Assembly (NCBI RefSeq): GCF_026162425.1
Contig: NZ_JAOBQJ010000003.1
Location: 620,001-684,000, forward strand
DNA: 64,000 bases
Direction of reading: 5' to 3'
From: Flexivirga meconopsidis
GTDB lineage: Bacteria; Actinomycetota; Actinomycetes; Actinomycetales; Dermatophilaceae
Shown one piece after another: positions 1 to 64,000 of this stretch. Each line of letters starts with the position of its first letter. The first letter of the stretch is position 1. The notes under the pieces were generated by a model that did not search any database, was not told where the DNA came from, and saw only the letters and a program-made list of their open reading frames with translations. Both the position numbers and the translations under genes were made by a program.

Positions 1-64
1 CGACGGCCTGCGGGGCGGCGAGGTTGTCGGGCGGCTGCTCGACATGCTGGCCGGGAAGGTATGA
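1..64 (+). CDS. 3' end of an unidentified protein (cut by window edge)
   Basis: An open frame enters at the left edge and ends at a TGA at 62-64. It gives a 20-residue tail, DGLRGGEVVGRLLDMLAGKV, with core-like codon use. The GEVVGRLL pattern resembles the last helix of zinc-type medium-chain alcohol dehydrogenases, but this is too short to name a family. It runs in the same direction as ispH, about 90 bp upstream of it. That the frame is coding is itself an inference. Confidence 0.35.
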   Translation, partial: DGLRGGEVVGRLLDMLAGKV

Positions 65-123
65 GCCGCGCACCTTCAGCGTGATTGCGGCGGCCACGAC
101 CGGTCTGCGCGACCGGCGCCGAT

Positions 124-150
124 TTGGGTGCGCCAGGTGACGCTTAGCAT
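124..150 (+). promoter_or_regulatory. Candidate ispH promoter, possibly leaderless
   Basis: A -35-like TTGGGT (124-129) and a -10-like TAGCAT (145-150) are 15 bp apart. The ispH ATG at 157 lies 7 nt after the -10 element, where transcription would be expected to start. There is no Shine-Dalgarno sequence between them, so a leaderless mRNA is plausible. This is inferred from spacing only. Confidence 0.35.
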
Positions 151-156
151 GGGTGC

Positions 157-1212
157 ATGACTTCCGTGCTCCCGACCGGCACCGACGACGCCGCCACCGG
201 CGGCACCGACGCGCCCGACGGCAAGCGGGTGCTGCTGGCCGCCCCGCGCGGCTACTGCGCCGGCGTCGATCGGGCCGTGGTCACCGTCGAGAAGGCACTC
301 GACCTCTACGGTCCGCCGGTCTACGTGCGCAAACAGATCGTGCACAACAAGCATGTGGTGACCACGCTGGAGAAGCGCGGCGCGATCTTCGTCGACGAAA
401 CCGACCAGGTGCCCGAGGGTGCGACGGTGATCTTCTCCGCGCACGGCGTGGCCCCCGTCGTACACGACGAGGCCAAGACGCTGTCACTGAAGACGATTGA
501 CGCGACCTGCCCGCTGGTGACCAAGGTGCACCGTGAGGCGCGCCGGTTCGCCGGCGAGGACTTCGACATCCTGCTGATCGGCCACGACGGCCACGAAGAG
601 GTCGTCGGCACCGCGGGCGAGGCACCGGAGAACATCATCCTGGTCGAGTCCCCGGATCACGTCGACGCGATCGAGGTGCGCGACCCAGAACGCGTCGTCT
701 GGCTCTCGCAGACCACGCTGTCGGTCGACGAGACGATGGAGACCGTGCGCCGGCTGCGCGAGCGCTTCCCCAAGCTGCAGGACCCGCCGTCGGACGACAT
801 CTGCTACGCCACCCAGAACCGCCAGCTGGCGGTCAAGCAGATGGCACCGGACACCGACCTGATGATCGTGGTCGGCAGCCGCAATTCCTCCAACTCGGTG
901 CGCCTGGTCGAGGTCGCGCTGGAGCACGGCGCCCGCGACGGGCACCTGGTCGACTACGCCGACGAGATCGACGAGTCGTGGCTCAACGGCGTGAACACGG
1001 TGGGCGTGACCTCCGGTGCGTCGGTGCCCGAGGTGCTGGTGCGTGACGTGCTGGACTTTCTTGCGCAGCGCGGTTACACCGACGTCGCGTCGGTCACCGC
1101 GGCCGAGGAGAGCCTGCTGTTCGCACTGCCGACCGAGCTGCGCCGCGACCTCAAGGCCCGCGGGTCCGACGACTCCGGCCAGGTCCGGCACGACGCGGGC
1201 TCACTGCACTAA
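157..1212 (+). CDS. ispH: 4-hydroxy-3-methylbut-2-enyl diphosphate reductase
   Basis: IspH (LytB) catalyses the last step of the MEP isoprenoid pathway, reducing HMBPP to IPP and DMAPP with a 4Fe-4S cluster. The 351-residue protein shows the three cluster cysteines in family context: GYCAG (C34), ATCPLV (C118) and CYATQN (C216). The SAHG motif and the SRNSSNS segment that binds the diphosphate are also present. About 20 extra residues precede the usual start of the fold, as in many actinobacterial homologues. The start is the ATG at 157, which has no ribosome binding site and a -10-like element 7 nt upstream. Its stop overlaps the convergent rmuC stop by 4 bp. Confidence 0.96.
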
Positions 1213-2408
1213 CCGGCTTCCTGCTCGCCGGCGCGACGATCGGTGTCCTGCTCGCCGAAGTCGAGCATCGGACGTGCGACGTCCTCGTCGAGCGCGTCGA
1301 TCAACTCCTGTGCGGTGAGCGGCCGGGTCGCCTTGTCGACCGGTGCCACCGGCGCGGCCGGTGCGTCGGTGACGACCCCGAGCGCGTGCAGCTTGCGCGC
1401 GGCGACGAACACCCGCGACTCCAGCGCCCCGACCATGGCGTTATAGGCCTCCACCGACTTGGTCAGGGACTGCCCCAGTGCGGTCGTATGGCGCCCCAGC
1501 GTGCCCAGCCGCTCGTAGAGCTGCTGGCCCAGCGCCAGCAACTCGCGGGTGCCGCGGACCAGGCTGTCCTGCTGCCAGGCGTAGGCGGTGGTGCGCAACA
1601 GCGCGAGCAGGCTGCCGGGGGAGACCAGCACCACCTTGCGGGCCATCGCTCGGTCCAGCAGCGACGGGTCCTGCCGCAACGCGGCGGCGAGCATCGCGTC
1701 GGCGGGCAGGAAGCAGACGACCATCTGCGGGGTGTCGACGAACGCGCTCCAGTAGTCCTTGGCGGCGAGACCGTCGACGTGTCGCACCAGCGCGCGAGCA
1801 TGGTCATCGAGCAGTTCGTCGCGCTCGGCCGGCGGCAGGTCGGCCGCCTGCGCGTCGAGGAACTTGCGGACCGGTGCCTTGCTGTCGACCACCAGCACTC
1901 GGTCGCCCGGAAGCCGCACCAGCACGTCGGGCCGGACCCGCGCGTCGTGCCTGCTCACCGCAGACACCTGCTCGTCGAAGTCGCAGTGCGGCAGCATGCC
2001 GGCGTGCTCCAGCACCCGTCGCAGCTGCACCTCACCCCAGGTGCCGCTGGTCGACGACGAGCGCAGCGCCCCGGCGAGTCCGCTTGTCTCCCGGTGCAAT
2101 TGGCCGGTCACCCGGCCGACCTCGGCCAGGCGCTCGCCGAGCTCGCCGAACTGCTCGACCCGGTCCCGCTCCAGCGTCGCCACCTGACGCTCCACCCGAT
2201 CGAGGGCGGCACCGAGCGGAGCCAGCACCGCGGCGGTCTGCTGGTCGTCGGCGACCGCCGACTCGAGGTCGACCACCCGCTCGCGCAGCAGGTCACGCTC
2301 GGTGCTGACCGCGACACTCCTGGCGGCATACACCTGGCGTAGCAGCAGCCAGCAGAGGCCGCCGGCGACGAACAGCCCGACGGCCAGACCGAGCAGGAAA
2401 GCGATCAT
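1209..2408 (-). CDS. rmuC: DNA recombination protein RmuC
   Basis: RmuC-family proteins are membrane-anchored, with a coiled coil followed by a PD-(D/E)XK-like domain. They were named for limiting recombination at inverted repeats. I start at the ATG at 2408 because the protein then opens with a transmembrane helix ([17 protein letters not shown]), as is usual for the family. A GTG at 2450 would add 14 residues with no structural benefit. Residues about 35-110 form the coiled coil. The conserved core follows, with [20 protein letters not shown] and a [10 protein letters not shown] segment. The product is about 399 residues. The gene ends head-on into ispH, the stop codons overlapping. Confidence 0.9.
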
Positions 2409-2460
2409 GCGGGCAGCCTGCCAAAGGGGTCTGACACCCGGTGCGCTCACACCGCCGAGG

Positions 2461-3453
2461 TCAGCCCCGGCGCATGTAGTGCGGATGTCGCGGCCGGGAC
2501 GGGCCGCGGCCGAGCAGCCGCGCGCTGTAGCGCATCACGTGATGCCAGCCGACCCGCTGCAGAGCGAGCGTGATGACTCCTGCGAGCAGCATCCCAGCCA
2601 GGTTGACCCCGAGCTGCTGCACCGAGCCGGTGATCTCCGATCGTTCCCAGGTGGCCAGGCCGAGCGCCAGGTTGCCGGCTGCCGGCACCGTGGTCACCGA
2701 GATGAAGACGCCCACCATCGCCGAGGTCTTGTCGGTGGACATGGCGAGCACCCCGGCCGACCCGGCGACCAGCGCCACGAGGAAGGACCAGACATCCGGG
2801 TGCCAGATGAAGCCGGTCTGCGGACGCGGAGCGGTCACGTCGGCTGGGGTGATGAGGCCCGTGCCGCGCGCGATCAGCCCCAGCAGCGCAACCACGAGGA
2901 TCGCGAAGGCGAACGAGAGCAGGAGGAGGCGTGCGCTGCGCCATACCAGGTGCCAGCGCGCGAAGACGATGCCGGTGCAGATCGCCGCTACCGCCGCAAA
3001 GTCCGGGCCGACGACCATCGCACCGACCACGAGCACCGCGGAGTCGGTGATCACCGCGATCGCCGCCAGGATCGTCGCCATCAGCAGGAAGAGGTAGAAG
3101 GACAGCGTCGGCTGGCTGGCGTCCTCGGCGTCGTTGAGCACGGCGTCCCAGATGACCGCGTCGTCCGGCTCGCCCGGGGCGGCCTCCTCCAGCTCGACGG
3201 CCCGCTTGAAGGGTGTGCTCGTCGGGCGGCTGAGCACGATGCCGCCCTGCTCGCCGAGTCCCAGTTTGGTGAGCGAGTCGAGGATGTCGCTCGCGGTCTC
3301 CCGGGCGACGTCGCACTCGACCAGGTCACCCTTCGGGTCCAGGCAGACGCCCCGGAGTATGACGAGGTTGGTCACGCACTCGTGGTGCTCGAGCAGGTCG
3401 GTGACGGGCTGCGCGAGGTTGGTCGGCACGGTCAGCCGCAGGTGCACGAGCAT
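2461..3453 (-). CDS. DUF389 (TIGR00341) membrane protein
   Basis: This 330-residue protein has an N-terminal soluble domain of about 105 residues resembling an ACT-like fold (MLVHLRLTVP, then LVILRGVCLDPKGDLVECDVA). At least six hydrophobic segments follow. The signature ATILAAIAVITDSAVLVVGA and the following GPDFAAVAAICTGI are typical of DUF389. The function of the family is not established. The ATG at 3453 faces the ychF promoter region, so the gene diverges from ychF across 42 bp. It lies just upstream of rmuC in the same direction, and the two could be cotranscribed. Confidence 0.85.
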   Translation of the reverse strand: MLVHLRLTVPTNLAQPVTDLLEHHECVTNLVILRGVCLDPKGDLVECDVARETASDILDSLTKLGLGEQGGIVLSRPTSTPFKRAVELEEAAPGEPDDAVIWDAVLNDAEDASQPTLSFYLFLLMATILAAIAVITDSAVLVVGAMVVGPDFAAVAAICTGIVFARWHLVWRSARLLLLSFAFAILVVALLGLIARGTGLITPADVTAPRPQTGFIWHPDVWSFLVALVAGSAGVLAMSTDKTSAMVGVFISVTTVPAAGNLALGLATWERSEITGSVQQLGVNLAGMLLAGVITLALQRVGWHHVMRYSARLLGRGPSRPRHPHYMRRG

Positions 3454-3495
3454 GAGTGCAGACTACGAGCAATCACCATTTAGACTCTTGACCTC

Positions 3496-4590
3496 GTGGC
3501 ACTCACCATCGGAATCGTCGGCCTGCCCAACGTCGGCAAGTCGACCATGTTCAACGCACTGACCAAGAACAACGTGCTCGCCGCGAACTACCCGTTTGCG
3601 ACGATCGAGCCCAACGTCGGCGTCGTGCCGATGCCCGACGAGCGCCTCGGCAAGCTCGCCGAGGTCTTCAAGTCGGAGAAGACAATCCCGGCGACCGTGT
3701 CGTTCGTCGACATCGCCGGCATCGTGCGCGGGGCGTCCGAGGGTGAGGGGCTGGGCAACAAGTTCCTGGCCAACATCCGCGAGGCCGACGCGATCTGTCA
3801 GGTGATCCGGGTCTTCAACGACGACGACGTGGTGCACGTCGACGGCAAGGTGTCGCCGGAGTCCGACATGGAGACGATCAATACCGAGCTGATCCTCGCC
3901 GACCTGCAAACCCTGGAGAAGGCGCTGCCGCGTCTCGACAAGGAGGTCAAGGGCAAGAAGACCGACAAGTCGGTGCTGGAGGCGGCGCAGGCCGCGCAGG
4001 CGATCCTCGAGGCCGGGGACACCCTCTTCGCCAAGGGTTTCGACGTGGCGCCGATCAAGGAGCTCGGGCTGCTGACGGGCAAACCGTTCCTCTACGTCTT
4101 CAACCTCGACGAGGACCAGTTGACCGACGAGGACCTCCAGGCGTCACTGCAGGCGCTGGTGGCACCCGCCGAGGCGATCTTCCTCAACGCCAAGCTCGAG
4201 ATGGACCTGACCGACATGTCCGACGAGGAGGCTCTGGAGATGCTGCAGGGCTTCGGCGCCACCGAGTCCGGCCTGAATCAGTTGGCGCACAAGGGTTTCA
4301 ACACCCTCGGACTGCAGACCTACCTGACCGCGGGCCCCAAGGAGACGCGGGCCTGGACCATCCGGCGCGGGTGGACGGCGCCGCAGGCGGCCGGCGTCAT
4401 ACACACCGATTTCCAGAAGGGCTTCATCAAGGCCGAGGTCATTTCGTATGACGACCTGGTCGCGCTCGGTTCAGTTGCCGAGGCCCGCTCGGCCGGCAAG
4501 GCGCGCATGGAGGGCAAGGACTACATCATGCAGGACGGGGACGTTGTGGAGTTCCGGCACGGAGGAACGTCGGGAAGCGGCAAGAAGTAG
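3496..4590 (+). CDS. ychF: Redox-regulated ATPase YchF (Obg-like ATPase)
   Basis: YchF is a universally conserved P-loop NTPase of the Obg family that binds ribosomes and prefers ATP. The P-loop GLPNVGKST is at residues 9-17. The usual NKxD guanine motif is replaced by NLDE (203-206), the hallmark of YchF's ATP preference. A C-terminal TGS domain runs from about 278 to 361 and includes the WTAPQAAGVIHTDF segment. Length (364) is typical. The start is a GTG. A -10-like TAGACT at 3481-3486 lies close upstream, so the leader would be very short. This is the last core gene before the defence island. Confidence 0.96.
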   Translation: MALTIGIVGLPNVGKSTMFNALTKNNVLAANYPFATIEPNVGVVPMPDERLGKLAEVFKSEKTIPATVSFVDIAGIVRGASEGEGLGNKFLANIREADAICQVIRVFNDDDVVHVDGKVSPESDMETINTELILADLQTLEKALPRLDKEVKGKKTDKSVLEAAQAAQAILEAGDTLFAKGFDVAPIKELGLLTGKPFLYVFNLDEDQLTDEDLQASLQALVAPAEAIFLNAKLEMDLTDMSDEEALEMLQGFGATESGLNQLAHKGFNTLGLQTYLTAGPKETRAWTIRRGWTAPQAAGVIHTDFQKGFIKAEVISYDDLVALGSVAEARSAGKARMEGKDYIMQDGDVVEFRHGGTSGSGKK

Positions 4591-4635
4591 GTTCCGTCTC
4601 TACTGAGCACGGCGAGCGACACGATAGAGGCGAAG

Positions 4636-6603
4636 ATGATCAGGGACGCGCACGAGGCCAACGAGACCGCGAGGCCGAACGACTTCGAGCTAACGCGACT
4701 GCGCGCCGCTCTGCCGGAGTACTTCGACAAGGACGGCGGCTTCATGCTCGACCGTCTCCAGGAGACCCTCCGCGACGGAGACGTGAATCTGAGCCGCGAG
4801 GGGTACGAGCTCAAGTTCCTGGGCAAGTCGTACGCGAAGTACTTGACGTCGACCAAGACAGAGACGGTCGTGGTGCCCGACATGGCGCACAACTCGGAGG
4901 ACGTGAACGCGGAATCCCAGAACCTGTACATTGTCGGCGACAACCTCGACGCGCTGAAGCACCTGATCGGTTCCTACAGCTCGCGGGTCAAGGCCATCTA
5001 CATCGACCCGCCCTACAACACCGGCAAGGACGGCTTCGTCTACAACGACGACTTCGGCTTCTCCGCGGCTGACCTGGTCAAGAAGATCGGGCTGGACGAG
5101 GACGAGGCCCGGCGCGTCACGGACCTTCACGGCAAGTCTTCCCACTCCGCGTGGTTGACCTTCATGTACCCGCGTCTCGAGCTCGCCAAGGAGCTGCTCG
5201 TGGACGAGGGCGTCATCTTCGTCAGCGTCGACGACAACGAGCAGGCCGATGTCCGGCTCCTGTGCGACGAGGTCTTTGGCGAAGGCAACTGGCTGGGCAC
5301 GCTCGTGTGGAAGAACGCGACGGACAACAACCCTTCGCAGATCGCGATCGAGCACGAGTACGTGCTCGCCTACGCGAAGTCTCGAGACGACCTCGCACCA
5401 GTGTGGAAGTCCGAGGTTTCGGCCACCAAAGAGCTGGTCATCGAGACCGGGGACCGGATCATCGACGAGTTCGAGGACGATGCTGCGCGCCAGAAGGCAT
5501 ACACGGCCTGGTTCCGCGAGAACAAGGGACAGCTTGGCCGCCTCGACGGCTACAAGTACATCGATGGCGACGGGGTGTATGCCGGCAGCCGTAGCGTCCA
5601 CAACCCGAACGGCGAGGGCTACCGCTACGACGTCCGGCATCCTGTCACGGGCAAGCCCTGCAAGCAGCCCCTCTTCGGGTACAGGTTCCCCGAGAGCACG
5701 ATGCAGCGACTTCTCGAGGAGGACCGCATCCTCTTCGGGAACGACGAGAACAAGATCGTCGAGCTCAAAGCTTATGTGCGTGACTACAGCGACTCGCTGG
5801 CGAGCGTCATCACATTGGATGGGCGCTCTGGAGCGAACGAGATCGTTGATCTGTTCGGTGAGAAGGTCTTCACGAACCCCAAGCCGAGCCGTTTCCTGTC
5901 GCAGATCCTCGACTTCGTCCTCGAGCCCGGCGACACCGTCCTCGACTTCTTCTCAGGATCCGCGACGACTGCTGATGCCGTCATGCAGCTCAATGCCCGT
6001 GACGGCGGCGATCGGCGCTTCATCCTCGTCCAGCTGCCCGAGCGGATCGAGGCCGGGAAGCCGGGGGCGAAGCAGGGTTACTCGACCATCGACGAGATCG
6101 GTCGGGACCGGATCAGGCGTGCCGCCGAGAAGATCCAGGGCGACGCGGGTGTGCAGATCGACGGCGGCTTCCGCCTGTTCCGTCTCGAGCAGCCGAGCCA
6201 GAAGACGCTCGACCAGCTCGAGTCCTTCGACGCCGATGAGACTCACGCCCTGCTCAGCGGCGACTTCGTCTCGAAGTTCGACCTCGCGGGGACGCCCGGC
6301 AAGGACGTCGTGCTCGCGACCTGGATGCTTGAGGACAAGGCCGGACTGACTGCAGCGGCCGAGTCAGTGCTCCTTGGTGACTACGAGCTGAGCGTCTCCG
6401 GCGACACCGGCTACGTCATCGACCCAGGCCTTGCCAGCGCAGACGTGCTCGAGCTCGTGTCCAAGCTGGAGAACGGCGACCTGGATCTGGACCGCCTGGT
6501 CGTCTTCGGCTACTCGGTCACCTTCTCGGTGATGCACGAGTTGAAGCAGAACCTGAAGTCGCTCAGGTCGGGACGCAAAGTGCCCGTCATCGAGCGGTTC
6601 TGA
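4636..6603 (+). CDS. mod: Type III restriction-modification DNA methyltransferase (Mod)
   Basis: Mod recognises the target site and methylates adenine on one strand. The 655-residue protein has beta-class motif order: the catalytic DPPYNTG (124-130) precedes the AdoMet-binding FSGSAT (439-444). The variable stretch between, about 240-420, should hold the target recognition domain, so specificity cannot be read here. The start ATG is preceded by GAGGCGAAG. The Res gene begins 2 nt after the stop. GTATGNC, common elsewhere, is rare here while GTACGNC is frequent, which argues for horizontal transfer. Confidence 0.93.
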   Translation: MIRDAHEANETARPNDFELTRLRAALPEYFDKDGGFMLDRLQETLRDGDVNLSREGYELKFLGKSYAKYLTSTKTETVVVPDMAHNSEDVNAESQNLYIVGDNLDALKHLIGSYSSRVKAIYIDPPYNTGKDGFVYNDDFGFSAADLVKKIGLDEDEARRVTDLHGKSSHSAWLTFMYPRLELAKELLVDEGVIFVSVDDNEQADVRLLCDEVFGEGNWLGTLVWKNATDNNPSQIAIEHEYVLAYAKSRDDLAPVWKSEVSATKELVIETGDRIIDEFEDDAARQKAYTAWFRENKGQLGRLDGYKYIDGDGVYAGSRSVHNPNGEGYRYDVRHPVTGKPCKQPLFGYRFPESTMQRLLEEDRILFGNDENKIVELKAYVRDYSDSLASVITLDGRSGANEIVDLFGEKVFTNPKPSRFLSQILDFVLEPGDTVLDFFSGSATTADAVMQLNARDGGDRRFILVQLPERIEAGKPGAKQGYSTIDEIGRDRIRRAAEKIQGDAGVQIDGGFRLFRLEQPSQKTLDQLESFDADETHALLSGDFVSKFDLAGTPGKDVVLATWMLEDKAGLTAAAESVLLGDYELSVSGDTGYVIDPGLASADVLELVSKLENGDLDLDRLVVFGYSVTFSVMHELKQNLKSLRSGRKVPVIERF

Positions 6604-6605
6604 CT

Positions 6606-9599
6606 ATGCAGATCCGCCTCCAGAAGCTCGAGCACCAGCAGCGCGCGCTCGATGCGCTGACACGCGTCTTCGCGGGCGTCGAGCTCGACTACAGCACCGC
6701 ATCCGAGTCGAACGTCTCCTTCGATCCGGCGGATCCGCAGATCGCCCACAACATCGCCGACATCCAGTCGGGCGTCATCGACGGGATCGAAGCGATTCCC
6801 CGCGCGTGGCGCGGCCGCACCGACGACGGCGTGCTCGGCGTCGACGCCAAGATGGAGACCGGCACCGGAAAGACGCTCGTGTACACGCAGTTGATGTATG
6901 AGCTCAACCGACTGTACGGCTTCACGAAGTTCATCGTCATGGTGCCGTCCACCCCAATCAAGGAGGGCACGAAGGCATTCATCCAGTCGGAGTACGCCGG
7001 CAAGTACTTCGCGGACGAGTACGGCGGACGGCAGATGCTGCACCTCGACGTGCTCGATCCTCAGAAGCGCTCCAAGGGGCGCAGGATGTTCCCGAGCGCG
7101 GTCGCCAGCTTCGTCCAGGGGTCGCGGCTCTCGCAAGGACGGATCTCAGCGCTGCTGATGACCGATGGCATGCTCCTGTCGCGGACGACGATGGCCGCCA
7201 ACTACGACCAGACCGTCCTGGGCACTGCGAGCGTCCCGTACGAGGCACTTCGCCGCACGCGCCCGATCGTGATCATGGACGAGCCGCACAGGTTCCGCCG
7301 TGAGAACAAGGCGTACCAGGCGCTCCTCGATGACATCCAGCCCTTGGCGATCTTCCGCTTCGGAGCGACGTTCCCCGAGTCTGACAAGAGCGGCAAGAAG
7401 GACTACAACAACCTCGTCTTCAACCTCGGGTCCGTCGAGGCGTTCAACGAGCAGCTGGTCAAGGGCGTCTCGATCCAGTACCCGGTCGACACGAGCGGCG
7501 ACACGACGAGGTTGACGCTGACGAGCCTGTCTGCCCGCAAGCCCAAGCAGGCGACGTTCAAGAACGTTGACACGGGGAAGGCCCATACATTCGACCTTGG
7601 GGAGTCGCTCGCCGTGACGGACGGCTCGTTCGCGGGGATCACGGTTGAATCGATCGGGAAGACCGAGCACCCGAGCATCAAGTCGGGCGTGACGCTCTCG
7701 AACGGCCAGGTGCTCGCAACCGGTGACACGCTCGCGGCCCGCGTCTATTCGGACACGTACCAGAGCCTGATGATGCAGCAGGCGCTGGAGAACCACTTCG
7801 AGGCGGAGTGGGAGAATTTCAGGCGCACGACCAGGGTCAAGACTCTGACCCTGTTCTTCATCGACTCGATCGATTCGTACCGCGGCGAGGCGGATGCAAG
7901 CGGCCATCTGCGACTCCGCTTCGAGGAGCTGCTTGCCGCCAAGCTGACCGCTGAGATCAGCAAGCGCAAGGACGATCGCTCGCCGATCGTTCAGGAATAC
8001 GTCGAGTATCTCGAGGCGTCCCTCGCCGATCTTCCGGCGACGAACGGCGGTTACTTCTCCGCGGACAACTCGACGTCCGACGAGGCCATCAAGGCCGAGG
8101 TCGACGACATCCTGCGCAACAAGGAGGCTCTGCTGTCGTTCCGTGGGCCGGATGGTGCGCCGAACACCCGACGCTTCCTCTTCTCCAAGTGGACCCTCCG
8201 GGAGGGCTGGGACAACCCGAACGTCTTCCAGATCGTCAAGCTGCGGTCGTCGGGCTCCGACATCTCGAAGCTCCAGGAGGTAGGGCGAGGTCTGCGACTC
8301 CCGGTCGATGCGCGCGGCACGCGCCTGGCCGGCGAGCAGTTCTACCTCACCTACCTCATCGACTACACAGAGCGATCGTTCGCCGAGTCCTTGGTCACAG
8401 AGATCAACGCCGACGCGGCGGCCGGGCCAGTGCCTATCAAGGAGCTCCTCCCCAAGGTCGCGGCCGAGCTCGGCAAGACCGAGACGGAGCTGTTCATCGA
8501 GCTGCTCCAGGCGGGCCTCGTCGACTCGGACAAGAACGTCGTGCCAGGTCGCGAAGACGATCTGTACGCCGCGTATCCGGCGTTCAACAAGACGGCGCTG
8601 AAGCCGGGAAAGGTCGTGAAGCCCGACCAGAAGGTCAAGGTCGGGATCCGTGCCGAGCGGTACCAGGAGCTCAAGGAGCTCTGGGAGACGATCAACGCGA
8701 AGTACTACTTGCGCCTGGACGACCTCTCGGCGGAAGAGATCGATTCATGCATCGATGCGATCCTCGGCAACGGGATCTACCGGCCCATGGTCGGTCGCTT
8801 CGCCCAGGACACGATCGTCAGGAGCGAGGAGCTGGGACTCGAGGTCCAGACCGAGACGAAGCGGATATTCGATGTCACCGCGACGATCCCGTACGGCGAC
8901 TGGCTCAAGCTCGCGCACGCGCAGACCCATCTTCCGATCGATCGGATCCACGCAGGCCTCGTGCGTCAGAACTCGAGGGCGGCGCTCAAGAGCGACTTCT
9001 TCAACAAGGCGAGCCTCGGCGAGTTCGTGGCGAAGTTCACCGAATGGATGGAACGGACGTTCCTGACCCGATTCTCTTACACGCGGATCGACGGGCTCGT
9101 GAGCGGCACCACTCTCACCGACGCCGAGGGCAAGCCGCTCGAGAGCATCGTCCAAGGCAACATCGGCGTGCTGCGCGATGACACGGCGAAGGTGCCCGAG
9201 AAGTACCTCTACGATGCCTTCGTCTACGACTCGACCAAGGAGCACGACACGATCCGGGACTCGAAGCTCGATGAAGTCGTGGTCTTCGGCAAGATTCCGC
9301 GCAGCTCCTTCACCGTCCCTCTCTATTTCGGAGGCACGACGAGCCCCGACTTCATGTACGTGCTCAGGCGCGACGACGGCAAACTCTCGCTCAACTTCGT
9401 GGTCGAGACGAAGGACGTGGAGAAGAGGTCCGACCTGCGGGAGAGCGAGCAGCTTCGCATGAAGGCGGCGAGGCAGTTCTTCGAGTCCATGAGCTCGGAG
9501 TCCTTCGACGTCACGTTCCGGCCCCAGGTGAAGCGCGAGGAGATCGCCGTGATGATCAAGCAGCTCCTAAGCGACGGAGAAGGACAGGCGCAGGAGTGA
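6606..9599 (+). CDS. res: Type III restriction endonuclease subunit (Res)
   Basis: Res is the ATP-dependent partner of Mod, switching or translocating along DNA and cleaving when two unmethylated sites meet. The 997-residue protein has Walker A METGTGKT (83-90) and Walker B/DExH DEPH (225-228). A superfamily 2 helicase C-terminal region contains LREGWDNPNVFQI and LQEVGRGLRLPV. A C-terminal PD-(D/E)XK nuclease has D915 and E934-x-K936 (FVVETKD). All key residues are present, so the enzyme looks intact. It starts 2 nt after mod and its stop overlaps the next gene's GTG. Confidence 0.93.
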   Translation: MQIRLQKLEHQQRALDALTRVFAGVELDYSTASESNVSFDPADPQIAHNIADIQSGVIDGIEAIPRAWRGRTDDGVLGVDAKMETGTGKTLVYTQLMYELNRLYGFTKFIVMVPSTPIKEGTKAFIQSEYAGKYFADEYGGRQMLHLDVLDPQKRSKGRRMFPSAVASFVQGSRLSQGRISALLMTDGMLLSRTTMAANYDQTVLGTASVPYEALRRTRPIVIMDEPHRFRRENKAYQALLDDIQPLAIFRFGATFPESDKSGKKDYNNLVFNLGSVEAFNEQLVKGVSIQYPVDTSGDTTRLTLTSLSARKPKQATFKNVDTGKAHTFDLGESLAVTDGSFAGITVESIGKTEHPSIKSGVTLSNGQVLATGDTLAARVYSDTYQSLMMQQALENHFEAEWENFRRTTRVKTLTLFFIDSIDSYRGEADASGHLRLRFEELLAAKLTAEISKRKDDRSPIVQEYVEYLEASLADLPATNGGYFSADNSTSDEAIKAEVDDILRNKEALLSFRGPDGAPNTRRFLFSKWTLREGWDNPNVFQIVKLRSSGSDISKLQEVGRGLRLPVDARGTRLAGEQFYLTYLIDYTERSFAESLVTEINADAAAGPVPIKELLPKVAAELGKTETELFIELLQAGLVDSDKNVVPGREDDLYAAYPAFNKTALKPGKVVKPDQKVKVGIRAERYQELKELWETINAKYYLRLDDLSAEEIDSCIDAILGNGIYRPMVGRFAQDTIVRSEELGLEVQTETKRIFDVTATIPYGDWLKLAHAQTHLPIDRIHAGLVRQNSRAALKSDFFNKASLGEFVAKFTEWMERTFLTRFSYTRIDGLVSGTTLTDAEGKPLESIVQGNIGVLRDDTAKVPEKYLYDAFVYDSTKEHDTIRDSKLDEVVVFGKIPRSSFTVPLYFGGTTSPDFMYVLRRDDGKLSLNFVVETKDVEKRSDLRESEQLRMKAARQFFESMSSESFDVTFRPQVKREEIAVMIKQLLSDGEGQAQE

Positions 9600-10416
9600 C
9601 TTCGTCGAAGCCACCGCAGCCGCCTTGGTCCTACTCGGTCCTGCAGTCGGTCGCGGTGGTGCTCGCTGACACGAACGACGGGTTGAAGGGGACCGAGATC
9701 GGCGACCTCCTGTCGCGCCTGGACATGCAGGACCCGCTTCCTGACGCGACCAAGCGGGTCCTGCCTCGCCGAGGCCTTCGTCGTGGCGCAGAACCGATTC
9801 GGCAATCCGAGGCGGATCATCACCTTCATCGTCACGGCGATGGAGCCCGTGCGGTATCGGAACGACCTCGAGCTGTTCACACTGCGCCAGGATCGGCTCA
9901 ACGAGCATCTTGCCTTCGTTGGGCTCCGCGTCAACGACAAGGGTCAGGTCGCCCAAGGGGCGAAGGCGCAGACGCTCGACGAGGCGTCGCGCGTCGCGAC
10001 ATCGATCCGCGACGAGCTGCTGCGCCGCAAGTCCCACCCCGAGGTGCTCAAGTACTGCTCGGTCGAGATCCTGAAGAAGGACCACTTCCACGCCTGCCTT
10101 GAGGCAACGAAGAGCGTCTTCGATCGGCTGCGGATCCTCACCGGTGCCTCCGGCGACGGTGCCGCGCTCGTCGACGCCACGCTGGCACTGGGCAAGTCGG
10201 GCGTGCCGATGCTCGCCATCAATTCGCTGGCGACCCACCGAGCGGGACGAGCAGACGGGGCTCGCGAACCTCGTCAAGGGAATGAACGGGCTTTATCGGA
10301 ATCCGACGGCGCATGACCCCCGCCTGAGGCGTGCGATCAGCGACGACGAGCTCCTCGAGGTCCTGACGATGGTCTCGATGGTCCATCGTCGGCTCGACGG
10401 CGCGCATCTGACCTGA
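9596..10416 (+). pseudogene. TIGR02391/Ymh family HEPN-like protein, split by two frameshifts
   Basis: Three overlapping frames join into one protein of about 270 residues. The N-terminal part runs from the GTG at 9596. A shift near 9755-9768 leads into LAEAFVVAQNRFGNPRRIITFI. A second shift near 10220-10230 leads into TERDEQTGLANLVKGMNGL and on to the TGA at 10416. Both shifts are in the same (+1) sense. The C-terminal block ends with RNPTAH (10297-10313), which fits the Rx4-6H motif of HEPN ribonucleases and the TIGR02391 (Ymh) family as I know it. The GTG overlaps the res TGA (GTGA), so this is the third gene of the restriction operon. Sequencing error is an alternative to decay. Confidence 0.72.
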
Positions 10417-10422
10417 TCGCCT

Positions 10423-11124
10423 TCAACCCTGCGGCTCCTCCAGGTGGTCGCCGCGCCTGAACGACTCGGACGCTCCGCGCCACTCCTCGGGGTGCGAGAT
10501 CGGCAGGAGCCTGTGCTGCTGCGCGTGGGTGCTGTCGTACGGCGTCGATGCGTCGAGCTTCATCCGGCTGTGGTCCTTGATGAGCAGCATCTCGACGACC
10601 CGTGCCGCGGTCTGCAGGTCCTCGGCGATCCTTCCGGATGCGACATCAGCGGGGGAGTGGACCGCCTGGCCGTCCTCGTCGAGGTCAACGTAGAACCCCG
10701 CCATCTTCTCCTGGTTGGCTCGTGCACCCGCGGCTTCGGCATCGCTCGTCTGCTGGGCGAAGTAGGCGTCCCAGCTCTCCTGCCTGTCGTCCTGCGGGTA
10801 GTCGTAGGACTCGTAGTCGCCCCAGAACGCTGCGAGCTCCTTCCCGAATACGAAGGCCTCCATGTACTTGACCGCATGCCGGCGGCCATCGCTGGCGAGC
10901 CTCGGGACCGCGAGCGCATCATCGGCACCCGTGCTCCAGGACTCCTCGAAGGTCTCGTAGAGCCAGAGGGCCTTGCCCAGCTCCTCCTGCGCAAGGACCG
11001 TGAGCGAGCGGGCCCGGCCGAACGAACTGGTCTTCAGCAGCGCGTGGGCGTCGGCGACCAGGCTCGACGCGTTGTCCATCAGCGCCTTCCAGAACGTGCG
11101 CGCAGTGCTCGGCGTCATCTCCAT
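10423..11124 (-). CDS. AbiV-like HEPN abortive-infection protein
   Basis: The 233-residue protein begins with a helical region. Its residues about 30-58 contain FGRARSLTVLAQEELGKALW, matching the A-EE-GKA signature of the AbiV/HEPN_AbiV family. In lactococci AbiV blocks phage translation. Residues 60-140 are acidic and rich in Tyr and Trp, and a second conserved block (EDLQTAARVVEMLLIKDHSRMK) follows. I see no clear Rx4-6H motif, so ribonuclease activity is uncertain. It is convergent with the TIGR02391 gene, only 6 bp separating the stops, and adds to the defensive character of the island. The start ATG is at 11124; an ATG two codons in is possible. Confidence 0.7.
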   Translation of the reverse strand: MEMTPSTARTFWKALMDNASSLVADAHALLKTSSFGRARSLTVLAQEELGKALWLYETFEESWSTGADDALAVPRLASDGRRHAVKYMEAFVFGKELAAFWGDYESYDYPQDDRQESWDAYFAQQTSDAEAAGARANQEKMAGFYVDLDEDGQAVHSPADVASGRIAEDLQTAARVVEMLLIKDHSRMKLDASTPYDSTHAQQHRLLPISHPEEWRGASESFRRGDHLEEPQG

Positions 11125-11261
11125 GAATCGATTCTGCCCTGGGCCACGGACAGTCGTGGGCCCTCGCGGTCGCCGCCGCCGTCACGCACCTCCGCACACG
11201 CAGCTCGAACTGACCACCGACGAGCCCGGGCGATAGAGCGGTGCGAAGGCCCCGCTACCGT

Positions 11262-11683
11262 GGATAGGCGGTTGACCCTCGCCGTTGCGCTCGACACGAC
11301 GCCCGTCGAGCTCCTCTCCTTCGTGCCCGCCGACGCGCCCCCTGCCTGACTGCGTTCTCGCGACCGCGGTGCCCTGAGACGTCGACCAGGCCGAGCTGCG
11401 GGCCTGGCTCGAGGGCATGACGGGGCTCGACTACGCCTCCCGTCAGCGCTGGGCACAGGACCGTGTCCAGCGCCTCGAGATCCGTTCCCCGCGCGTGGAG
11501 GACCAGCTGCAGGCCGCGTACGAAGAGCTGCGCGACCTCGGCGAGCTGGCCGACCAGGAAACCGACGCGATGCCCGTGATCCGCCTCCACGACTGCATCC
11601 AGACCGGTGACTACGACCTCAGCCAGGTCAACGTCGCATTGGCCTATGCCGAGCAGCGGCTCGGGTGGCTGCAGGGGGAGTAG
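11262..11683 (+). pseudogene. Remnant of an XRE-type regulator
   Basis: One frame reads RRLTLAVALDTTPVELLSFV and stops at 11349. A second frame continues with LPDCVLATAVP, a TGA at 11375-11377, then DVDQAELRAWLEGMTGLDYA to the stop at 11683. The order matches the C-terminal half of actinobacterial XRE/HTH regulators, where LAVALD..P closes the helix-turn-helix domain and DxxELRAWL follows. The helix-turn-helix itself is missing, and one frameshift plus one nonsense codon interrupt the rest. A free-standing 88-residue protein from the ATG at 11417 is possible but lacks an obvious ribosome binding site. Confidence 0.5.
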
Positions 11684-11724
11684 TTCGACCGTGCCGGCAG
11701 GGGATCCCATGCCAAGATCGGGGC

Positions 11725-12279
11725 ATGGACATCGTCGCGCTGGTGATCTCGGCCCTATCCCTGGTCGTCGCCGGCGTCGGCACCTTCCAGGCGAACCGTC
11801 GGGCGAAAGAGGCGCTGGACGAGTCCCGGTCGGCGGCGGCCGATGCGCGCTGGTCCGCCGCGCAGGAGGCAGTGCAGCATCTGATCGGCTTCGATCCCAC
11901 GGCCGAGCCTGTCGATCAGCGTCTCGTGAACCTCCGCATCGCCCTGATCGGTCTCGTGGATCATCTGGACGGATGGGAAGGCCTCGACGCCTGGCTGGAA
12001 GCAGAGCGGACGCTGGGCGCGACCTTCGCCCGCGAGCTGATGGACGCTGCCAGGCACGGCGACGGCGTCGAGCAGCGCGTGAACAACCTCATGCCCCTGA
12101 TGAGCTGGGCCCAGGCGCTGAGCCACAACCTCCGGCGCTTCCGCTCCGTCGGGCACGACCGGCAGTCTCTGGCGGCCCTCGAGGCGAACGCGCTGGCCCT
12201 CGTCAAGGAGGTCCATGCACGCCACGGCTGGGAGCTGCCTCCGGCGACGAATCCTCGCCTGGAGGAGCTCGACAACTAG
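11725..12279 (+). CDS. Hypothetical protein with N-terminal membrane helix
   Basis: This protein of 184 residues is not recognised as a named family. From the ATG at 11725 it opens with a membrane segment (MDIVALVISALSLVVAGVG). A short basic stretch and a helical soluble domain follow, with AVQHLIGF, LRIALIGLVDHLDGW and MSWAQALSHNLRRF. The N-out, soluble-inside layout resembles small actinobacterial membrane proteins found in accessory regions. An upstream in-frame ATG at 11665 would place a basic, cysteine-containing stretch before the membrane helix, so I reject it. It lies between the decayed XRE gene and the HigBA module. Its role is unknown. Confidence 0.6.
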   Translation: MDIVALVISALSLVVAGVGTFQANRRAKEALDESRSAAADARWSAAQEAVQHLIGFDPTAEPVDQRLVNLRIALIGLVDHLDGWEGLDAWLEAERTLGATFARELMDAARHGDGVEQRVNNLMPLMSWAQALSHNLRRFRSVGHDRQSLAALEANALALVKEVHARHGWELPPATNPRLEELDN

Positions 12280-12396
12280 AGTCGGGAGCGGACCGGTGCA
12301 CATGGCGTCCTCAGCCGTGGCGACGTCTGCGAGTGGCGGCACTCAAGAGGATAAGGATGCCGTTCCTAACCGTGGCGACGTGGTGGAGTTCCGGTT

Positions 12397-12431
12397 TAAC
12401 GTATAGCGTTATTGACGTTCCCCGTTATAAA
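12397..12431 (+). promoter_or_regulatory. higBA promoter with palindromic operator
   Basis: A perfect inverted repeat TAACG-TATAG-CGTTA occupies 12397-12411. A strong -10-like TATAAA lies at 12426-12431, 7 nt before the higB GTG. The palindrome would cover the -35 region, the expected place for autorepression by a HigA-type antitoxin. The distance suggests a leaderless higB message. Confidence 0.5.
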
Positions 12432-12438
12432 TGGGTTC

Positions 12439-12720
12439 GTGATCAGATCGTTCGGCGACAAGGAGACCGAACGGTTGTGGCGCCGTGAGCGCGTGCGCTC
12501 GATCGATCCGAGGATCCATCGGGTCGCACTGCGCAAGCTTCGTCAGGTGGGATCAGCGGAGTCCCTCGATGACCTCCGCATCCCACCCGGCAACCGGCTC
12601 GAAGTGCTCAAGGGTGATCGGGCCGGGCAGCACAGCATCAGGATCAACGACGAGTGGCGGATCTGTTTCATGTGGACGGACGCCGGACCGGAGGAGGTGG
12701 AGATCGTTGACTACCACTGA
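12439..12720 (+). CDS. higB: HigB-type toxin (RelE/ParE superfamily mRNA interferase)
   Basis: HigB toxins cleave mRNA on the ribosome. The 93-residue product from the GTG at 12439 (VIRSFGDKETERLW...) matches the length and sequence of HigB-1 proteins, including RIPPGNRLEVLKGDRAGQHSIRI, the INDEWRICF core and the closing VEIVDYH. An ATG at 12412 would add nine residues but overlaps the TATAAA element, so GTG is preferred. It is followed by higA with an overlap, the toxin-first order typical of this family. Confidence 0.9.
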   Translation: MIRSFGDKETERLWRRERVRSIDPRIHRVALRKLRQVGSAESLDDLRIPPGNRLEVLKGDRAGQHSIRINDEWRICFMWTDAGPEEVEIVDYH

Positions 12721-13009
12721 CAAGATTGCCCCGATCCACCCGGGAGAGGTCCTCATGGAGGACTTCATCGAGGGCTTCGGGATCACGCAGAACAAGCTCG
12801 CGGTCTCGATCGGAGTGCCACCCCGCCGGATCAACGAGATCGTGCACGGCAAGCGGGGGATCACTGCGGACACTGCGCTGCGGCTCGCGAAGTACTTCGG
12901 GACGTCGGCGGAGTTTTGGATCAACCTGCAGAGCCATTACGAGCTGGACCGTGCCGAGGAAATCGCTGGGGAGCAGATCGCGTCGATCACGCCGCTGGAC
13001 GTGGCGTGA
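12707..13009 (+). CDS. higA: HigA-type antitoxin (XRE/HTH)
   Basis: HigA neutralises HigB and represses their shared promoter. The 100-residue protein reads IAPIHPGEVLMEDFIEGFGI, then a helix-turn-helix (TQNKLAVSIGVPPRRINEIV) and the HGKRGITADTALRLAKYFG block standard for HigA. The likely start is a TTG at 12707. It is chosen because a strong GGAGGAGGTGGA ribosome binding site ends about 6 nt upstream and no ATG or GTG is in range. It overlaps the end of higB by 14 bp, implying translational coupling. Confidence 0.92.
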   Translation: MTTTDKIAPIHPGEVLMEDFIEGFGITQNKLAVSIGVPPRRINEIVHGKRGITADTALRLAKYFGTSAEFWINLQSHYELDRAEEIAGEQIASITPLDVA

Positions 13010-13083
13010 CCATGCCGTCCTCGCCCGCTGATATCCAGGAGATGCGCGTTGGGATCTATCGCGGGGTGGTAGGCATTGAGAGC

Positions 13084-13098
13084 GGCCGCTGAGCGGCC
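13084..13098. terminator. Small GC hairpin after higBA
   Basis: GGCCGC-TGA-GCGGCC forms a 6-bp stem with a 3-nt loop between the higA stop and the convergent methyltransferase gene. There is no T tract. It could stop transcription from either side. The rest of the 130-bp gap (13010-13140) shows nothing else, and no attachment-site repeat was seen. Confidence 0.3.
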
Positions 13099-13140
13099 CG
13101 CGCTGAATCCACGCTCATCGACCGGCGGATCGCCCGCGGG

Positions 13141-13818
13141 TCAGCCCGGTTTCGTCCAGGCGATCGTATGGCGGAAGCCGAGTCGGTGGCGCAGCTGCGC
13201 GCCCGGCATGACGTCAGCCAGTGCCGACCGCAACTCGCCGAACGTCACCTGCGGGTCGCGCACCGGAAACGGCTCCCGGTCAGGAGGCTCCGGCGCGGCC
13301 CAGGGATGCTGCGCAAAGCCGATGATCGGGTTGGTCACCATCGACGCGACCTCCCAGGCGTGGTCGTTGACCGTTTCGGGGCGGGCCAGGCCGACGCACG
13401 CGAATCTGCCTGCTGGGCGCAGGATTTCGCGCACTTGCAGCAGCGCCGTGCGGAGGTCGAGGTGGTGCAGGACTGCGATCATCGTCACGAGGTCGGCGCT
13501 TTCGGCGGGCATGTCGTCAAGTTGCGTCGCGTCGACCGTGACGTTGGGCAGACCCGCGCACCGTGCCGCGCTGACCCGGCGCATCTCGGCGTCGGCGTCG
13601 GTCCCGTGCACGCGCTCGAAGCGCTCGGCGAGCACGGCGAGGAGTTCACCGCGGCCGCACCCGACGTCCAGCGCATCCGCACGGAGATCAGGCAACTGTG
13701 TGGTGATCCAGGTGTGGAAAACGTCGTTGTGGCTCCACGGATGACGGTCATTCGCGCGGCGCAGCGCGCTTGTCGCCCAGGTGCTGTAGGCCGATTGCCC
13801 AATCCTGCGAATCACCAT
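13141..13818 (-). CDS. Class I SAM-dependent methyltransferase
   Basis: The 225-residue protein has a Rossmann-type AdoMet site: motif I ALDVGCGRGELLAVLAERF (residues about 49-67), an acidic motif II (GTDADAEM) and ADLVTMIAVLHHLDLRTALL as motif IV. The closing RLGFRHTIAWTKPG is typical of small ubiquinone/menaquinone-methyltransferase-like enzymes of unknown substrate in actinobacteria. The substrate cannot be deduced. It starts 15 bp downstream of the VOC gene's stop on the same strand, so the two may be cotranscribed. It is the first core-like gene right of the island. Confidence 0.8.
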   Translation of the reverse strand: MVIRRIGQSAYSTWATSALRRANDRHPWSHNDVFHTWITTQLPDLRADALDVGCGRGELLAVLAERFERVHGTDADAEMRRVSAARCAGLPNVTVDATQLDDMPAESADLVTMIAVLHHLDLRTALLQVREILRPAGRFACVGLARPETVNDHAWEVASMVTNPIIGFAQHPWAAPEPPDREPFPVRDPQVTFGELRSALADVMPGAQLRHRLGFRHTIAWTKPG

Positions 13819-13833
13819 ATTTGGCAGGCTCTT

Positions 13834-14271
13834 TCAGCGCAACGCCTCGGCCAGACCGAGCAGGATGCCCTCCGGCCCACGGACGTAACAGAGCCGGTAG
13901 ACGTCCTCGAACCGGACGACCTCGGTGCTGACCAGCTCTGCGCCATACGGCTCGATGCGGGCGAGCGCGGTGTCCAGGTCATCGAGCTCGAACATCACCC
14001 GTAGGTAACCGAGTGCGTTGACCGGCGCCCGGCGGTGGTCGGCGACGACGGCGGGCTCGATGAAGCGCGACAGCTCCAGTCGACTGTGTCCGTCGGGTGT
14101 GCGCATCATTGCGATCTCGACGCGTTGGTCGCCCAATCCCGTTACCCGGCCTGCCCATTCGCCTTCGACCATCGTCTGGCCTTCGAGCTCGAGCCCAAGT
14201 GCCTCGAAGAACTTCACGGTCGTTGCGAGGTCCTCGACGACGATGCCGACGTTGTTCATGCGAATGGTCAT
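13834..14271 (-). CDS. VOC/glyoxalase-fold protein
   Basis: This 145-residue single-domain protein has vicinal-oxygen-chelate repeats: MNNVGIVVEDLATTVKFFEA at the start, then an EIAMMRTPDG strand and a second module with VNALGYLRVMFELDDLDTAL. It ends YVRGPEGILLGLAEAL, where the glutamate of GPEG is a usual metal ligand in the fold. Family members range from lactoylglutathione lyases to resistance proteins, so the reaction is unknown. I place the start at the ATG at 14271. The longer frame upstream has an improbable Arg/Pro-rich composition and runs into the divergent reductase promoter. Confidence 0.8.
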   Translation of the reverse strand: MTIRMNNVGIVVEDLATTVKFFEALGLELEGQTMVEGEWAGRVTGLGDQRVEIAMMRTPDGHSRLELSRFIEPAVVADHRRAPVNALGYLRVMFELDDLDTALARIEPYGAELVSTEVVRFEDVYRLCYVRGPEGILLGLAEALR

Positions 14272-14357
14272 GATGCCAGCGTATGGCGGCGCCGCCCCGC
14301 GCGGCGGCGTCGGAAGTCCGGCTACCGGCGTACAGCCAGGTGTGCTGTGGTGTGGGT

Positions 14358-15233
14358 ATGACGAACGACACCTTCTCCCTCGCCGGTCACGACGTACGCC
14401 GCATGGGTTACGGCGCAATGCAGCTTCCCGGACCCGGCGTCATGGGGCCGCCGCGTGACCGGGACGCCGCACTCGCCGTGCTGCGGCGTGCGGTCGAGCT
14501 CGGCGTCAACCACATCGACACCGCCCAGTTCTACGGGCCCGACGTCGCCAACGAGCTGATCCGTGCGGCGTTGCACCCTTACCCCGACGACCTGGTGCTG
14601 GTCTCCAAGGTCGGTGCCCGCCGCGACGACGCCGGCGCGTGGCTACCCGCGCAGCGACCGGAGCAACTGCAGGACGACGTGCGGCAGAACCTGCGCGAGC
14701 TGGGAGTTGAGCGGCTCCCGGTGGTCAATCTGCGGGTGATGCCGCGCGAGGAGATCGCGGCGGAGGACTACGTGCCGCTCGACGAACAGCTGACGGCCAT
14801 GCGGGAGCTCGTCGATCAGGGGCTCCTGGAGGCGTTCGGCGTCAGCAACGTGCCGCCGGAGCAGGCACGCGTCGCGATCGACGCCGGTGCCGTGTGCGTG
14901 CAGAACGCCTACAACCTGCTCTTCCGCGACGACGAAGCAACCCTGCAGCTGTGTGCCGAGCGAAGGATCGCCTACGTGCCGTTCTTCCCGCTCGGCTCAG
15001 CCTTCCCGAACATGCCGAAGGTGACCGAGGACAAGACCGTGCAGGCGGTCGCGGCCCGGCTCGGTGTCACCGCGTCGCAGGTCGGCCTCGCGTGGTTGCT
15101 GCAGCAGGCCGACAACGTGCTGCTGATCCCCGGCACCTCGTCGATCGCGCACCTGGAGGAGAACATCGCCGCCGCCCAGGTGCGGCTGACCGACGCCGAC
15201 ATCGCCGAGCTGGAGGGGCCGCTCGCCGACTAA
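14358..15233 (+). CDS. Aldo/keto reductase family oxidoreductase
   Basis: A 291-residue (beta/alpha)8 NADPH-dependent reductase. The catalytic Asp and Tyr are in HIDTAQFYG and the Lys in LVSKVGARRD. NADPH-binding GTSSIAHLEENIAA lies near the end. The fourth tetrad member, normally His in a DLYQLH-type strand, is replaced: the strand reads VVNLRVMPREE with Asn and no His. That variant is known among bacterial AKRs and may shift activity toward oxidation or other substrates. The start is the ATG at 14358. It diverges from the VOC gene, and its 3' end faces the gentisate operon. Confidence 0.88.
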   Translation: MTNDTFSLAGHDVRRMGYGAMQLPGPGVMGPPRDRDAALAVLRRAVELGVNHIDTAQFYGPDVANELIRAALHPYPDDLVLVSKVGARRDDAGAWLPAQRPEQLQDDVRQNLRELGVERLPVVNLRVMPREEIAAEDYVPLDEQLTAMRELVDQGLLEAFGVSNVPPEQARVAIDAGAVCVQNAYNLLFRDDEATLQLCAERRIAYVPFFPLGSAFPNMPKVTEDKTVQAVAARLGVTASQVGLAWLLQQADNVLLIPGTSSIAHLEENIAAAQVRLTDADIAELEGPLAD

Positions 15234-15251
15234 GCCCCGCGGGCGCCGGCT

Positions 15252-15977
15252 CTACAGCCAGGGACCGAGGTCCAGGACCGCTCCGCCGCCGTCGACGCGC
15301 AGGCCGGACGTGCCACGGCCGGCGAGGTATGCCGCGACCGCCGCCACGTCACCGCTCACCTCGGCCGCGGTCTGATCCTCCGCGACCGGCGCGGTGACGA
15401 CCGCGCCATCGTCGACCGACAGCGTCACCCGCGACGCTCCGTCCGGTGCCTTGGCGCTGCGCTGGGCGGCGATGTCTGCAATGAGGGCGGTCAGGAAATC
15501 GGCTGGCAGCGTTGCAAATTCACGCCCGGGTGCGAGGTCGACGGCGTGGACGAATACCTCCCGGCAACGCATCCACGGCACCTCCGATGCCGGGACCTCG
15601 CGGCCCTGCGCGGTGCGCACCGGCGCCCGCCAGTCGGCGTCGGGCAGCTCGCGGAGCCGGCCGAGGAGCACCGCGCCACGCTCGACCGTCAACGATCGCA
15701 ACGCTGTTGGCGCCTCCTGCGAGAGCCGCTCGATGTCCGCGTTGCGCTGGTCGGTCGAGGAATACATCGGAGTCTCGACCCCGGTCAGCGCCCACGACGC
15801 CAGATTGCCGAGTGCGTCGGCGTTGGCGGCGACGTGCGCGACGATGTGCGCGTTCGTCCAGCCGGGAAGTCGGCTGGGCGCGGCGAAGTCGGCGTCGGAC
15901 AGCGCGGAGACAGCCTGTTCGAAGAGCTCTTGGCCGCGCGTTGCCCACGGCAGTGTGGTGGCGACGGGCTCCGTCAT
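15252..15977 (-). CDS. Mycothiol-dependent maleylpyruvate isomerase
   Basis: This enzyme isomerises maleylpyruvate to fumarylpyruvate with mycothiol as cofactor, the middle step of gentisate breakdown. The 241-residue protein has the DinB/MDMPI fold: PGWTNAHIVAHVAANADALG near the N-terminus, then EVPWMRCREVFVHAVDL. The metal triad is H48, E140 and H144. A C-terminal MDMPI domain follows (VTAPVAEDQTAAEVSGDVAA). Its ATG overlaps the stop of the hydrolase gene (ATGA), so it is translationally coupled and last in the operon. mshB for mycothiol synthesis is in the same window. Confidence 0.92.
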   Translation of the reverse strand: MTEPVATTLPWATRGQELFEQAVSALSDADFAAPSRLPGWTNAHIVAHVAANADALGNLASWALTGVETPMYSSTDQRNADIERLSQEAPTALRSLTVERGAVLLGRLRELPDADWRAPVRTAQGREVPASEVPWMRCREVFVHAVDLAPGREFATLPADFLTALIADIAAQRSAKAPDGASRVTLSVDDGAVVTAPVAEDQTAAEVSGDVAAVAAYLAGRGTSGLRVDGGGAVLDLGPWL

Positions 15978-16810
15978 ACGGCTGCCTCTACCGCGTGGCA
16001 GGTGGAAGACCCGAGCCCGGTGATGGTGGTGGTGAGCACGTCCCCATTCTGCAGGTAGCGCGCGGGTTTGCGCGCGTGGCCGACACCGCCCGGGGTCCCG
16101 GTTGCGATCACGTCACCGGGCTGCAGGGTGATCATCGTCGAGATGTACTCGACCAGCCGCACCGGATCGAAGACCAGGTCGGCCGTGTCGGCCTTCTGCA
16201 CGACCTCTCCATTCACCTCGCCCACCAGTGACAGCGCAGGGGTGGTGCCCCCGGGGAGTTCGTCAGGCGTCACCAGGTGCGGACCGAGCGGAGTGGTGGC
16301 CTCCCAGGTCTTTCCCTGCAGCCACATGGGCGAGCGATACTGCCAGTCGCGCATCGTGACGTCGTTGAGCACCGCGAAGCCGGCGATCGCATCCGACGCT
16401 TGTTGCGTTGTCGCGCGACGGACGTGGTCGCCGATCACGACCGCCAGCTCGGCTTCCCAATCGACTGCGCCGGACTCGGGCGGTAGCACGATTGCGTCCT
16501 CGGCTCCGATGAGACTCTCGGCATACTTGGCGAATAGCGTTGGAAATTCGGGGAGTTTGCGTCCCATCTCAAGGATGTGATTGCGATAGTTGAGGCCGAC
16601 GCAGACGATCTTGCCCGGTCGGGTCACGACCGGCGCGTAGGCCACTGCTTCCGCGACGTATGGCGTGTCCGCCTGCTCCACCTGCGCGCGCCACCCAGGG
16701 CGTGACAGCACCTCCTCGAGCGTGTCGGACCCGAGGTCGACCAGGCGCCCGTCATCGACCCGGACGGCTCGGGTCGCCTGTTCGGCGGTGCGGACGGTTG
16801 CCATTTTCAT
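15974..16810 (-). CDS. Fumarylpyruvate hydrolase (FAH family)
   Basis: This FAH-superfamily hydrolase should cleave fumarylpyruvate to fumarate and pyruvate, finishing the gentisate pathway. The 278-residue sequence has KIVCVGLNYRNHILEMG, metal ligands in DWEAELAVVIG (E119, E121) and FAVLNDVTMRD (D150), then QGKTWEATTPLGP and GDVIATGTPGGVGHARKP. General FAH enzymes such as acylpyruvases look alike, so the substrate comes mainly from the neighbours. The ATG at 16810 overlaps the dioxygenase stop and has AGAGGA upstream; an ATG two codons in is possible. Confidence 0.9.
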   Translation of the reverse strand: MKMATVRTAEQATRAVRVDDGRLVDLGSDTLEEVLSRPGWRAQVEQADTPYVAEAVAYAPVVTRPGKIVCVGLNYRNHILEMGRKLPEFPTLFAKYAESLIGAEDAIVLPPESGAVDWEAELAVVIGDHVRRATTQQASDAIAGFAVLNDVTMRDWQYRSPMWLQGKTWEATTPLGPHLVTPDELPGGTTPALSLVGEVNGEVVQKADTADLVFDPVRLVEYISTMITLQPGDVIATGTPGGVGHARKPARYLQNGDVLTTTITGLGSSTCHAVEAAV

Positions 16811-17946
16811 CGCTTGTCATCCTCTGTCTCGGAACGAAATTGGTGCATTGCCAGGTGGATCGGTGCGTCGCTGAATCGGAAGAGATCGAGCGCGCCCGAG
16901 TCGGAGTCGTCCGCCGATGCCTCGGACACGATGGAGACCGGTTGCCACGACGGCACGACGAAGAGGTCGCCGCGGTTGACCGACCATTCGTGATCGCCGA
17001 CCCGGACTCGGCCGGAACCGTCGAAGACCTGCCACACCGACGACCCGGTCTCACGACGGGGAGCAGTCTCGCCGCCGCGCCGGACGCGGTGCATCTCGGC
17101 CCGGATCGTCGGGAGCACGTCCCCGCCGGTCTGCGGATGCAGGTAACGCACGGCCGCGTGACCGGGTTCGACCGTGTGTGCCTCGCCCTGCGCCTCGAGC
17201 TCAAGTTGGGCGGCAAGCGCTGCGTCGGTGTGTTCCCAGCGGTAGGCGAGCAACGGAGTCGTGCCGGGTGAGTCCGCCGCGGCCACCGGCGCCAGCCCCG
17301 GATGTGCCCAAAGACGTTCGGACTTGGACCTTTCCGGAGTGGAACGGTCCTCCACACGGTCCCGCCCGAACTCGAAGAAGGTGCTCTCGACAAAGTGCGC
17401 ATAGGGGATGTCGAGCCCGTCGATCCACGCCATCGGCGCGTCGCCCGGGTTGAAATGGGCGTGGAAGTTCCAACCCGCCTGGGGCAGGAAGTCCCCGCGC
17501 CGCATCGCCACCGGGTCATCACCGACGACCGTCCAGACACCTTGGCCCTCCACCACGAAGCGGAACGCATTCTGCGTGTGGCGGTGCTCCGGCGCCTCCT
17601 CGCCGGCGCCGAGGTACTGGATGGCCGCCCACAGGGTGGGGGTGGCGAACGGTCGGCCGCCGAGGCCGGGATTGGCCAAGGCAATCGCCCGGCGCTCTCC
17701 GCCGCGGCCGACCGGCACCAGGTCACCGGCCTGCTCGGCGAGCTGGTGCAGCGCCGACCATTCCCACCGGTGCGGCAGTGCACGAGAGGTCGGCGTGGTC
17801 GGCATCAGCTCACCGATCTCCGCCCACAGCGGCACGAGCAGCTCTCGCTCGAAGCCACGGTAGAGAGCGAGCAGGTCCTCGCTCGGAGCCGGCTGGTCCG
17901 GGGCGTCCGTCATCTCGATGCGGATGCCCCCGATGGTGTCAGTCAT
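16807..17946 (-). CDS. Gentisate 1,2-dioxygenase
   Basis: This Fe(II) bicupin opens the ring of gentisate (2,5-dihydroxybenzoate) to maleylpyruvate. In the 379-residue protein the N-terminal cupin has EHRHTQNAFRFVVEG (H121, H123) and WNFHAHFN (H162/H164) as iron ligands. The second cupin (SSVWQVFDGSGRVRVGDHEW and RGDLFVVPSW) has lost these His residues, as usual in the family. The start is the ATG at 17946 with AGGAGT just upstream. A longer frame to 17991 would overlap nothing useful. It is the first enzyme gene after the transporter. Confidence 0.93.
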   Translation of the reverse strand: MTDTIGGIRIEMTDAPDQPAPSEDLLALYRGFERELLVPLWAEIGELMPTTPTSRALPHRWEWSALHQLAEQAGDLVPVGRGGERRAIALANPGLGGRPFATPTLWAAIQYLGAGEEAPEHRHTQNAFRFVVEGQGVWTVVGDDPVAMRRGDFLPQAGWNFHAHFNPGDAPMAWIDGLDIPYAHFVESTFFEFGRDRVEDRSTPERSKSERLWAHPGLAPVAAADSPGTTPLLAYRWEHTDAALAAQLELEAQGEAHTVEPGHAAVRYLHPQTGGDVLPTIRAEMHRVRRGGETAPRRETGSSVWQVFDGSGRVRVGDHEWSVNRGDLFVVPSWQPVSIVSEASADDSDSGALDLFRFSDAPIHLAMHQFRSETEDDKR

Positions 17947-17977
17947 GCGGTAACTCCTGCGTTTGCGAAAATGGAAA

Positions 17978-19294
17978 TCAATGGGCGACAACGGAGTCCA
18001 GCGGCTTGCGGGGCGTCACCGCAGAACGCACAGCGCGCGTGGTCACCGCGAGCAGCACCGCCGCAATGGCAGACGCCGCGGCGAACATCGCGATGTTCCC
18101 GCCGACGCCATACCCGCCGTCGATCAGCCACCCGCCGGCCTGCGGCGCGACGATCGCGCCCACGCGTCCGGCGCCCAGCGCGAAACCGAGCGCCGTGCCC
18201 CTGGCCAATGCCGGGTAGTGGTTGGTGATCGCGGCGATGATGAGGCACTGCGTGCCGTGGGTGCCGATGCCGGCGATCACCAGCGCGGCATACACCGGCG
18301 CGGCGCTGCCCGGGTACGTCAGCAGAAACGCCAGACCGATGGCCGCCGCCAGGGCGGCGACGGCGGCGCTGCGCAGTGCGCCGAACCGATCTCCGGCCCA
18401 GGCGGTCAACGCCGACCCGGCGACGGCGCCGAGGTTGAGCGCGAGCAGAAAGGTCAGTGGGTCGCCCAGGTCGAAGCGGCCATCGGGCCCCATGAGCTTC
18501 GGCAGCCACGTCCCCAGGCCGTACCACGCGAAAAGCGTTGCAATCGTTGCGCATGCGAAGAGCACGGAGGCGACGAGGTAGGGCGGTCGAAGGACCGCGC
18601 TGAGCGGTGCGACGGGGCCGGTGCCGACCGGGTCAGCCTCGCCGGTCAGCCCGAACTCCTGCTCGATGCGGTGCGCTTGCTCGGGCCGGCCGTGCACTCG
18701 CAGCCACGCCGGCGACTCCGGCAGGAGTGCGACGGCGGCCGGCAGCAGCACAACCAGCGCGAGGGCCGAGACGGCATACATCCCGCGCCACTCGATCGTC
18801 GGCATCGCCCACAGCCCGAGCAGCGCGGCAATCGAGCCGCCGATCGGCACGCCGGACATCATCGCCGTGGCGATGAGTGCGCGCCGTCCCTTCCCGACGA
18901 ACTCCGCGGTGAGTGCGTTCGCAGTCGGGACCAGCCCGCCCAGGCCGATGCCCGCGACGAAGCGCAGGATGCCGAACGAGGTGGGGCCGCCGGCGAACGC
19001 ACACAGCGTGGTGAATACCGAGAACCAGGCCGTGCAGGCAAGGATCATCCGGCGGCGGCCGAGCCGGTCGGCCAGCACGCCCGCCCCGAGGGCGCCGACC
19101 AGCATGCCGGCGAAGGCGAGACTGCCGATGGTGCCGGCTTGGCCGGCGGTCAGCTGCCAGCCGGGCTCGGCAAGCAGTTTCGGGATCGTCGTCCCGTAGA
19201 CGATGAGGTCGTAACCGTCGAAGACGACGATCGACCAGCACAACACTGCGACCAGCAGTGTGGACCGGCGCTTGCCGGAGGTGACCTGTGTCAT
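17978..19294 (-). CDS. MFS aromatic acid:H+ symporter (AAHS family), likely gentisate importer
   Basis: A 438-residue protein with 12 predicted membrane helices. The first loop carries the AAHS signature DGYDLIVYGTTIP and GVLADRLGRRRMI follows helix 2. A large central loop includes GRPEQAHRIEQEFGL. Members such as GenK and PcaK import aromatic acids. As the promoter-proximal gene of the gentisate operon, gentisate or 3-hydroxybenzoate is the likely substrate. I place the start at the ATG at 19294, because upstream residues are not membrane-like and lie in the IclR promoter. It diverges from iclR across 50 bp. Confidence 0.9.
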   Translation of the reverse strand: MTQVTSGKRRSTLLVAVLCWSIVVFDGYDLIVYGTTIPKLLAEPGWQLTAGQAGTIGSLAFAGMLVGALGAGVLADRLGRRRMILACTAWFSVFTTLCAFAGGPTSFGILRFVAGIGLGGLVPTANALTAEFVGKGRRALIATAMMSGVPIGGSIAALLGLWAMPTIEWRGMYAVSALALVVLLPAAVALLPESPAWLRVHGRPEQAHRIEQEFGLTGEADPVGTGPVAPLSAVLRPPYLVASVLFACATIATLFAWYGLGTWLPKLMGPDGRFDLGDPLTFLLALNLGAVAGSALTAWAGDRFGALRSAAVAALAAAIGLAFLLTYPGSAAPVYAALVIAGIGTHGTQCLIIAAITNHYPALARGTALGFALGAGRVGAIVAPQAGGWLIDGGYGVGGNIAMFAAASAIAAVLLAVTTRAVRSAVTPRKPLDSVVAH

Positions 19295-19314
19295 AGCGTT
19301 CGATGATTCAATGC

Positions 19315-19331
19315 GTTCCTCATCGAGGAAC
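19315..19331. promoter_or_regulatory. Palindromic operator between gentisate operon and IclR gene
   Basis: A perfect 7-bp inverted repeat, GTTCCTC-ATC-GAGGAAC, sits in the 50-bp divergent gap. It is 20 bp upstream of the transporter ATG and 13 bp upstream of the iclR ATG. IclR regulators bind short palindromes in such positions, so this is the obvious candidate site for both autoregulation and control of the operon. Confidence 0.55.
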
Positions 19332-19344
19332 AGGACTTTCTGCC

Positions 19345-20142
19345 ATGAAGAATCCACCGAGTTACGCGATCGCCAGCGTCGACCATGCTCTGCGACTGGC
19401 GGTGATGCTGCAGGTGGAGGGTCCACTCGGGGTGAGCGAGGCAGCAGAACGCCTCGGGGTGGCGCGGTCCACGGCGCACCGACTGCTGTCGATGCTTGCC
19501 TACCGCGACTTCGCCGTGCAGCGTCCGGACCGGCGGTATGCCGTGGGACCTGTGCTGGCAGTCGGTCATTCGTCGGATCGCTCTCGCACGGCGCGACTGC
19601 GGGCGGCGGCGATGCCGTGGCTGACCGCGTTGATGGAGGAGGTGCAGGAGTCGGCGAACGTGCAGGTCCTCGCCGGGGAGCACTGCCGCTTCGTGGGCGC
19701 GGTCGAATGCCGCCAGGCGCTGCGGGTGGGCGACCGGGAGGGTATGGCGTTTCCCGCCTACAAGGTGTCCGGTGGCAAGGTGCTGCTCGCGGCCATGTCC
19801 GCCGCGGAGCTCACCGCGTTATACAGCCCCGAACGCTTTGCCGACCGACCGGACGAGCTGCCCAATGTGGCCAGCCTCCGACAGGAGCTGGCGTGGGTCC
19901 GGCGGCGCGGCTACGCGATCAACATCGAGGGAGCAGAGAAAGGGGTGGTCGGCATCGGCCGCCCGCTTCGGCTCGGCACCGACCGTCCGGACGCGGCGGT
20001 CTGTGTGTCGCTGCCGACTGTGCGGTTCGACGACGAGCGCGTGCGGACGATCCTCGGGGCATTGGCTCGTGCCGCTGCCGGCATCGAGGCCGACTTTGCT
20101 GCGCAAAGCGCCGGTGATTTCATCGGGACGGCGGACGCATGA
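19345..20142 (+). CDS. IclR-family regulator of the gentisate operon
   Basis: A 265-residue IclR protein. An N-terminal winged helix (residues about 8-65) includes GPLGVSEAAERLGVARSTAH and RLLSMLAYRDFAV. A C-terminal effector domain has FPAYKVSGGKVLLAAMS and GYAINIEGAEKGVVGIGRPL. Position suggests it senses gentisate or a pathway intermediate, like GenR of corynebacteria, which is an activator. The start at the ATG at 19345 avoids overlap with the operator. Its 3' end overlaps the convergent DUF1295 gene by 23 bp. Confidence 0.9.
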   Translation: MKNPPSYAIASVDHALRLAVMLQVEGPLGVSEAAERLGVARSTAHRLLSMLAYRDFAVQRPDRRYAVGPVLAVGHSSDRSRTARLRAAAMPWLTALMEEVQESANVQVLAGEHCRFVGAVECRQALRVGDREGMAFPAYKVSGGKVLLAAMSAAELTALYSPERFADRPDELPNVASLRQELAWVRRRGYAINIEGAEKGVVGIGRPLRLGTDRPDAAVCVSLPTVRFDDERVRTILGALARAAAGIEADFAAQSAGDFIGTADA

Positions 20143-20896
20143 CGAACATCGGTGTGTCGCGGCGGTATTCGTCGTAACCCGGGCGGCCCTCCATCGCCTT
20201 CTCCAGCAACCGCGCGCCGCTGCCCCAGACCAGCAGGCTCACCATGATGACCGGTGAGAACACGGTGAGGATGCCGGGCCCGGCGGCGCACGCCACGAGG
20301 TAGACGCCCACCCAGAAGCACGCGTCGCCGAAGTAGTTGGGATGGCGCGACCACGCCCACAGGCCGGTGTCCAGGATCGGCGGGCGAGGTTGCTGCTGCT
20401 TGTAGTTGGTCAGTTGCGCGTCGGCGACCGCCTCGATGACCAGCCCGGCGACCGCGACCACCACGCCCAGCACGGCGAGGACGACGAGCGCGCCGCCCGG
20501 GTCGGACGTCACCGCCACGACCTGGATCGGCGCCGAGACGACCCACTGGATCAGGCCCTGCAGGCCGAACACCCGCAGCCCGGTGGTGATCGTCGAATGC
20601 CCCTGCGCCATACGCAGATAGCGCGGGTCGTCACTGTCGTGCGATCGGCTCCGCCGGCCGATGTGTATGGCGAGGCGCGCCGCCCAGGCACAGACCACGA
20701 GCGCGACCGCGACCCGCCGCCATACGCCGCCGTGACCGGTGCCGAGCCCAAGCAGGGCGATGGCCGCGATGCCCGGGCCCCACACGACGTCGGCCACATC
20801 CCAACGGCCGACACGTCGGGACCAGCCGAAAGCGGCGAGCTGCACGAGCGCGATCAGGACGGCACTGGCCAGTGCCGTCCAGGCGAGATCAGGCAC
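20120..20896 (-). CDS. DUF1295 (steroid 5-alpha-reductase-like) membrane protein
   Basis: A polytopic protein of 258 residues with the DUF1295 signatures: RRSRSHDSDDPRYLRMAQG, then DTGLWAWSRHPNYFGDACFW and GYDEYRRDTPMFVM. The RHPNYFGD motif is shared with isoprenylcysteine methyltransferase-like and steroid-reductase-like enzymes. M. tuberculosis Rv0446c in the sigK operon is of this family. A role in fatty-acid or lipid modification is inferred from the adjacent cyclopropane-synthase-like genes. I use the GTG at 20896, which overlaps the upstream stop by 8 bp. It is the last gene of the SigK-linked operon. Confidence 0.82.
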   Translation of the reverse strand: MPDLAWTALASAVLIALVQLAAFGWSRRVGRWDVADVVWGPGIAAIALLGLGTGHGGVWRRVAVALVVCAWAARLAIHIGRRSRSHDSDDPRYLRMAQGHSTITTGLRVFGLQGLIQWVVSAPIQVVAVTSDPGGALVVLAVLGVVVAVAGLVIEAVADAQLTNYKQQQPRPPILDTGLWAWSRHPNYFGDACFWVGVYLVACAAGPGILTVFSPVIMVSLLVWGSGARLLEKAMEGRPGYDEYRRDTPMFVMRPPSR

Positions 20897-22205
20897 TCGG
20901 GTCGCTCCAGGCGGTGGGCCGGACCGCGGGTAGCCGGGAAGGTCCCGTGCGGCGTCTGACCGCGAGGATCTGATCGACGCCCATGCGACCCTGCTCGAAG
21001 GCCAGGAGGCCGCCGGCAAGGTAGAGCTCCCAGACTCGGACCACTTCCGGGTCGACGAGTTCTTCGATCTGCGAGCGGTTTTCGTCAAATCGACGCTGCC
21101 AGGACCGCACCGTCCAGGCGTAGTGCTCGCGCATGGCGTGCACGTCCCGCACCTCCAAACCAGCCGCCTCCAGCAACTCGATCGTGTCACCCACCGGCCG
21201 CATCGTCATGTCCGGTGCGATGAACGCTTCGATGAAGGGACCGCCGCCCGGGTGGCGGCCGCGGCGACTCATCTGCTGCACGAGCACTCGGGCATCGTCA
21301 GCCGCGGCGTCACGCAGCACCTTTGCGTAGCCCGGGTAGCCCTTGTCCCCGGCGTGCTCACCCATCTCCAGCGAGGCGACCGCGTCGTAGCGTCCCTGCA
21401 CGTCGCGGTAGTCGCGCAGCTCGATCGTCACCTGGCCCTGCAGACCGCGCTCGTGAATGCGCTTGTCGATGAAGGCCTTTTGTTCCTCGGCGATGGTCAC
21501 GCCGGTGACCTTTGCGCCATACCGCTCGGCGGCGTGGAGGGAGAGTGCACCCCATCCGCAGCCGATGTCGAGCAGGGTCATGCCGGGGCGCTGCTCAAGG
21601 CCGATCTTGCGACAGACCAGATCGAGCTTGTCGGTCTGGGCGGCCTCGAGCGGGTATGCCTCGGTTTCGGCCCCGTTGATGTCGCCGGCCGTGACGTAGG
21701 CGCACGAGTACGCCATGTGCCGATCGAGGATCAGCTCGTAGAACCTGCTGTCGACGTCGTAGTGATGACGGATGACATCGCGGTCACGGGTGCGCGAGTG
21801 CAGCCGTCCGCGCACCGCGATCTGGGTCTTCGGCGCCGCAAGAGGAGCGCCCACCGCGCCGGTCGTGAAGGCTGCGCGAAGGGCGTGCGGCAGACGGGAC
21901 AAGAGCGTTCCTCGCCCTTCGAGGGCGCGAGCGGCGACGGTGCCCCAGGCGTGTCGCAGCGCGTCGGCGACGTTGCCCTCGACGTCCAGGTCGCCTGCGA
22001 CATACGCCTGGGCCGCGCCGAGTTCGCCCGGATGCCAGAGCAATCGGCGCAGCGCATCCGGGCTGTTGAGACGCACGTGCGGTCCGTCGACGGCGCCCGC
22101 GGAGCTGCCGTCCCAGGCGGTCAACCGCACTGGAAGATCCCCTCCGACGATCGGGCGCAGCGCCTCGGCGAGCGTGCCGGCGACCTCGGTCGAGCCCGCG
22201 CTCAT
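20889..22205 (-). CDS. Cyclopropane-fatty-acyl-phospholipid synthase-like methyltransferase (copy 2)
   Basis: A 438-residue enzyme of the CFA synthase family, which adds a methylene or methyl group from AdoMet to unsaturated acyl chains in the membrane. After a variable N-terminal domain comes VIRHHYDVDSRFYELILD. AdoMet motif I is LLDIGCGWGALSLHAAERY and the glutamate loop is ASLEMGEHAGDKGY. The latter differs from the usual MFEHVG and from its neighbour's MIEAVG, so the two tandem copies are not redundant duplicates. The ATG at 22205 overlaps the upstream stop (ATGA). Confidence 0.88.
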   Translation of the reverse strand: MSAGSTEVAGTLAEALRPIVGGDLPVRLTAWDGSSAGAVDGPHVRLNSPDALRRLLWHPGELGAAQAYVAGDLDVEGNVADALRHAWGTVAARALEGRGTLLSRLPHALRAAFTTGAVGAPLAAPKTQIAVRGRLHSRTRDRDVIRHHYDVDSRFYELILDRHMAYSCAYVTAGDINGAETEAYPLEAAQTDKLDLVCRKIGLEQRPGMTLLDIGCGWGALSLHAAERYGAKVTGVTIAEEQKAFIDKRIHERGLQGQVTIELRDYRDVQGRYDAVASLEMGEHAGDKGYPGYAKVLRDAAADDARVLVQQMSRRGRHPGGGPFIEAFIAPDMTMRPVGDTIELLEAAGLEVRDVHAMREHYAWTVRSWQRRFDENRSQIEELVDPEVVRVWELYLAGGLLAFEQGRMGVDQILAVRRRTGPSRLPAVRPTAWSDPSA

Positions 22206-23461
22206 GCCGGGTCTGCTTCCCGCACGAAGGTCAGCTGGTGCACGTCGAGGTAACCGGCCCGGAAGCCGCCCTCGGAGTAGCGCAGATAGAAGTCCCACAT
22301 CCGTCGAAAGGTGCGGTCGAAGCCGAGGTGCGTGAGTTCGTCGGCACGCGCATCGAATCGGCGTGCCCAGAGGTCGAGCGTGCGGGCGTAGGAGTCACCC
22401 ATCGCGAGGTCGTCGATGATCCGCAGGCCGGCGCGACGAGCACTGTCCTCAATGAGCTCGAGCGACGGCAGAGCACCGCCGGGGAAGATGTACTTGTGGA
22501 TCCAGGTATAGGTGTTCCGGGTTTGCGCCACCCGGTGATGCGGCATCACGATCGCCTGGACCGCCGCGCGACCACCCGGCCGCAGCACGCGTGCGATGCG
22601 GTCGAAGTAGGAGTCGAGGAAGTCCAGCCCCACCGCCTCGATCATCTCCACCGACACGACTGCGTCGAACTCGCCGGTCACCTCGCGGTAGTCGCTGAGG
22701 CTCACGTGCGCGCGGTCGTCCAGGCCCGTGCGCTCGAGGAGCTCGTTCGCCCATCGCTGCTGCTCGGTGGACAGCGTGATGCTGTCCACGATCGCACCTC
22801 GCTCAGCCGCACGAACGGCCAAACCACCCCAGCCGGAACCGATTTCGAGCATGCGCTTGCCGGTGCCCACCAATGCCTGGTCGAGCAGTCGGTCGATCTT
22901 GCGGCGCTGCGCGGTCGCCAGATGGTCGCTGGTGTCGAACAGCGCCGACGAGTAACTCATGGTCTCGTCGAGGAACGAGGCGAACAGGTCGTTGGACAGG
23001 TCGTAGTGTCGCTCGACGTTGCTGCGTGACTGCTCCGGCACCGGCCGGTCGCCGGCCGGTTGGCGCTTCAGCACGGCGGCACGGAACGCCTTCAACGGTG
23101 CCGGGACCAACTGCTCGACGCTCGACGCGAACTGGGCGATGAGTCCGGCCAGGTCGTCGCTGTCCCATTCACCTGCGAGGTAGGACTCGCCGAAGCCGAT
23201 CAGGCCGCCGCTGCCGATCCTGCGAGCGAGCGCGGAGGGCTGGTGCACATACATGGTGGGTGCGGTGCCGGTGCGGTCGCCGCCGAGGACGGTGCCGTCG
23301 GGCATCATCACGCGAATCCCCAGCCGGGAGACGGCATGCCGGAAGATGCGCTCGGCGACGACGGTCGCGACGTCGGCGCGCAGGCCGCGTGGGACGCGGG
23401 CGACGTCGGGCCAGCGCACCGGGTCGACGAGGGATGACGGTGGGTTGAGCGCGGTGGTCAT
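22202..23461 (-). CDS. Cyclopropane-fatty-acyl-phospholipid synthase-like methyltransferase (copy 1)
   Basis: This 419-residue CFA-family methyltransferase has VERHYDLSNDLFASFLDETM, AdoMet motif MLEIGSGWGGLAVRAAERG and active-site loop VSVEMIEAVGLDFLDSYFDR. It ends with the membrane-associated RNTYTWIHKYIFPGGALPS and FYLRYSEGGFRAGYLDVHQL. The MIEAVG form, with Ala replacing the usual His, is as I recall it in mycobacterial UfaA1 (Rv0447c), the orthologue expected in a sigK operon. It is coupled to genes on both sides by 4-bp overlaps. Confidence 0.9.
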   Translation of the reverse strand: MTTALNPPSSLVDPVRWPDVARVPRGLRADVATVVAERIFRHAVSRLGIRVMMPDGTVLGGDRTGTAPTMYVHQPSALARRIGSGGLIGFGESYLAGEWDSDDLAGLIAQFASSVEQLVPAPLKAFRAAVLKRQPAGDRPVPEQSRSNVERHYDLSNDLFASFLDETMSYSSALFDTSDHLATAQRRKIDRLLDQALVGTGKRMLEIGSGWGGLAVRAAERGAIVDSITLSTEQQRWANELLERTGLDDRAHVSLSDYREVTGEFDAVVSVEMIEAVGLDFLDSYFDRIARVLRPGGRAAVQAIVMPHHRVAQTRNTYTWIHKYIFPGGALPSLELIEDSARRAGLRIIDDLAMGDSYARTLDLWARRFDARADELTHLGFDRTFRRMWDFYLRYSEGGFRAGYLDVHQLTFVREADPA

Positions 23462-24177
23462 GACACCTCCTGGAGATGGCGGGATCGGGGTTGGACGGGA
23501 AGTCGTTTGGCCCAGAGGCGAATGCCCTGCAGCCGGATCCGGGCCGTGACCAGCTGTGCGGCAAGCACTTGGTGCGCGAGCAGGCTCACCCGTTCGGTGA
23601 GCGAGCGGGGGCGCTCCCCGCGCCAGGTCGCGACGAACGGGCGCTCACCCGGTCGGTGCAGCGTGATGCGGACGTCGAAGCCGTCGGCGTCCGGCGGCGG
23701 CACACTCATCGTGTAACTGCCTGACGTGTCGTTGAACGGTGAGACGTAGAGCCGCTTTTCGGCATGCGCGACGGAGCGGGCATCGGGCGTCACGACATAT
23801 GCGTGGCGTTCGCCATAGGTGTTGCGCACCTCGGCGATCACCGCGATCGGCGACCCGTCAGCGGCGGTGCACCAGTAGAGCGTCAACGGGTCGAAGGCGT
23901 AACCAAAGGTGGCCGCGCCGCTGAGGGCGACGATCGTCGCATCCGACAGGTCCAGCCCGTGCGTGTGTCCGAAGGCGACCAGATTGGTGCGCCAATCGTC
24001 GCCGTCGCCGAGATGGTCCGCTGCCCGGAACCGCACGAAACCGCGCTGCCACCAGGGAAGCCCGGCATTCGGATCGCTGTCCAGCGGGATCACCCATGAG
24101 CAGGTCCGGTAGCTGAACTCGTGCCGGACCGGGCTGGTCCGAAGATGCCGCACGGACGCGAGGTATGCCGTGGTCAC
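23458..24177 (-). CDS. DUF1365 protein
   Basis: A 239-residue protein with all hallmarks of DUF1365. It opens with TAYLASVRHLRTSPVRHEFS, continues with FDPLTLYWCT and VIAEVRNTYGERHAYVV, and has the conserved EKRLYVSPFNDTSGSYTM followed by LHRPGERPFVATWRGE. The biochemical role is unknown, but the gene almost always sits between a flavin amine oxidase and a CFA synthase, as here and in M. tuberculosis (Rv0448c). A role in transferring or modifying unsaturated acyl chains is inferred. ATGA overlaps occur at both ends. Confidence 0.88.
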   Translation of the reverse strand: MTTAYLASVRHLRTSPVRHEFSYRTCSWVIPLDSDPNAGLPWWQRGFVRFRAADHLGDGDDWRTNLVAFGHTHGLDLSDATIVALSGAATFGYAFDPLTLYWCTAADGSPIAVIAEVRNTYGERHAYVVTPDARSVAHAEKRLYVSPFNDTSGSYTMSVPPPDADGFDVRITLHRPGERPFVATWRGERPRSLTERVSLLAHQVLAAQLVTARIRLQGIRLWAKRLPVQPRSRHLQEVS

Positions 24178-25436
24178 CAGGAACCTCCCAGCGCTTCCGC
24201 GGCCCGCAGCCCCGACAGCGCGCCGTCCTCGTGGAACCCCCAGCCGTGGTAGGCACCGGCGAAGGCGATGCGGGGTTCGCGGAGCAGCGGAAGCCGGGCC
24301 TGGGCAGCAACGAATTCATCGGTGTAGAGCGGGTGTTCGTAGGTCATGCGCGCGAGGACCGTCGCCGGGTCGACCCGGTCCTCTCCGCCGAGGGTGACCA
24401 GCACCCGCTGGTCTTCGGGCGACGGCAGCCGCATCAATCGCGTCAGGTCGTAGGACACCAGCACCCCATCGGCGGGCTTGCTCGGCAGCCGGTAGTTCCA
24501 TGACGCGCGGGCGGCCGGCGCCGGCGGCAGCACCGAGCTGTCGGTGTGCAAAAGCGCCGGGTTGAGCGAGTAGCGCAGCGCAGCGAGCACCTGTGCCTGG
24601 TGAGGCGTCGGCGACTTCAGCATGGCCAGGGCCGCGGACGGATGGGTGGCCACCACGACAGCGCCGAAATCGTGTTCGGCATCGTCGGTCTGCACGGTGA
24701 CGCTGTCGTCGCGCGGAGCGACTGCCCGGACCGGGGTGCTCAGCTGGATGTCGATGCGCGCATCGGCGAGCACCCGGTCGACATACGTCCGGGAGCCGCC
24801 GGCGATGGTGCGCCACGTCGGGGAACCGGTGACCGTCAGCATGCCGTGGTGTTGCAGGAACGTCAGCAGGCTGCGTGCGGGATAGGACAGCGCGTCCTGC
24901 GGCGAGCACGACCAGACGGCGGCGATGAGTGGGGTCGCGAAGTGCTCCCGGAAGGACTCCCCGAAGCGCAGGCCGGTCAGCCAGTCGCCGATGCTGGTCA
25001 GGTCGTCGTCGGCGGCATCGGCGAGGAAACTCGTTGCCGCACGATGAAATCGACGCACCTGCCACAGCATCCTCAGGTATGCCGGGCGCCGCACCGTGTG
25101 GGGGTCGGCCAGGATGCCGCGCACGCCCTGGCCACCGGCGTACTGCCATCCGGTGCGCTCGGAGAAGACCGACATGCTCATGTCGGTCGGCCGGGTCTCG
25201 ACCGACAGGTCGCCCAGCAACCGCTGCAGAGTGGGGTAGGTGCGGTCGTTGTGCACGATGAAGCCGCTGTCGACCGGCACCGTCGTGCCGTCGGCCAGCC
25301 GGACATCGTGAGTGTGGGCGTGCCCACCGGCGCGGTCGTCGGCCTCGAAGACCGTCACCCGGCCGGATCTGGCGAGCACGTGTGCGGCGACCAGGCCGGA
25401 CACGCCGCTTCCGATGACTGCGTAATGGGGTGGCAC
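24174..25436 (-). CDS. FAD-dependent amine-oxidase-like oxidoreductase
   Basis: A flavoprotein of 420 residues. The N-terminal dinucleotide fold is YAVIGSGVSGLVAAHVLARS followed by VFEADDRAGGHAHTHDV. Middle motifs include VDSGFIVHNDRTYP, and the C-terminal FAD segment is IAFAGAYHGWGFHEDGALSG. It matches the Rv0449c-type proteins that start the mycobacterial sigK operon and probably oxidises a lipid or acyl substrate. The start is the GTG at 25436. It lies about 7 nt after the -10 of a SigK-type promoter, so translation may be leaderless. Confidence 0.88.
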   Translation of the reverse strand: MPPHYAVIGSGVSGLVAAHVLARSGRVTVFEADDRAGGHAHTHDVRLADGTTVPVDSGFIVHNDRTYPTLQRLLGDLSVETRPTDMSMSVFSERTGWQYAGGQGVRGILADPHTVRRPAYLRMLWQVRRFHRAATSFLADAADDDLTSIGDWLTGLRFGESFREHFATPLIAAVWSCSPQDALSYPARSLLTFLQHHGMLTVTGSPTWRTIAGGSRTYVDRVLADARIDIQLSTPVRAVAPRDDSVTVQTDDAEHDFGAVVVATHPSAALAMLKSPTPHQAQVLAALRYSLNPALLHTDSSVLPPAPAARASWNYRLPSKPADGVLVSYDLTRLMRLPSPEDQRVLVTLGGEDRVDPATVLARMTYEHPLYTDEFVAAQARLPLLREPRIAFAGAYHGWGFHEDGALSGLRAAEALGGSW

Positions 25437-25443
25437 GCAAGTG

Positions 25444-25470
25444 GTTCGGAGCGCGCACCGGACCGGATGG
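25444..25470 (-). promoter_or_regulatory. SigK-type promoter for the lipid operon
   Basis: On the minus strand CCATCC (25470-25465), a 15-bp spacer and CCGAAC (25449-25444) fill the only non-coding gap (25437-25473) between two operon genes. The extended boxes CCCATCC and CCGAACCAC recur at 29445-29472 and 31037-31064. They resemble the mycobacterial SigK consensus (CCATCC...CCGAAT) as I recall it. Confidence 0.7.
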
Positions 25471-25473
25471 GTG

Positions 25474-26889
25474 CTATCGAGCCAAGTCCCGGATGGCCGC
25501 GACCGCCGCGTTGTAGCCACACATGCCGTGCGCTCCCGCGCCGGGGGGCGTCGCGGCCGAGCTCAGGTAGACCCCGGGCGCACCTGTCGCGTAGGGGTCC
25601 GTGGTGAAGCGCGGCCGGAAGATGAGCTGCACCGGATCGTTCGCACCGGTGACGATGTCGCCGCCGACGTAATTGGCGTTGTGCTCGCTCATCCCGATCG
25701 CGGATCGCACCGCCTGCCCGCGGATCCGGGCCCGGAACCCGGGTGCGAACTCTTCGATCCGCGCGATGAGGGCGTTGGCTGCGTCGCCAGGGTAACCGGC
25801 CGGCACGTGTGCGTAGGCGTAGATCGGGTGCACGTTGCCCACGGATCGAGAAGGGTCGGCGAGATACTGCTGACCGACCAGGACGAAGGGCTTGTCCGGC
25901 ATACGGCCACGAGCCGTATCACGTTCTGCGGCAACCATTTCCGGGACCGTCCCACCCAGGTGGACTGTCCCCGCACGGCGCGCGCCGTCATACGCCCAGG
26001 GCACACCGCCCTCCACGGCGAAGTCGACCTTGCACACGCCCGGACCGTGTCGGTATGACGTGTAGGCCCGGCGCACGCGAGCCGGCAGACGATCGCCCAT
26101 GATCGCCACCGCGGCCCGCGGCGACGTGTCGAGCATGACGATGTCGGCATCGCCGACGTCCGCGAAGGAGGTGACCGTGCGGCCGGTCTCGAAGGCGACG
26201 TCGTGTTCGCTGCAGCGGAGCAGGATGGCGTCGCGGATCGCCGCGGATCCACCCTCGGCGACCGGCCAGCCGTAGGCGTGCGCGGCGGTGGTGAGAGCCA
26301 CCCCGATCGCGGAGGAGGCGATGGAGGTGAGCGGCCGGAAGGCGTGTGCCGCCACGCCTGCGTAGAGCGCGGCCGCTTCCGGGCTGCGCAGCAGCCGGGC
26401 CAGCACGGTGGCGGGCAGGCCCGACAGCGCGCCGAACCGGGCCATCGCCAACGGGTGCTGCGGCAGGTGCAGCATCGGCTGAGTGAACTCGGCACTGATC
26501 CCGTCAAAGGCGCGCACCAGCGGTCCGAAGAGCCGTGACCATCGGGCGCCGCCGTCACCGAGCCCGGCCGCGGTCCGGCGCACCGATCGTTCGGCCACCG
26601 CGCCGGTCGCTCCGGCGAGCGGGTGCGCGAATTCGGCCGGGGCGAAGCGCCATACGAGCCCGGCGCCTTCCAGGTCGAAGCGATTGGCGAACTGCGAGCC
26701 GCGCGCCAACGGGTGGAAACCGCTGCACTCGTCGTGGACCACTCCGGGCAGGGTCAGCTCGGCGGACCGCACCCCTCCGCCAAGTTCGTCGGCGGCCTCG
26801 ATGACGCGCACGGAGATTCCCTCGGCGGCCAGGGTAAGGGCGGCGGCGAGCCCGTTCGGTCCGCTGCCGACCACGACGGCCGTCGTCAC
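25474..26889 (-). CDS. FAD/NAD(P)-dependent phytoene-dehydrogenase-like oxidoreductase
   Basis: The 471-residue protein starts TTAVVVGSGPNGLAAALTLA, a Rossmann FAD site, followed by VIEAADELGGGVRSAEL. It ends APGVYLSSAATPPGAGAHGM and CGYNAAVAAI, the closing FAD contact of the CrtI/phytoene desaturase-like family. No carotenoid genes are adjacent, so carotenoid synthesis is unlikely; a lipid desaturase or saturase role fits the neighbours. The start is the GTG at 26889, overlapping the Nudix stop (GTGA). The Pro/Arg-rich longer frame is rejected. Confidence 0.85.
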   Translation of the reverse strand: MTTAVVVGSGPNGLAAALTLAAEGISVRVIEAADELGGGVRSAELTLPGVVHDECSGFHPLARGSQFANRFDLEGAGLVWRFAPAEFAHPLAGATGAVAERSVRRTAAGLGDGGARWSRLFGPLVRAFDGISAEFTQPMLHLPQHPLAMARFGALSGLPATVLARLLRSPEAAALYAGVAAHAFRPLTSIASSAIGVALTTAAHAYGWPVAEGGSAAIRDAILLRCSEHDVAFETGRTVTSFADVGDADIVMLDTSPRAAVAIMGDRLPARVRRAYTSYRHGPGVCKVDFAVEGGVPWAYDGARRAGTVHLGGTVPEMVAAERDTARGRMPDKPFVLVGQQYLADPSRSVGNVHPIYAYAHVPAGYPGDAANALIARIEEFAPGFRARIRGQAVRSAIGMSEHNANYVGGDIVTGANDPVQLIFRPRFTTDPYATGAPGVYLSSAATPPGAGAHGMCGYNAAVAAIRDLAR

Positions 26890-27311
26890 CGCTGCTGGTC
26901 CAGTCGGCGGTCGCCGTTCCGCAAGGCGGGAAACACCTGCTCCGCAAGCAGGGGGGCGAGGTCGTCGGGGGTGAAATCGATTGATTGCCAACGGATCTCG
27001 GCGATCTCAGCGGATGCCCCTGCGATTGCCGTGGCCGGGTGCAGGTAGACGGTGCCGTGCACCTCGTGACCGGCTTCGTTCGCCGCCGGCGCCCGCCACT
27101 CTCCGAGCAGGGTGAGCAGCTCGGGGACGAGGACCGCGCCGACCTCCTCGGCCGTTTCGCGGATCGCGGCCGTTGCAGCGTCCTCACCTGGTTCGGGCTT
27201 GCCGCCGGGCAGTTGGAAGCGTTCGCTGCCGTGCTTGCGCACGGTGAGCACACGACCGCCGTCGTCCCGCAGGACGACGGCGCTCACGGTCACGGTGGGG
27301 ACGGCCTTCAT
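26886..27311 (-). CDS. Nudix hydrolase
   Basis: This 141-residue protein has the Nudix box GGKPEPGEDAATAAIRETAE followed by EVGA, an exact Gx5Ex7REUXEEXGU pattern. The N-terminal strand TVSAVVLRDDGGRVLTVRK is typical of MutT-like pyrophosphatases. Its substrate is unknown; cleaning oxidised nucleotides would suit a redox-linked regulon, but that is inference. It starts 1 bp after the rskA stop and overlaps the flavoprotein gene by 4 bp, so it sits inside the sigK operon. Confidence 0.88.
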   Translation of the reverse strand: MKAVPTVTVSAVVLRDDGGRVLTVRKHGSERFQLPGGKPEPGEDAATAAIRETAEEVGAVLVPELLTLLGEWRAPAANEAGHEVHGTVYLHPATAIAGASAEIAEIRWQSIDFTPDDLAPLLAEQVFPALRNGDRRLDQQR

Positions 27312-27312
27312 G

Positions 27313-28038
27313 TCAGGTCAAGGTCACCGACATGATCGGTTTGCTCGTCGGCTGCTGCGAACCACCGGCCGGTTCGACGGTGATGGCTGCGGCGCTTGCC
27401 CCGGTCACCGAACCATCCAGCACCGTGGCCTTGTCCGGCTCCAGCATCCCGGCACTGACCGGTTTGCCGCCGGAGATGAACCACGCCTGGTAGGTCTTGC
27501 CGGCCGGGGCCGGCGGCATGCCGCGCAGCGTGGCGACCGCCTTGCCGCGGCTTGCGGAGGCGACCACGACCAGCGAGCCGCCGTCGGCCGACGCGGTGGT
27601 GCTCCGGGCGTCCGGCGCCTGCTCGACCTGCTGCACCGCCGAGACCGGCGCCTTGTCCTGCTGCCACGGTTTGGTCGCGACCGTCACGCCGCCGGCAATC
27701 AGCACCAGCGCGGCCGCTGCGGCGAGCAACCATTGGCCGGGGCGGTTCCGTCGCCGGGGCGCGGCCCCCGCCGGCTCGACACGCGTCGGCCGGCCCTGCG
27801 CGGTCGGCGGATGCTGCGGAGTGCGCGCCGCCGCGGCGAGCACCGAATCACGCATGCTCGGAGGCGGGCTGACCGGCGTCGTCGACTCCCCGATCAGAGC
27901 CGTCGCATCCTGCAGCTCGGCAACCTCGGTGCGGCACTGCGCGCACTCACGCAGATGCTGGTCGGCGCGGCGGCGACCGACTTCGTCCAACGCATCCATT
28001 GCGTAGTCGAGGGTGTCGATGTGCTTGTCGTCGGTCAT
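27313..28038 (-). CDS. rskA: Anti-sigma-K factor RskA
   Basis: RskA holds SigK inactive at the membrane and releases it on an extracytoplasmic signal, through regulated proteolysis in mycobacteria. The 241-residue protein has a cytoplasmic zinc-anti-sigma-like motif with H28, C32 and C35 (DQHLRECAQC) and a Pro-rich linker. A single membrane helix spans about 103-121 (WLLAAAAALVLIAGGVTVA). The extracytoplasmic RskA domain has GKTYQAWFISGGKPVSAGML. Its ATG overlaps the sigK stop (ATGA), the usual coupling of sigma and anti-sigma genes. Confidence 0.93.
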   Translation of the reverse strand: MTDDKHIDTLDYAMDALDEVGRRRADQHLRECAQCRTEVAELQDATALIGESTTPVSPPPSMRDSVLAAAARTPQHPPTAQGRPTRVEPAGAAPRRRNRPGQWLLAAAAALVLIAGGVTVATKPWQQDKAPVSAVQQVEQAPDARSTTASADGGSLVVVASASRGKAVATLRGMPPAPAGKTYQAWFISGGKPVSAGMLEPDKATVLDGSVTGASAAAITVEPAGGSQQPTSKPIMSVTLT

Positions 28039-28643
28039 GATTCACCTCCCAGCGCGTCGCGCAGTCTGAGCAAGCCGTCACGGATCCGTGACTTGGCCGT
28101 GCCCAATGGTATGCCGAGGCGATCTGCCACCTCGGTGTGCGAAAGTCCTTCGAAATAGGCCAGTTCCACTGCCTCGCGTTGTCGGTCGGTCAGGGCGCCG
28201 ATCGCGGACCGGACTCGGTCGGCACGCATCCGATCGTCCACCAGCTCCGCTGTCGAGTCGTATGACGGGGCATTCTGCTCCGCGCTGTAGGTCGTGTCCC
28301 GCCGGCGCGACGCGTCCACCGCACGCACCCGGTCGACTGCCTTGCGGTGGGCGATCGTGAACATCCACGACAGGGCCGACCCGCGGCTCGCGTCGAAGCT
28401 CGGGCTGCCCCGCCAGATCTCCAGGAACACCTCCTGGGTTACCTCTTCGGCCAGGGCCCGGTCGACGACCACGCGGCACACCAGACCGTGCAGCCGTGCG
28501 GCCGCCTCGTCATACAGCCGGGCGAAGGCGTGCTCGTCACCCTGTCCGACCTGCTGCAGCAGGTCGGACAGGGTGGGCGCCTCGCCGACGGACATGGCGT
28601 CCATTGTGGCGGGTGGGACACCCGTGACGAGCATTGAGGTCAT
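28035..28643 (-). CDS. sigK: ECF RNA polymerase sigma factor SigK
   Basis: An ECF sigma factor of up to 202 residues. Region 2 has ALAEEVTQEVFLEIWRGSPS and SALSWMFTIAHRKAVDRVRA. Region 4 has LTDRQREAVELAYFEGLSHT and EVADRLGIPLGTAKSRIRDG. Together with the RskA partner, the adjacent fasciclin lipoprotein and the Rv0446c-0449c-like genes, this is SigK. The true start is unclear: ATGs at 28643, 28634, 28604 and 28595 are all in frame and none has a good ribosome binding site. No SigK-type promoter lies directly upstream, so it is probably read from the fasciclin promoter at 29445-29472. Confidence 0.93.
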   Translation of the reverse strand: MTSMLVTGVPPATMDAMSVGEAPTLSDLLQQVGQGDEHAFARLYDEAAARLHGLVCRVVVDRALAEEVTQEVFLEIWRGSPSFDASRGSALSWMFTIAHRKAVDRVRAVDASRRRDTTYSAEQNAPSYDSTAELVDDRMRADRVRSAIGALTDRQREAVELAYFEGLSHTEVADRLGIPLGTAKSRIRDGLLRLRDALGGES

Positions 28644-28673
28644 GGCGTTTGTCGTTCGACCGGAGTTGCCGGG

Positions 28674-29393
28674 CTACTTGCCCATCAGCACGGTGTCGAC
28701 GATGTAGACCGTGGCGTTGGCGGTCTGCACGTTGCCGCAGACGACCGCCGAGTTGCCGTCGACCTTGAAGTTCTCGCCGGAGCCGGTGACGGTCACGTTG
28801 GTGCCGGCGAGCGACTTGTGGCTGCCGGCCAGCTGCTGCGGGCTCAGGCGACCCTGCACCACGTGCCCGGTGAGCAGCTTGGTCAGCTTGGCCTTGTCGG
28901 CGAGGGTGGCGTCGAGGTCGGCCTTCGGGATCTTGGCGAAGGCCGAGTCGGCCGGGGCGAAGACGGTCAGCGCCGGTGCGCTGTTGAGGGTGTCGACCAG
29001 TCCGGCCTTCTTGACGGCGGCGGTCAGCGTCGACAGCGCCGGGTTGTTGGAGGCGGCCGTGGCGACCGGGTCCTGCGCCATACCGCTGAAGGAGCCCTTG
29101 CCGTCCTTCGGCACGGTGGAGCACGCCGGCCCAAAGGGCTTCGCGGCGTTTGCCGCGCCGCTGCCCATGCCCGACTCGCTGCCCATCGCCGAGGAGTCCA
29201 TGCTGGACTCGCCGCCCATTGCGCTGGAGCTCATGCCCGAGCCCGAGTCGCTGGTCATCGGCGCGGAGCTCGTGGCCATCGGTGTGCCGGAGTCACTGCT
29301 CCCGGCGCCGCCAGAGCCGGACGATCCGCACGCGGTGAGCGAGGCGGCCAGCACCGTGGCGGCCGCGAGGGAGACTGTCGTGCGAGTCTTCAT
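28674..29393 (-). CDS. Fasciclin-domain lipoprotein (MPT70/MPT83-like)
   Basis: A 239-residue lipoprotein. The signal peptide ends in a lipobox LTAC with C22. A low-complexity linker (about 23-80) is made of Ser, Gly and many Met in repeats such as SSAMGGESSM. A FAS1 domain (about 105-239) follows, with LSTLTAAVKKAGLVDTLN, LTVFAPADSAFAKIP and the H-box LLTGHVVQGRLSP. MPT70 and MPT83 are the classic SigK targets in mycobacteria. The ATG at 29393 has AGGAG about 7 nt upstream. It is first in the operon, 30 bp ahead of the sigK frame. Confidence 0.92.
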   Translation of the reverse strand: MKTRTTVSLAAATVLAASLTACGSSGSGGAGSSDSGTPMATSSAPMTSDSGSGMSSSAMGGESSMDSSAMGSESGMGSGAANAAKPFGPACSTVPKDGKGSFSGMAQDPVATAASNNPALSTLTAAVKKAGLVDTLNSAPALTVFAPADSAFAKIPKADLDATLADKAKLTKLLTGHVVQGRLSPQQLAGSHKSLAGTNVTVTGSGENFKVDGNSAVVCGNVQTANATVYIVDTVLMGK

Positions 29394-29444
29394 GATCAAC
29401 TCCTGTTAGGTGTGAAGAATGCCTTTGGCTTGCGAACACTGGTG

Positions 29445-29471
29445 ATTCGGTGCCGTATGACAATCGGATGG
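29445..29471 (-). promoter_or_regulatory. SigK-type promoter for the fasciclin-sigK-rskA operon
   Basis: On the minus strand CCATCC (29471-29466) is followed by 15 bp and CCGAAT (29450-29445), with CAC after the -10. This matches the mycobacterial SigK promoter boxes as I recall them. Transcription would start near 29438, leaving a leader of about 45 nt with a ribosome binding site before the fasciclin ATG. Confidence 0.75.
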
Positions 29472-29480
29472 GTCCCGGCC

Positions 29481-29517
29481 GGTCGAATTCAGCCGACGGC
29501 GGTCGAATTCAGCCGAC
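29481..29517. repeat. Tandem 20-bp duplication at the end of the molybdopterin gene
   Basis: GGTCGAATTCAGCCGAC occurs at 29481-29497 and again at 29501-29517, a period of 20 bp. The second copy contains the last codons and the TGA (29509-29511) of the molybdopterin oxidoreductase gene, while the first lies just beyond it. It looks like a recent slippage duplication of the gene's 3' end. Confidence 0.85.
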
Positions 29518-31029
29518 CAGGAAGACACGCTCCTCGATGCCGCTCGAGCCGGACGGGAAGACACCGGCGCGTGCGGCCGTCTGGATCATGTTGTCGCCGT
29601 AGATAACTCGCGCCCGGACGCTGTGCTGGCCAGGCTTGTTCGTCTCCCACGCGTAATACCACTGGCGCCAGTAGTCGACGTTGACGTCGGGGCCGAGCGA
29701 TGCGGCGGTCCATGGGCCGCCGTCGATGCTCACCTGCACGGCGACGACTCCTCGTCGTTGTGCCCAGGCGGTGCCACCGATGAGTACCCGGCCAGGTTTC
29801 ACGCTGGCCAATGCCGCCGGAACGTCAATGCGCGCAGTCGGTTTGATCTCGCCCTCGGTGGTCCAGCCGCGCTTGGTCCAATAGGCCTTGCGATCGGCAT
29901 ACGTGGTCACGGTCAGCTTCGTCACCCACTTCGTGCAACCGAGCATCCCGTAGAGGCCGGGGGTGATGAGCCGGGCCGGGAAACCGTGCGCGCGGGGGAG
30001 CGGTGCGCCGTTCATCCCGATTGCGAGCATGGCACCGCGGTCGTCGGTCATCGCACCGAGGGGAGTGCTGATGGTGAAGCCGTTGAAGGACGTGCTCAGC
30101 ACCTGCAGGTCCGGCCTGTTCGGTTCCTTGACCCGTGCCTCGGCGAGCAGGTCCTTCAGCAGGACACCGCGCCAGGTGGCACCGCCGGCATACTTGCCGC
30201 CAACCGGGTTGCTGACGCAGGTGATGGTGATGTTGCGCTCGGTGAGCGGTCGACGCAACAGCTCCGAATAGCTGATGGTGTAAGGGTTTTCGACATCACC
30301 ATCGATGGTCAGCTCCCAGTCGGATGCACTGAGGTTTGGCACCGACAGCTCGGTGTCGACGCGGTAGAACGACGAGTTGGGCGTGCGCAGCGGGGTGACT
30401 CCGGGGACGGTCCGATCAAGACCTGCGGGTAGTGCGGGCGCCGGCGCATCAGCAGCCGGCAGCTTGACGTCGATCGCCGATCGTGACGAGGTGATCGCCC
30501 GGCCACCCACGACACCCAACGTCGCCAGCGCCGCGGTGCCCCCGGTCGCCGCGACGAACGTGCGGCGACTGGCACCCGCTGACCCGGCCGGTCGGGCAGT
30601 GACCCGGAACAACCCGACCAGTGCAGCCAGCGAGACGACTCCGGCACAGACGGTCGGCAGCAGATCGCTCAGCGCCGCGAAAGGCCTTGCCAGCACTGCG
30701 TAGCCGGCGACCAGCAGCATGAGCACCTGCACCGCCACGCCGACCAGCAGGCGGCTGCGGGCGAGAAGTCCGGAGGCGATTGCGACGATCAGCACAGCCA
30801 CCGTCACCGACGAAAGCAGGATCAGCTTGTCGTGCGTGCCGAAGTGCTCGATCGCCCAGTCCTTGACCGGGGTCGGCGTGCGGTCGATGACCTCCGAACC
30901 GACGGCAAGCACCGGCGACGTTGCCGGGTCACCGAGCGCGGCGACGACCCCGCCGGCAGCAAGACCGACCCCGACGGACAGCAGGCCGATGACTCCGGCG
31001 CGGAGCAGGGACGGGCGCTCATCGGTCAT
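29509..31029 (-). CDS. Membrane-anchored molybdopterin-dependent oxidoreductase (sulfite-oxidase/MsrP superfamily)
   Basis: The 506-residue protein starts with four or five membrane helices (about 8-145), a Tat-like SRRTFVAATGG and another hydrophobic stretch. The catalytic domain is then exposed outside. Motifs include NITITCVSNPVGGKYAGGAT, holding the molybdenum-ligating Cys, and RAHGFPARLITPGLYGMLGC. A C-terminal Mo-co dimerisation domain follows (VLIGGTAWAQRRGVVAVQVS). Relatives oxidise sulfite or reduce methionine sulfoxide; which applies here is unknown. A SigK-type promoter ends 7 nt before the ATG, placing it in the same regulon as the Met-rich fasciclin lipoprotein. Confidence 0.85.
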   Translation of the reverse strand: MTDERPSLLRAGVIGLLSVGVGLAAGGVVAALGDPATSPVLAVGSEVIDRTPTPVKDWAIEHFGTHDKLILLSSVTVAVLIVAIASGLLARSRLLVGVAVQVLMLLVAGYAVLARPFAALSDLLPTVCAGVVSLAALVGLFRVTARPAGSAGASRRTFVAATGGTAALATLGVVGGRAITSSRSAIDVKLPAADAPAPALPAGLDRTVPGVTPLRTPNSSFYRVDTELSVPNLSASDWELTIDGDVENPYTISYSELLRRPLTERNITITCVSNPVGGKYAGGATWRGVLLKDLLAEARVKEPNRPDLQVLSTSFNGFTISTPLGAMTDDRGAMLAIGMNGAPLPRAHGFPARLITPGLYGMLGCTKWVTKLTVTTYADRKAYWTKRGWTTEGEIKPTARIDVPAALASVKPGRVLIGGTAWAQRRGVVAVQVSIDGGPWTAASLGPDVNVDYWRQWYYAWETNKPGQHSVRARVIYGDNMIQTAARAGVFPSGSSGIEERVFLVG

Positions 31030-31036
31030 GCACGTG

Positions 31037-31063
31037 GTTCGACGCGCGACCGCCCTCGGATGG
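31037..31063 (-). promoter_or_regulatory. SigK-type promoter for the molybdopterin oxidoreductase
   Basis: On the minus strand CCATCC (31063-31058), a 15-bp spacer and TCGAAC (31042-31037) followed by CAC lie in the 48-bp gap before the gene. Boxes and spacing match the other two sites in this region. The start of transcription would fall on or next to the ATG, suggesting a leaderless message. Confidence 0.65.
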
Positions 31064-31077
31064 GTATGGCGCCGCTA

Positions 31078-31695
31078 CTACCCCTCGTCGAGGGTGCCGA
31101 GACCGAGAACGCGCAGCGTGGTGTTGGCCATCTCGCGATGCCCGACCGCGTTGGGGTGGGTGTGGTCGTCCATCCAGGCGGTCGGCGCAGCCGTGCCATA
31201 GTGCGCCAGCCAGTGCCGCTCGTGATCGACCAGCGTGACATTCTTCGCCACGGCCAGCTCGCGCACCACTTCGGCGTATGCCGGGAGGTTCTCGCGGCGT
31301 GCGGCCGGCGCGTCCGGCATCACCGGCACGGGCGTGTGCAGCACGACCCGGGCACCCAGCGCTGCCGAAGTCTGGATGAGCGCCGTGAGCTCCCGGCGGA
31401 AGACGGGCAGGCCGGCGGCGCCGTCGAGCGCATCGTTGGTGCCGAACGACATGCTGACCACCGCAGGATCGAATCTGCCTACCAAGTGGTCGAATTCGCC
31501 GCGCACCTGCGCAGCGGTCCAACCCGAGACGCCGCTGTTGACCACGATGTCCGACAACCGGTCGAGCTCCCAGCGGACCCGCTCGTGGACGAGCTCGACC
31601 CATGACCGTGCACCGTGGGTGTGGAAGACACCCTGGGTGATGCTGTCGCCGGTGAAGACCCAGGTGGAACGCTCCGGCAGATCACGCAGGCGCAT
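31078..31695 (-). CDS. SGNH/GDSL-family hydrolase
   Basis: A 205-residue cytoplasmic-looking esterase or lipase. Block I is VFTGDSITQG with nucleophile S18, block III is SMSFGTNDALDG, and block V is WMDDHTHPNAVGH with the catalytic Asp and His. There is no signal peptide. The family cleaves many esters, so the substrate is unknown. It begins 7 bp after the glutathione-peroxidase stop and is probably cotranscribed with it. Confidence 0.88.
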   Translation of the reverse strand: MRLRDLPERSTWVFTGDSITQGVFHTHGARSWVELVHERVRWELDRLSDIVVNSGVSGWTAAQVRGEFDHLVGRFDPAVVSMSFGTNDALDGAAGLPVFRRELTALIQTSAALGARVVLHTPVPVMPDAPAARRENLPAYAEVVRELAVAKNVTLVDHERHWLAHYGTAAPTAWMDDHTHPNAVGHREMANTTLRVLGLGTLDEG

Positions 31696-31702
31696 CGGCC
31701 GA

Positions 31703-32191
31703 TCAGCCGAGCGCGGAGTCGACGGCGCCGACCACTCGCTCGTCGTCCGGGGTCACCGTCGGGCTGAAGCGCTGCAGCACGGTGCCGTCCGCGGAGATGA
31801 CGAACTTCTCGAAATTCCACTGGATGTCGCCGGACTTGCCGGTCTCGTCGGCAGCCTGGGTCAGCTCGGCGTAGATCGGGTGCCGGTCGTCGCCGTTCAC
31901 GTCGATCTTCTCGGTCATCGGGAACGTCACGCCATACGTCGCGCTGCAGAATTGCTCGATCTCGTCGGCGCTACCGGGCTCCTGGCCACCGAACTGGTTG
32001 CAGGGCAGCCCGACCACGGTGAATCCCTTGGCCTCGTAGTCCTTCTGGAGCTGTTCGAGCGCGGTGTATTGCGGAGTCAGGCCGCACTTGCTCGCGACGT
32101 TCACCAGCAGCGCGGGCTTGCCGCCGGTGATCTCGCCGAGCGTGGCGGATGTGCCGTCGAGACGGGCAATGGAGATGTCGAGGATGCTCAT
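31703..32191 (-). CDS. Glutathione peroxidase family protein (probably thioredoxin/mycothiol-linked)
   Basis: This 162-residue peroxidase has the peroxidatic cysteine in NVASKCGLTPQY (C36), Q70 in CNQFGGQEPG, and W125-N126 in WNFEKF, the full catalytic tetrad. It uses Cys rather than selenocysteine. Actinobacteria lack glutathione, so reduction likely comes from thioredoxin or mycoredoxin; that is known for related enzymes and inferred here. The ATG at 32191 is used, since a longer frame to 32212 adds only seven residues without a ribosome binding site. Confidence 0.9.
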   Translation of the reverse strand: MSILDISIARLDGTSATLGEITGGKPALLVNVASKCGLTPQYTALEQLQKDYEAKGFTVVGLPCNQFGGQEPGSADEIEQFCSATYGVTFPMTEKIDVNGDDRHPIYAELTQAADETGKSGDIQWNFEKFVISADGTVLQRFSPTVTPDDERVVGAVDSALG

Positions 32192-32250
32192 GCAGTCAAT
32201 GTATGTCGCCACCGGGCCACGATGACCGGCGCACTACTAGCGTGGGTGAC

Positions 32251-32766
32251 ATGCGAGCACGTGAGCTGGCCAAGCCGTTCCCGACCGTCACGCTGGAGAC
32301 CGACGCCCTGGTCGCGGCGGCGACGATGGGTGAGCGCGACTTACCCGGGCTGGTCGTCCTGGACAAGGAGGGCCGGCCGTTCACCGTGGTGCCGGCCTCC
32401 CAGGTGCTGCGTTTCGTCATACCGGGCTATGTGCAGGACGACCCGCACCTGGCCCGGGTGTATGACGAGGAGGCCGCCGACCGCTTCTGCCAGAAACTTG
32501 CCGCGGTCACCATCGGTGACATCATCGGCACCAAACGCCCGGACGACTACGACCACCTGCCGGTGGTCGACGCCGACGCGAAACTGGTCGAGGTCGCGGC
32601 AGTGATGGCGCGCAACCGCAGCCCGCTCGCTTTGGTGACCGAAGGTGACGAACCGGTCGGCGTGATCCGGATCGGCACCCTGCTGGGCAAGCTGCTACCG
32701 ACCACCGCCGAGCAGGTGCCCGACGCGCTGCCGGACTACCCGGCGTCCTCGCCCGATCAGCCATGA
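32251..32766 (+). CDS. CBS-domain protein
   Basis: A 171-residue protein made of two CBS motifs: residues about 5-60 (LAKPFPTVTLETDALVAAAT) and about 95-155 (IGDIIGTKR, HLPVVDADAKLVEVAAVMAR). It ends in VGVIRIGTLLGKLLP. CBS pairs bind adenosyl nucleotides and often regulate transporters. The stop overlaps the ATG of the ArsB/NhaD-type transporter (ATGA), so a regulatory partnership is likely. Upstream, TACTAG at 32234-32239 is a -10-like element close to the ATG. Confidence 0.85.
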   Translation: MRARELAKPFPTVTLETDALVAAATMGERDLPGLVVLDKEGRPFTVVPASQVLRFVIPGYVQDDPHLARVYDEEAADRFCQKLAAVTIGDIIGTKRPDDYDHLPVVDADAKLVEVAAVMARNRSPLALVTEGDEPVGVIRIGTLLGKLLPTTAEQVPDALPDYPASSPDQP

Positions 32767-34052
32767 TCACCACGCTCGCGATCGTCGCCTTCCTGGCGGC
32801 GTACATCCTCATTGCCACTGAGCGCATCCACCGCGTCGCCGCCGCCTTCTGGGGCGCGGCCGCGATGGTTGTGCTCGGGCAGGTCACCAGCGAGTCGGCC
32901 TTCTTCAGTGAAGAGACCGGCATCGAGTGGAATGTCATCTTCCTGCTGCTCGGCATGATGATCCTGGTCGGCGTCATCAAGCAGACCGGTGCCTTCGAGT
33001 ATCTCGCGATCTGGTCGGCAAAACGCGCACGGGGCAAGCCATTTCGGGTGATGGTGATGCTCGTGGTCATCACCGCGGTGGCGTCTGCGCTGCTCGACAA
33101 CGTGACCACGGTGCTGCTCATCGCGCCGGTCACCCTGCTGGTCTGTGACCGCATCGGCGCGCCGGCGATCCCCTTCCTGATCAGTGAGGCGATGGCCTCC
33201 AACATCGGCGGCGCCGGCACACTCATCGGTGACCCGCCCAACATCATCATCGCCAGCCGGGCAGGACTGTCCTTCAACGACTTCCTGCTGCACATGCTGC
33301 CGATCGTCGTGGTGCTCCTGGTCGTCTTCATCGGGTTGATGAAGCTGATGTTCGGCAAGCAGCTGGTGTATGACGCCGAGCGCGCCGCCGATCTGATGCG
33401 CTTGTCGGAGAAGGAGGCGATCCACGACCGGCGGCTGCTGATCTCATCGGGCGTGATCCTCGCCGGAGTGATGGTCGGCTTCGTCACCCACTCGATCACC
33501 GGCCTCGACCCATCGATGGTCGCGTTGCTGGGTGCCGGTGCGGCGGTGGCGGTTTCGCGCCTTGAGCCGCGTGACTACCTCGCCGACGTCGAGTGGTCGA
33601 CGCTCGCCTTCTTCGCCGGGCTCTTCGTCATGGTCGGCGGCCTGGTGCACACCGGGATCATCGCCGACATGGGCGACTGGCTCACCGACCGGCTGGGCAC
33701 CAACTGGTTGCTCGGCTCGACGGTGCTGATCTGGATCTCGGGTGCCCTCTCGGCGATCGTCGACAACATCCCGTATGTCGCGACGATCAGCCCGCTGGTC
33801 GCCGACCTCACCCATGGGGCGAGCGGCGCCGGCCCCGAATCCCTGTGGTGGGCCTTGGCGCTCGGCGCCGACCTCGGCGGCAACGCCACCGCCGTCGGCG
33901 CCTCGGCGAACGTCGTGGTGATCGGCATCGCCGCCCGCAACGGGCACCGCATCTCGTTCTGGACCTTTACCAAGTACGGCCTGATCGTCGCGACCGTGAC
34001 GATCGCCGTCGCCTGGGGCTATCTCGCGTTGCGCTACTTCGCGCTCGCCTGA
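32763..34052 (+). CDS. ArsB/NhaD ion-transporter superfamily permease
   Basis: A 429-residue protein with 10-12 predicted membrane helices. It has two inverted repeats characteristic of the IT superfamily: ASALLDNVTTVLLIAPVTLL with SNIGGAGTLIGDPPNIIIAS, and LSAIVDNIPYVATISPLVAD with DLGGNATAVGASANVVVIG. Relatives include arsenite exporters, NhaD Na+/H+ antiporters and tyrosine-transporter-P-like proteins. No arsenic genes are adjacent, so the ion is undetermined. It is translationally coupled to the CBS protein. Confidence 0.88.
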   Translation: MITTLAIVAFLAAYILIATERIHRVAAAFWGAAAMVVLGQVTSESAFFSEETGIEWNVIFLLLGMMILVGVIKQTGAFEYLAIWSAKRARGKPFRVMVMLVVITAVASALLDNVTTVLLIAPVTLLVCDRIGAPAIPFLISEAMASNIGGAGTLIGDPPNIIIASRAGLSFNDFLLHMLPIVVVLLVVFIGLMKLMFGKQLVYDAERAADLMRLSEKEAIHDRRLLISSGVILAGVMVGFVTHSITGLDPSMVALLGAGAAVAVSRLEPRDYLADVEWSTLAFFAGLFVMVGGLVHTGIIADMGDWLTDRLGTNWLLGSTVLIWISGALSAIVDNIPYVATISPLVADLTHGASGAGPESLWWALALGADLGGNATAVGASANVVVIGIAARNGHRISFWTFTKYGLIVATVTIAVAWGYLALRYFALA

Positions 34053-34068
34053 CCGGAGTAACCGGCAA

Positions 34069-34134
34069 CCCTGACGGCGAGACCGACGGCTGACGGCGAG
34101 ATCTCGCCGTCAGCCGTCGGAATGACCGTCAGGG
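34069..34134. repeat. Nested palindromic intergenic repeat, copy 1
   Basis: A perfect 38-bp palindrome spans 34083-34120, centred on AGATCT. It is framed by CCCTGACGG (34069-34077) and CCGTCAGGG (34126-34134). It fills the gap between two convergent genes. Near-identical copies lie at 56177-56240 and 57305-57401. A strong hairpin here could end transcription from both sides, but no T tract follows. Confidence 0.85.
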
Positions 34135-34149
34135 TCGGAAGCGCCCGGG

Positions 34150-35694
34150 TCAGACGCCGGCGAGCTCGGGTCGCTCCTCGGGCAGGTCGCCGGACGGTTC
34201 GGCGACGTGGCCGGCAGCCCCGCGGCGCGGGCGGATCAGCAGGAGGGCGAGCAGACCGCCGACCAGGCCGAGCACCCCGGAGATCAGCGCGGTGAGGCGC
34301 AACCCGTCGACCGCCGCCAGGTGAATCGTGTGGTCCGCTGCCTGGCGCGCTGCAGCCGGCACCTGCGCGAGCACGAGTCCGGACTGCCCACCGGCCACCG
34401 CGTCGCCGGCTCGCGACGCGTCCGGCACGGACTGTGACGAGAGCACCGAGGTGATGCGCGCGGCGAAAACCGTGCCGAGCGCGGCGATCCCGAGCGCGAA
34501 CCCGAGCTGGCGCGCGGTGTTGACCGCGCCCGCCGCCATACCGCCCTTGTGCATCGGCACCGCGGACATCGCGGTCGAGCTGAGCGTCGGTGCGGCAAGC
34601 CCGACGCCGATGCCGGACACCAGCAGGCCGGGCACCAGCGCGACCCAGGTGGCGCCCGCGCCGTTCAACTGCCAGGCGACCAACAAGCCGCCGACGCCGG
34701 TCAGTGCGATGCCGAGGCCGACCGCCAGCCAGTTGCGGCGGCCGTGCATCAGCCGGCCGACGCTGGCACTGGTCGCGAACGAGGCGCCGGCGAGCGGGAG
34801 CGAGGCCAGACCGGCCTCGACCGGAGACATGCCGCGCACCGACTGCATCCAGATCGAGGCGTAGGTCAGATAGGCGAATGCGCCTGCGGTCAGGACGAAT
34901 CCGGCGATCAGCGAACCCACGAACGGCCCGTTGCGCAGCAGCCCGAGGTCGAACATCGGGTGCCGCAACCTCGCCTGGGCCACCACGAAGCCGATCAGCG
35001 CGAGCGCCGACAGGACGAACGAGCCGATCACCACGGCGTTGCCCCAGCCGTCCTCGTTGGCTCTGATCAGCGCGTAGGTGAGCGCACCCGCGAAGACCGT
35101 GAAGGTCGTCATGCCGACGAAGTCGAGCGGGGTCTTGTGCCGCTCGTCGCGCGCGAGCACCACGAAGCACAGCACGATCGCCGCGATCGCGAATGGCAGG
35201 TTGACGAAGAAGATCCAGCGCCAGGACAGGTGCTCGGTGAGCAGGCCGCCGGCGATCGGGCCGACCGCTGCGGCAGCACCCGAGACCGCACCCCAGATGC
35301 CGTATGCCGTGCCCCGGTCGCGTCCGTGATAGCTGGTGTTGAGCAGAGCGAACGTGGTGGCGAACATCGCGGCCGCACCGACGCCTTGCACCCCGCGGGC
35401 GGCGATCAGCACCGTGTCGTTGCCGGCCAGCCCGCTCGCCGCCGAGGCGAGTGCGAAGAGCGCGAGGCCCACGACATACGTGGCACGGTGACCGAGCCGG
35501 TCGGCCAGCGAACCGATGCCGAGCAGCAGCGCGGCAAGCACCAGCGCGTAGATGTCGACCACCCACTGCAGGGAGGTGAAGGTGGTGTGCAGACCGGATG
35601 CCATGTCGGGTAGCGCGACGTTCACGATCGTGACGTCGACGAGCAGCATGAGCGTGCCGGTGCAGATGGTGACCAGAGGCAGCCACTTGCGCAT
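34150..35694 (-). CDS. MFS drug exporter, DHA2 (EmrB/QacA) family
   Basis: This 514-residue protein has about 14 predicted membrane helices. Motif D1 is TLMLLVDVTIVNVALP at the first helix, motif A is GSLADRLGHRATYV, motif B is IAARGVQGVGAAAMF and motif C is AYGIWGAVSGAAAAVGPIAG. Such proteins export drugs with proton antiport; the substrate is unknown. It is divergent from an Lrp-type regulator across 150 bp, the typical place for its control. Confidence 0.88.
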   Translation of the reverse strand: MRKWLPLVTICTGTLMLLVDVTIVNVALPDMASGLHTTFTSLQWVVDIYALVLAALLLGIGSLADRLGHRATYVVGLALFALASAASGLAGNDTVLIAARGVQGVGAAAMFATTFALLNTSYHGRDRGTAYGIWGAVSGAAAAVGPIAGGLLTEHLSWRWIFFVNLPFAIAAIVLCFVVLARDERHKTPLDFVGMTTFTVFAGALTYALIRANEDGWGNAVVIGSFVLSALALIGFVVAQARLRHPMFDLGLLRNGPFVGSLIAGFVLTAGAFAYLTYASIWMQSVRGMSPVEAGLASLPLAGASFATSASVGRLMHGRRNWLAVGLGIALTGVGGLLVAWQLNGAGATWVALVPGLLVSGIGVGLAAPTLSSTAMSAVPMHKGGMAAGAVNTARQLGFALGIAALGTVFAARITSVLSSQSVPDASRAGDAVAGGQSGLVLAQVPAAARQAADHTIHLAAVDGLRLTALISGVLGLVGGLLALLLIRPRRGAAGHVAEPSGDLPEERPELAGV

Positions 35695-35844
35695 GACGGA
35701 TCACACCTTTGCAAGAGAAGTAGCGAGGACATCGGTATGACGGTCGGCGACGCTGCTCATCGACATCCGATGCGAACGACTGCAAGTCTGCCGCGCTGCG
35801 GTGACAGCACCCAAGCCGGAGGCCAGGTCGCGTAGATTTCCGAC

Positions 35845-36873
35845 ATGACTGCGATGTCATCCGACAAATCCACCATCGTTGACGACCTCGACCTCCGGAT
35901 CACCCACAGCTTGCAGGTCTCGCCGCGTGCTCCGTTCGCGTTGATCGGCACCGTGCTCGGGGTGTCCGAGCAAACCGTGGCCCGACGCTACCGGCGCCTG
36001 CGCGACGCCCGCGCGGTGCGGGTGGTCGGCTTGGTCGACCCGTCCGCGTTCGGCCAGCAGAACTGGAGCCTGCGGCTGGCCTGCCGGCCGGACGCCTCCG
36101 AGCAGATCGCCCGTGCGCTCGCCCGGCGCGACGACGTGCACTGGGTGGCGCTGCTGTCCGGCGGCACCGAGGTGGTCTGTGTGCTGCGAGCACGCAGCGC
36201 GCAAGAGCGCGACCACCTGCTGCTGCGGCAACTGCCCCGCACCGCCCAGATCGACTCGATCACCGCGTATGGCGTGCTGCACGTCTTCCGGGGCGGAATG
36301 ATCCGCGACTGGCGGGTCGGCGGCAGTCTGCTCACTGCCGAGCAGGAGGCGCGACTGCTGGAGTCAGCGACCGCCCGAGACAACCGCCCCGCAAGCCTCA
36401 CACCGGCCGACGAACCGATGCTGCAGGAGTTGCTGCGCAACGGCCGGGCGACCTACGCCGCGCTGCGCGCGACGGCGAACGACGGTCGCAGTGATGCCCA
36501 ACTCCGACGCCGGGTCGAGGAACTCACCGCCGCCGGGGTGCTCACCTTCGACGTCGACGTGGACGACGCGCAATTCGGTCGGCCGGTGCGCGCCTACATG
36601 TCACTGACCGTCACCCCCGCGCAGCTGCAGGCGGTCGGTGACGCGCTGTCCGAGCACGACGCGGTGCGGTACGCCGCGGCAGTTACCGGACCGGCGAGCG
36701 TCGTTGCCAACACTGCCTTTTCGAGTGTGGACGACCTCTACCGTTTCGTCGCGGAGGACCTTGGGAAGCTCGATGGTGTCGCCCAGGTGCAGGTGCTGCC
36801 GATCAGCAAGGCGATCAAGCAGGGTGGCGCGTGTGCGACTGAGCCGGATCAGACGGCATGGCCGACGAGATGA
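35845..36873 (+). CDS. Lrp/AsnC-type regulator with duplicated halves
   Basis: At 342 residues this is twice the usual length. Half 1 has an AsnC helix-turn-helix (LIGTVLGVSEQTVARRYRRL) and a ligand-binding RAM-like domain (VHWVALLSGGTEVVCVLRAR). Half 2 repeats the plan, with MLQELLRNGRATYAALRATA, then RAYMSLTVTPAQLQAVGDAL and VRYAAAVTGPASVVANTAFS. Such two-in-one Lrp proteins are common in actinobacteria. Divergence from the DHA2 exporter suggests it controls that gene. An ATG three codons in is an alternative start. The 3' end overlaps the VIT gene by 25 bp. Confidence 0.85.
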   Translation: MTAMSSDKSTIVDDLDLRITHSLQVSPRAPFALIGTVLGVSEQTVARRYRRLRDARAVRVVGLVDPSAFGQQNWSLRLACRPDASEQIARALARRDDVHWVALLSGGTEVVCVLRARSAQERDHLLLRQLPRTAQIDSITAYGVLHVFRGGMIRDWRVGGSLLTAEQEARLLESATARDNRPASLTPADEPMLQELLRNGRATYAALRATANDGRSDAQLRRRVEELTAAGVLTFDVDVDDAQFGRPVRAYMSLTVTPAQLQAVGDALSEHDAVRYAAAVTGPASVVANTAFSSVDDLYRFVAEDLGKLDGVAQVQVLPISKAIKQGGACATEPDQTAWPTR

Positions 36874-37559
36874 CCCACGCCATACGTGATGGCCATCGCG
36901 AGCACACCGCCGAGCACGTTGCGGATGATTGCCGGCCGGCTTGGTGCCTGGCCGAGGCGCGCGCTCACCGCACCGGTGACGATCAGCGCCACGATCACCG
37001 CGGCGAAACAGATCGGCACCCGCAGGCTCGGGGAGGGCAGCAGGATCGCGATTAGCGGGATCAGCGCACCCAGCGTGAACGACAGGAATGACGCGCCGGC
37101 CGCTTCCCACGGGTTGGTCAGCTCGTCCGGGTCGATCCCCAGCTCCGCCTCGGCATGCGCACCGAGCGCGTCGTGCGCGGTGAGCTGCACCGCCACCTGC
37201 CGGGCGAGGTCGGCGTCCAGCCCCTTCGCCTGGTAGATCTCGGTGAGCTCGTCGAGTTCCTCGTCCGGCAGCTCGCGCAGCTCGTAGCGCTCCTTGCGCA
37301 GCATGGCGCGTTCACTGTCACGCTGGGTGCTGACCGAGACGTATTCGCCTGCGGCCATTGACAATGCGCCGGCGACAAGACCAGCGATCCCGGCGATGGC
37401 GATGTTGCTGCGGTTGGTCGTCGCACCCGCGACACCGGCCACGATGCCCGCGACGCTGACGACGCCGTCGTTTGCGCCGAGCACCCCTGCCCGGAGCCAG
37501 TTCAGCCGACCGGACAGCGCATCGTCCTGCAGCTCGCCTTCGTGCGGTTGCCCCGTCAT
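36849..37559 (-). CDS. VIT1/CCC1-family transporter
   Basis: A 236-residue protein with about five membrane helices. It starts with LNWLRAGVLGANDGVVSVAG, the diagnostic VIT1/CCC1 helix, then ALSMAAGEYVSVSTQRDSER. A charged cytoplasmic loop rich in Glu (about 85-140) follows, the metal-binding domain in the plant homologue. Plant and yeast relatives move Fe2+ or Mn2+, and the same is inferred here. Its ATG overlaps the pterin dehydratase stop (ATGA), an unusual pairing with no obvious biochemical link. Confidence 0.88.
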   Translation of the reverse strand: MTGQPHEGELQDDALSGRLNWLRAGVLGANDGVVSVAGIVAGVAGATTNRSNIAIAGIAGLVAGALSMAAGEYVSVSTQRDSERAMLRKERYELRELPDEELDELTEIYQAKGLDADLARQVAVQLTAHDALGAHAEAELGIDPDELTNPWEAAGASFLSFTLGALIPLIAILLPSPSLRVPICFAAVIVALIVTGAVSARLGQAPSRPAIIRNVLGGVLAMAITYGVGHLVGHAV

Positions 37560-37864
37560 ACCTCGACCTGTGCACCCACCTGGGCGGCCGACTCGGCGAT
37601 GCGATGAGCAAGTTCGATGTCGAGCTGGGTGATGCCGTGCTCGCTGTGCGTCGACAGCGCCCAGTCGATGCGCGTGTAGGAAACCGCGAAGTCGGGATGG
37701 TGGTTCATCTGCTCCGCGTCGTCTGCGACACGGCGGATCAGATCGATCCCGGCAGGGAATGTCGGTGCGGTGTATGACGATCGGAGGCTCGCGTCATCGC
37801 GGGACCAGCCCGGCAGGTCGCGCAGTTGGCGCTCGATCTCCTCGTCGGTCAACAAGCGGCTCAT
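37556..37864 (-). CDS. Pterin-4a-carbinolamine dehydratase
   Basis: The 102-residue protein has the family motif MNHHPDFAVSYTRIDWALST with the paired histidines of the active site, followed by GITQLDIELAHRIAE. The enzyme dehydrates 4a-hydroxytetrahydrobiopterin; bacterial copies support aromatic amino acid hydroxylases or molybdenum cofactor recycling. No hydroxylase lies nearby. The start is the ATG at 37864 (MSRLLTDEEIERQLRDLPGW), typical for the family; the longer frame upstream is antisense to the MutT promoter. Confidence 0.92.
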   Translation of the reverse strand: MSRLLTDEEIERQLRDLPGWSRDDASLRSSYTAPTFPAGIDLIRRVADDAEQMNHHPDFAVSYTRIDWALSTHSEHGITQLDIELAHRIAESAAQVGAQVEV

Positions 37865-37957
37865 GCGGTCAGCCTGGCCCGCGGCGGGCCGCCTGTCCAC
37901 GAAGGACAGGCTTCCCGCACCGTGTGCGGTGCACTCGCGTGTGCCACGCTGTGCGGC

Positions 37958-38383
37958 GTGACAAGACGTGCCGTGGTCGGCGCAGCGATCGTCGACGACC
38001 TTCACCGGCCCGCCCGGCTGCTCGCGGCGCAGCGCGCCGAGCCGTCCGCGCTCGCCGGCGGATGGGAGCTGCCCGGTGGCAAGGTGGAAGAGGGGGAGGG
38101 ACCGATCGACGCGCTGCACCGCGAGCTCCAGGAGGAGCTCGACGTGCGGGTGCGACTCGGCACGCCCGTGCCCGGCCCGCTCGTCGCCGACGGCAGGGCA
38201 TGGCCGCTCGGCGCGGCATACGCGATGCAGGTGTGGTGGGCCGAAATCATTGATGGCACACCGAAGTTCGGGCCGGAGCACCAGGCGATCCGGTGGCTCA
38301 CCCTCGATGAGCTGTATGACGTGGCATGGCTCACCGATGACCGCCCGATAGTGCGACAGCTCGAGAGCCGGCTCAGGCGCTGA
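37958..38383 (+). CDS. MutT-like Nudix (8-oxo-dGTP diphosphatase type)
   Basis: This 141-residue protein has VVGAAIVDDLHRPARLLAAQ, a GGWELPGGKVEEGEGPIDAL Nudix box ending HRELQEELDV, and WLTLDELYDVAWLTDDRPIV. That C-terminal layout is typical of MutT enzymes that clear oxidised dGTP. The last Nudix residue is Asp rather than Gly. The start is the GTG at 37958, chosen because upstream sequence lies in the divergent promoter and reads as low-quality protein. Its 3' end overlaps the response-regulator gene by 11 bp. Confidence 0.87.
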   Translation: MTRRAVVGAAIVDDLHRPARLLAAQRAEPSALAGGWELPGGKVEEGEGPIDALHRELQEELDVRVRLGTPVPGPLVADGRAWPLGAAYAMQVWWAEIIDGTPKFGPEHQAIRWLTLDELYDVAWLTDDRPIVRQLESRLRR

Positions 38384-39017
38384 GGTAGGCCAGCACTGCC
38401 AGCACCCGACGATTGTCATCTGCCGACACCGGCAGGTCGAGCTTGGTGAAGATCGCGTTGGTGTGCTTGCTGATCGCCTTCTCGGTGACGAAGAGTGCGG
38501 CGGCGATCGCCGCGTTGGAGCGGCCCTCGGCCATCAGCCCGAGCACCTCGCGCTCCCGCTCGGTGAGGCGGTCGACGGGACTGCCCTGGGTGCGACGGGC
38601 GAGCAGATTGCGCACCACGTCGGGGTCGAGCACGGTGCCGCCACTGGTGACCTGACGGACCGCGCTGACGAAGGCACCGACGTCCGATACCCGGTCCTTC
38701 AGCAGGTAGCCGACGCCGCCGTCCCCGTCCTCCAGCAGCTCTCGGGCATAGAGCTGCTCGACATACTGCGAGAGCACCACGACAGGTAGGCCAGGCAGCT
38801 CCCGCCGCGCTTCGATCGCCACCCGCAGGCCCTCATCGGTGAGGGTGGGAGGCATCCGGACGTCGACGACCGCAACGTCGGGGCGGTGCTCGCGCAGCGC
38901 CCGGGCGAGTGACGGAGCGTTGTCGACCGAGGCGACGACTTCGATCTGGTGGGCGCGCAGGATGCGTTCGAGCCCGTCGCGCAGTAGCGCATGATCCTCT
39001 CCGATCACCGCACGCAC
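38373..39017 (-). CDS. NarL/LuxR-type response regulator
   Basis: A 214-residue two-domain regulator. The receiver domain has D52 in VAVVDVRMPP as phosphoacceptor, with LSQYVEQLYARELL and GVGYLLKDRV. The LuxR helix-turn-helix is LTEREREVLGLMAEGRSNAA to SKHTNAIFTKLDL. The GTG at 39017 overlaps the kinase gene by 13 bp. The pair with the kinase upstream forms a two-component system, probably acting on the divergent MmpL gene. Confidence 0.92.
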   Translation of the reverse strand: MRAVIGEDHALLRDGLERILRAHQIEVVASVDNAPSLARALREHRPDVAVVDVRMPPTLTDEGLRVAIEARRELPGLPVVVLSQYVEQLYARELLEDGDGGVGYLLKDRVSDVGAFVSAVRQVTSGGTVLDPDVVRNLLARRTQGSPVDRLTEREREVLGLMAEGRSNAAIAAALFVTEKAISKHTNAIFTKLDLPVSADDNRRVLAVLAYLSA

Positions 39018-40243
39018 GGCACCTCCAGGTTGACCACCGTCGGTCCGCCGGTCGGACTCGACACCGACATCGTGCCGTCGAACACCGCCACGCGCGAGGC
39101 GACGCCCCGCAACCCGCTGCCCTCGGTCGATGCCCCACCGATGCCGTTGTCGCCGATCTCGATGTGTATCAGGTCATTTCGAGGTTGCATGGTGACCCAG
39201 GCAGCGGTGGCGCGAGAGTGCTTGCCGATGTTGGCCAGGCACTCGGCGACGCCGAAGTAGATTGCCGACTCCATCGGTGCGGGAAGGTCGGGCGCCTCGA
39301 GCTGCAACTCGAAGTCGACCGGCAGGTCGACCGCAAGCGCGCGGATCGCGTCGACGACCCCGCGGTCGGCGAGCACCGGTGGGTGGATGCCGCGCACGAC
39401 CGACCGGATGTCCTGCAATGCGTCGCCGGCGTTGTCGCGCGCCTCGAGTAGGAGCTGCCTGGCGCCCTCGGGATCGCCGTCGACGAGTTCGGCGGCGAGG
39501 CCGAGGTTCATCCCGAGTGCCACCAGCCTGGCCTGCGCGCCGTCGTGCAGGTCGCGCTCGATGCGGCGTAGCTCGGCCGCAGCGGCGTCGGCGCCGCGGG
39601 CCCGGGAGATCGTCACTTCGTCGACCCGGCGTTGCAGACGGACCTGGCGGGAGGGGCCGAGAAGGTAGGCGTCGACGCCGAATCTCCAGCGTGCCAGGGG
39701 TTTTGCGGCATACCACCAGAGGGCGGAGCTGAGCACGATGTTGACGGCAGTGAAGACCAGGGCCTGTCCGGTGGTGTGAATGTGCAGCACGCCGAACGGC
39801 GTGCCGAACACATCCGGAAGACCCAGCCAGAGGAAGTACCACACGACCGACCAGAGCGGGTAGACCAACAGACTGAAGCTGAGCATCGACAGGAAGTGGC
39901 CGATGCTCACCGAGTAGAGCGCCCAGAGCAGGTCGCGCCAGCGGGTCGGATCGGTGGCCCAGCGTTGCACTCGGGCGATCGGTCCGAGGCCCTTGGCACC
40001 GGCATACTCCTGCACGACCGGTTCCCGCAGGACAGCTCGTGCCAGCGCCCGCTGCCCGGTTGCGACCAGCTGAAGTGCGGGTACGGCGACCAGCAACAGC
40101 AGGACACCGATGCCGACCGGTGAGGCGACGATGCCGACCACGGTCAGCGCCAGGAAGGCCAGCGTCGGCACCGAAAGCAGGATCGACACCCAGTGAGTGA
40201 GCGCGATGAGTGGCCGGCCGGCGGTGTGGTTCACGTGAGCCAT
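39005..40243 (-). CDS. Sensor histidine kinase (NarL-type partner, HisKA_3)
   Basis: The 412-residue kinase has two N-terminal pairs of membrane helices (about 15-65 and 105-180) with almost no external loop, so it likely senses the membrane itself. The dimerisation box is RRIERDLHDGAQARLVALGM with H233. The ATPase domain has AECLANIGKHSRA and GDNGIGG. This architecture matches actinobacterial kinases paired with LuxR-type regulators. The start is the ATG at 40243; the longer frame crosses the divergent promoter. Confidence 0.9.
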   Translation of the reverse strand: MAHVNHTAGRPLIALTHWVSILLSVPTLAFLALTVVGIVASPVGIGVLLLLVAVPALQLVATGQRALARAVLREPVVQEYAGAKGLGPIARVQRWATDPTRWRDLLWALYSVSIGHFLSMLSFSLLVYPLWSVVWYFLWLGLPDVFGTPFGVLHIHTTGQALVFTAVNIVLSSALWWYAAKPLARWRFGVDAYLLGPSRQVRLQRRVDEVTISRARGADAAAAELRRIERDLHDGAQARLVALGMNLGLAAELVDGDPEGARQLLLEARDNAGDALQDIRSVVRGIHPPVLADRGVVDAIRALAVDLPVDFELQLEAPDLPAPMESAIYFGVAECLANIGKHSRATAAWVTMQPRNDLIHIEIGDNGIGGASTEGSGLRGVASRVAVFDGTMSVSSPTGGPTVVNLEVPCVR

Positions 40244-40415
40244 CCTGTCCGAATATTCGCGGGAAGTCGGGCGGCTCAGCCCCACGACGCAGGTGGGGCT
40301 AACCCCACCAGCGATCGGGGTGCAAGCGGCACTGACATTGCAGCCACCCTGCCCAAGTCTGATGTATGCCGGCGAATCCGCCGGTGACAATCGGACCTCG
40401 AGGGAGGGCCCAGAC

Positions 40416-42584
40416 GTGAAAAGGTCTGGTATCACACTGAATATCGCACGGTGGAGCGTGCGGCACCCCTGGCGTTCGCTGGGCGTGTGGCTGCTGCTGG
40501 TGGTCGCCGCAGTCGGACTCGGCGCGAGCATCTCGATGAAGACCACCACGGATGCCGACTACCGCACCGGGCAGTCCGGGACCGCGGCCCGCTGGATCGA
40601 CCAAGCCGGGCTGAGCGCTCCGGACAGCGAGTACGTGCTGGTGCGCAGCGCCTCCGGCGGGGCGGTCGGCGGTGACGTCCGGGCCGCCGCCGACGCGCTG
40701 GGCCGGGAGGTCGCGCGCGACGCGCACGTGCGCAAGGTTGCGCCCGCGATCGTGGCGCCGGACGAGAAGTCCGTCCTGGTCGTTGCGACGATGAAGAAGG
40801 CGGCTGACGACGCCACGCCGGATGTCTCCGGTCTGGAGAAGGCCGTCGCCCAGGCGCAGGAACGAGCACCGAACCTGCGCTTCGTGCAGACCGGCGACAC
40901 CTCGTTGAGCAACGCCATCAACGACCGGGTCGCGGCAGACCTCGGCTCGGCCGAGACGATCAGCCTGCCGGTCACGCTCGCGCTGATGCTGCTGGTCTTC
41001 GCCGCGCTGATCGCGGCCGGCATCCCGGTGCTGCTCGCGGTCACCAGTGTCTTCGCGACGATGGGCCTGATGGGCCCGATCTCGCTCATTGTGCCGATGG
41101 AGCCGACCGTCACCAGCATGATCCTGTTGATCGGTATGGCGGTGGGCGTCGACTACTCGCTGTTCTACCTCAAGCGCGAGCGACAGGAACGGCAGCGCGG
41201 TCACGACACTGTCGACGCCGTGGAAATCGCCGCAGCGACGTCCGGTCACTCGATCGTGGTGTCCGGATTTGCGGTCGCGGTCAGCATGGTCGGCCTGTAT
41301 GTCGTGGGCGACGCCACCTTCAACTCGCTCGCCACGGGTGCCCTCCTGGTCGTCGTGATCGCGGTCTTCGGCTCGTTGACCGTGCTGCCGGCACTGCTGT
41401 CGCTGCTTGGTCACAAGGTGGACCGTCCGCGAATCCCGTTGCTGTGGCGCGTATCCGCGCGTATGCAGCCCGGTGCGATCAGCCGTCGACTGCTCGGGCC
41501 GGCGATGCGTCGTCCGGTGGTCGCGCTGGTGGCCGGCGTCGTCTTGCTGGCCGGGTTGGCCGCCCCTGCACTGGGCATGAAGCTGCTGACAAGCAGCCTC
41601 GACTCGCTGCCGCAGGATCTGCCGGCGGTGCAGGCGATGCAGCAGATCGGCACGAGCTACCCGGGGGACGGTCCGACTGCCGAGGTTGTGCTTCGCGGGG
41701 AGCCTGGTGCACTGCAGCAGGCGGTGAAAGCCGTTGAAACGAAGGCTGCTTCGACCGGTGACTGGAAGCAGGTCGCGGACCCGGTGCGGCAGTCGCCGGA
41801 TGGTCGGACCGTGGTGCTCACCCTCGGCAGTGTCGCCGCGGAGGGTTCCTTCGCCGCGGGCGATGCGGTGCACCGGTTGCGCTCCGAAGTGCTGCCCCCC
41901 GTCATACCTGATGGTGGGGAGTGGGCGGTCGGGGGCGGGGTCGCCAGCAGCTACGACGAGATGCAGCAGCAGTCCGACGGACTGCCCAAGGTGTTGATCT
42001 TCGTGCTCGGCCTGACGTTACTGATGATGGCGGTGACTTTCCGCAGCGTGCTGATCGCGCTGCTCACCACCGCGCTCAACCTGCTCTCGCTCGGTGCGGC
42101 GTTCGGCGTGATAACGCTTGTCTTCCAACACGATTGGGCGGAGTCAGCGCTGGGCTTCAGCTCCACCGGCGGCATCATCTCCTGGATCCCGATCTTCCTG
42201 TTCGTGGTGCTGATGGGGTTGTCGATGGACTATCACGTCTTTGTGCTCAGCCGGGTCCGCGAATACGTCAAGGCGGGTGTGCCGCCACGGCTCGCGGTGC
42301 GGCAGGGTGTGCAGGAGACCGCAGGGGTGGTGACCAGCGCGGCCGTGGTGATGATCTCGGTCTTCGCGCTCTTCGCGACGCTGTCGATGACCGAGATGAA
42401 GGAGATGGGCGTCGGTCTGTCAGTGGCGATCGCGTTGGACGCCACCGTCGTCCGGCTGGTCGTGCTGCCGTCCGCTCTTGCCCTGCTCGGCCGGGCGGCA
42501 TGGTGGCCGTCGCGCGCCGTGCACCGCCCGGAGCAGCAAGTGCAGCCGTCGGAGCAGCCGCCCGCGCTGACGACCACCGCCTGA
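40416..42584 (+). CDS. MmpL/RND-family membrane transporter
   Basis: A 722-residue protein with two repeats of a helix, an external loop and five helices, as in MmpL/YdfJ RND transporters. Motifs include GMAVGVDYSLFYLKRERQER and its mirror GLSMDYHVFVLSRVREYVKA, whose Asp-Tyr pairs carry the proton relay. Relatives export lipids or siderophores; the cargo is unknown. The GTG at 40416 has GGGAGGG upstream. It is divergent from the two-component system, which probably controls it. The membrane-embedded kinase hints at a lipid or membrane-stress signal. Confidence 0.9.
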   Translation: MKRSGITLNIARWSVRHPWRSLGVWLLLVVAAVGLGASISMKTTTDADYRTGQSGTAARWIDQAGLSAPDSEYVLVRSASGGAVGGDVRAAADALGREVARDAHVRKVAPAIVAPDEKSVLVVATMKKAADDATPDVSGLEKAVAQAQERAPNLRFVQTGDTSLSNAINDRVAADLGSAETISLPVTLALMLLVFAALIAAGIPVLLAVTSVFATMGLMGPISLIVPMEPTVTSMILLIGMAVGVDYSLFYLKRERQERQRGHDTVDAVEIAAATSGHSIVVSGFAVAVSMVGLYVVGDATFNSLATGALLVVVIAVFGSLTVLPALLSLLGHKVDRPRIPLLWRVSARMQPGAISRRLLGPAMRRPVVALVAGVVLLAGLAAPALGMKLLTSSLDSLPQDLPAVQAMQQIGTSYPGDGPTAEVVLRGEPGALQQAVKAVETKAASTGDWKQVADPVRQSPDGRTVVLTLGSVAAEGSFAAGDAVHRLRSEVLPPVIPDGGEWAVGGGVASSYDEMQQQSDGLPKVLIFVLGLTLLMMAVTFRSVLIALLTTALNLLSLGAAFGVITLVFQHDWAESALGFSSTGGIISWIPIFLFVVLMGLSMDYHVFVLSRVREYVKAGVPPRLAVRQGVQETAGVVTSAAVVMISVFALFATLSMTEMKEMGVGLSVAIALDATVVRLVVLPSALALLGRAAWWPSRAVHRPEQQVQPSEQPPALTTTA

Positions 42585-42642
42585 TGCATTGACGGATCGG
42601 GGCGTTGTGCCTAATGCACGCCCATCCGGGCGGCCCGACCGA

Positions 42643-43827
42643 TCAGACGCCGGGCGGGCGTGCGTCCGGGAACGGGTCGGCGCCCGGGGCCCCGTCCTCG
42701 ACGATGTCGGGGCGGGGCCGGTCGGCGTCCGGGTCGACGATCGTGGGCGTGACGCTGTGCGGCTGGAGCGCGCCGGACTGAATCTCCTCGGCGAAGTGAC
42801 AGGCGACCCGGTGCGTTGCAGGCACCCCCTCGATCCGAACCTCACGCAACTGCGGCCGTTCGGTGTCGCACTTGGTCTCCTGCCGCCACGGGCACCGGGT
42901 GTGGAAACGGCAGCCGTTCGGAGGCGCAGCAGGGGAGGGCAGGTCGCCGGCCAGGATGATCCGCTCGCGCCGGTCCTCCACCTGCGGATCGGGGATCGGC
43001 ACCGCCGACATGAGCGCCCGCGTGTAGGGGTGCAACGGCATGGCGTAGAGGTCGTCCGCGTCGGCCTCCTCGACGAGGGCACCGAGATACATCACGCCCA
43101 CCCGATCGCTGATGTGGCGCACGACGGCCAGGTCGTGGGCGATCACCAGATAGGTCAGGCCGAATTGCTCCTGCACATCCTCCAGGAGGTTGATCACCTG
43201 GGCCTGCACCGAGACATCGAGGGCGCTCACCGGCTCGTCAGCGACGATCAGCTGCGGGTCGACCGACAGGGCACGGGCGATGCCGATGCGCTGCCGCTGG
43301 CCGCCGGAGAACTCGTGCGGGTACTTCTTCAATGCAGCCTCGGGAAGGCCCACCGCAGAAAGCAATTCGCGTAACCGGGCGTGCGCTGCGGTCTTGTCCT
43401 TGGTCAGCCCGTGTGCTCGCATCCCTTCCAGTAGCAGTGCCTCCACCGTCTGGCGCGGGTCCAGGCTGGACAACGGATCCTGGAAGACCATCTGCATGTT
43501 GCGCCGCTGCTTGCGCAGCGTCTCGCCCTTCAGGCTCGACAGGTCGGTGCCGTCGAAGGCGACGGTGCCGGCGGTCGGTTCTTCCAGGCGCAGCAACGCT
43601 CGGCCGAATGTCGACTTGCCGCAACCGGATTCACCGACGAGGCCGTAGGTCTCACCTCGATTGATCTGCAGCGTCATACCGTCGACGGCGTAGACGTAGC
43701 CGACGGTGCGGTCGAAGATCACGCCGCGTTTGATCGGGAAGTGCACCTTGACGTCCTGCGCGTCCAGCAGGATGTCGGCCGACCCGTCGGGCCGCTTCTT
43801 GTCGAGGATCGAAGTTTGCTCACTCAT
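42643..43827 (-). CDS. dppF: Dipeptide/oligopeptide ABC transporter ATP-binding protein (DppF type)
   Basis: The 394-residue ATPase has Walker [19 protein letters not shown], signature [15 protein letters not shown], Walker [15 protein letters not shown] and switch His in [12 protein letters not shown]. The oligopeptide C-terminal domain has cysteines ([16 protein letters not shown]) as in Opp/Dpp ATPases with a 4Fe-4S or zinc site. A Pro/Asp-rich tail of about 40 residues is unusual. The ATG at 43827 overlaps dppD by 8 bp. It is the last gene of the five-gene operon. Confidence 0.92.
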
Positions 43828-44860
43828 GGGTGGAGTCCGTTCCAGGCAGGATCGGGTGGTGGCAGCGCAGCAGGTGGTCCGGGATGCCGGTCGGGTCCGC
43901 TTCCAGAGCGGGCGACTGCTCACGGCAGATGGCGGTCGCGTTGGTGCATCGCGGGGCAAAGGCACAGCCGCCGGTCCACGGGATGTTGTCCGCCACCGAA
44001 CCGGGTATGGCGTGCAGTGCGCCCGCACGCGTGCCGTCCAACCGGGGGATCGACCCCAGCAGGCCGTGCGTGTAGGGGTGCTCGGGACGGGCGAATATCT
44101 CGTGGCGAGAGGCGCTTTCGACGATACGCCCGGCATACATGACGTTGACCTCGTCGCACAGTCCGGCGACGACGCCGAGGTCGTGGGTGATCATGATGAG
44201 CGCGGTGCCGGAGTCGACCACGAGCTCGCGCAGCACCTCCAGGATCTGGGCCTGGATGGTGACGTCGAGCGCGGTGGTCGGTTCGTCGGCGATGAGCAGC
44301 CGCGGCTTGCACGCCAGCGCCATCGCGATGAGTGCGCGCTGCCGCATGCCGCCGGACAACTGGTGCGGATACTCCTTCAGCCGGCGAGCCGGGTCCGGGA
44401 TGCCGACCCGGTCGAGCAGGAGTCGCGACTCCTGCATCGCCTGAGCCTTCTTCAGGCCCTGGTGGCGTTGCATGACCTCGGCGACCTGGACGCCGATCGG
44501 CACGACCGGGTTGAGCGAGGACAGCGGGTCCTGGAAGATCATCGCGATGTCCCGGCCGCGCCGGTCACTCATCTCGCGCTGATCCAGCGTCAGCAGATCG
44601 GTGCCGTCGAAGGTCGCCGACCCGGCGACCTTGTTGCCGCGGGCCGGCAGCAGGCCCATGATCGCCAGCGAGGTGACCGACTTGCCACAACCGGACTCGC
44701 CCACCAGGCCGATGGTCTGGCCGGGCCCCACGTCGAAGGACACGCCATCGACCGCGCGGAAGGTCGGTCGTCCCTTGCCGCCGAACTCGACGACCAGGTC
44801 GCGCACGGACAGCAGGCTGTCGCCGGCGCGCACCTCGGGCTCGTATGCCGCAGCACTCAT
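43820..44860 (-). CDS. dppD: Dipeptide/oligopeptide ABC transporter ATP-binding protein (DppD type)
   Basis: The 346-residue ATPase has Walker [19 protein letters not shown], signature [15 protein letters not shown], Walker [15 protein letters not shown] and the C-terminal [20 protein letters not shown]. It forms the nucleotide-binding pair with DppF. I choose the ATG at 44860 because AGGAGG ends about 9 nt upstream; a GTG at 44869 would overlap that ribosome binding site. It follows the dppC stop by 5 bp. Confidence 0.92.
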
Positions 44861-44865
44861 CGGGG

Positions 44866-45840
44866 TCACCTCCTGGTCTTCGGGTCGAGGGCCTCACGCA
44901 GCGACTCACCCATCAGCGTGAAGCCGAATGCGACGACGACGATGCACGCCGCCGGCCAGAACGCCAGTCGCGGAGCGACGTCGAAGTAGTCCTGCGCCTT
45001 GCCAAGCATCTGACCCCATTCGGGCGAGGAGTCGTCAGGGTTGCCGAGGCCGAGGAAGCTCAGCGCGGCGGCGTCGATGATCGAGGTCGCGAGCACCAGC
45101 GTCGCCTGCACCAGGACCGGTCCCAGCGAGTTGGGCAGCATGTGGCGGAAGGTGATCGGGCCGCGTTTCACGCCGAGCGCCCGCGCGGCTAGCACGTGGT
45201 CGCTGGCCCGCTGGGCGAGCATCGAGCCGCGCAGCAATCGGGCGAAGATCGGCACCTGCACGACGCTGATCGCGACGATCAGGGTCCACTGTGACGGCCG
45301 GCCGAAGAGCGTCGCGACCGAGATCGCGAGCAGCAGCGACGGCAGTGACAGCATGACGTCGACCAGGCGCATCACCACCGTGTCGACCCAGCCGCCGAAC
45401 GCGCCGGCCAGCGTGCCGAGCACGACCCCGCCGGCAAGGCCGGCAAGAGTCGCGCAGACGCCGACGATCAGCGTCTGCCGGGATCCGAGGATCAGGCGGG
45501 AGAGCAGATCGCGACCGGTTTGCCCGTCCGCGCCGAGCGGGAAGCCGTCCTGGCCGCCCGGGACCGGGTCATTCGGGGTGACCTGATTGAGCAGATAGCC
45601 GGTCTGCCCGTTGTGCGGCGCCAGCAGCGGCGCGAAGATCGCGATCAGCACGAACAGCACGGTGACCGCGAGGCCGACCAGGAAGACCGGGTTGCGCCGC
45701 AGCCGGCGCCAGGCACTGGCGATCAGGCTGACACCGCCGGTGTCGGCGACCTTGCCGGCGTCGGGCACGTCGGCCGAGGCGCCAGCCGCCTGCTCTGCCA
45801 GCTTGTCGATGCGGTCCTTCTTGCGTTGCATGGGATTCAT
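44866..45840 (-). CDS. dppC: Dipeptide/oligopeptide ABC transporter permease (DppC type)
   Basis: A permease of 324 residues. A charged N-terminus precedes the first helix (FLVGLAVTVLFVLIAIFAPL), then comes PLGADGQTGRDLLSRLILGS, the OppC/DppC signature. The EAA loop is ALGVKRGPITFRHMLPN. Five or six helices are expected. The ATG at 45840 has AGGTGAG at the right distance; a GTG at 45849 that overlaps the dppB stop is an alternative adding three residues. Confidence 0.9.
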   Translation of the reverse strand: MNPMQRKKDRIDKLAEQAAGASADVPDAGKVADTGGVSLIASAWRRLRRNPVFLVGLAVTVLFVLIAIFAPLLAPHNGQTGYLLNQVTPNDPVPGGQDGFPLGADGQTGRDLLSRLILGSRQTLIVGVCATLAGLAGGVVLGTLAGAFGGWVDTVVMRLVDVMLSLPSLLLAISVATLFGRPSQWTLIVAISVVQVPIFARLLRGSMLAQRASDHVLAARALGVKRGPITFRHMLPNSLGPVLVQATLVLATSIIDAAALSFLGLGNPDDSSPEWGQMLGKAQDYFDVAPRLAFWPAACIVVVAFGFTLMGESLREALDPKTRR

Positions 45841-45845
45841 CGCGC

Positions 45846-46856
45846 TCACCTCGTCCGAACGCGGGGGTCGATGACGGCGTACGCGAGGTCGACCAGCAGG
45901 TTGACGATCACATAGCCGAGGGCAGCCATCAGGATCAGCACTTGCAACACCGGGTAGTCGCGGGTGGTGAAGGCGGTGGCGAGGGCGTCACCGAGCCCGG
46001 GGAAGGCGAACACCGTCTCGGTGAGCACGGCGCCGGTGAGCAGGCCGCCGACCTGCAGACCGATGGTGGTGACCACGGGGAGCATTGCGTTGCGCAACAC
46101 ATGTCGGCCGCGAATCACTCTGCGGGACAGGCCTTTTGCCTCTGCCGTGCGCACGTAATCCTCGCCCAGCACGTCGAGCACGGACGCGCGGGTGATCCGG
46201 AAGATGATCGCGAAGGGGATCGTCGCCAGTGCGATCGCCGGCAGGATCAGGTGTTTGATCGCGTCCCACGAGGCGTCGTACTCGCGGGTGAGTAGGCCGT
46301 CGAGGACGTAGAAGTTGGTCACCCGGGTTGCGTTGAGATCGGCGCTTTGCCGTCCGGTCGGTGGCAACAGGTTCCACTCGATCGAGAAGAAGTACTTCAG
46401 CACGAAACCGAGGAAGAAGACCGGCACCGCGACACCGATGAGCGACAACACCACCGACCCGGTGTCGAGCAGGCCGCCGTGCCGCTTGGCCGCGAAGTAG
46501 CCGAGCGGTATGGCGGTGACCAGCGCGATGATGATCGCGAACACCGACAACTCGACGGTCGCGGGCAACCGCTGCCAGAAAAGGCTGAACGCGTCGGTGC
46601 CGGATTGCACGCCGGTCGACGTGCCGAAGTTGCCGTGGACCGCGTTGTCCAGGAAGCGCAGATATTGCACCGGGAGTGGGTCATCCAGGCCGAGCGTCTT
46701 GCGCATGGCGGCGCGGTTCTCGGGGGTGGCCCGCTCGCCGAGCATCGCGTCGACGGGGCCGCCCGGCAGCGAACGCAGCCAGGCGAAGAGGAGCAGCGAC
46801 AGGACGAACATGACCAGCACGGCCTGCAAGAGTCGCCGCAGGATGTAGCGCAGCAC
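45846..46856 (-). CDS. dppB: Dipeptide/oligopeptide ABC transporter permease (DppB type)
   Basis: The 336-residue permease opens with LRYILRRLLQAVLVMFVLSL, as DppB/OppB proteins do. It carries ERATPENRAAMRKTLGLDDP after helix 1 and the EAA loop EDYVRTAEAKGLSRRVIRGR. It pairs with DppC to form the channel. An 83-bp gap holding a strong hairpin separates it from the binding-protein gene upstream, whereas all later genes overlap or nearly so. Confidence 0.92.
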   Translation of the reverse strand: MLRYILRRLLQAVLVMFVLSLLLFAWLRSLPGGPVDAMLGERATPENRAAMRKTLGLDDPLPVQYLRFLDNAVHGNFGTSTGVQSGTDAFSLFWQRLPATVELSVFAIIIALVTAIPLGYFAAKRHGGLLDTGSVVLSLIGVAVPVFFLGFVLKYFFSIEWNLLPPTGRQSADLNATRVTNFYVLDGLLTREYDASWDAIKHLILPAIALATIPFAIIFRITRASVLDVLGEDYVRTAEAKGLSRRVIRGRHVLRNAMLPVVTTIGLQVGGLLTGAVLTETVFAFPGLGDALATAFTTRDYPVLQVLILMAALGYVIVNLLVDLAYAVIDPRVRTR

Positions 46857-46886
46857 GAAGGGTGGCTCCTACTTGGAAGGGGACTC

Positions 46887-46926
46887 CTCCGTCGGTGCCG
46901 GGACGGGCGTCACGGCACCGACGGAG
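46887..46926. other. Stem-loop between binding-protein and permease genes
   Basis: CTCCGTCGGTGCCG (46887-46900) and CGGCACCGACGGAG (46913-46926) form a perfect 14-bp stem with a 12-nt loop. In other ABC operons such a hairpin protects the upstream mRNA or partly stops transcription, giving more binding protein than permease. No T tract follows, so partial termination or RNA stabilisation is more likely than a full stop. Confidence 0.65.
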
Positions 46927-46939
46927 AGCGGTCAGGCGA

Positions 46940-48610
46940 CTACTTGTCGACCTTCGCGGTCCACAGGTGCTCGTCGGTCAGCGGACTCGGCGTCACGCCG
47001 GTCACCTTCTTGGAGAAGACGATTGCCGGCGGCGAGCTCGAGATCGGCAGGCCCGGCAGGTACTGCTCCATCACCTGCTTGTTGATCTGCTCGTACTTCG
47101 CAGTGCGAGCGGACTCGTCGACCATCGAGTCGGCGTCCGCCAGGTCCTTGACGAACTTCGCGCCCCACGGGTAGGCACCGACGCTCATCTGACCCTTCGG
47201 GTCGGAGAAGAAGCTGCCGAGGAAGTTGTCCGGGGTGTCGTAGTCGCCGGTCCAGCCCATCAGGTATGCCGAGGCCTTGCCGTTCTGCGTCTGGGTGACG
47301 TAACCACCGGCCCACGGCAGCGGCTTCGGGGTGACCTTGATGCCGACGGCCTCCCAGTTGGCCTTGATCGCGTTGAAGATCTTGTCCGGAGCCGGCATGT
47401 ACGGCCGGGTGACCTCGGTCGGGTACCAGAGCGTGATCGACATACCGGACTTGCCCGCCTCGGACAGCAACTGCTTCGCCTTCGCCGGGTCGTACTTGTA
47501 CGGCTGCAGTGAATCGTTGTATCCCGCAACGGTTTTCGGCATGAACTGGGTGGCGACGCTGGCGCCAGAGGGCAGCAGCGACTTCACCAGCTGGTCGCGG
47601 TTGATCGCGTAGTAGAGCGCCTGGCGGACCTTGAGGTCCTTCAGGTTGGGGTCGACCTGGGAGTTCAGGCCCAGGTAGAGGATGTTGAACGCCGGGCGGA
47701 TCTCGAGGTTGTCGTCCTTCTTCAGCGACGGCCAGTCGACCGGGTTGGGCAGGTCGTAACCGTCGATCGTGCCGGCGGACAGGGCCTGCTTGCGGGCGGT
47801 CTCGTCCGGGATGATCTGGAAGACCAGCTTGGCGATCGTCGGCTTCTCGTCGCCGGCGTAGTCGTCGTTGCGCACCAGCGTGACCGTCTTGTTGGTCTTG
47901 TCGTACGACTGGAACTTCATCGGGCCGGTGCCGACCGGGTGGGCGTTGGCGTATGCCGGGTAGACGAAACCCTCGCCCTGCGCCTTGATGTCGTTGGCCT
48001 TGTACTTGTCCAGTGCGGTCGGCGACTGCATCGAGAATGCCGGCAGGCCGAGCAGCGCCGGGAACTTCGAGGTCGGCCGGGCGATCTTGATCTCGACGGT
48101 GGCGTCGTCCTTGGCGGTGCAGCCCTGGTAGAGCTCACCCTTGGCGCCGTTGTAGCCGCCCATATTGGTCAGCCAATACTCCGAGGCCTGCTGGCCGGCG
48201 GCGTTCTGGCTGTCCATCCGCTTGAAGTTCTTGCACACGGCGTCGGCGTTGAACGGTGTGCCGTCGGTGAATTTCACACCGGTCTTGAGCTTGAAGGTCC
48301 AGGTCTTACCGTCACTGGACGGGGTCCAGCTGGTGGCGAGCGCCGGCGCGACCTCCGCGGTGCCGGGTTTGAAGCCGGTCAGGCCCTGGAAGATCTGCCG
48401 GCTGACGCGGAAGGTCTCACCGTCGCTGGCGTAGAAGGGGTCGAGCGTGGCGGGGGCTCCCGCGGCGCCGAAGTTGAGCGTGGCGTTGGTGTTGCCTTTC
48501 GCGCCTCCCGACGCGTTGTTGTCGCTGCGCTTGGAGCTGGCGCAGGCGCTGAGGGTGAGCGCCGATGCCGCAATCAGCACAACTGCAGCCGTGGGCTTGG
48601 TGACGGCCAT
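46940..48610 (-). CDS. dppA: Peptide-binding lipoprotein (SBP family 5, DppA type)
   Basis: The 556-residue extracytoplasmic receptor has a lipobox LSAC (C23) after a short signal peptide. It has typical family 5 motifs: SWTPSSDGKTWTFKLKTGVK, FNADAVCKNFKRM and LKVRQALYYAINRDQLVKSL. It should capture peptides and deliver them to DppBC. I start at the ATG at 48610, since the longer frame puts residues before the signal peptide. It is the first and presumably most abundant product of the operon. Confidence 0.93.
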   Translation of the reverse strand: MAVTKPTAAVVLIAASALTLSACASSKRSDNNASGGAKGNTNATLNFGAAGAPATLDPFYASDGETFRVSRQIFQGLTGFKPGTAEVAPALATSWTPSSDGKTWTFKLKTGVKFTDGTPFNADAVCKNFKRMDSQNAAGQQASEYWLTNMGGYNGAKGELYQGCTAKDDATVEIKIARPTSKFPALLGLPAFSMQSPTALDKYKANDIKAQGEGFVYPAYANAHPVGTGPMKFQSYDKTNKTVTLVRNDDYAGDEKPTIAKLVFQIIPDETARKQALSAGTIDGYDLPNPVDWPSLKKDDNLEIRPAFNILYLGLNSQVDPNLKDLKVRQALYYAINRDQLVKSLLPSGASVATQFMPKTVAGYNDSLQPYKYDPAKAKQLLSEAGKSGMSITLWYPTEVTRPYMPAPDKIFNAIKANWEAVGIKVTPKPLPWAGGYVTQTQNGKASAYLMGWTGDYDTPDNFLGSFFSDPKGQMSVGAYPWGAKFVKDLADADSMVDESARTAKYEQINKQVMEQYLPGLPISSSPPAIVFSKKVTGVTPSPLTDEHLWTAKVDK

Positions 48611-48728
48611 GCGTGGACCTTTCGGGCCGGGAAACAAATGTCGTGCGATGTTACCCAGGTCACAGCTCGTGCACGGCTGGTTGCCGGTTTACCTTGACCA
48701 TCTCGAGATCTAAGACGGCCGTCGGCGG

Positions 48729-49205
48729 TCAGCGCGGCACCTGTGGCCGCCGCAGCAGGCGGGGGAGGAACGCCGCGCCGGGCTCGGCTTCGGAGCCATT
48801 GCCCGCACGATCGTCGGGGTTGGAGATCGAGCAGCGTTGCAAGGACAGGCATCCGCAGCCGATGCAGGAGTCCAGTCCGTCGCGAAGTTTCTCCAATGCC
48901 GCGATCTGCTCGTCCAATCGGCCGCGCCAGTGCGAGGTGATCCGCTGCCAGTCGGCCTTGGTGGGGGTGCGGCCTCCGGGGAGCATGTCGAGCTCGGTGC
49001 GGATCTCCTCAAGGGTCAGCCCGACATTCGCGGCCGCGCGGATGAACGCCAGCCGGCGCAGCACACTGCGCTCGAACCGCCGCTGGCCTCCCGCATTGCG
49101 GTCGGCGAAGATCAGACCTTGTGCCTCGTAGTAGCGCAAGGCGGACGCGGCGAAGCCACTGCGCTGAGCGACGGCGCCGACAGTCAACAGGTCGTGCTTA
49201 TCCAT
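48729..49205 (-). CDS. soxR: Redox-sensitive MerR-family regulator SoxR
   Basis: The 158-residue protein has a MerR helix-turn-helix (LLTVGAVAQRSGFAASALRY) and the Y-E-x-x-G-L motif (YYEAQGLI). A dimerisation helix follows, then C114, C117, C119 and C125 in CIGCGCLSLQRC, the CX2CXCX5C ligands of the 2Fe-2S cluster. In actinobacteria SoxR responds to redox-cycling compounds and usually controls a few oxidoreductases rather than soxS. It diverges from an SDR gene across 88 bp with a matching operator. Confidence 0.94.
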   Translation of the reverse strand: MDKHDLLTVGAVAQRSGFAASALRYYEAQGLIFADRNAGGQRRFERSVLRRLAFIRAAANVGLTLEEIRTELDMLPGGRTPTKADWQRITSHWRGRLDEQIAALEKLRDGLDSCIGCGCLSLQRCSISNPDDRAGNGSEAEPGAAFLPRLLRRPQVPR

Positions 49206-49228
49206 TGCGAATCCTCGAATTTCAGGCC

Positions 49229-49259
49229 TTGACTTCAAGTTCACTTCAACTTGAAGGAT
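49229..49259 (+). promoter_or_regulatory. SoxR-type operator-promoter of the SDR gene
   Basis: A perfect inverted repeat CTTCAAGTT-N6-AACTTGAAG (49233-49256) lies between TTGACT (49229-49234) and AAGGAT (49254-49259), a 19-bp spacing. The overlong spacer with the palindrome inside is the hallmark of MerR-family promoters, and the half-site resembles known SoxR boxes (CCTCAAGTT). It also lies upstream of soxR, permitting autoregulation. Confidence 0.7.
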
Positions 49260-49293
49260 GCCTACATCATCTTCGTCGAGGCAAGGAAACGCA

Positions 49294-50010
49294 ATGGCTG
49301 ACAACAAGGTCGCACTCGTCACGGGTGGCTCCTCGGGGCTCGGTCTGGAGCTCGTGCGGGCCCTCAGTGGGGACGGCTGGCACGTGATCACCGATGCCCG
49401 CCACGCCCAGCAGCTGTATGACGCCACGCGCGGTCTGCACGGTGTCGAAGTGGTGCCGGGAGACGTCACCGACGCGGCCCACAAGGCCTCGCTGCTCGGT
49501 GCCGTCCGGCGGCAGGGCCGGCTCGACCTGCTGGTGCACAACGCCAGCACGCTCGGTCCGACGCCGCTGCCCGCACTCGGCACGGTCACGGTCGCCGACC
49601 TGCAGGACGTTTGGCGCACCAACATCGGCGCGCCGCTGATCCTGACCGCCGACCTGCTGCCCACCCTGCTCGCCAGCGACGGCGTGCTGCTCTCGATCTC
49701 CTCCGACGCCGCCGTCGAGCACTACGAGGGCTGGGGTCTCTACGGCGCCTCGAAGGCCGGACTGGACCACATCACGCTCACCTTCGCAGCCGAGAACCCC
49801 GCACTGCACGCCTACGCCGTCGATCCGGGCGACATGCGCACCGCGATGCACCAGGCGGCCTTTCCGGAGCAGGACATCTCCGACCGGCCGTTGCCGCAGG
49901 AGATCGTGCCGCGGTTGCGATCGTTGTGGACCAATCGGCCGCCGTCCGGTCGCTACCGCGCGGCAGACCTGCCCGTCGGGGTGGCCGCGACGGCCGGGGT
50001 GACCGCATGA
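49294..50010 (+). CDS. Short-chain dehydrogenase/reductase under SoxR control
   Basis: A 238-residue classical SDR: ALVTGGSSGLGLELVRALSG for cofactor binding, LVHNAS, ISSDAA for the catalytic Ser and YGASKAGLDH for Tyr and Lys. The Ala in ISSDAA is at a usual variable position. The start is the ATG at 49294 with AAGGA 6 nt upstream, downstream of a SoxR-type promoter. Many actinobacterial SoxR targets are oxidoreductases, which fits. The stop overlaps the QueA-like gene (ATGA), so the two are expressed together. Confidence 0.88.
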   Translation: MADNKVALVTGGSSGLGLELVRALSGDGWHVITDARHAQQLYDATRGLHGVEVVPGDVTDAAHKASLLGAVRRQGRLDLLVHNASTLGPTPLPALGTVTVADLQDVWRTNIGAPLILTADLLPTLLASDGVLLSISSDAAVEHYEGWGLYGASKAGLDHITLTFAAENPALHAYAVDPGDMRTAMHQAAFPEQDISDRPLPQEIVPRLRSLWTNRPPSGRYRAADLPVGVAATAGVTA

Positions 50011-51062
50011 CGACGCTCGACAGCCGGCCGGCCACGAGGTTTCAGGCGCCCCAGGGCGGGACCGCTCCGGCGCCGGCCGAGGCACGCGGTCTGGCGCGTG
50101 ACCAGGTGCGGCTGCTGGTCGGCACCCGCGACGGCATCGAGCACGTGCGCTTCGGCGACCTGCCCGACCACCTCAGCGCGGGGGATCTGGTGGTGGTCAA
50201 CAACTCCGCGACGATCGCCGGTCAGGTCGACGCCCGTCTCGCCGGGAGCGGGCCGGTCGTGCTGCACGTCGCGACCCCGCTCGACGACGGCACGTGGGTG
50301 GTCGAGGTGCGCTCCGCGCCGGATGCCGCCCGAGCCGTGCTCGACGCCCGCCCCGGCGACCATCTCGAGACGGGCGCACTTGTGTTGACGCTGCGTGCGC
50401 CATACCCCTTCGACTCCTCGCCGACCGGTGCGGGAAATCGGCTCTGGCAGGCCGAGGCCGACGGGGACCTCGCAGCGCACCTGCGTGCTGTCGGCCGCCC
50501 GATCAGCTATGGCTACCTCGACCGGAGCTACCCGCTGTCGGCATACCAGACCGTCTTCGCCACGGTGCCCGGTAGCGCCGAAATGCCCTCGGCTGCAAGA
50601 CCGTTCACGCCCGAGGTCGTCACCCGGCTGGTCGCTGCCGGCGTCGGTGTTGCACCGATCACCCTGCACACCGCAGTGTCCTCCCAGGAAGCGGGAGAGG
50701 GGCCGCAGGCCGAGCGCTTCGAGGTGCCGGAGGCGACCGCCCGTCAGGTCAATGCGACCCGCGCCGCCGGCGGCCGCGTGGTCGCGGTCGGCACCACCGT
50801 CACGCGCGCGCTGGAGTCGGCGGTGACTCCTGGTGGGTGGGTCGCACCGGCATACGGATGGACCGAGCGGGTGGTCACCCCCGGCGATCCACCGCGCGTC
50901 GTCGACGGCCTGGTCACCGGCTGGCACGACCCGCAGGCGTCGCATCTGCTCCTCGTGGAGGCGGTCGCCGGCGCCGCCCTCACCCAGGCGGCGTATGACG
51001 CAGCGGTCGCCCACGCCTACCGCTGGCACGAATTCGGGGATGCCGCGTTGCTGCTCCCGTGA
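50007..51062 (+). CDS. QueA-like S-adenosylmethionine:tRNA ribosyltransferase-isomerase family protein
   Basis: The 351-residue protein matches the QueA fold: LVVVNNSATIAGQVDARLAG, GYLDRSYPLSAYQTVFATVP, then PFTPEVVTRLVAAGVGVAPI and EVPEATARQVNATRAAGGRV followed by VAVGTTVTRALE. The end, HEFGDAALLL, is conserved. QueA builds epoxyqueuosine on tRNA, but no other queuosine gene is here and the protein is coupled to a SoxR-regulated SDR. A diverged role is possible. The ATG overlaps the SDR stop. Confidence 0.82.
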   Translation: MTTLDSRPATRFQAPQGGTAPAPAEARGLARDQVRLLVGTRDGIEHVRFGDLPDHLSAGDLVVVNNSATIAGQVDARLAGSGPVVLHVATPLDDGTWVVEVRSAPDAARAVLDARPGDHLETGALVLTLRAPYPFDSSPTGAGNRLWQAEADGDLAAHLRAVGRPISYGYLDRSYPLSAYQTVFATVPGSAEMPSAARPFTPEVVTRLVAAGVGVAPITLHTAVSSQEAGEGPQAERFEVPEATARQVNATRAAGGRVVAVGTTVTRALESAVTPGGWVAPAYGWTERVVTPGDPPRVVDGLVTGWHDPQASHLLLVEAVAGAALTQAAYDAAVAHAYRWHEFGDAALLLP

Positions 51063-51105
51063 GCCGTGGTCATCCGCACTCCAAAACCCTGCGAAAATAG
51101 GGAGC

Positions 51106-53007
51106 ATGTCTTTGAAGTCCCGTAGTGACGTGCGTAACGTCGCGATCGTTGCCCACGTCGACCACGGCAAGACCACCCTCGTGGACAAGATGCTCTGGCA
51201 GACCGGCTCCTTCGGGGAGCGGCAGACCGTCGAGACCACCGGCGAGCGAGTCATGGACTCCGGTGACCTCGAGCGCGAGAAGGGCATCACGATCCTCGCC
51301 AAGAACACCGCGATCTCCTACGACGGGCCGTCCTCTGACGGCAAGCCGGTGACCATCAACATCATCGACACCCCCGGCCACGCCGACTTCGGCGGCGAGG
51401 TGGAGCGCGGTCTGTCGATGGTCGACGGCGTCGTGCTGCTCGTCGACGCCAGTGAGGGCCCGTTGCCGCAGACCCGCTTCGTGCTGCGCAAGGCGCTCGC
51501 GGCCAAGATGCCGGTGATCCTGTGCATCAACAAGGTCGACCGCCCCGACTCCCGCATCGAGGAGGTCGAGGAAGAGACCTATGAGCTGTTCATGGATCTG
51601 CTCGACGACGCCGACGCCGATGCCGATCAGCTGGACTTCCCGGTGGTCTACGCGTCCGCGAAGGCCGGCGTCGCCTCCACGACCCGCCCGGCCAACGGCG
51701 GCCTGCCCGAGGGCAGCGACCTGGAGCCGCTCTTCAAGACGATCCTGGACACCATCCCGGCACCGACGTATGACGACCAGGCCCCGCTCCAGGCGCACGT
51801 GACCAACCTCGACTCCAGCAACTTCCTCGGCCGGCTCGCGCTGCTGCGCGTGCACAACGGCGAGATCAAGAAGAACCAGCAGGTCACCTGGTGCCGCCAC
51901 GACGGTTCCCAGCGATCGGTCAAGATCACCGAGTTGCTGATGACCCAGGGCCTGGAGCGTCAGCCGGCCGACTCCGCCGGCCCCGGCGACATCATCGCCG
52001 TTGCGGGCATCCCCGAGATCACCATCGGCGAGACGCTGGCCGACCCGGGCAACCCGATCCCGTTGCCGCTCATCACCGTCGACGAGCCGGCCATCTCGAT
52101 GACCATCGGCACCAACACCTCGCCGATGGCCGGCAAGGTGCGCGGGTCGAAGGTCACCGCGCGCCTGGTCAAGGACCGGCTCGACCGCGAGCTGATCGGT
52201 AACGTGTCGCTGCGCGTGCTGCCGACCGAGCGTCCCGATGCGTGGGAGGTGCAGGGCCGTGGCGAGCTCGCGCTCGCGATCCTGGTCGAGCAGATGCGCC
52301 GCGAGGGTTACGAGCTGACCGTCGGCAAGCCGCAGGTGGTCACCAAGGAGGTCGACGGCAAGCTGCAGGAGCCGGTCGAACACCTCACGATTGACACCCC
52401 CGAGGAGCACCTCGGCACGATCACCCAGATCCTGGCCGCCCGCAAGGGCCGGATGGAGCAGATGACCAACCACGGAACCGGTTGGGTCCGGATGGAATTC
52501 GTCGTCCCGTCACGGGGCCTCATCGGCTTCCGCACCGAGTTCCTGACCGAGACTCGCGGCACCGGCATCGCCCACCACGTGTTCTCCGGTTACGAGCCGT
52601 GGTTCGGCCCGATCGTCACCCGGCAGTCCGGTTCGCTGGTCGCCGACCGCTCCGGCGCGGTCACCTCCTACGCGATGGTCAACCTGCAGGAGCGCGGCAC
52701 GCTCTTCGTCGAGCCAACCACCGAGGTCTACGAGGGCATGATCGTCGGGGAAAACTCCCGCGCCGACGACATGGACGTCAACATCACCAAGGAGAAGAAG
52801 CTCACCAACGTGCGCGCCTCGAGCGCGGACAACTTCGAGAAGATCTTCCCGCCGCGCAAGCTGTCGCTTGAGCAGAGCTTGGAGTTCTGCCGCGAGGACG
52901 AGTGTGTCGAGGTGACGCCTGAGGACGTGCGCATCCGCAAGGTAGTGCTCAACTCCGGTGAGCGCGCCCGTGCCGCTGCCCGTGCGCGGAGCTCCGCGAA
53001 GAGCTAA
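51106..53007 (+). CDS. typA: Translational GTPase TypA/BipA
   Basis: A 633-residue ribosome-binding GTPase. G1 is AHVDHGKTT (16-24), G2 is [11 protein letters not shown]3 is DTPGHADF and G4 is NKVD. EF-G-like domains III and V and the TypA C-terminal domain follow ([20 protein letters not shown]). It helps 50S assembly and stress or cold growth in other bacteria. The start is the ATG at 51106 with GGAG just upstream; the longer frame reads through the queA gene in another phase. Confidence 0.96.
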
Positions 53008-53009
53008 CA

Positions 53010-53882
53010 ATGCGAATGGTTTTCGTGCACGCGCACCCGGACGACGAGTCGCTGTGGACTGGGCTGGCGATCGCCCACCACGCGGCGCGCGGGGACGAGG
53101 TGCACGTGCTGACCGCCACCCTCGGCGAGGAGGGCGAGGTCATCCCACCGGAGTTGGCGCACCTGCAGCTGCCGGACGGCGAGCCCCGACCGGCCGACAT
53201 CGCCGACCCGCTGGCCCAGGTGCGTCGCGACGAACTCGCCTGCGCCACCAAGGCATTGGGGGTCAGCTCGGCCACCGTGCTCGCCGACGGGGGCTACCGG
53301 GACTCGGGTATGGCGGGGACTCCGTCGGCCGAGCATCCGCGAGCACTCACCGGCGCCTCCGTGGACGAGGTGGCAGCAGCCATCGCCGGCCACCTGCGAG
53401 AGCTGGACGCCGACGTGGTCGTCAGTTACGACGCGCACGGTGGCTACGGCCACCCCGACCACATCCGCACGCACGACGCGACCCGGCTGGCGGTCGCCTC
53501 CATGGATGCCCCTCCGGCGCTGTATGCCGTTGTGACTCCTCGCAGTTGGGCGATCGAGGACCGGCGATGGCTCGCCGAGCACGTCGATCGCGAAGGAGTG
53601 ATCGTGCCGTCACCGGACGAGGCGTTCCTGCCGAGCGTCGTCGACGACCAAGTCGTCACCCACACCATCGTCGACGAGGCCGCGCTGCCGGCGCAGGCGG
53701 CCGCGCTGGAGCAGCATCGCACCCAGGTCACCGTGTTCGACGGCTATTACACGCTGTCCAACGACGTCGCGACCCGCCTCGCCGCGCGCGAAGCGTTCGT
53801 GCGGCTGGACCCGGTGACCGGCGAGGTGGCAGAGGGGACCCCGTCGGCGCGCGAGCTGCGTCATACCGGATTGGAAGCATGA
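53010..53882 (+). CDS. mshB: GlcNAc-Ins deacetylase MshB (mycothiol synthesis)
   Basis: MshB removes the acetyl group from GlcNAc-inositol in mycothiol synthesis. The 290-residue LmbE-type enzyme has zinc motifs AHPDDE (8-13) and HPDH (148-151) with the family segment VVSYDAHGGYGHPDHIRTHD. It ends in SARELRHTGLEA. It starts 2 bp after typA, so the two are cotranscribed. Its presence agrees with the mycothiol-dependent isomerase in the gentisate operon. Mca, a paralogue that cleaves mycothiol conjugates, is less likely because of the length and context. Confidence 0.9.
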   Translation: MRMVFVHAHPDDESLWTGLAIAHHAARGDEVHVLTATLGEEGEVIPPELAHLQLPDGEPRPADIADPLAQVRRDELACATKALGVSSATVLADGGYRDSGMAGTPSAEHPRALTGASVDEVAAAIAGHLRELDADVVVSYDAHGGYGHPDHIRTHDATRLAVASMDAPPALYAVVTPRSWAIEDRRWLAEHVDREGVIVPSPDEAFLPSVVDDQVVTHTIVDEAALPAQAAALEQHRTQVTVFDGYYTLSNDVATRLAAREAFVRLDPVTGEVAEGTPSARELRHTGLEA

Positions 53883-53889
53883 GCACCCG

Positions 53890-54402
53890 ATGAGCCAAGC
53901 AGCGCAGGAGCCCGAACCGGTCGACCCTGACGCCTTCCGCCAGGTGATGGGGCGGTTGGTCACGGGCGTGACGGTCGTGACGACCAAGGCCGGCGGCCTC
54001 GACCACGCGATGACCGCCAACGCGGTGATGTCGGTGTCGCTGGAGCCGCTGCTGGTCGTGCTCAGTGTCGAGAAGGAGGCGCGGTTCCATGACGCCGTCC
54101 TGGAGTCCGGCGTCTGGGGGGTCAGCATCCTGCCCGAGTCGGCGCGTGCGGCCGCGGCCTGGCTGGCGACGCGCGGGAGGCCGCTGCACGGTCAGCTCGA
54201 CCGAATTGCCCATCATCGCGGGGCGGTGACCGGGGTCGCGCTGCTCGATGACGCGCTCGGCACGCTCGAATGTCACACCTTCGACACGGTCGGCGCGGGA
54301 GATCATTCGCTGCTGATTGGCAACGTACGCTCGTTGACGATCACTGAACGGCCAGGTGACGCCCTGGTCTACTACCGGGGAGCGTTTGGGGTACAGCGTT
54401 GA
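53890..54402 (+). CDS. Flavin reductase-like (FMN-binding) protein
   Basis: This 170-residue split-barrel protein starts MGRLVTGVTVVTTKAGGLDH, continues with TANAVMSVSLEPLLVVLSVE and ends DALVYYRGAFGVQ, the standard plan of HpaC-type flavin reductases that feed FMNH2 to two-component monooxygenases. No monooxygenase is adjacent, so its partner is unknown. It follows mshB by 7 bp. Its stop overlaps the TTG start of the VanW gene (TTGA). Confidence 0.88.
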   Translation: MSQAAQEPEPVDPDAFRQVMGRLVTGVTVVTTKAGGLDHAMTANAVMSVSLEPLLVVLSVEKEARFHDAVLESGVWGVSILPESARAAAAWLATRGRPLHGQLDRIAHHRGAVTGVALLDDALGTLECHTFDTVGAGDHSLLIGNVRSLTITERPGDALVYYRGAFGVQR

Positions 54403-56132
54403 CGATCGACGAGGCGCAGGCGGGGGACGTCGTGTCCGAGGGCAAGCAGCCGGGCAAGCGGCGCGGCCTGCGCAAGGCGCTCTGGATCGGCGGACCGCTC
54501 GTGCTGCTGGCCGGCGCGTATGTCGGAGTGGCTGCCTGGCAGTCGGGCAAGATTCCGGACGGCACCAGTGTCGGCGGCGTCTCCGTCGGCGGTCTGGACA
54601 GGGCCGACGCCGGCGTCAAGCTGCGCGCCTCGACCAAGGCTCAGCTGGCCGAGCCGATCGACATCACCGCCGCAGGGCGAGACCTGTCGATCAATCCGGC
54701 GACCTCCGGCATCTCGATCGACACCTCGTCGGCGCTCGACGGCCTCACCGGCTTCTCGTTGAAGCCGTCGACCGTGTGGCAGCACCTGGCCGGTGGGGGA
54801 CCACGTCGCGAATTGCCGGTGAAGTTCAACCAGCAGGCCCTGCAGCACGCCGTCGCTCAGGCCGGTGCGGTGATCAAGGGTTCGCCGGTCAACGGCTCGG
54901 TGAAGTACATCGGCGGCAAGGTCGTCACCAAGGAGTCCACGCCCGGCCGGGGCATCGACGCGGCCGCTGTCGCAACGCACATTTCCCAAGGGTGGCCCGG
55001 CAAGACGAGCTACGTTGCCGACCTCTCCGAGCAGCCGGCCCCGCTCACCGACGGCGAGATCGACCGCTACGTCAGTGCGGTTGCGAACCCGGCGATGTCA
55101 GCACCGATCAAGGTCGCGGTCGGGGACAAGTCCGCATCGCTCCAGCCGGCCGAGGTCTCCAACGTGCTGAGCACCGACTTCGACGGCAAGACCCTGCAGA
55201 CGAAGGTGGACGAGACCGCGCTCACTGAGTTGCTCGACAGCAAGACGGCGGGGCTGGTCACGGCGCCGGTCAACGCCAAGCTCAGCGTGAAGGATGGGCA
55301 GACCTCCGTCATACCCGGTAAGGACGGGACCGTCGTCGAGACGGGCAACGCCGGCAAGCAGCTGATCGAGGCGTTGACGGCTGCCGACCGCACGATGAGT
55401 CTGCCCACCAAGGTCGCCAAACCGCAGGTGAGCGAGGCCGACCTGAAGAAGGTGACGATCGGCAACGAGCTGATGTCGGAGTTCGTCTCGCCGTTCCCGA
55501 CCGGCGCATCCAACGCCGCCCGCACCGAGAACATCCGGGTGGGCCTCGCCCGGCTCAACGGCATCGTCGTGGCACCCGGTGAGACGTTCTCGCTGCTCGA
55601 CACGCTGCGGCCGTTCACCAAGGCCAATGGGTATGTCGACGCGCCGACCTTGCAGGGCGGCATCGACGTACCCGGCATGGGCGGCGGCATCTCGCAGGTG
55701 TCGACGACGCTTTACAACGCCACCTTCTTCGCCGGGCTCAAATTGGTCGAGCACACCGCGCACACCTACTGGATCCCGCGCTATCCGATGGGCCGCGAGG
55801 CGACCATGTGGGACCCGACGATCGACAACAAGTGGACCAACGACTCCGGCCACCCGGTGCGCATCGAAGCCGGCATCGAGGGCGACGCCGCCGTGATCCG
55901 GCTCTACGGCACCAAGGTCTTCTCGGTCACCTCCTCGACCAGCGACCAGTTCGCGTTCGTCCAGCCCGGAAAGGCCAAGCACCTGACCGGCGACAAGTGC
56001 ATCGCGCAACCGCCGCAGGAGGGCTTCAAGGTGACCGTCACCCGCGTGGTCAAGGACCGGGCCGGCAAGGTGGTCAAGGACGAGAGCGTCACCACCAAGT
56101 ACGAGCCCGCAGTCCGCGTCACCTGCAACTGA
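54399..56132 (+). CDS. VanW-family membrane protein
   Basis: A 577-residue protein with one membrane anchor (about 27-47, ALWIGGPLVLLAGAYVGVA) and an extracytoplasmic part. Two putative peptidoglycan-binding (PG_binding_4-like) segments precede the VanW domain (about 365-490), which has APGETFSLLDTLRPFTKANG and GGGISQVSTTLYNATFFAGL. A beta-rich tail (about 500-577) follows, probably G5-like. VanW proteins occur near cell-wall genes, but their activity is not established. The TTG start overlaps the previous stop; GTG codons further in are possible alternatives. Confidence 0.88.
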   Translation: MTIDEAQAGDVVSEGKQPGKRRGLRKALWIGGPLVLLAGAYVGVAAWQSGKIPDGTSVGGVSVGGLDRADAGVKLRASTKAQLAEPIDITAAGRDLSINPATSGISIDTSSALDGLTGFSLKPSTVWQHLAGGGPRRELPVKFNQQALQHAVAQAGAVIKGSPVNGSVKYIGGKVVTKESTPGRGIDAAAVATHISQGWPGKTSYVADLSEQPAPLTDGEIDRYVSAVANPAMSAPIKVAVGDKSASLQPAEVSNVLSTDFDGKTLQTKVDETALTELLDSKTAGLVTAPVNAKLSVKDGQTSVIPGKDGTVVETGNAGKQLIEALTAADRTMSLPTKVAKPQVSEADLKKVTIGNELMSEFVSPFPTGASNAARTENIRVGLARLNGIVVAPGETFSLLDTLRPFTKANGYVDAPTLQGGIDVPGMGGGISQVSTTLYNATFFAGLKLVEHTAHTYWIPRYPMGREATMWDPTIDNKWTNDSGHPVRIEAGIEGDAAVIRLYGTKVFSVTSSTSDQFAFVQPGKAKHLTGDKCIAQPPQEGFKVTVTRVVKDRAGKVVKDESVTTKYEPAVRVTCN

Positions 56133-56176
56133 CCTCCCCGCCCGCCCCACCACCTGCATACCCACCCAGCTCCAAC

Positions 56177-56240
56177 TCTGACGGCCTTTCCGACGGTTGA
56201 CGGCGAGATCTCGCCGTCAACCGTCGGAAGCGCCGTCAGG
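56177..56240. repeat. Nested palindromic intergenic repeat, copy 2
   Basis: A perfect 38-bp palindrome at 56190-56227, centred on AGATCT, differs from copy 1 (34083-34120) only by a compensated base pair (GGTTGA/TCAACC instead of GGCTGA/TCAGCC). Flanking CTGACGG (56178-56184) and CCGTCAG (56233-56239) repeat the nested layout. It lies between the convergent VanW and AbiEi/Vsr-like genes. Confidence 0.88.
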
Positions 56241-56281
56241 GTCGTATCTACCTGCCGGAAAGACCGTCGGGCTCGCGCATG

Positions 56282-57235
56282 TCACTGCCGGTAAGGCCGC
56301 CACTCGCGATTGCCGGATCGCGTCAGGCCGGCGGCGGTCAGCACCTCGTACAGTCCCCGCCGATAGAGCGCATCCGTCCAGCACCAACGCGCGACGTCCT
56401 TGCCGGTGCGGCGCACTCGATCTTCGCGCTTCTTCTCCTTGATCACGATGGTCTCGCTCACGACGTCGCCTGCGTCACCGGTCGCGCGGTACTTCCGCTC
56501 GCCGTCGAACTCGCCGATCAGACCTTTCCAGCCGAAGTCACCTCGACCGAACGTGCCCGCGGAGTCGATGAGGTCGACCTGGAGCTCGGGCTGCGGGAAG
56601 CCGCCTTCGTACATCCGCGCCCGGCTCAACGACTCGCCAGGGGACTCGGCTCGGGGGTCGGCCAGCAGGTGGACGGTGAGGGCTGCTTTGCGGCCATACC
56701 CACGCCGGGGGATGGCGAGCGCCTCGTCGGCCAGTTCGTCGCTGGTGCACAACCCACTCCGGAGAGCCCAATCGCCAGCGGCGAATGCCGTGGCCAGGTC
56801 GCAGGTGCGAGCCAGATCGATCACGGTGCGCGCCGCCGACGTGACGGGAATGCGGCCGAACATCACCGGTTCGGGCACATTGCGCACTCGGTGACGCCTG
56901 ATGAGCGCGCTGGACCCGGCAGCCGCTGAGTCCATGAGCACCTCGACCCGCTGCGGCCAGGCGCCGATGATCGGCATACCCCACGCGGCCGCAGCCGAGA
57001 CGTGCGAAAGCATCGGTAGCGGTTCTCGCATCCGCTGCAGCGTCGCGAAGATCAGGGCGCGGTGTCGCTCGATCGGATGGAGGTCTGCCCAGCGGTCCGC
57101 GTCGACGTAGTCACCGGGCCGGATACGACGGAGCAGGCTGTCGGGCCGTCGTACGTCGCGCCACGGGATGAGTCCGCGGTGTAGCAGCTCCGCGGCGCTC
57201 GCGATCTCCGACTCTTTGATGGGCTCGCCGGTCAT
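56282..57235 (-). CDS. AbiEi-like N-terminal domain fused to a Vsr/DUF559-like nuclease fold
   Basis: The 317-residue protein has an N-terminal region like the type IV antitoxin AbiEi (RGLIPWRDVRRPDSLLRRIR, then RALIFATLQRMREPLPMLSH and SAAAAWGMPIIG). A C-terminal domain follows with ESPGESLSRARMYEGGFPQP, a GDFGWKGLIGEFDGERKY strand pair and a late basic region. The D/E pattern resembles the PD-(D/E)XK core of Vsr-type endonucleases. Such proteins are scattered in actinobacterial genomes and their job is unknown; toxin-antitoxin or DNA-repair links are inference. It stands alone between two copies of a palindromic repeat. Confidence 0.68.
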   Translation of the reverse strand: MTGEPIKESEIASAAELLHRGLIPWRDVRRPDSLLRRIRPGDYVDADRWADLHPIERHRALIFATLQRMREPLPMLSHVSAAAAWGMPIIGAWPQRVEVLMDSAAAGSSALIRRHRVRNVPEPVMFGRIPVTSAARTVIDLARTCDLATAFAAGDWALRSGLCTSDELADEALAIPRRGYGRKAALTVHLLADPRAESPGESLSRARMYEGGFPQPELQVDLIDSAGTFGRGDFGWKGLIGEFDGERKYRATGDAGDVVSETIVIKEKKREDRVRRTGKDVARWCWTDALYRRGLYEVLTAAGLTRSGNREWRPYRQ

Positions 57236-57304
57236 CCGCGCATGTTTGCACTCGGTCGCGTCGTGGCCCGGACTCTATCCACAGGCAGCTGGCATCCCTG
57301 CTGA

Positions 57305-57401
57305 CCCTGACGGCCGTTCCGATGGTTGACGGTGAGATCTCGGCGTCAATCGTCGCAAGGACCGTCAGCGTCGCGAGGAGCGGCCGGAATCGCCGTCAGG
57401 G
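57305..57401. repeat. Nested palindromic intergenic repeat, copy 3 (degenerate)
   Basis: The central palindrome (57319-57356) keeps AGATCT but only 14 of 19 pairs match. The outer arms CCCTGACGG (57305-57313) and CCGTCAGGG (57393-57401) are intact but further apart than in copies 1 and 2. The right arm provides the stop codon of the GNAT gene (57396-57398). The element lies upstream of the AbiEi/Vsr-like gene and may be an older copy. Confidence 0.75.
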
Positions 57402-58433
57402 TCGGGGACGCCGGGGAGGAGAGGCAGGGGAGGAGCGGGCGTAGTGGTACTCGTGGTGGACCTCGAAACCGAGCGAGCGGTAGAGCGTGGTGGCGGGCTC
57501 GTTGTCGGCGCTCACCTGCAGGTAAAGCAGCCGCGAGCCGTGCTCGAGCGCATCGCGTGCGCTCGCCGCCAGCAGCGCCCGCGCGACGCCGCGTCGACGC
57601 ACGTCTGCGCGGGTGTGCACGTCGAAGACGCCGCACCAGCCGGAGGAGTGCACCGTCCGCGCGTGGCCCACCACCTCCTCATTGATGTATGACGAGAGAT
57701 ACGCACCGTCCGGCACCAGCCGAAGCATCGCGCTCAGCGTCTCCCGGTGTGCGAGCGCCCGTGGCGACGCACCCGACCACCAGTCGGAGTCAGGTCGATC
57801 GGTCACCGAAATCGCAGCCGCACCAGTCGAATCCGACGCGATAGCCGAGGCGTCTGCGGTCATCACGAGCGTGCGCTGGAAGATCCGCCAGTCCTCGGCG
57901 GCGAGCAGTGCGCCGAGTGGGTCGCTCGTCGGGTCGGCACCGACCGGGCCGTAGAGCTGGAACAGTGCGGGAGCGTCACGCTCGGCATACCAGTCCGTCA
58001 CCTGCTGCACGGCCAGGTCCAGCGGTGCACCCGGATCGCCAAGCGGCAGAGTCGAATTCGCCCGTCCGGTGTAGCCGTGTGCAGACCGCAACCACCAGTC
58101 GCCGACGTGTGAGGAGTCCAGCGGCGGCATGCCGACAGCCATCACTCGCTCCAGATCCGCAATGTCGATCGCGCGGTGCGGCCGACCCCGCCGTGCGGGT
58201 GCCGGAGGAAGTTCCTTGGCCGCCACCACCTCGGACGCCCGCACGGTGACCTCACCGCGCCGTGTCCGAATGGCGAACATTCCGTCCGCGATGTGTGCAA
58301 GCTCTCCCACTACATCTGTAAAGTGCGGCCCGCCGGGTGGCACCTCGTCCGCCGCCAGTCGCACTCGCAGCACGACCCGGGAGCCCGGGCGCAACCCCGC
58401 GAGTCGAGACTGGCTGAAGGGCTCGGGCTGCAC
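57396..58433 (-). CDS. GNAT-family acetyltransferase with N-terminal SH3-like domain
   Basis: A 345-residue protein. Residues about 1-75 form a beta-rich domain (GSRVVLRVRLAADEVPPGGP and VGELAHIADGMFAIRTRRGE). A linker then leads to a GNAT domain with acetyl-CoA motif DVRRRGVARALLAASARDAL and NEPATTLYRSLGFEVHHEYH. Such fusions are annotated as histone-acetyltransferase-like proteins in actinobacteria; the substrate is unknown. The last residues (PPRRPRP) and the stop come from the repeat element at 57305-57401. Confidence 0.85.
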   Translation of the reverse strand: MQPEPFSQSRLAGLRPGSRVVLRVRLAADEVPPGGPHFTDVVGELAHIADGMFAIRTRRGEVTVRASEVVAAKELPPAPARRGRPHRAIDIADLERVMAVGMPPLDSSHVGDWWLRSAHGYTGRANSTLPLGDPGAPLDLAVQQVTDWYAERDAPALFQLYGPVGADPTSDPLGALLAAEDWRIFQRTLVMTADASAIASDSTGAAAISVTDRPDSDWWSGASPRALAHRETLSAMLRLVPDGAYLSSYINEEVVGHARTVHSSGWCGVFDVHTRADVRRRGVARALLAASARDALEHGSRLLYLQVSADNEPATTLYRSLGFEVHHEYHYARSSPASPPRRPRP

Positions 58434-58545
58434 GGCGGCATACTAGGCGAGCGTGTGCAACGTAGCCGGGCAGTCGCTTCGCGCCTGACCAGCTGCTTCG
58501 CACGTCATCGCTCGCATATCCGTCAAGCAGGAGGACCCGTTCGTC

Positions 58546-58869
58546 ATGACCTACGTCATTGCACAGCCGTGCGTCGATGTGAAGGACAAGGCGTGCATCG
58601 AGGAATGCCCGGTCGACTGCATCTACGAGGGTGAGCGCAGCCTCTACATCCACCCCGACGAGTGCGTCGACTGCGGCGCCTGCGAGCCGGTCTGCCCGGT
58701 CGAGGCGATCTACTACGAGGACGACACCCCCGAGCAGTGGGCGGACTACTACAAGGCCAACGTCGAGTTCTTCGACGACCTGGGCAGCCCGGGCGGCGCG
58801 GCCAAGATGGGCGTCATCGCCAAGGACCACCCGCTGATCGCCGACCTGCCCCCGCAGAACCAAGAGTGA
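58546..58869 (+). CDS. fdxA: 7Fe ferredoxin FdxA
   Basis: The 107-residue ferredoxin has cysteines C9, C17 and C50 for a 3Fe-4S cluster and C21, C40, C43 and C46 for a 4Fe-4S cluster, plus C25, exactly as in 7Fe ferredoxins. It starts TYVIAQPCVDVKDKACIEEC, the family hallmark. It carries electrons to cytochromes P450 and other redox enzymes. The 112-bp gap upstream should hold its promoter, though no clear boxes stand out. dapC follows after 6 bp, the usual actinobacterial order. Confidence 0.96.
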   Translation: MTYVIAQPCVDVKDKACIEECPVDCIYEGERSLYIHPDECVDCGACEPVCPVEAIYYEDDTPEQWADYYKANVEFFDDLGSPGGAAKMGVIAKDHPLIADLPPQNQE

Positions 58870-58875
58870 CCTCGC

Positions 58876-59982
58876 GTGCCGGTCGCTGACCTGCCCGATT
58901 TTCCCTGGGACTCACTGGCCGGCGCGAAGGCGAAGGCCGCCGCGCATCCGGGCGGCATCGTCGACCTGTCGGTCGGCACCCCGGTCGACCCGACCCCGGC
59001 CATCCTGCAGGAGGCGCTCGCCGGCGCGGCCGACGCGCCGGGCTATCCCCAGGTGTGGGGCACCCCCGACCTGCGCGAGGCGGTCGCCAGTTGGTTCGCC
59101 CGACGGCGCAATGCGCCCGGTGTCGACCCGAACGGTGTCATGCCGACGATCGGCAGCAAGGAGTTGGTCGCCTGGCTGCCGACCCTGCTCGGCGTCGGCC
59201 CCGGCGACAGCGTCGGCTTCCCACAGCTCGCCTACCCGACGTATGACGTCGGCGCCCGCATCGCCGGGGCCACCCCCGAGCCGGCCGCAGGTCTGCTGCA
59301 GTACGGCCCGCGGGCGCCCAAGCTGTTGTGGCTCAACACCCCCGCCAACCCACACGGCCAGGTGCTCCCGGTCGACCATCTTGCGAAAGTCGTTGCCTGG
59401 GCTCGGGATCGGGGCGTCATCGTCGCCAGCGACGAGTGCTACGCCGAGCTCGACTGGAGAGAGGACGCCGACGGCCCGACCACGCCGAGCATCCTCGACG
59501 AGCGCGTCACGGGCGGGTCCCACGAGGGCCTGCTCGCGGTCTACTCCCTCTCCAAGCAGAGCAATCTGGCCGGTTATCGCGCGGCGTTCGTGGCCGGCGA
59601 CCCGAAGCTGGTGCAGCAGCTGGTCCAGGTCCGCAAGCACGCCGGGATGATCGTGCCGTGGCCGGTGCAGCGGGTCATCAAGGCCGCGCTCGGCGACGAC
59701 GCGCACGTCGCCGCCCAGAAGCAGCTGTATGCCGCGCACCGCGCTCAGCTGAGGGGCGCCCTGGAGCAGGCCGGCTGGCGCATCGATCACTCCGACGCGG
59801 GGCTCTATCTGTGGGCTACAGAAGGCAATTCGTGCCGCGAGAGCGTCGACCGGCTCGCAACTCTCGGCATACTTGCCGCCCCCGGCGACTTCTACGGAAC
59901 GGCCGGGGCGCAGCATGTACGCATAGCGCTCACCGCAACGGACGAACGTATTGCCGCGGCGTCAAAGAGATTGGTTTCTTGA
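58876..59982 (+). CDS. dapC: Succinyldiaminopimelate transaminase DapC
   Basis: DapC makes N-succinyl-L,L-diaminopimelate in lysine and peptidoglycan synthesis. The 368-residue class I aminotransferase has the PLP lysine K227 in YSLSKQSNLAGYRAAFVAG, LWLNTPANPHGQVLPVDHL with the conserved Asn-Pro, and SDECYAELDW. The start is a GTG. Position right after fdxA supports DapC over other aminotransferases. A small hairpin follows the stop. Confidence 0.93.
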   Translation: MPVADLPDFPWDSLAGAKAKAAAHPGGIVDLSVGTPVDPTPAILQEALAGAADAPGYPQVWGTPDLREAVASWFARRRNAPGVDPNGVMPTIGSKELVAWLPTLLGVGPGDSVGFPQLAYPTYDVGARIAGATPEPAAGLLQYGPRAPKLLWLNTPANPHGQVLPVDHLAKVVAWARDRGVIVASDECYAELDWREDADGPTTPSILDERVTGGSHEGLLAVYSLSKQSNLAGYRAAFVAGDPKLVQQLVQVRKHAGMIVPWPVQRVIKAALGDDAHVAAQKQLYAAHRAQLRGALEQAGWRIDHSDAGLYLWATEGNSCRESVDRLATLGILAAPGDFYGTAGAQHVRIALTATDERIAAASKRLVS

Positions 59983-59992
59983 CGCCGGGGTC

Positions 59993-60005
59993 GCCCCGAA
60001 GGGGC
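59993..60005. terminator. Short hairpin after dapC
   Basis: GCCCC-GAA-GGGGC forms a 5-bp stem 11 bp after the dapC stop. There is no T tract. It may weaken read-through into gltA. A -10-like TAACGT at 60020-60025 just after it could serve gltA. Confidence 0.35.
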
Positions 60006-60081
60006 AGGTGACTCTGCGGTAACGTCGAAAGCGCTGACTTCTCCGGCATCGGAGCCGGTAACCACGAAGGACGGAAAGCAC

Positions 60082-61377
<1,296 letters not shown>

Positions 61378-61398
61378 GCGGCCCTGCTTTTAGAACGG

Positions 61399-61430
61399 AA
61401 GGCCCCGATTCCTTTGGGAATCGGGGCCTT
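61399..61430. terminator. Strong hairpin terminator between gltA and lipase genes
   Basis: AAGGCCCCGATTCC (61399-61412) and GGAATCGGGGCCTT (61417-61430) form a perfect 14-bp stem with a TTTG loop, followed by TTTC. It lies 22 bp after the gltA stop and 18 bp beyond the convergent lipase stop, so it can end both transcripts. Confidence 0.9.
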
Positions 61431-61448
61431 TCGCATGCTCGCCGTTGC

Positions 61449-62372
61449 TCAGAGCGCCGGCCCGTAGCCGGAGCAGGCCGGCTTGAAGTCCGCCGGGCCG
61501 CCGCCGAGCGCGTTCATCGTCAGCTGCAGGGTGGGCTGATCCAGGAACAACCCGACGTGTCCGACCGGGTCGCTCGGGCAGAGGTTCTGCACCACGATGT
61601 TCTGTGCACCGGGCAGCGACTGGGTGGCGTATGGCGTCACGACCGCGTCCTTGGTGGTCTGGATGGTCACGTACTTCGGTCCCTGCGGCAGCGGGATCGC
61701 CGCCGTCCGGGTGTTGTATGCCGAGCCGACCTGCTGGTCGACCAGTGACGGGGCACCGAAGGCCTGGAAGCCGAGGTTGACAAAACCGAGCGCGCCGAAC
61801 GCCTTGCCGAGGGTGGTCAGCCCGGACAGCGTCGTGCCGTTCGAGCTCTGGCCCCACCCGACATACGTGCCGACCTTGTTGCCGCCGTCGTGCAGTTTGA
61901 GGTAGTTGACGCCCATCGACCCGCCCTGGCTGTGCCCGACGATGTCGACCTTGGCAGCGCCGGTGGTGGCGCGCACCTTCTCGATGAACGCGGCGACCTC
62001 GTTGCCGGAGTCGGTTTCGCTCTTCATCCCGCCGATGCGGTCCGCGGAGAACCAGCTCATCCCGAAGTTGGTGGCGAAGACGCAGTAACCGGCGTTCTTC
62101 AGCATCGGCGAGAGCGCCACGAAGTTGGAGCCGATGTTGGCGAACGTGCCGGGCAGCAGCACGACCGGGTTCGGGTGGGCCGCGGACGGTTTGCAGCTCC
62201 AGTCGTTGGCGCCCGCGACGGTGCCGGGCGACAGGGTGTATCCGGCAGTGGCCTCGGGCAGGCCGCCGATCGGCAGGGGTGCCGCCTGGGCTGGTGCGGC
62301 GGCCGCGACGAACAGCGCGGTCGTGGCGCCGGTGCAGGCGAGTGCAGTCAGGGAGCGACGGGGGATGCGCAT
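61449..62372 (-). CDS. Secreted triacylglycerol lipase/esterase (alpha/beta hydrolase)
   Basis: A 307-residue exported enzyme. The signal peptide (1-30) ends AQA-AP. The hydrolase core has NPVVLLPGTFANIGSNFVAL, then the nucleophile elbow VDIVGHSQGGSMGV (S148) and a late CPSDPVGHVGLF carrying the catalytic His. It matches the lipase class 2/EstA type of actinobacteria. Four cysteines (C60, C97 and two near the end) could form disulfides outside the cell. It is divergent from a small lipoprotein gene across 170 bp, which shows no clear boxes beyond AT-rich stretches. Confidence 0.9.
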   Translation of the reverse strand: MRIPRRSLTALACTGATTALFVAAAAPAQAAPLPIGGLPEATAGYTLSPGTVAGANDWSCKPSAAHPNPVVLLPGTFANIGSNFVALSPMLKNAGYCVFATNFGMSWFSADRIGGMKSETDSGNEVAAFIEKVRATTGAAKVDIVGHSQGGSMGVNYLKLHDGGNKVGTYVGWGQSSNGTTLSGLTTLGKAFGALGFVNLGFQAFGAPSLVDQQVGSAYNTRTAAIPLPQGPKYVTIQTTKDAVVTPYATQSLPGAQNIVVQNLCPSDPVGHVGLFLDQPTLQLTMNALGGGPADFKPACSGYGPAL

Positions 62373-62542
62373 GAGTGACCCTTCATCGACGTGAGACAGG
62401 TCACTCCAGGTTAGCTACTTTTGGGTAAGTTGTGTCTCAATTGGGTGGCAGGCCAGTGAGGTGGGCGTCCGGCATGCGGCGAGCTTTACGCACGATTTGC
62501 CATTCTGAGTATTTCCTGGGAGTAGGCCGGTACATTTCGCTC

Positions 62543-63181
62543 ATGACCCCCTTCACCCGCCGCATAGCGGTGACCGTTGCCATAACCGCGTCACTGGCGC
62601 TCGCGGGGTGCAATGGCGACACTGCAACGAACGATGGCGGCACCGTCACAAAGACCGTTACAGCAGGCGCCGCTCCGGAGTCAGCGGCGACCGACTCGTC
62701 CGAGAGTCCGATCGTCGAGGGTGCCGAGGACGGAGTCGTCGGTGCTTCGTCGGACTCGGCCTCGGGGACGGTGGATGCCGGTTCATCGGGGACCGTCGCA
62801 TTTGGAGCGACTTACACATCACCTACTGGGCGCACTATCTCTATCGGAAAAGGAGCGCCCTACACGCCAGGCGAATCGGCTTATGTTGGAGACAACGTGC
62901 CCGCGGGCGCGAAGTATCGGAAGTTTGAGGTAACGCTCGTTAACAAGAGCGCTGCCCCATTCGACACCAATGACCTCTACTTCACAGCCACGGCGGGGGA
63001 CCGCGAGGTGGGAATGGTGACGGACGTGGAGGCTGGTATCGACACGCCAACGTCTACGATGCTCCCAGGCCGCACCTTGAGGTTCTTCCTTGCGTATCCC
63101 GTCGTCGTCGGGCAACCGCTAACTATTGCGGTGAACACGGTCGATGGGCCGGTTGCTACCTGGGACGGTGTCACGAGCTGA
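62543..63181 (+). CDS. Hypothetical lipoprotein (possible DUF4352-like)
   Basis: A 212-residue protein with lipobox LAGC (C23) and an acidic, Ser/Ala-rich linker (about 30-95). A beta-rich domain (about 100-212) follows, with KYRKFEVTLVNKSAAPFDTN, MLPGRTLRFFLAYPVV and LTIAVNTVDGPVATWDG. The last part resembles DUF4352-type domains that bind ligands outside the cell, but I am not certain. The DNA is visibly richer in A and T than its neighbours and has no GTATGNC, hinting at transfer. The ATG at 62543 is used because it opens the signal peptide. Confidence 0.7.
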   Translation: MTPFTRRIAVTVAITASLALAGCNGDTATNDGGTVTKTVTAGAAPESAATDSSESPIVEGAEDGVVGASSDSASGTVDAGSSGTVAFGATYTSPTGRTISIGKGAPYTPGESAYVGDNVPAGAKYRKFEVTLVNKSAAPFDTNDLYFTATAGDREVGMVTDVEAGIDTPTSTMLPGRTLRFFLAYPVVVGQPLTIAVNTVDGPVATWDGVTS

Positions 63182-63202
63182 TTGCGCGACTGAGCGCTCC
63201 CG

Positions 63203-64000
63203 CTATTTCGGCTGCGCCAGGTCGATCCGCACGGCGTTGACGCCTGAGGTCGCCCGCTTGGCGTTCTGCCACTTCCAGCCGTCCTTGCCGCGGTGCCGTT
63301 CCCAGGCGCGGTCGCCGACGGTGACGGTCTGGATGCCGTCGGCGTCGGCGTGGGCGACCGCCCAGGAGGCGACTGCCCAGGCGGTCGCGGTGTTGGCGCC
63401 GGTGAAGGTGACCGAGCCATCGCCGGGACGCGCGACGAGCGCGCTCTGCGCCTGCAGTTCGGTGACGACCTGCGCCGGTGTCTTCGCCGACTTGGCGGGG
63501 TCGAGCCGGCAGCCCACACCCTCCGTGGCGGTCCCGGCCATCACCGCGGTGATCGTCTCGCCTTGCGTCTCGTGGTCGTTGTAGGCATCGGGATAGCCGC
63601 TGCGCTGCACCTCCTGCGCGGCGGCGCCGATGGACAGCGACTGCCACTCGGGGATCTTGGTCAGCGCGTTGTAGAACGAGCCGCTGGCGTAGATCGGGTC
63701 CTGGATCTGGTCCGCGGTGCCCCAGCCCTGGCTGGGGCGCTGCTGGAACAGCCCCAGTGAGTCGAGGTCGCCGTAGGTCAGGTTGCGCAGCTTCGACTCT
63801 TGCAGCGCGGTCGTCGTCGCGACGGTCGCCGCGCGGGCGGGCAGTCCCTTCTTGAAGACGCCGACGTCGACGATCGTCGAGGCGTTCGCCGTCTGCTCCG
63901 GATCCCACTGGTAGTCAAAGCCGTTCGCGACCACTTTGCACGAGGGCGAGCCGAAGTTGTTGACGAGGTGCTGGTATGCCGCGTAGCCGCCATACGCGAT
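63203..64000 (-). CDS. Secreted lysozyme-like protein, N-terminus beyond window
   Basis: A partial protein: 265 residues up to the TGA are visible and the frame continues past 64000. The visible part begins IAYGGYAAYQHLVNNFGSPS. It has an actinobacterial lysozyme-like/SLT core: PARAATVATTTALQESKLRN, then GDLDSLGLFQQRPSQGWGTA with the ESK glutamate in a catalytic-like position, then AAQEVQRSGYPDAYNDHE. Annotations of these proteins vary; a cell-wall hydrolase fold is the best inference. The C-terminal 60 residues look like a separate small domain (AVASWAVAHADADGIQTVTV). Confidence 0.75.
   Translation of the reverse strand: MAYGGYAAYQHLVNNFGSPSCKVVANGFDYQWDPEQTANASTIVDVGVFKKGLPARAATVATTTALQESKLRNLTYGDLDSLGLFQQRPSQGWGTADQIQDPIYASGSFYNALTKIPEWQSLSIGAAAQEVQRSGYPDAYNDHETQGETITAVMAGTATEGVGCRLDPAKSAKTPAQVVTELQAQSALVARPGDGSVTFTGANTATAWAVASWAVAHADADGIQTVTVGDRAWERHRGKDGWKWQNAKRATSGVNAVRIDLAQPK

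What the first reader, a model, noticed from the sequence alone, without database searches (positions are those of the whole stretch)
1..64000. Heptamer GTATGNC is strongly favoured and GTACGNC avoided across the core genome, but not in the defence island
By eye I count about 95 GTATGNC sites (both strands) outside 4.6-13.0 kb and only about 18 GTACGNC there. Base composition alone would predict the opposite order. Between 4.6 and 13.0 kb it is about 2 against 7-8. The sites occur in every reading frame (Tyr-Asp as TATGAC, Gly-Met-Ala as GGTATGGCG, and rare Ile ATA in GTCATACC) and equally on both strands, so codon preference is not the cause. Possible causes are deamination of a methylated C in GTA-C-GNC, avoidance of a restriction site, or a selected binding site for a chromosome-wide protein. 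The island's different ratio suggests recent arrival.
Basis: partly seen in the sequence, partly recalled or inferred. Interest (0 to 1): 0.82.

Follow-up and report, generated by a model that had tools for sequence, protein, structure and literature searches.

The report
Genome-wide directional DNA signal, possibly Chi-like
An actinobacterium and many of its relatives carry thousands of copies of one short DNA word (GTATGNCG), placed so that each strand has its own evenly spaced series, which suggests a direction-sensitive signal, perhaps the 'stop degrading, start repairing' sign for their DNA-break repair enzyme.

Summary
The enrichment is real and stronger than reported; the 'avoidance' half is wrong. 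The true word is GTATGNCG: 96 of 100 GTATGNC are followed by G; 97 copies in the window, 5745 in the 4.28 Mb genome against 961 for the reversed word. GTACGNC is not avoided. The genome groups with Flexivirga. 77 of 148 family genomes carry at least 800 copies, with dialects; 22 genomes of other families show no clear excess. On the 750 kb contig the word overrides codon choice in all six frames. Key new result: same-orientation copies repel each other below about 1 kb, opposite ones do not, so neighbours alternate (679 of 1061, z 9.2; also in other genera). That points to a direction-sensitive, DNA-level reader. RecBCD and a shared methyltransferase are unlikely. Best guess: a Chi-like signal read by AdnAB, found in all 34 genomes searched; it is unproven, and the replication polarity of known Chi is missing. 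The defence island (1 copy, 12-15 expected) is absent from four congeners.

The parts
1..64000 (.). Array of 97 GTATGNCG octamers on both strands (96 outside the island)
4446..4453 (+). GTATGACG site inside the ychF GTPase gene (3496-4590), the nearest site upstream of the island
5577..5584 (+). The only GTATGNCG in the island (GTATGCCG, in the Type III mod gene); the GTATGCC near 5496 on - is followed by T and does not fit
4600..13000 (.). Motif-poor, lower-GC (0.645 against 0.685) defence island absent from four congeners
4636..6603 (+). Type III restriction-modification methyltransferase (Mod) in the island; not the source of the motif
6606..9599 (+). Type III restriction enzyme (Res) in the island
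34150..35694 (-). Ordinary gene (MFS transporter) with three sites of alternating orientation: 34535 -, 35302 +, 35473 -
60082..61377 (+). Citrate synthase gene with two sites of opposite orientation (60603 -, 61353 +)

Best explanation
GTATGNCG is a selected, direction-sensitive DNA signal that the cell keeps on each strand every one to two kilobases of its own chromosome. It most likely works like Chi: a helicase-nuclease that eats in from a double-strand end meets the word on one strand, only in one orientation, and switches from degradation to recombination. Because both ends of a two-ended break need a correctly oriented copy, each orientation is spaced evenly and independently of the other. 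The most likely reader is AdnAB, the end-processing motor of actinobacteria. Shown: the enrichment, the near-absence from the island, codon override, turnover with density roughly kept, dialects, and orientation-specific self-avoidance at DNA level.
For: Same-orientation pairs at 10-500 bp: 188 observed, about 368 expected; opposite-orientation pairs 411 against about 367 (P 4e-20 for 188 against 411). Neighbours are opposite in 679 of 1061 cases on C4 (z 9.2), 447 of 733 in four congeners (z 5.9; much of this sequence is orthologous to the window, so it is not independent) and 463 of 750 in other genera (z 5.9). A null that respects the protein sequences gives z 1.6 +/- 0.9, maximum 3.95 in 200, against 7.1 for the coding sites. 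Protein-compatible sites are realised at 0.50 of expectation when a same-orientation copy lies 12-100 bp away, rising to 1.2-1.4 beyond 1 kb; with opposite copies the ratio is 1.2 near by and falls with distance. In genes on opposite strands DNA orientation still rules (32 opposite, 10 same, P 0.0009), so it is not an RNA signal. 141 of 257 ATA and 347 of 899 TAT codons of the C4 genes lie inside the word. Sites are kept more often than same-composition words (64/91 against 1289/2579 in the closest congener; P 0.0002, 5e-6, 1e-5 and 0.03 in the four) while positions turn over. AdnA and AdnB lie at C4:716966-723429 and match mycobacterial AdnAB chains at E 3e-150 and 3e-202. PDDEXK_1 hits occur in 34 of 34 genomes, as an adjacent pair in 33; in G062 the pair is not seen on one contig. 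In 27 relatives aligned, both genes are at least 97% covered without stops, except AdnA of G166 (58%), whose contig ends there. Whether AdnAB answers to Chi is given as unknown or unclear in print (PMC4824097, PMC13309787; passages).
Against: Known Chi sites are polarised along the replichores; here 562 + against 500 - on a contig with mostly positive GC skew (P 0.06), and 103706 against 103904 over 77 genomes on arbitrary strands. AdnAB is also intact in genomes with few copies (G005, G014, G018, G104), so its presence does not predict the word. Overall evenness of coding sites alone (2 kb variance/mean 0.89) is only at the edge of the protein-aware null (mean 1.04, lowest 0.88), so the firm part is the orientation effect. 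Single small samples such as G015 and G026 show no alternation. PMC8022716 warns that candidate Chi words in GC-rich genomes, Actinobacteria named, are prone to false positives (passages). No binding or resection data exist. I had no sequence with which to check whether true Chi or true uptake sequences show the same orientation effect.
Confidence: 0.45

Rival explanations
1. A DNA uptake sequence of natural transformation in a monoderm lineage, with a direction-sensitive receptor so that each copy serves DNA on one side only.
For: Dense, both orientations equal, even, poor in the island, turning over, with lineage dialects, as recalled for Neisseriaceae and Pasteurellaceae; ComEC (PF03772) in 147 of 148 family genomes, in the window's genome next to a gene that looks like comEA by eye.
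Against: Haemophilus uptake is reported not to depend on the orientation of the sequence (PMC1939737, passages); an orientation-blind receptor predicts equal repulsion of opposite copies, which is absent. Type IVa pilus marker PilM in only 4 of 148; Tad/Flp pili were not searched. ComEC is also present in motif-poor genomes. G058 has 2596 copies and no ComEC hit, but its assembly is in 760 contigs.
Confidence: 0.2
2. A strand-specific site of another DNA-level machine, such as a nicking or strand-marking enzyme for repair, or an orientation-sensitive nucleoid protein.
For: Independent series on the two strands is what strand-specific nicking or marking would need; strand choice in mismatch repair of actinobacteria that lack MutS/MutL is not settled (recalled).
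Against: No candidate protein was looked for or found; a nucleoid protein would more likely space both orientations together.
Confidence: 0.22
3. A HIP1-like iterated word created or kept through a DNA methyltransferase.
For: HIP words in cyanobacteria are frequent, lineage-variable and tied to methyltransferases (PMC4390886, abstract and outline).
Against: The word is not a palindrome. Two of the 24 motif-rich genomes tested, G011 and G059, have no hit to any of PF01555, PF02384, PF00145, PF07669. Other methyltransferase families were not tested.
Confidence: 0.06
4. Methyl-C deamination or restriction avoidance turning GTACGNC into GTATGNC.
For: GTACGNCG is enriched in a relative, G092 (33 against 12.9 expected), so the T/C position does vary.
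Against: GTACGNCG is not depleted; a one-way mutation does not give orientation avoidance.
Confidence: 0.02

Closest known systems
Chi sites of RecBCD/AddAB (E. coli GCTGGTGG; Caulobacter GCGGTGGT)
   Same: Asymmetric octamer, over-represented in the core genome, read in one orientation
   Different: Not polarised along the replichore here, six to seven times denser than the one per 5 kb given for E. coli (PMC8022716, passages), RecC lacking in 51 of 77 motif-rich genomes, reader unproven
DNA uptake sequences (DUS of Neisseriaceae, USS of Pasteurellaceae)
   Same: Thousands of copies, both orientations, lineage dialects
   Different: Shorter word, orientation-specific spacing, host without outer membrane (recalled), no uptake data
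HIP1 and alternate HIPs of cyanobacteria
   Same: Highly iterated octamer of uncertain purpose, replaced by variants in some lineages
   Different: HIPs are palindromes tied to methyltransferases; this word is not a palindrome and no shared methyltransferase was found among four families
KOPS/SRS of FtsK/SpoIIIE (recalled)
   Same: Asymmetric octamer with orientation meaning
   Different: KOPS point to the terminus; this word has no clear replichore bias

Membership tests
Chi | Short asymmetric word over-represented in the core genome | tested here: met
   core against foreign tested on one island
Chi | Acts in one orientation only | tested here: inconclusive
   Indirect: orientation-specific self-avoidance
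Chi | Polarised with respect to replication | tested here: not met
   562/500 on C4, P 0.06; one contig, leading strand inferred from GC skew
Chi | Genome encodes a RecBCD or AddAB type reader | tested here: inconclusive
   RecC in 26 of 77 motif-rich and 39 of 71 other genomes; AdnAB-type PDDEXK_1 hits in 34 of 34; AddAB not searched separately
Chi | Attenuates the nuclease and raises recombination | not testable with these tools
   needs biochemistry
DNA uptake sequence | Dense in both orientations with dialects between lineages | tested here: met
DNA uptake sequence | Reader indifferent to orientation, so that spacing ignores it | tested here: not met
   indifference of uptake from PMC1939737
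DNA uptake sequence | Competence machinery present | tested here: inconclusive
   ComEC in 147 of 148; PilM in only 4 of 148; other parts not searched
DNA uptake sequence | Raises DNA uptake | not testable with these tools
   needs uptake assay
HIP | Palindrome | tested here: not met
   sequence itself
HIP | Cognate methyltransferase in motif-rich genomes | tested here: not met
   G011 and G059 lack the four methyltransferase families searched; other families not tested
KOPS | Orientation bias toward the terminus | tested here: not met
   562/500 on C4, P 0.06

The most novel reading that the evidence does not exclude
GTATGNCG and its dialects are the Chi sites of AdnAB: a self-recognition and recombination signal for the actinobacterial helicase-nuclease, kept on both strands because most breaks there are two-ended, and evolving in dialects with its reader across the family.
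Probability: 0.4. Interest if true: 0.92.

Novelty: new variant of a known kind. Interest (0 to 1): 0.82.

Why it matters
Whether AdnAB has a Chi is described as not known in 2016 and the matching step as unclear in 2026 (PMC4824097, PMC13309787; passages). This gives a named word, a named genus, a predicted orientation rule and natural dialects with which to test it. In either case it shows a DNA-level signal strong enough to hold over half of the ATA codons in the predicted genes of a 750 kb contig, a warning for codon-usage work. Orientation-resolved spacing is also a cheap test for polar function of any iterated word.

Tried and rejected
RecBCD as reader: RecC is missing from 51 of 77 motif-rich genomes. 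Methyltransferase/HIP model. Type IVa pilus: PilM in 4 of 148. Gene content around comEC in 20 loci: compared only with the genes of G000, by eye; no G000 gene was confined to motif-rich genomes in a clear way. A broken comEC in G166: not shown, its contig ends there. Near-miss avoidance of GTATGNTG (0 against 21 expected): the whole xTATGNTG group is rare, so dropped. Transcript-level signal: rejected by pairs in opposite-strand genes. Hairpin-type inverted pairs: 35 adjacent pairs lie within 30 bp (28 of them inverted) and no fixed spacing stands out. GGACGNCG in G014 as an alternative word: enriched but no alternation. Reading all motif gaps as foreign DNA: not borne out; ten genes from the larger gaps other than the island gave regulators, metabolic enzymes, an ABC transporter and secY, and no mobile-element hallmark. 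Literature: GTATGNCG and CGNCATAC occur in 0 papers of the held library; searches for overrepresented motif plus uptake sequence plus Actinobacteria (0 papers) and for the family names with motif terms (10 of 973 listed) gave nothing on it in what was listed.

Limits of the tests: genes were called by my own GC-frame script, not a standard caller. The 236 control words have z mean -0.37, sd 1.90; their maximum of 9.23 is apparently the motif itself, and other words can deviate the other way (GGATGNCG z -4.4). Dialects in G024, G028, G092 and L072 rest on 21-68 kb each. The congener sample is largely orthologous to the window. The methyltransferase and PDDEXK_1 searches covered 34 chosen genomes, not all 148.

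Full report
What was claimed and what is there. The window holds 101 GTATGNC and 32 GTACGNC; between 4.6 and 13.0 kb it is 2 against 9. In 96 of the 100 copies with enough flank the next base is G, so the unit is GTATGNCG with a free sixth base: 97 copies, against 0-33 for each one-base neighbour. The genome (10 contigs, 4,283,908 bases) has 2913 forward and 2832 reverse copies, one per 746 bases, and 961 of the reversed control word. On contig C4 (750,316 bases) 1062 of 1181 GTATG lie in the word.

Where it comes from. Named relatives of the window's ychF gene put the genome with Flexivirga (NCBI lists it under Dermacoccaceae, and the wider family name Dermatophilaceae that I use is recalled from GTDB). 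The five genomes of the genus have 5019-8019 copies, while 22 genomes of other families of the order have at most 436 copies and at most about 2.4 times the control word. Among 148 family genomes, 77 have at least 800 copies. On a ychF+lytB tree of 56 rows the 17 motif-rich rows (rounded density 4 per 10 kb or more) need eight changes, fewer than in any of 500 shuffles, and all lie in one supported clade of 33 rows, which fits an old trait lost or altered several times.

Dialects. Flexivirga, G007, G008 and Arsenicicoccus L057 leave base six free; in G011, G021, G025, G026 and the Knoellia loci it is nearly always C, and in G015, L047 and L063 mostly C. Knoellia loci L051, L054 and L084 favour T after the word, L078 favours C, Serinicoccus L090 favours G before it and G011 C before it (12-29 sites for most of these). 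Genomes that looked empty can have a variant: GTATGCG in G024 (15 against 2.6 expected) and Nostocoides L072 (12 against 0.8), CGTACGCC in G028 (36 against 12.8), GTACGNCG in G092 (33 against 12.9). The last two are weaker. In G005, G014, G018 and G104 I saw no clear variant of this word.

It is selected, not mutational. With synonymous codons shuffled on C4, all six frames are enriched 4.6- to 31-fold. Tyrosine is TAT in 347 of 431 cases in the exact context and in 8.5-28% elsewhere; isoleucine is ATA in 141 of 374 against 1-2%. Of 2460 positions where the protein allows the word, 921 have it. One-base neighbours are not systematically drained: GTACGNCG is at 1.56 and GTAGGNCG at 1.98 of expectation, while several GTATGN-type neighbours are low, in line with general rarity of TATGN contexts. 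Copies are slightly denser between genes (1.68 per kb) than in them (1.35).

Conservation with turnover. In the closest congener (88% identity) 64 of 91 aligned sites are kept against 1289 of 2579 for words of the same composition; in the three others 31/57, 34/66 and 20/47 against 25-28%. Fisher P 0.0002, 5e-6, 1e-5, 0.03. Aligned totals are similar in the three far congeners (57/62, 66/70, 47/48) and lower in G004 (69 against 91). So density rather than place is held.

Spacing and orientation. Copies are more even than any of 111 control words in 1, 2 and 5 kb bins (variance/mean in 2 kb 0.67; controls 1.16, lowest 0.93); at 10 kb 2 controls and for the gap CV 1 control are as even. For coding sites alone the 2 kb value is 0.89, at the edge of a protein-aware null (mean 1.04, lowest 0.88 of 200). 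Split by orientation, same-orientation pairs occur at 0.43-0.74 of expectation below 600 bp and reach 1 between 1 and 1.5 kb, whereas opposite pairs stay at 0.89-1.13, with 1.38 in the first 100 bp. Neighbours alternate in 679 of 1061 cases. The effect recurs in pooled congeners (largely orthologous sequence) and in pooled other genera, though single small samples (G015, G026) show no alternation. Protein-aware thinning reproduces only a small part (z 1.6 +/- 0.9 against 7.1). Pairs in genes on opposite strands follow DNA orientation. The simplest reading is a reader that sees the word in one direction on the DNA, and a benefit that saturates within about a kilobase on each strand.

Which reader. 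RecC: 65 of 148 genomes, more often in motif-poor ones (39 of 71) than in motif-rich ones (26 of 77). DNA methyltransferases: no family of four tested is in all 24 motif-rich genomes searched, and G011 and G059 have none. Competence: ComEC almost universal, PilM rare. AdnAB: PDDEXK_1 hits in all 34 genomes searched, sequence matched to mycobacterial AdnAB, full length in 26 of 27 relatives aligned, the other cut by a contig end. AdnAB is thus allowed, not proven; being present throughout, it cannot be tested by presence and absence. Passages in PMC4824097 and PMC13309787 say that Chi control of AdnAB is not known. PMC5443536 (passages) shows an orientation-dependent Chi effect for Caulobacter AddAB, the experiment to copy. 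PMC8022716 (passages) used polarity as a criterion for Chi, found that a small part of Proteobacteria have a recognisable one, and warns of false positives in GC-rich genomes; the present word would fail its polarity criterion. I therefore say that it works like a Chi, not that it is one.

The island. 4.6-13.0 kb has one copy where 12-15 are expected, lower GC, and no match in four congeners. It carries a Type III restriction-modification pair, a PD-Lambda-3 B-like protein, an AbiV HEPN protein and a helix-turn-helix protein. Its methyltransferase is the only PF01555 hit of the genome, and G003 and G004 have none, so it cannot explain a genus-wide word.

Confidence. That the word is real and selected: 0.97. 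That its function is direction-sensitive and at DNA level: 0.85. That it is a Chi-like end-processing signal read by AdnAB: 0.45.

Noticed in passing
window 4600-13000: Defence island behind ychF: Type III Mod/Res, PD-Lambda-3 B-like protein, AbiV HEPN protein, HTH protein; no tRNA found in the window.
   Followed up: partly
L052 (Janibacter anophelis), L203 (G062), L208 (G161): A different word, CGAAGGGG, is about 7-fold over synonymous expectation in all three (15, 10 and 9 copies). It may be these lineages' own iterated signal.
   Followed up: partly
L129-L130, L196, L229 (G014): The palindrome GGACGTCC (34 against 4.9) and CGGCGTCC (43 against 12.7) are enriched, without orientation alternation for GGACGNCG.
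   Followed up: partly
window: AAGTACTT (8 against 0.2 expected), GAAGTAC and TTGCGCA are also well above the Markov expectation.
   Followed up: no
C4 548414-552068 (L028): A motif gap of 3.7 kb runs into secY, a core gene, so highly expressed genes may also shun the word's rare codons (the reason is a guess).
   Followed up: partly
L152-L153 (G025): AACNACAA is enriched almost wholly in one orientation, which looks like a local repeat.
   Followed up: no
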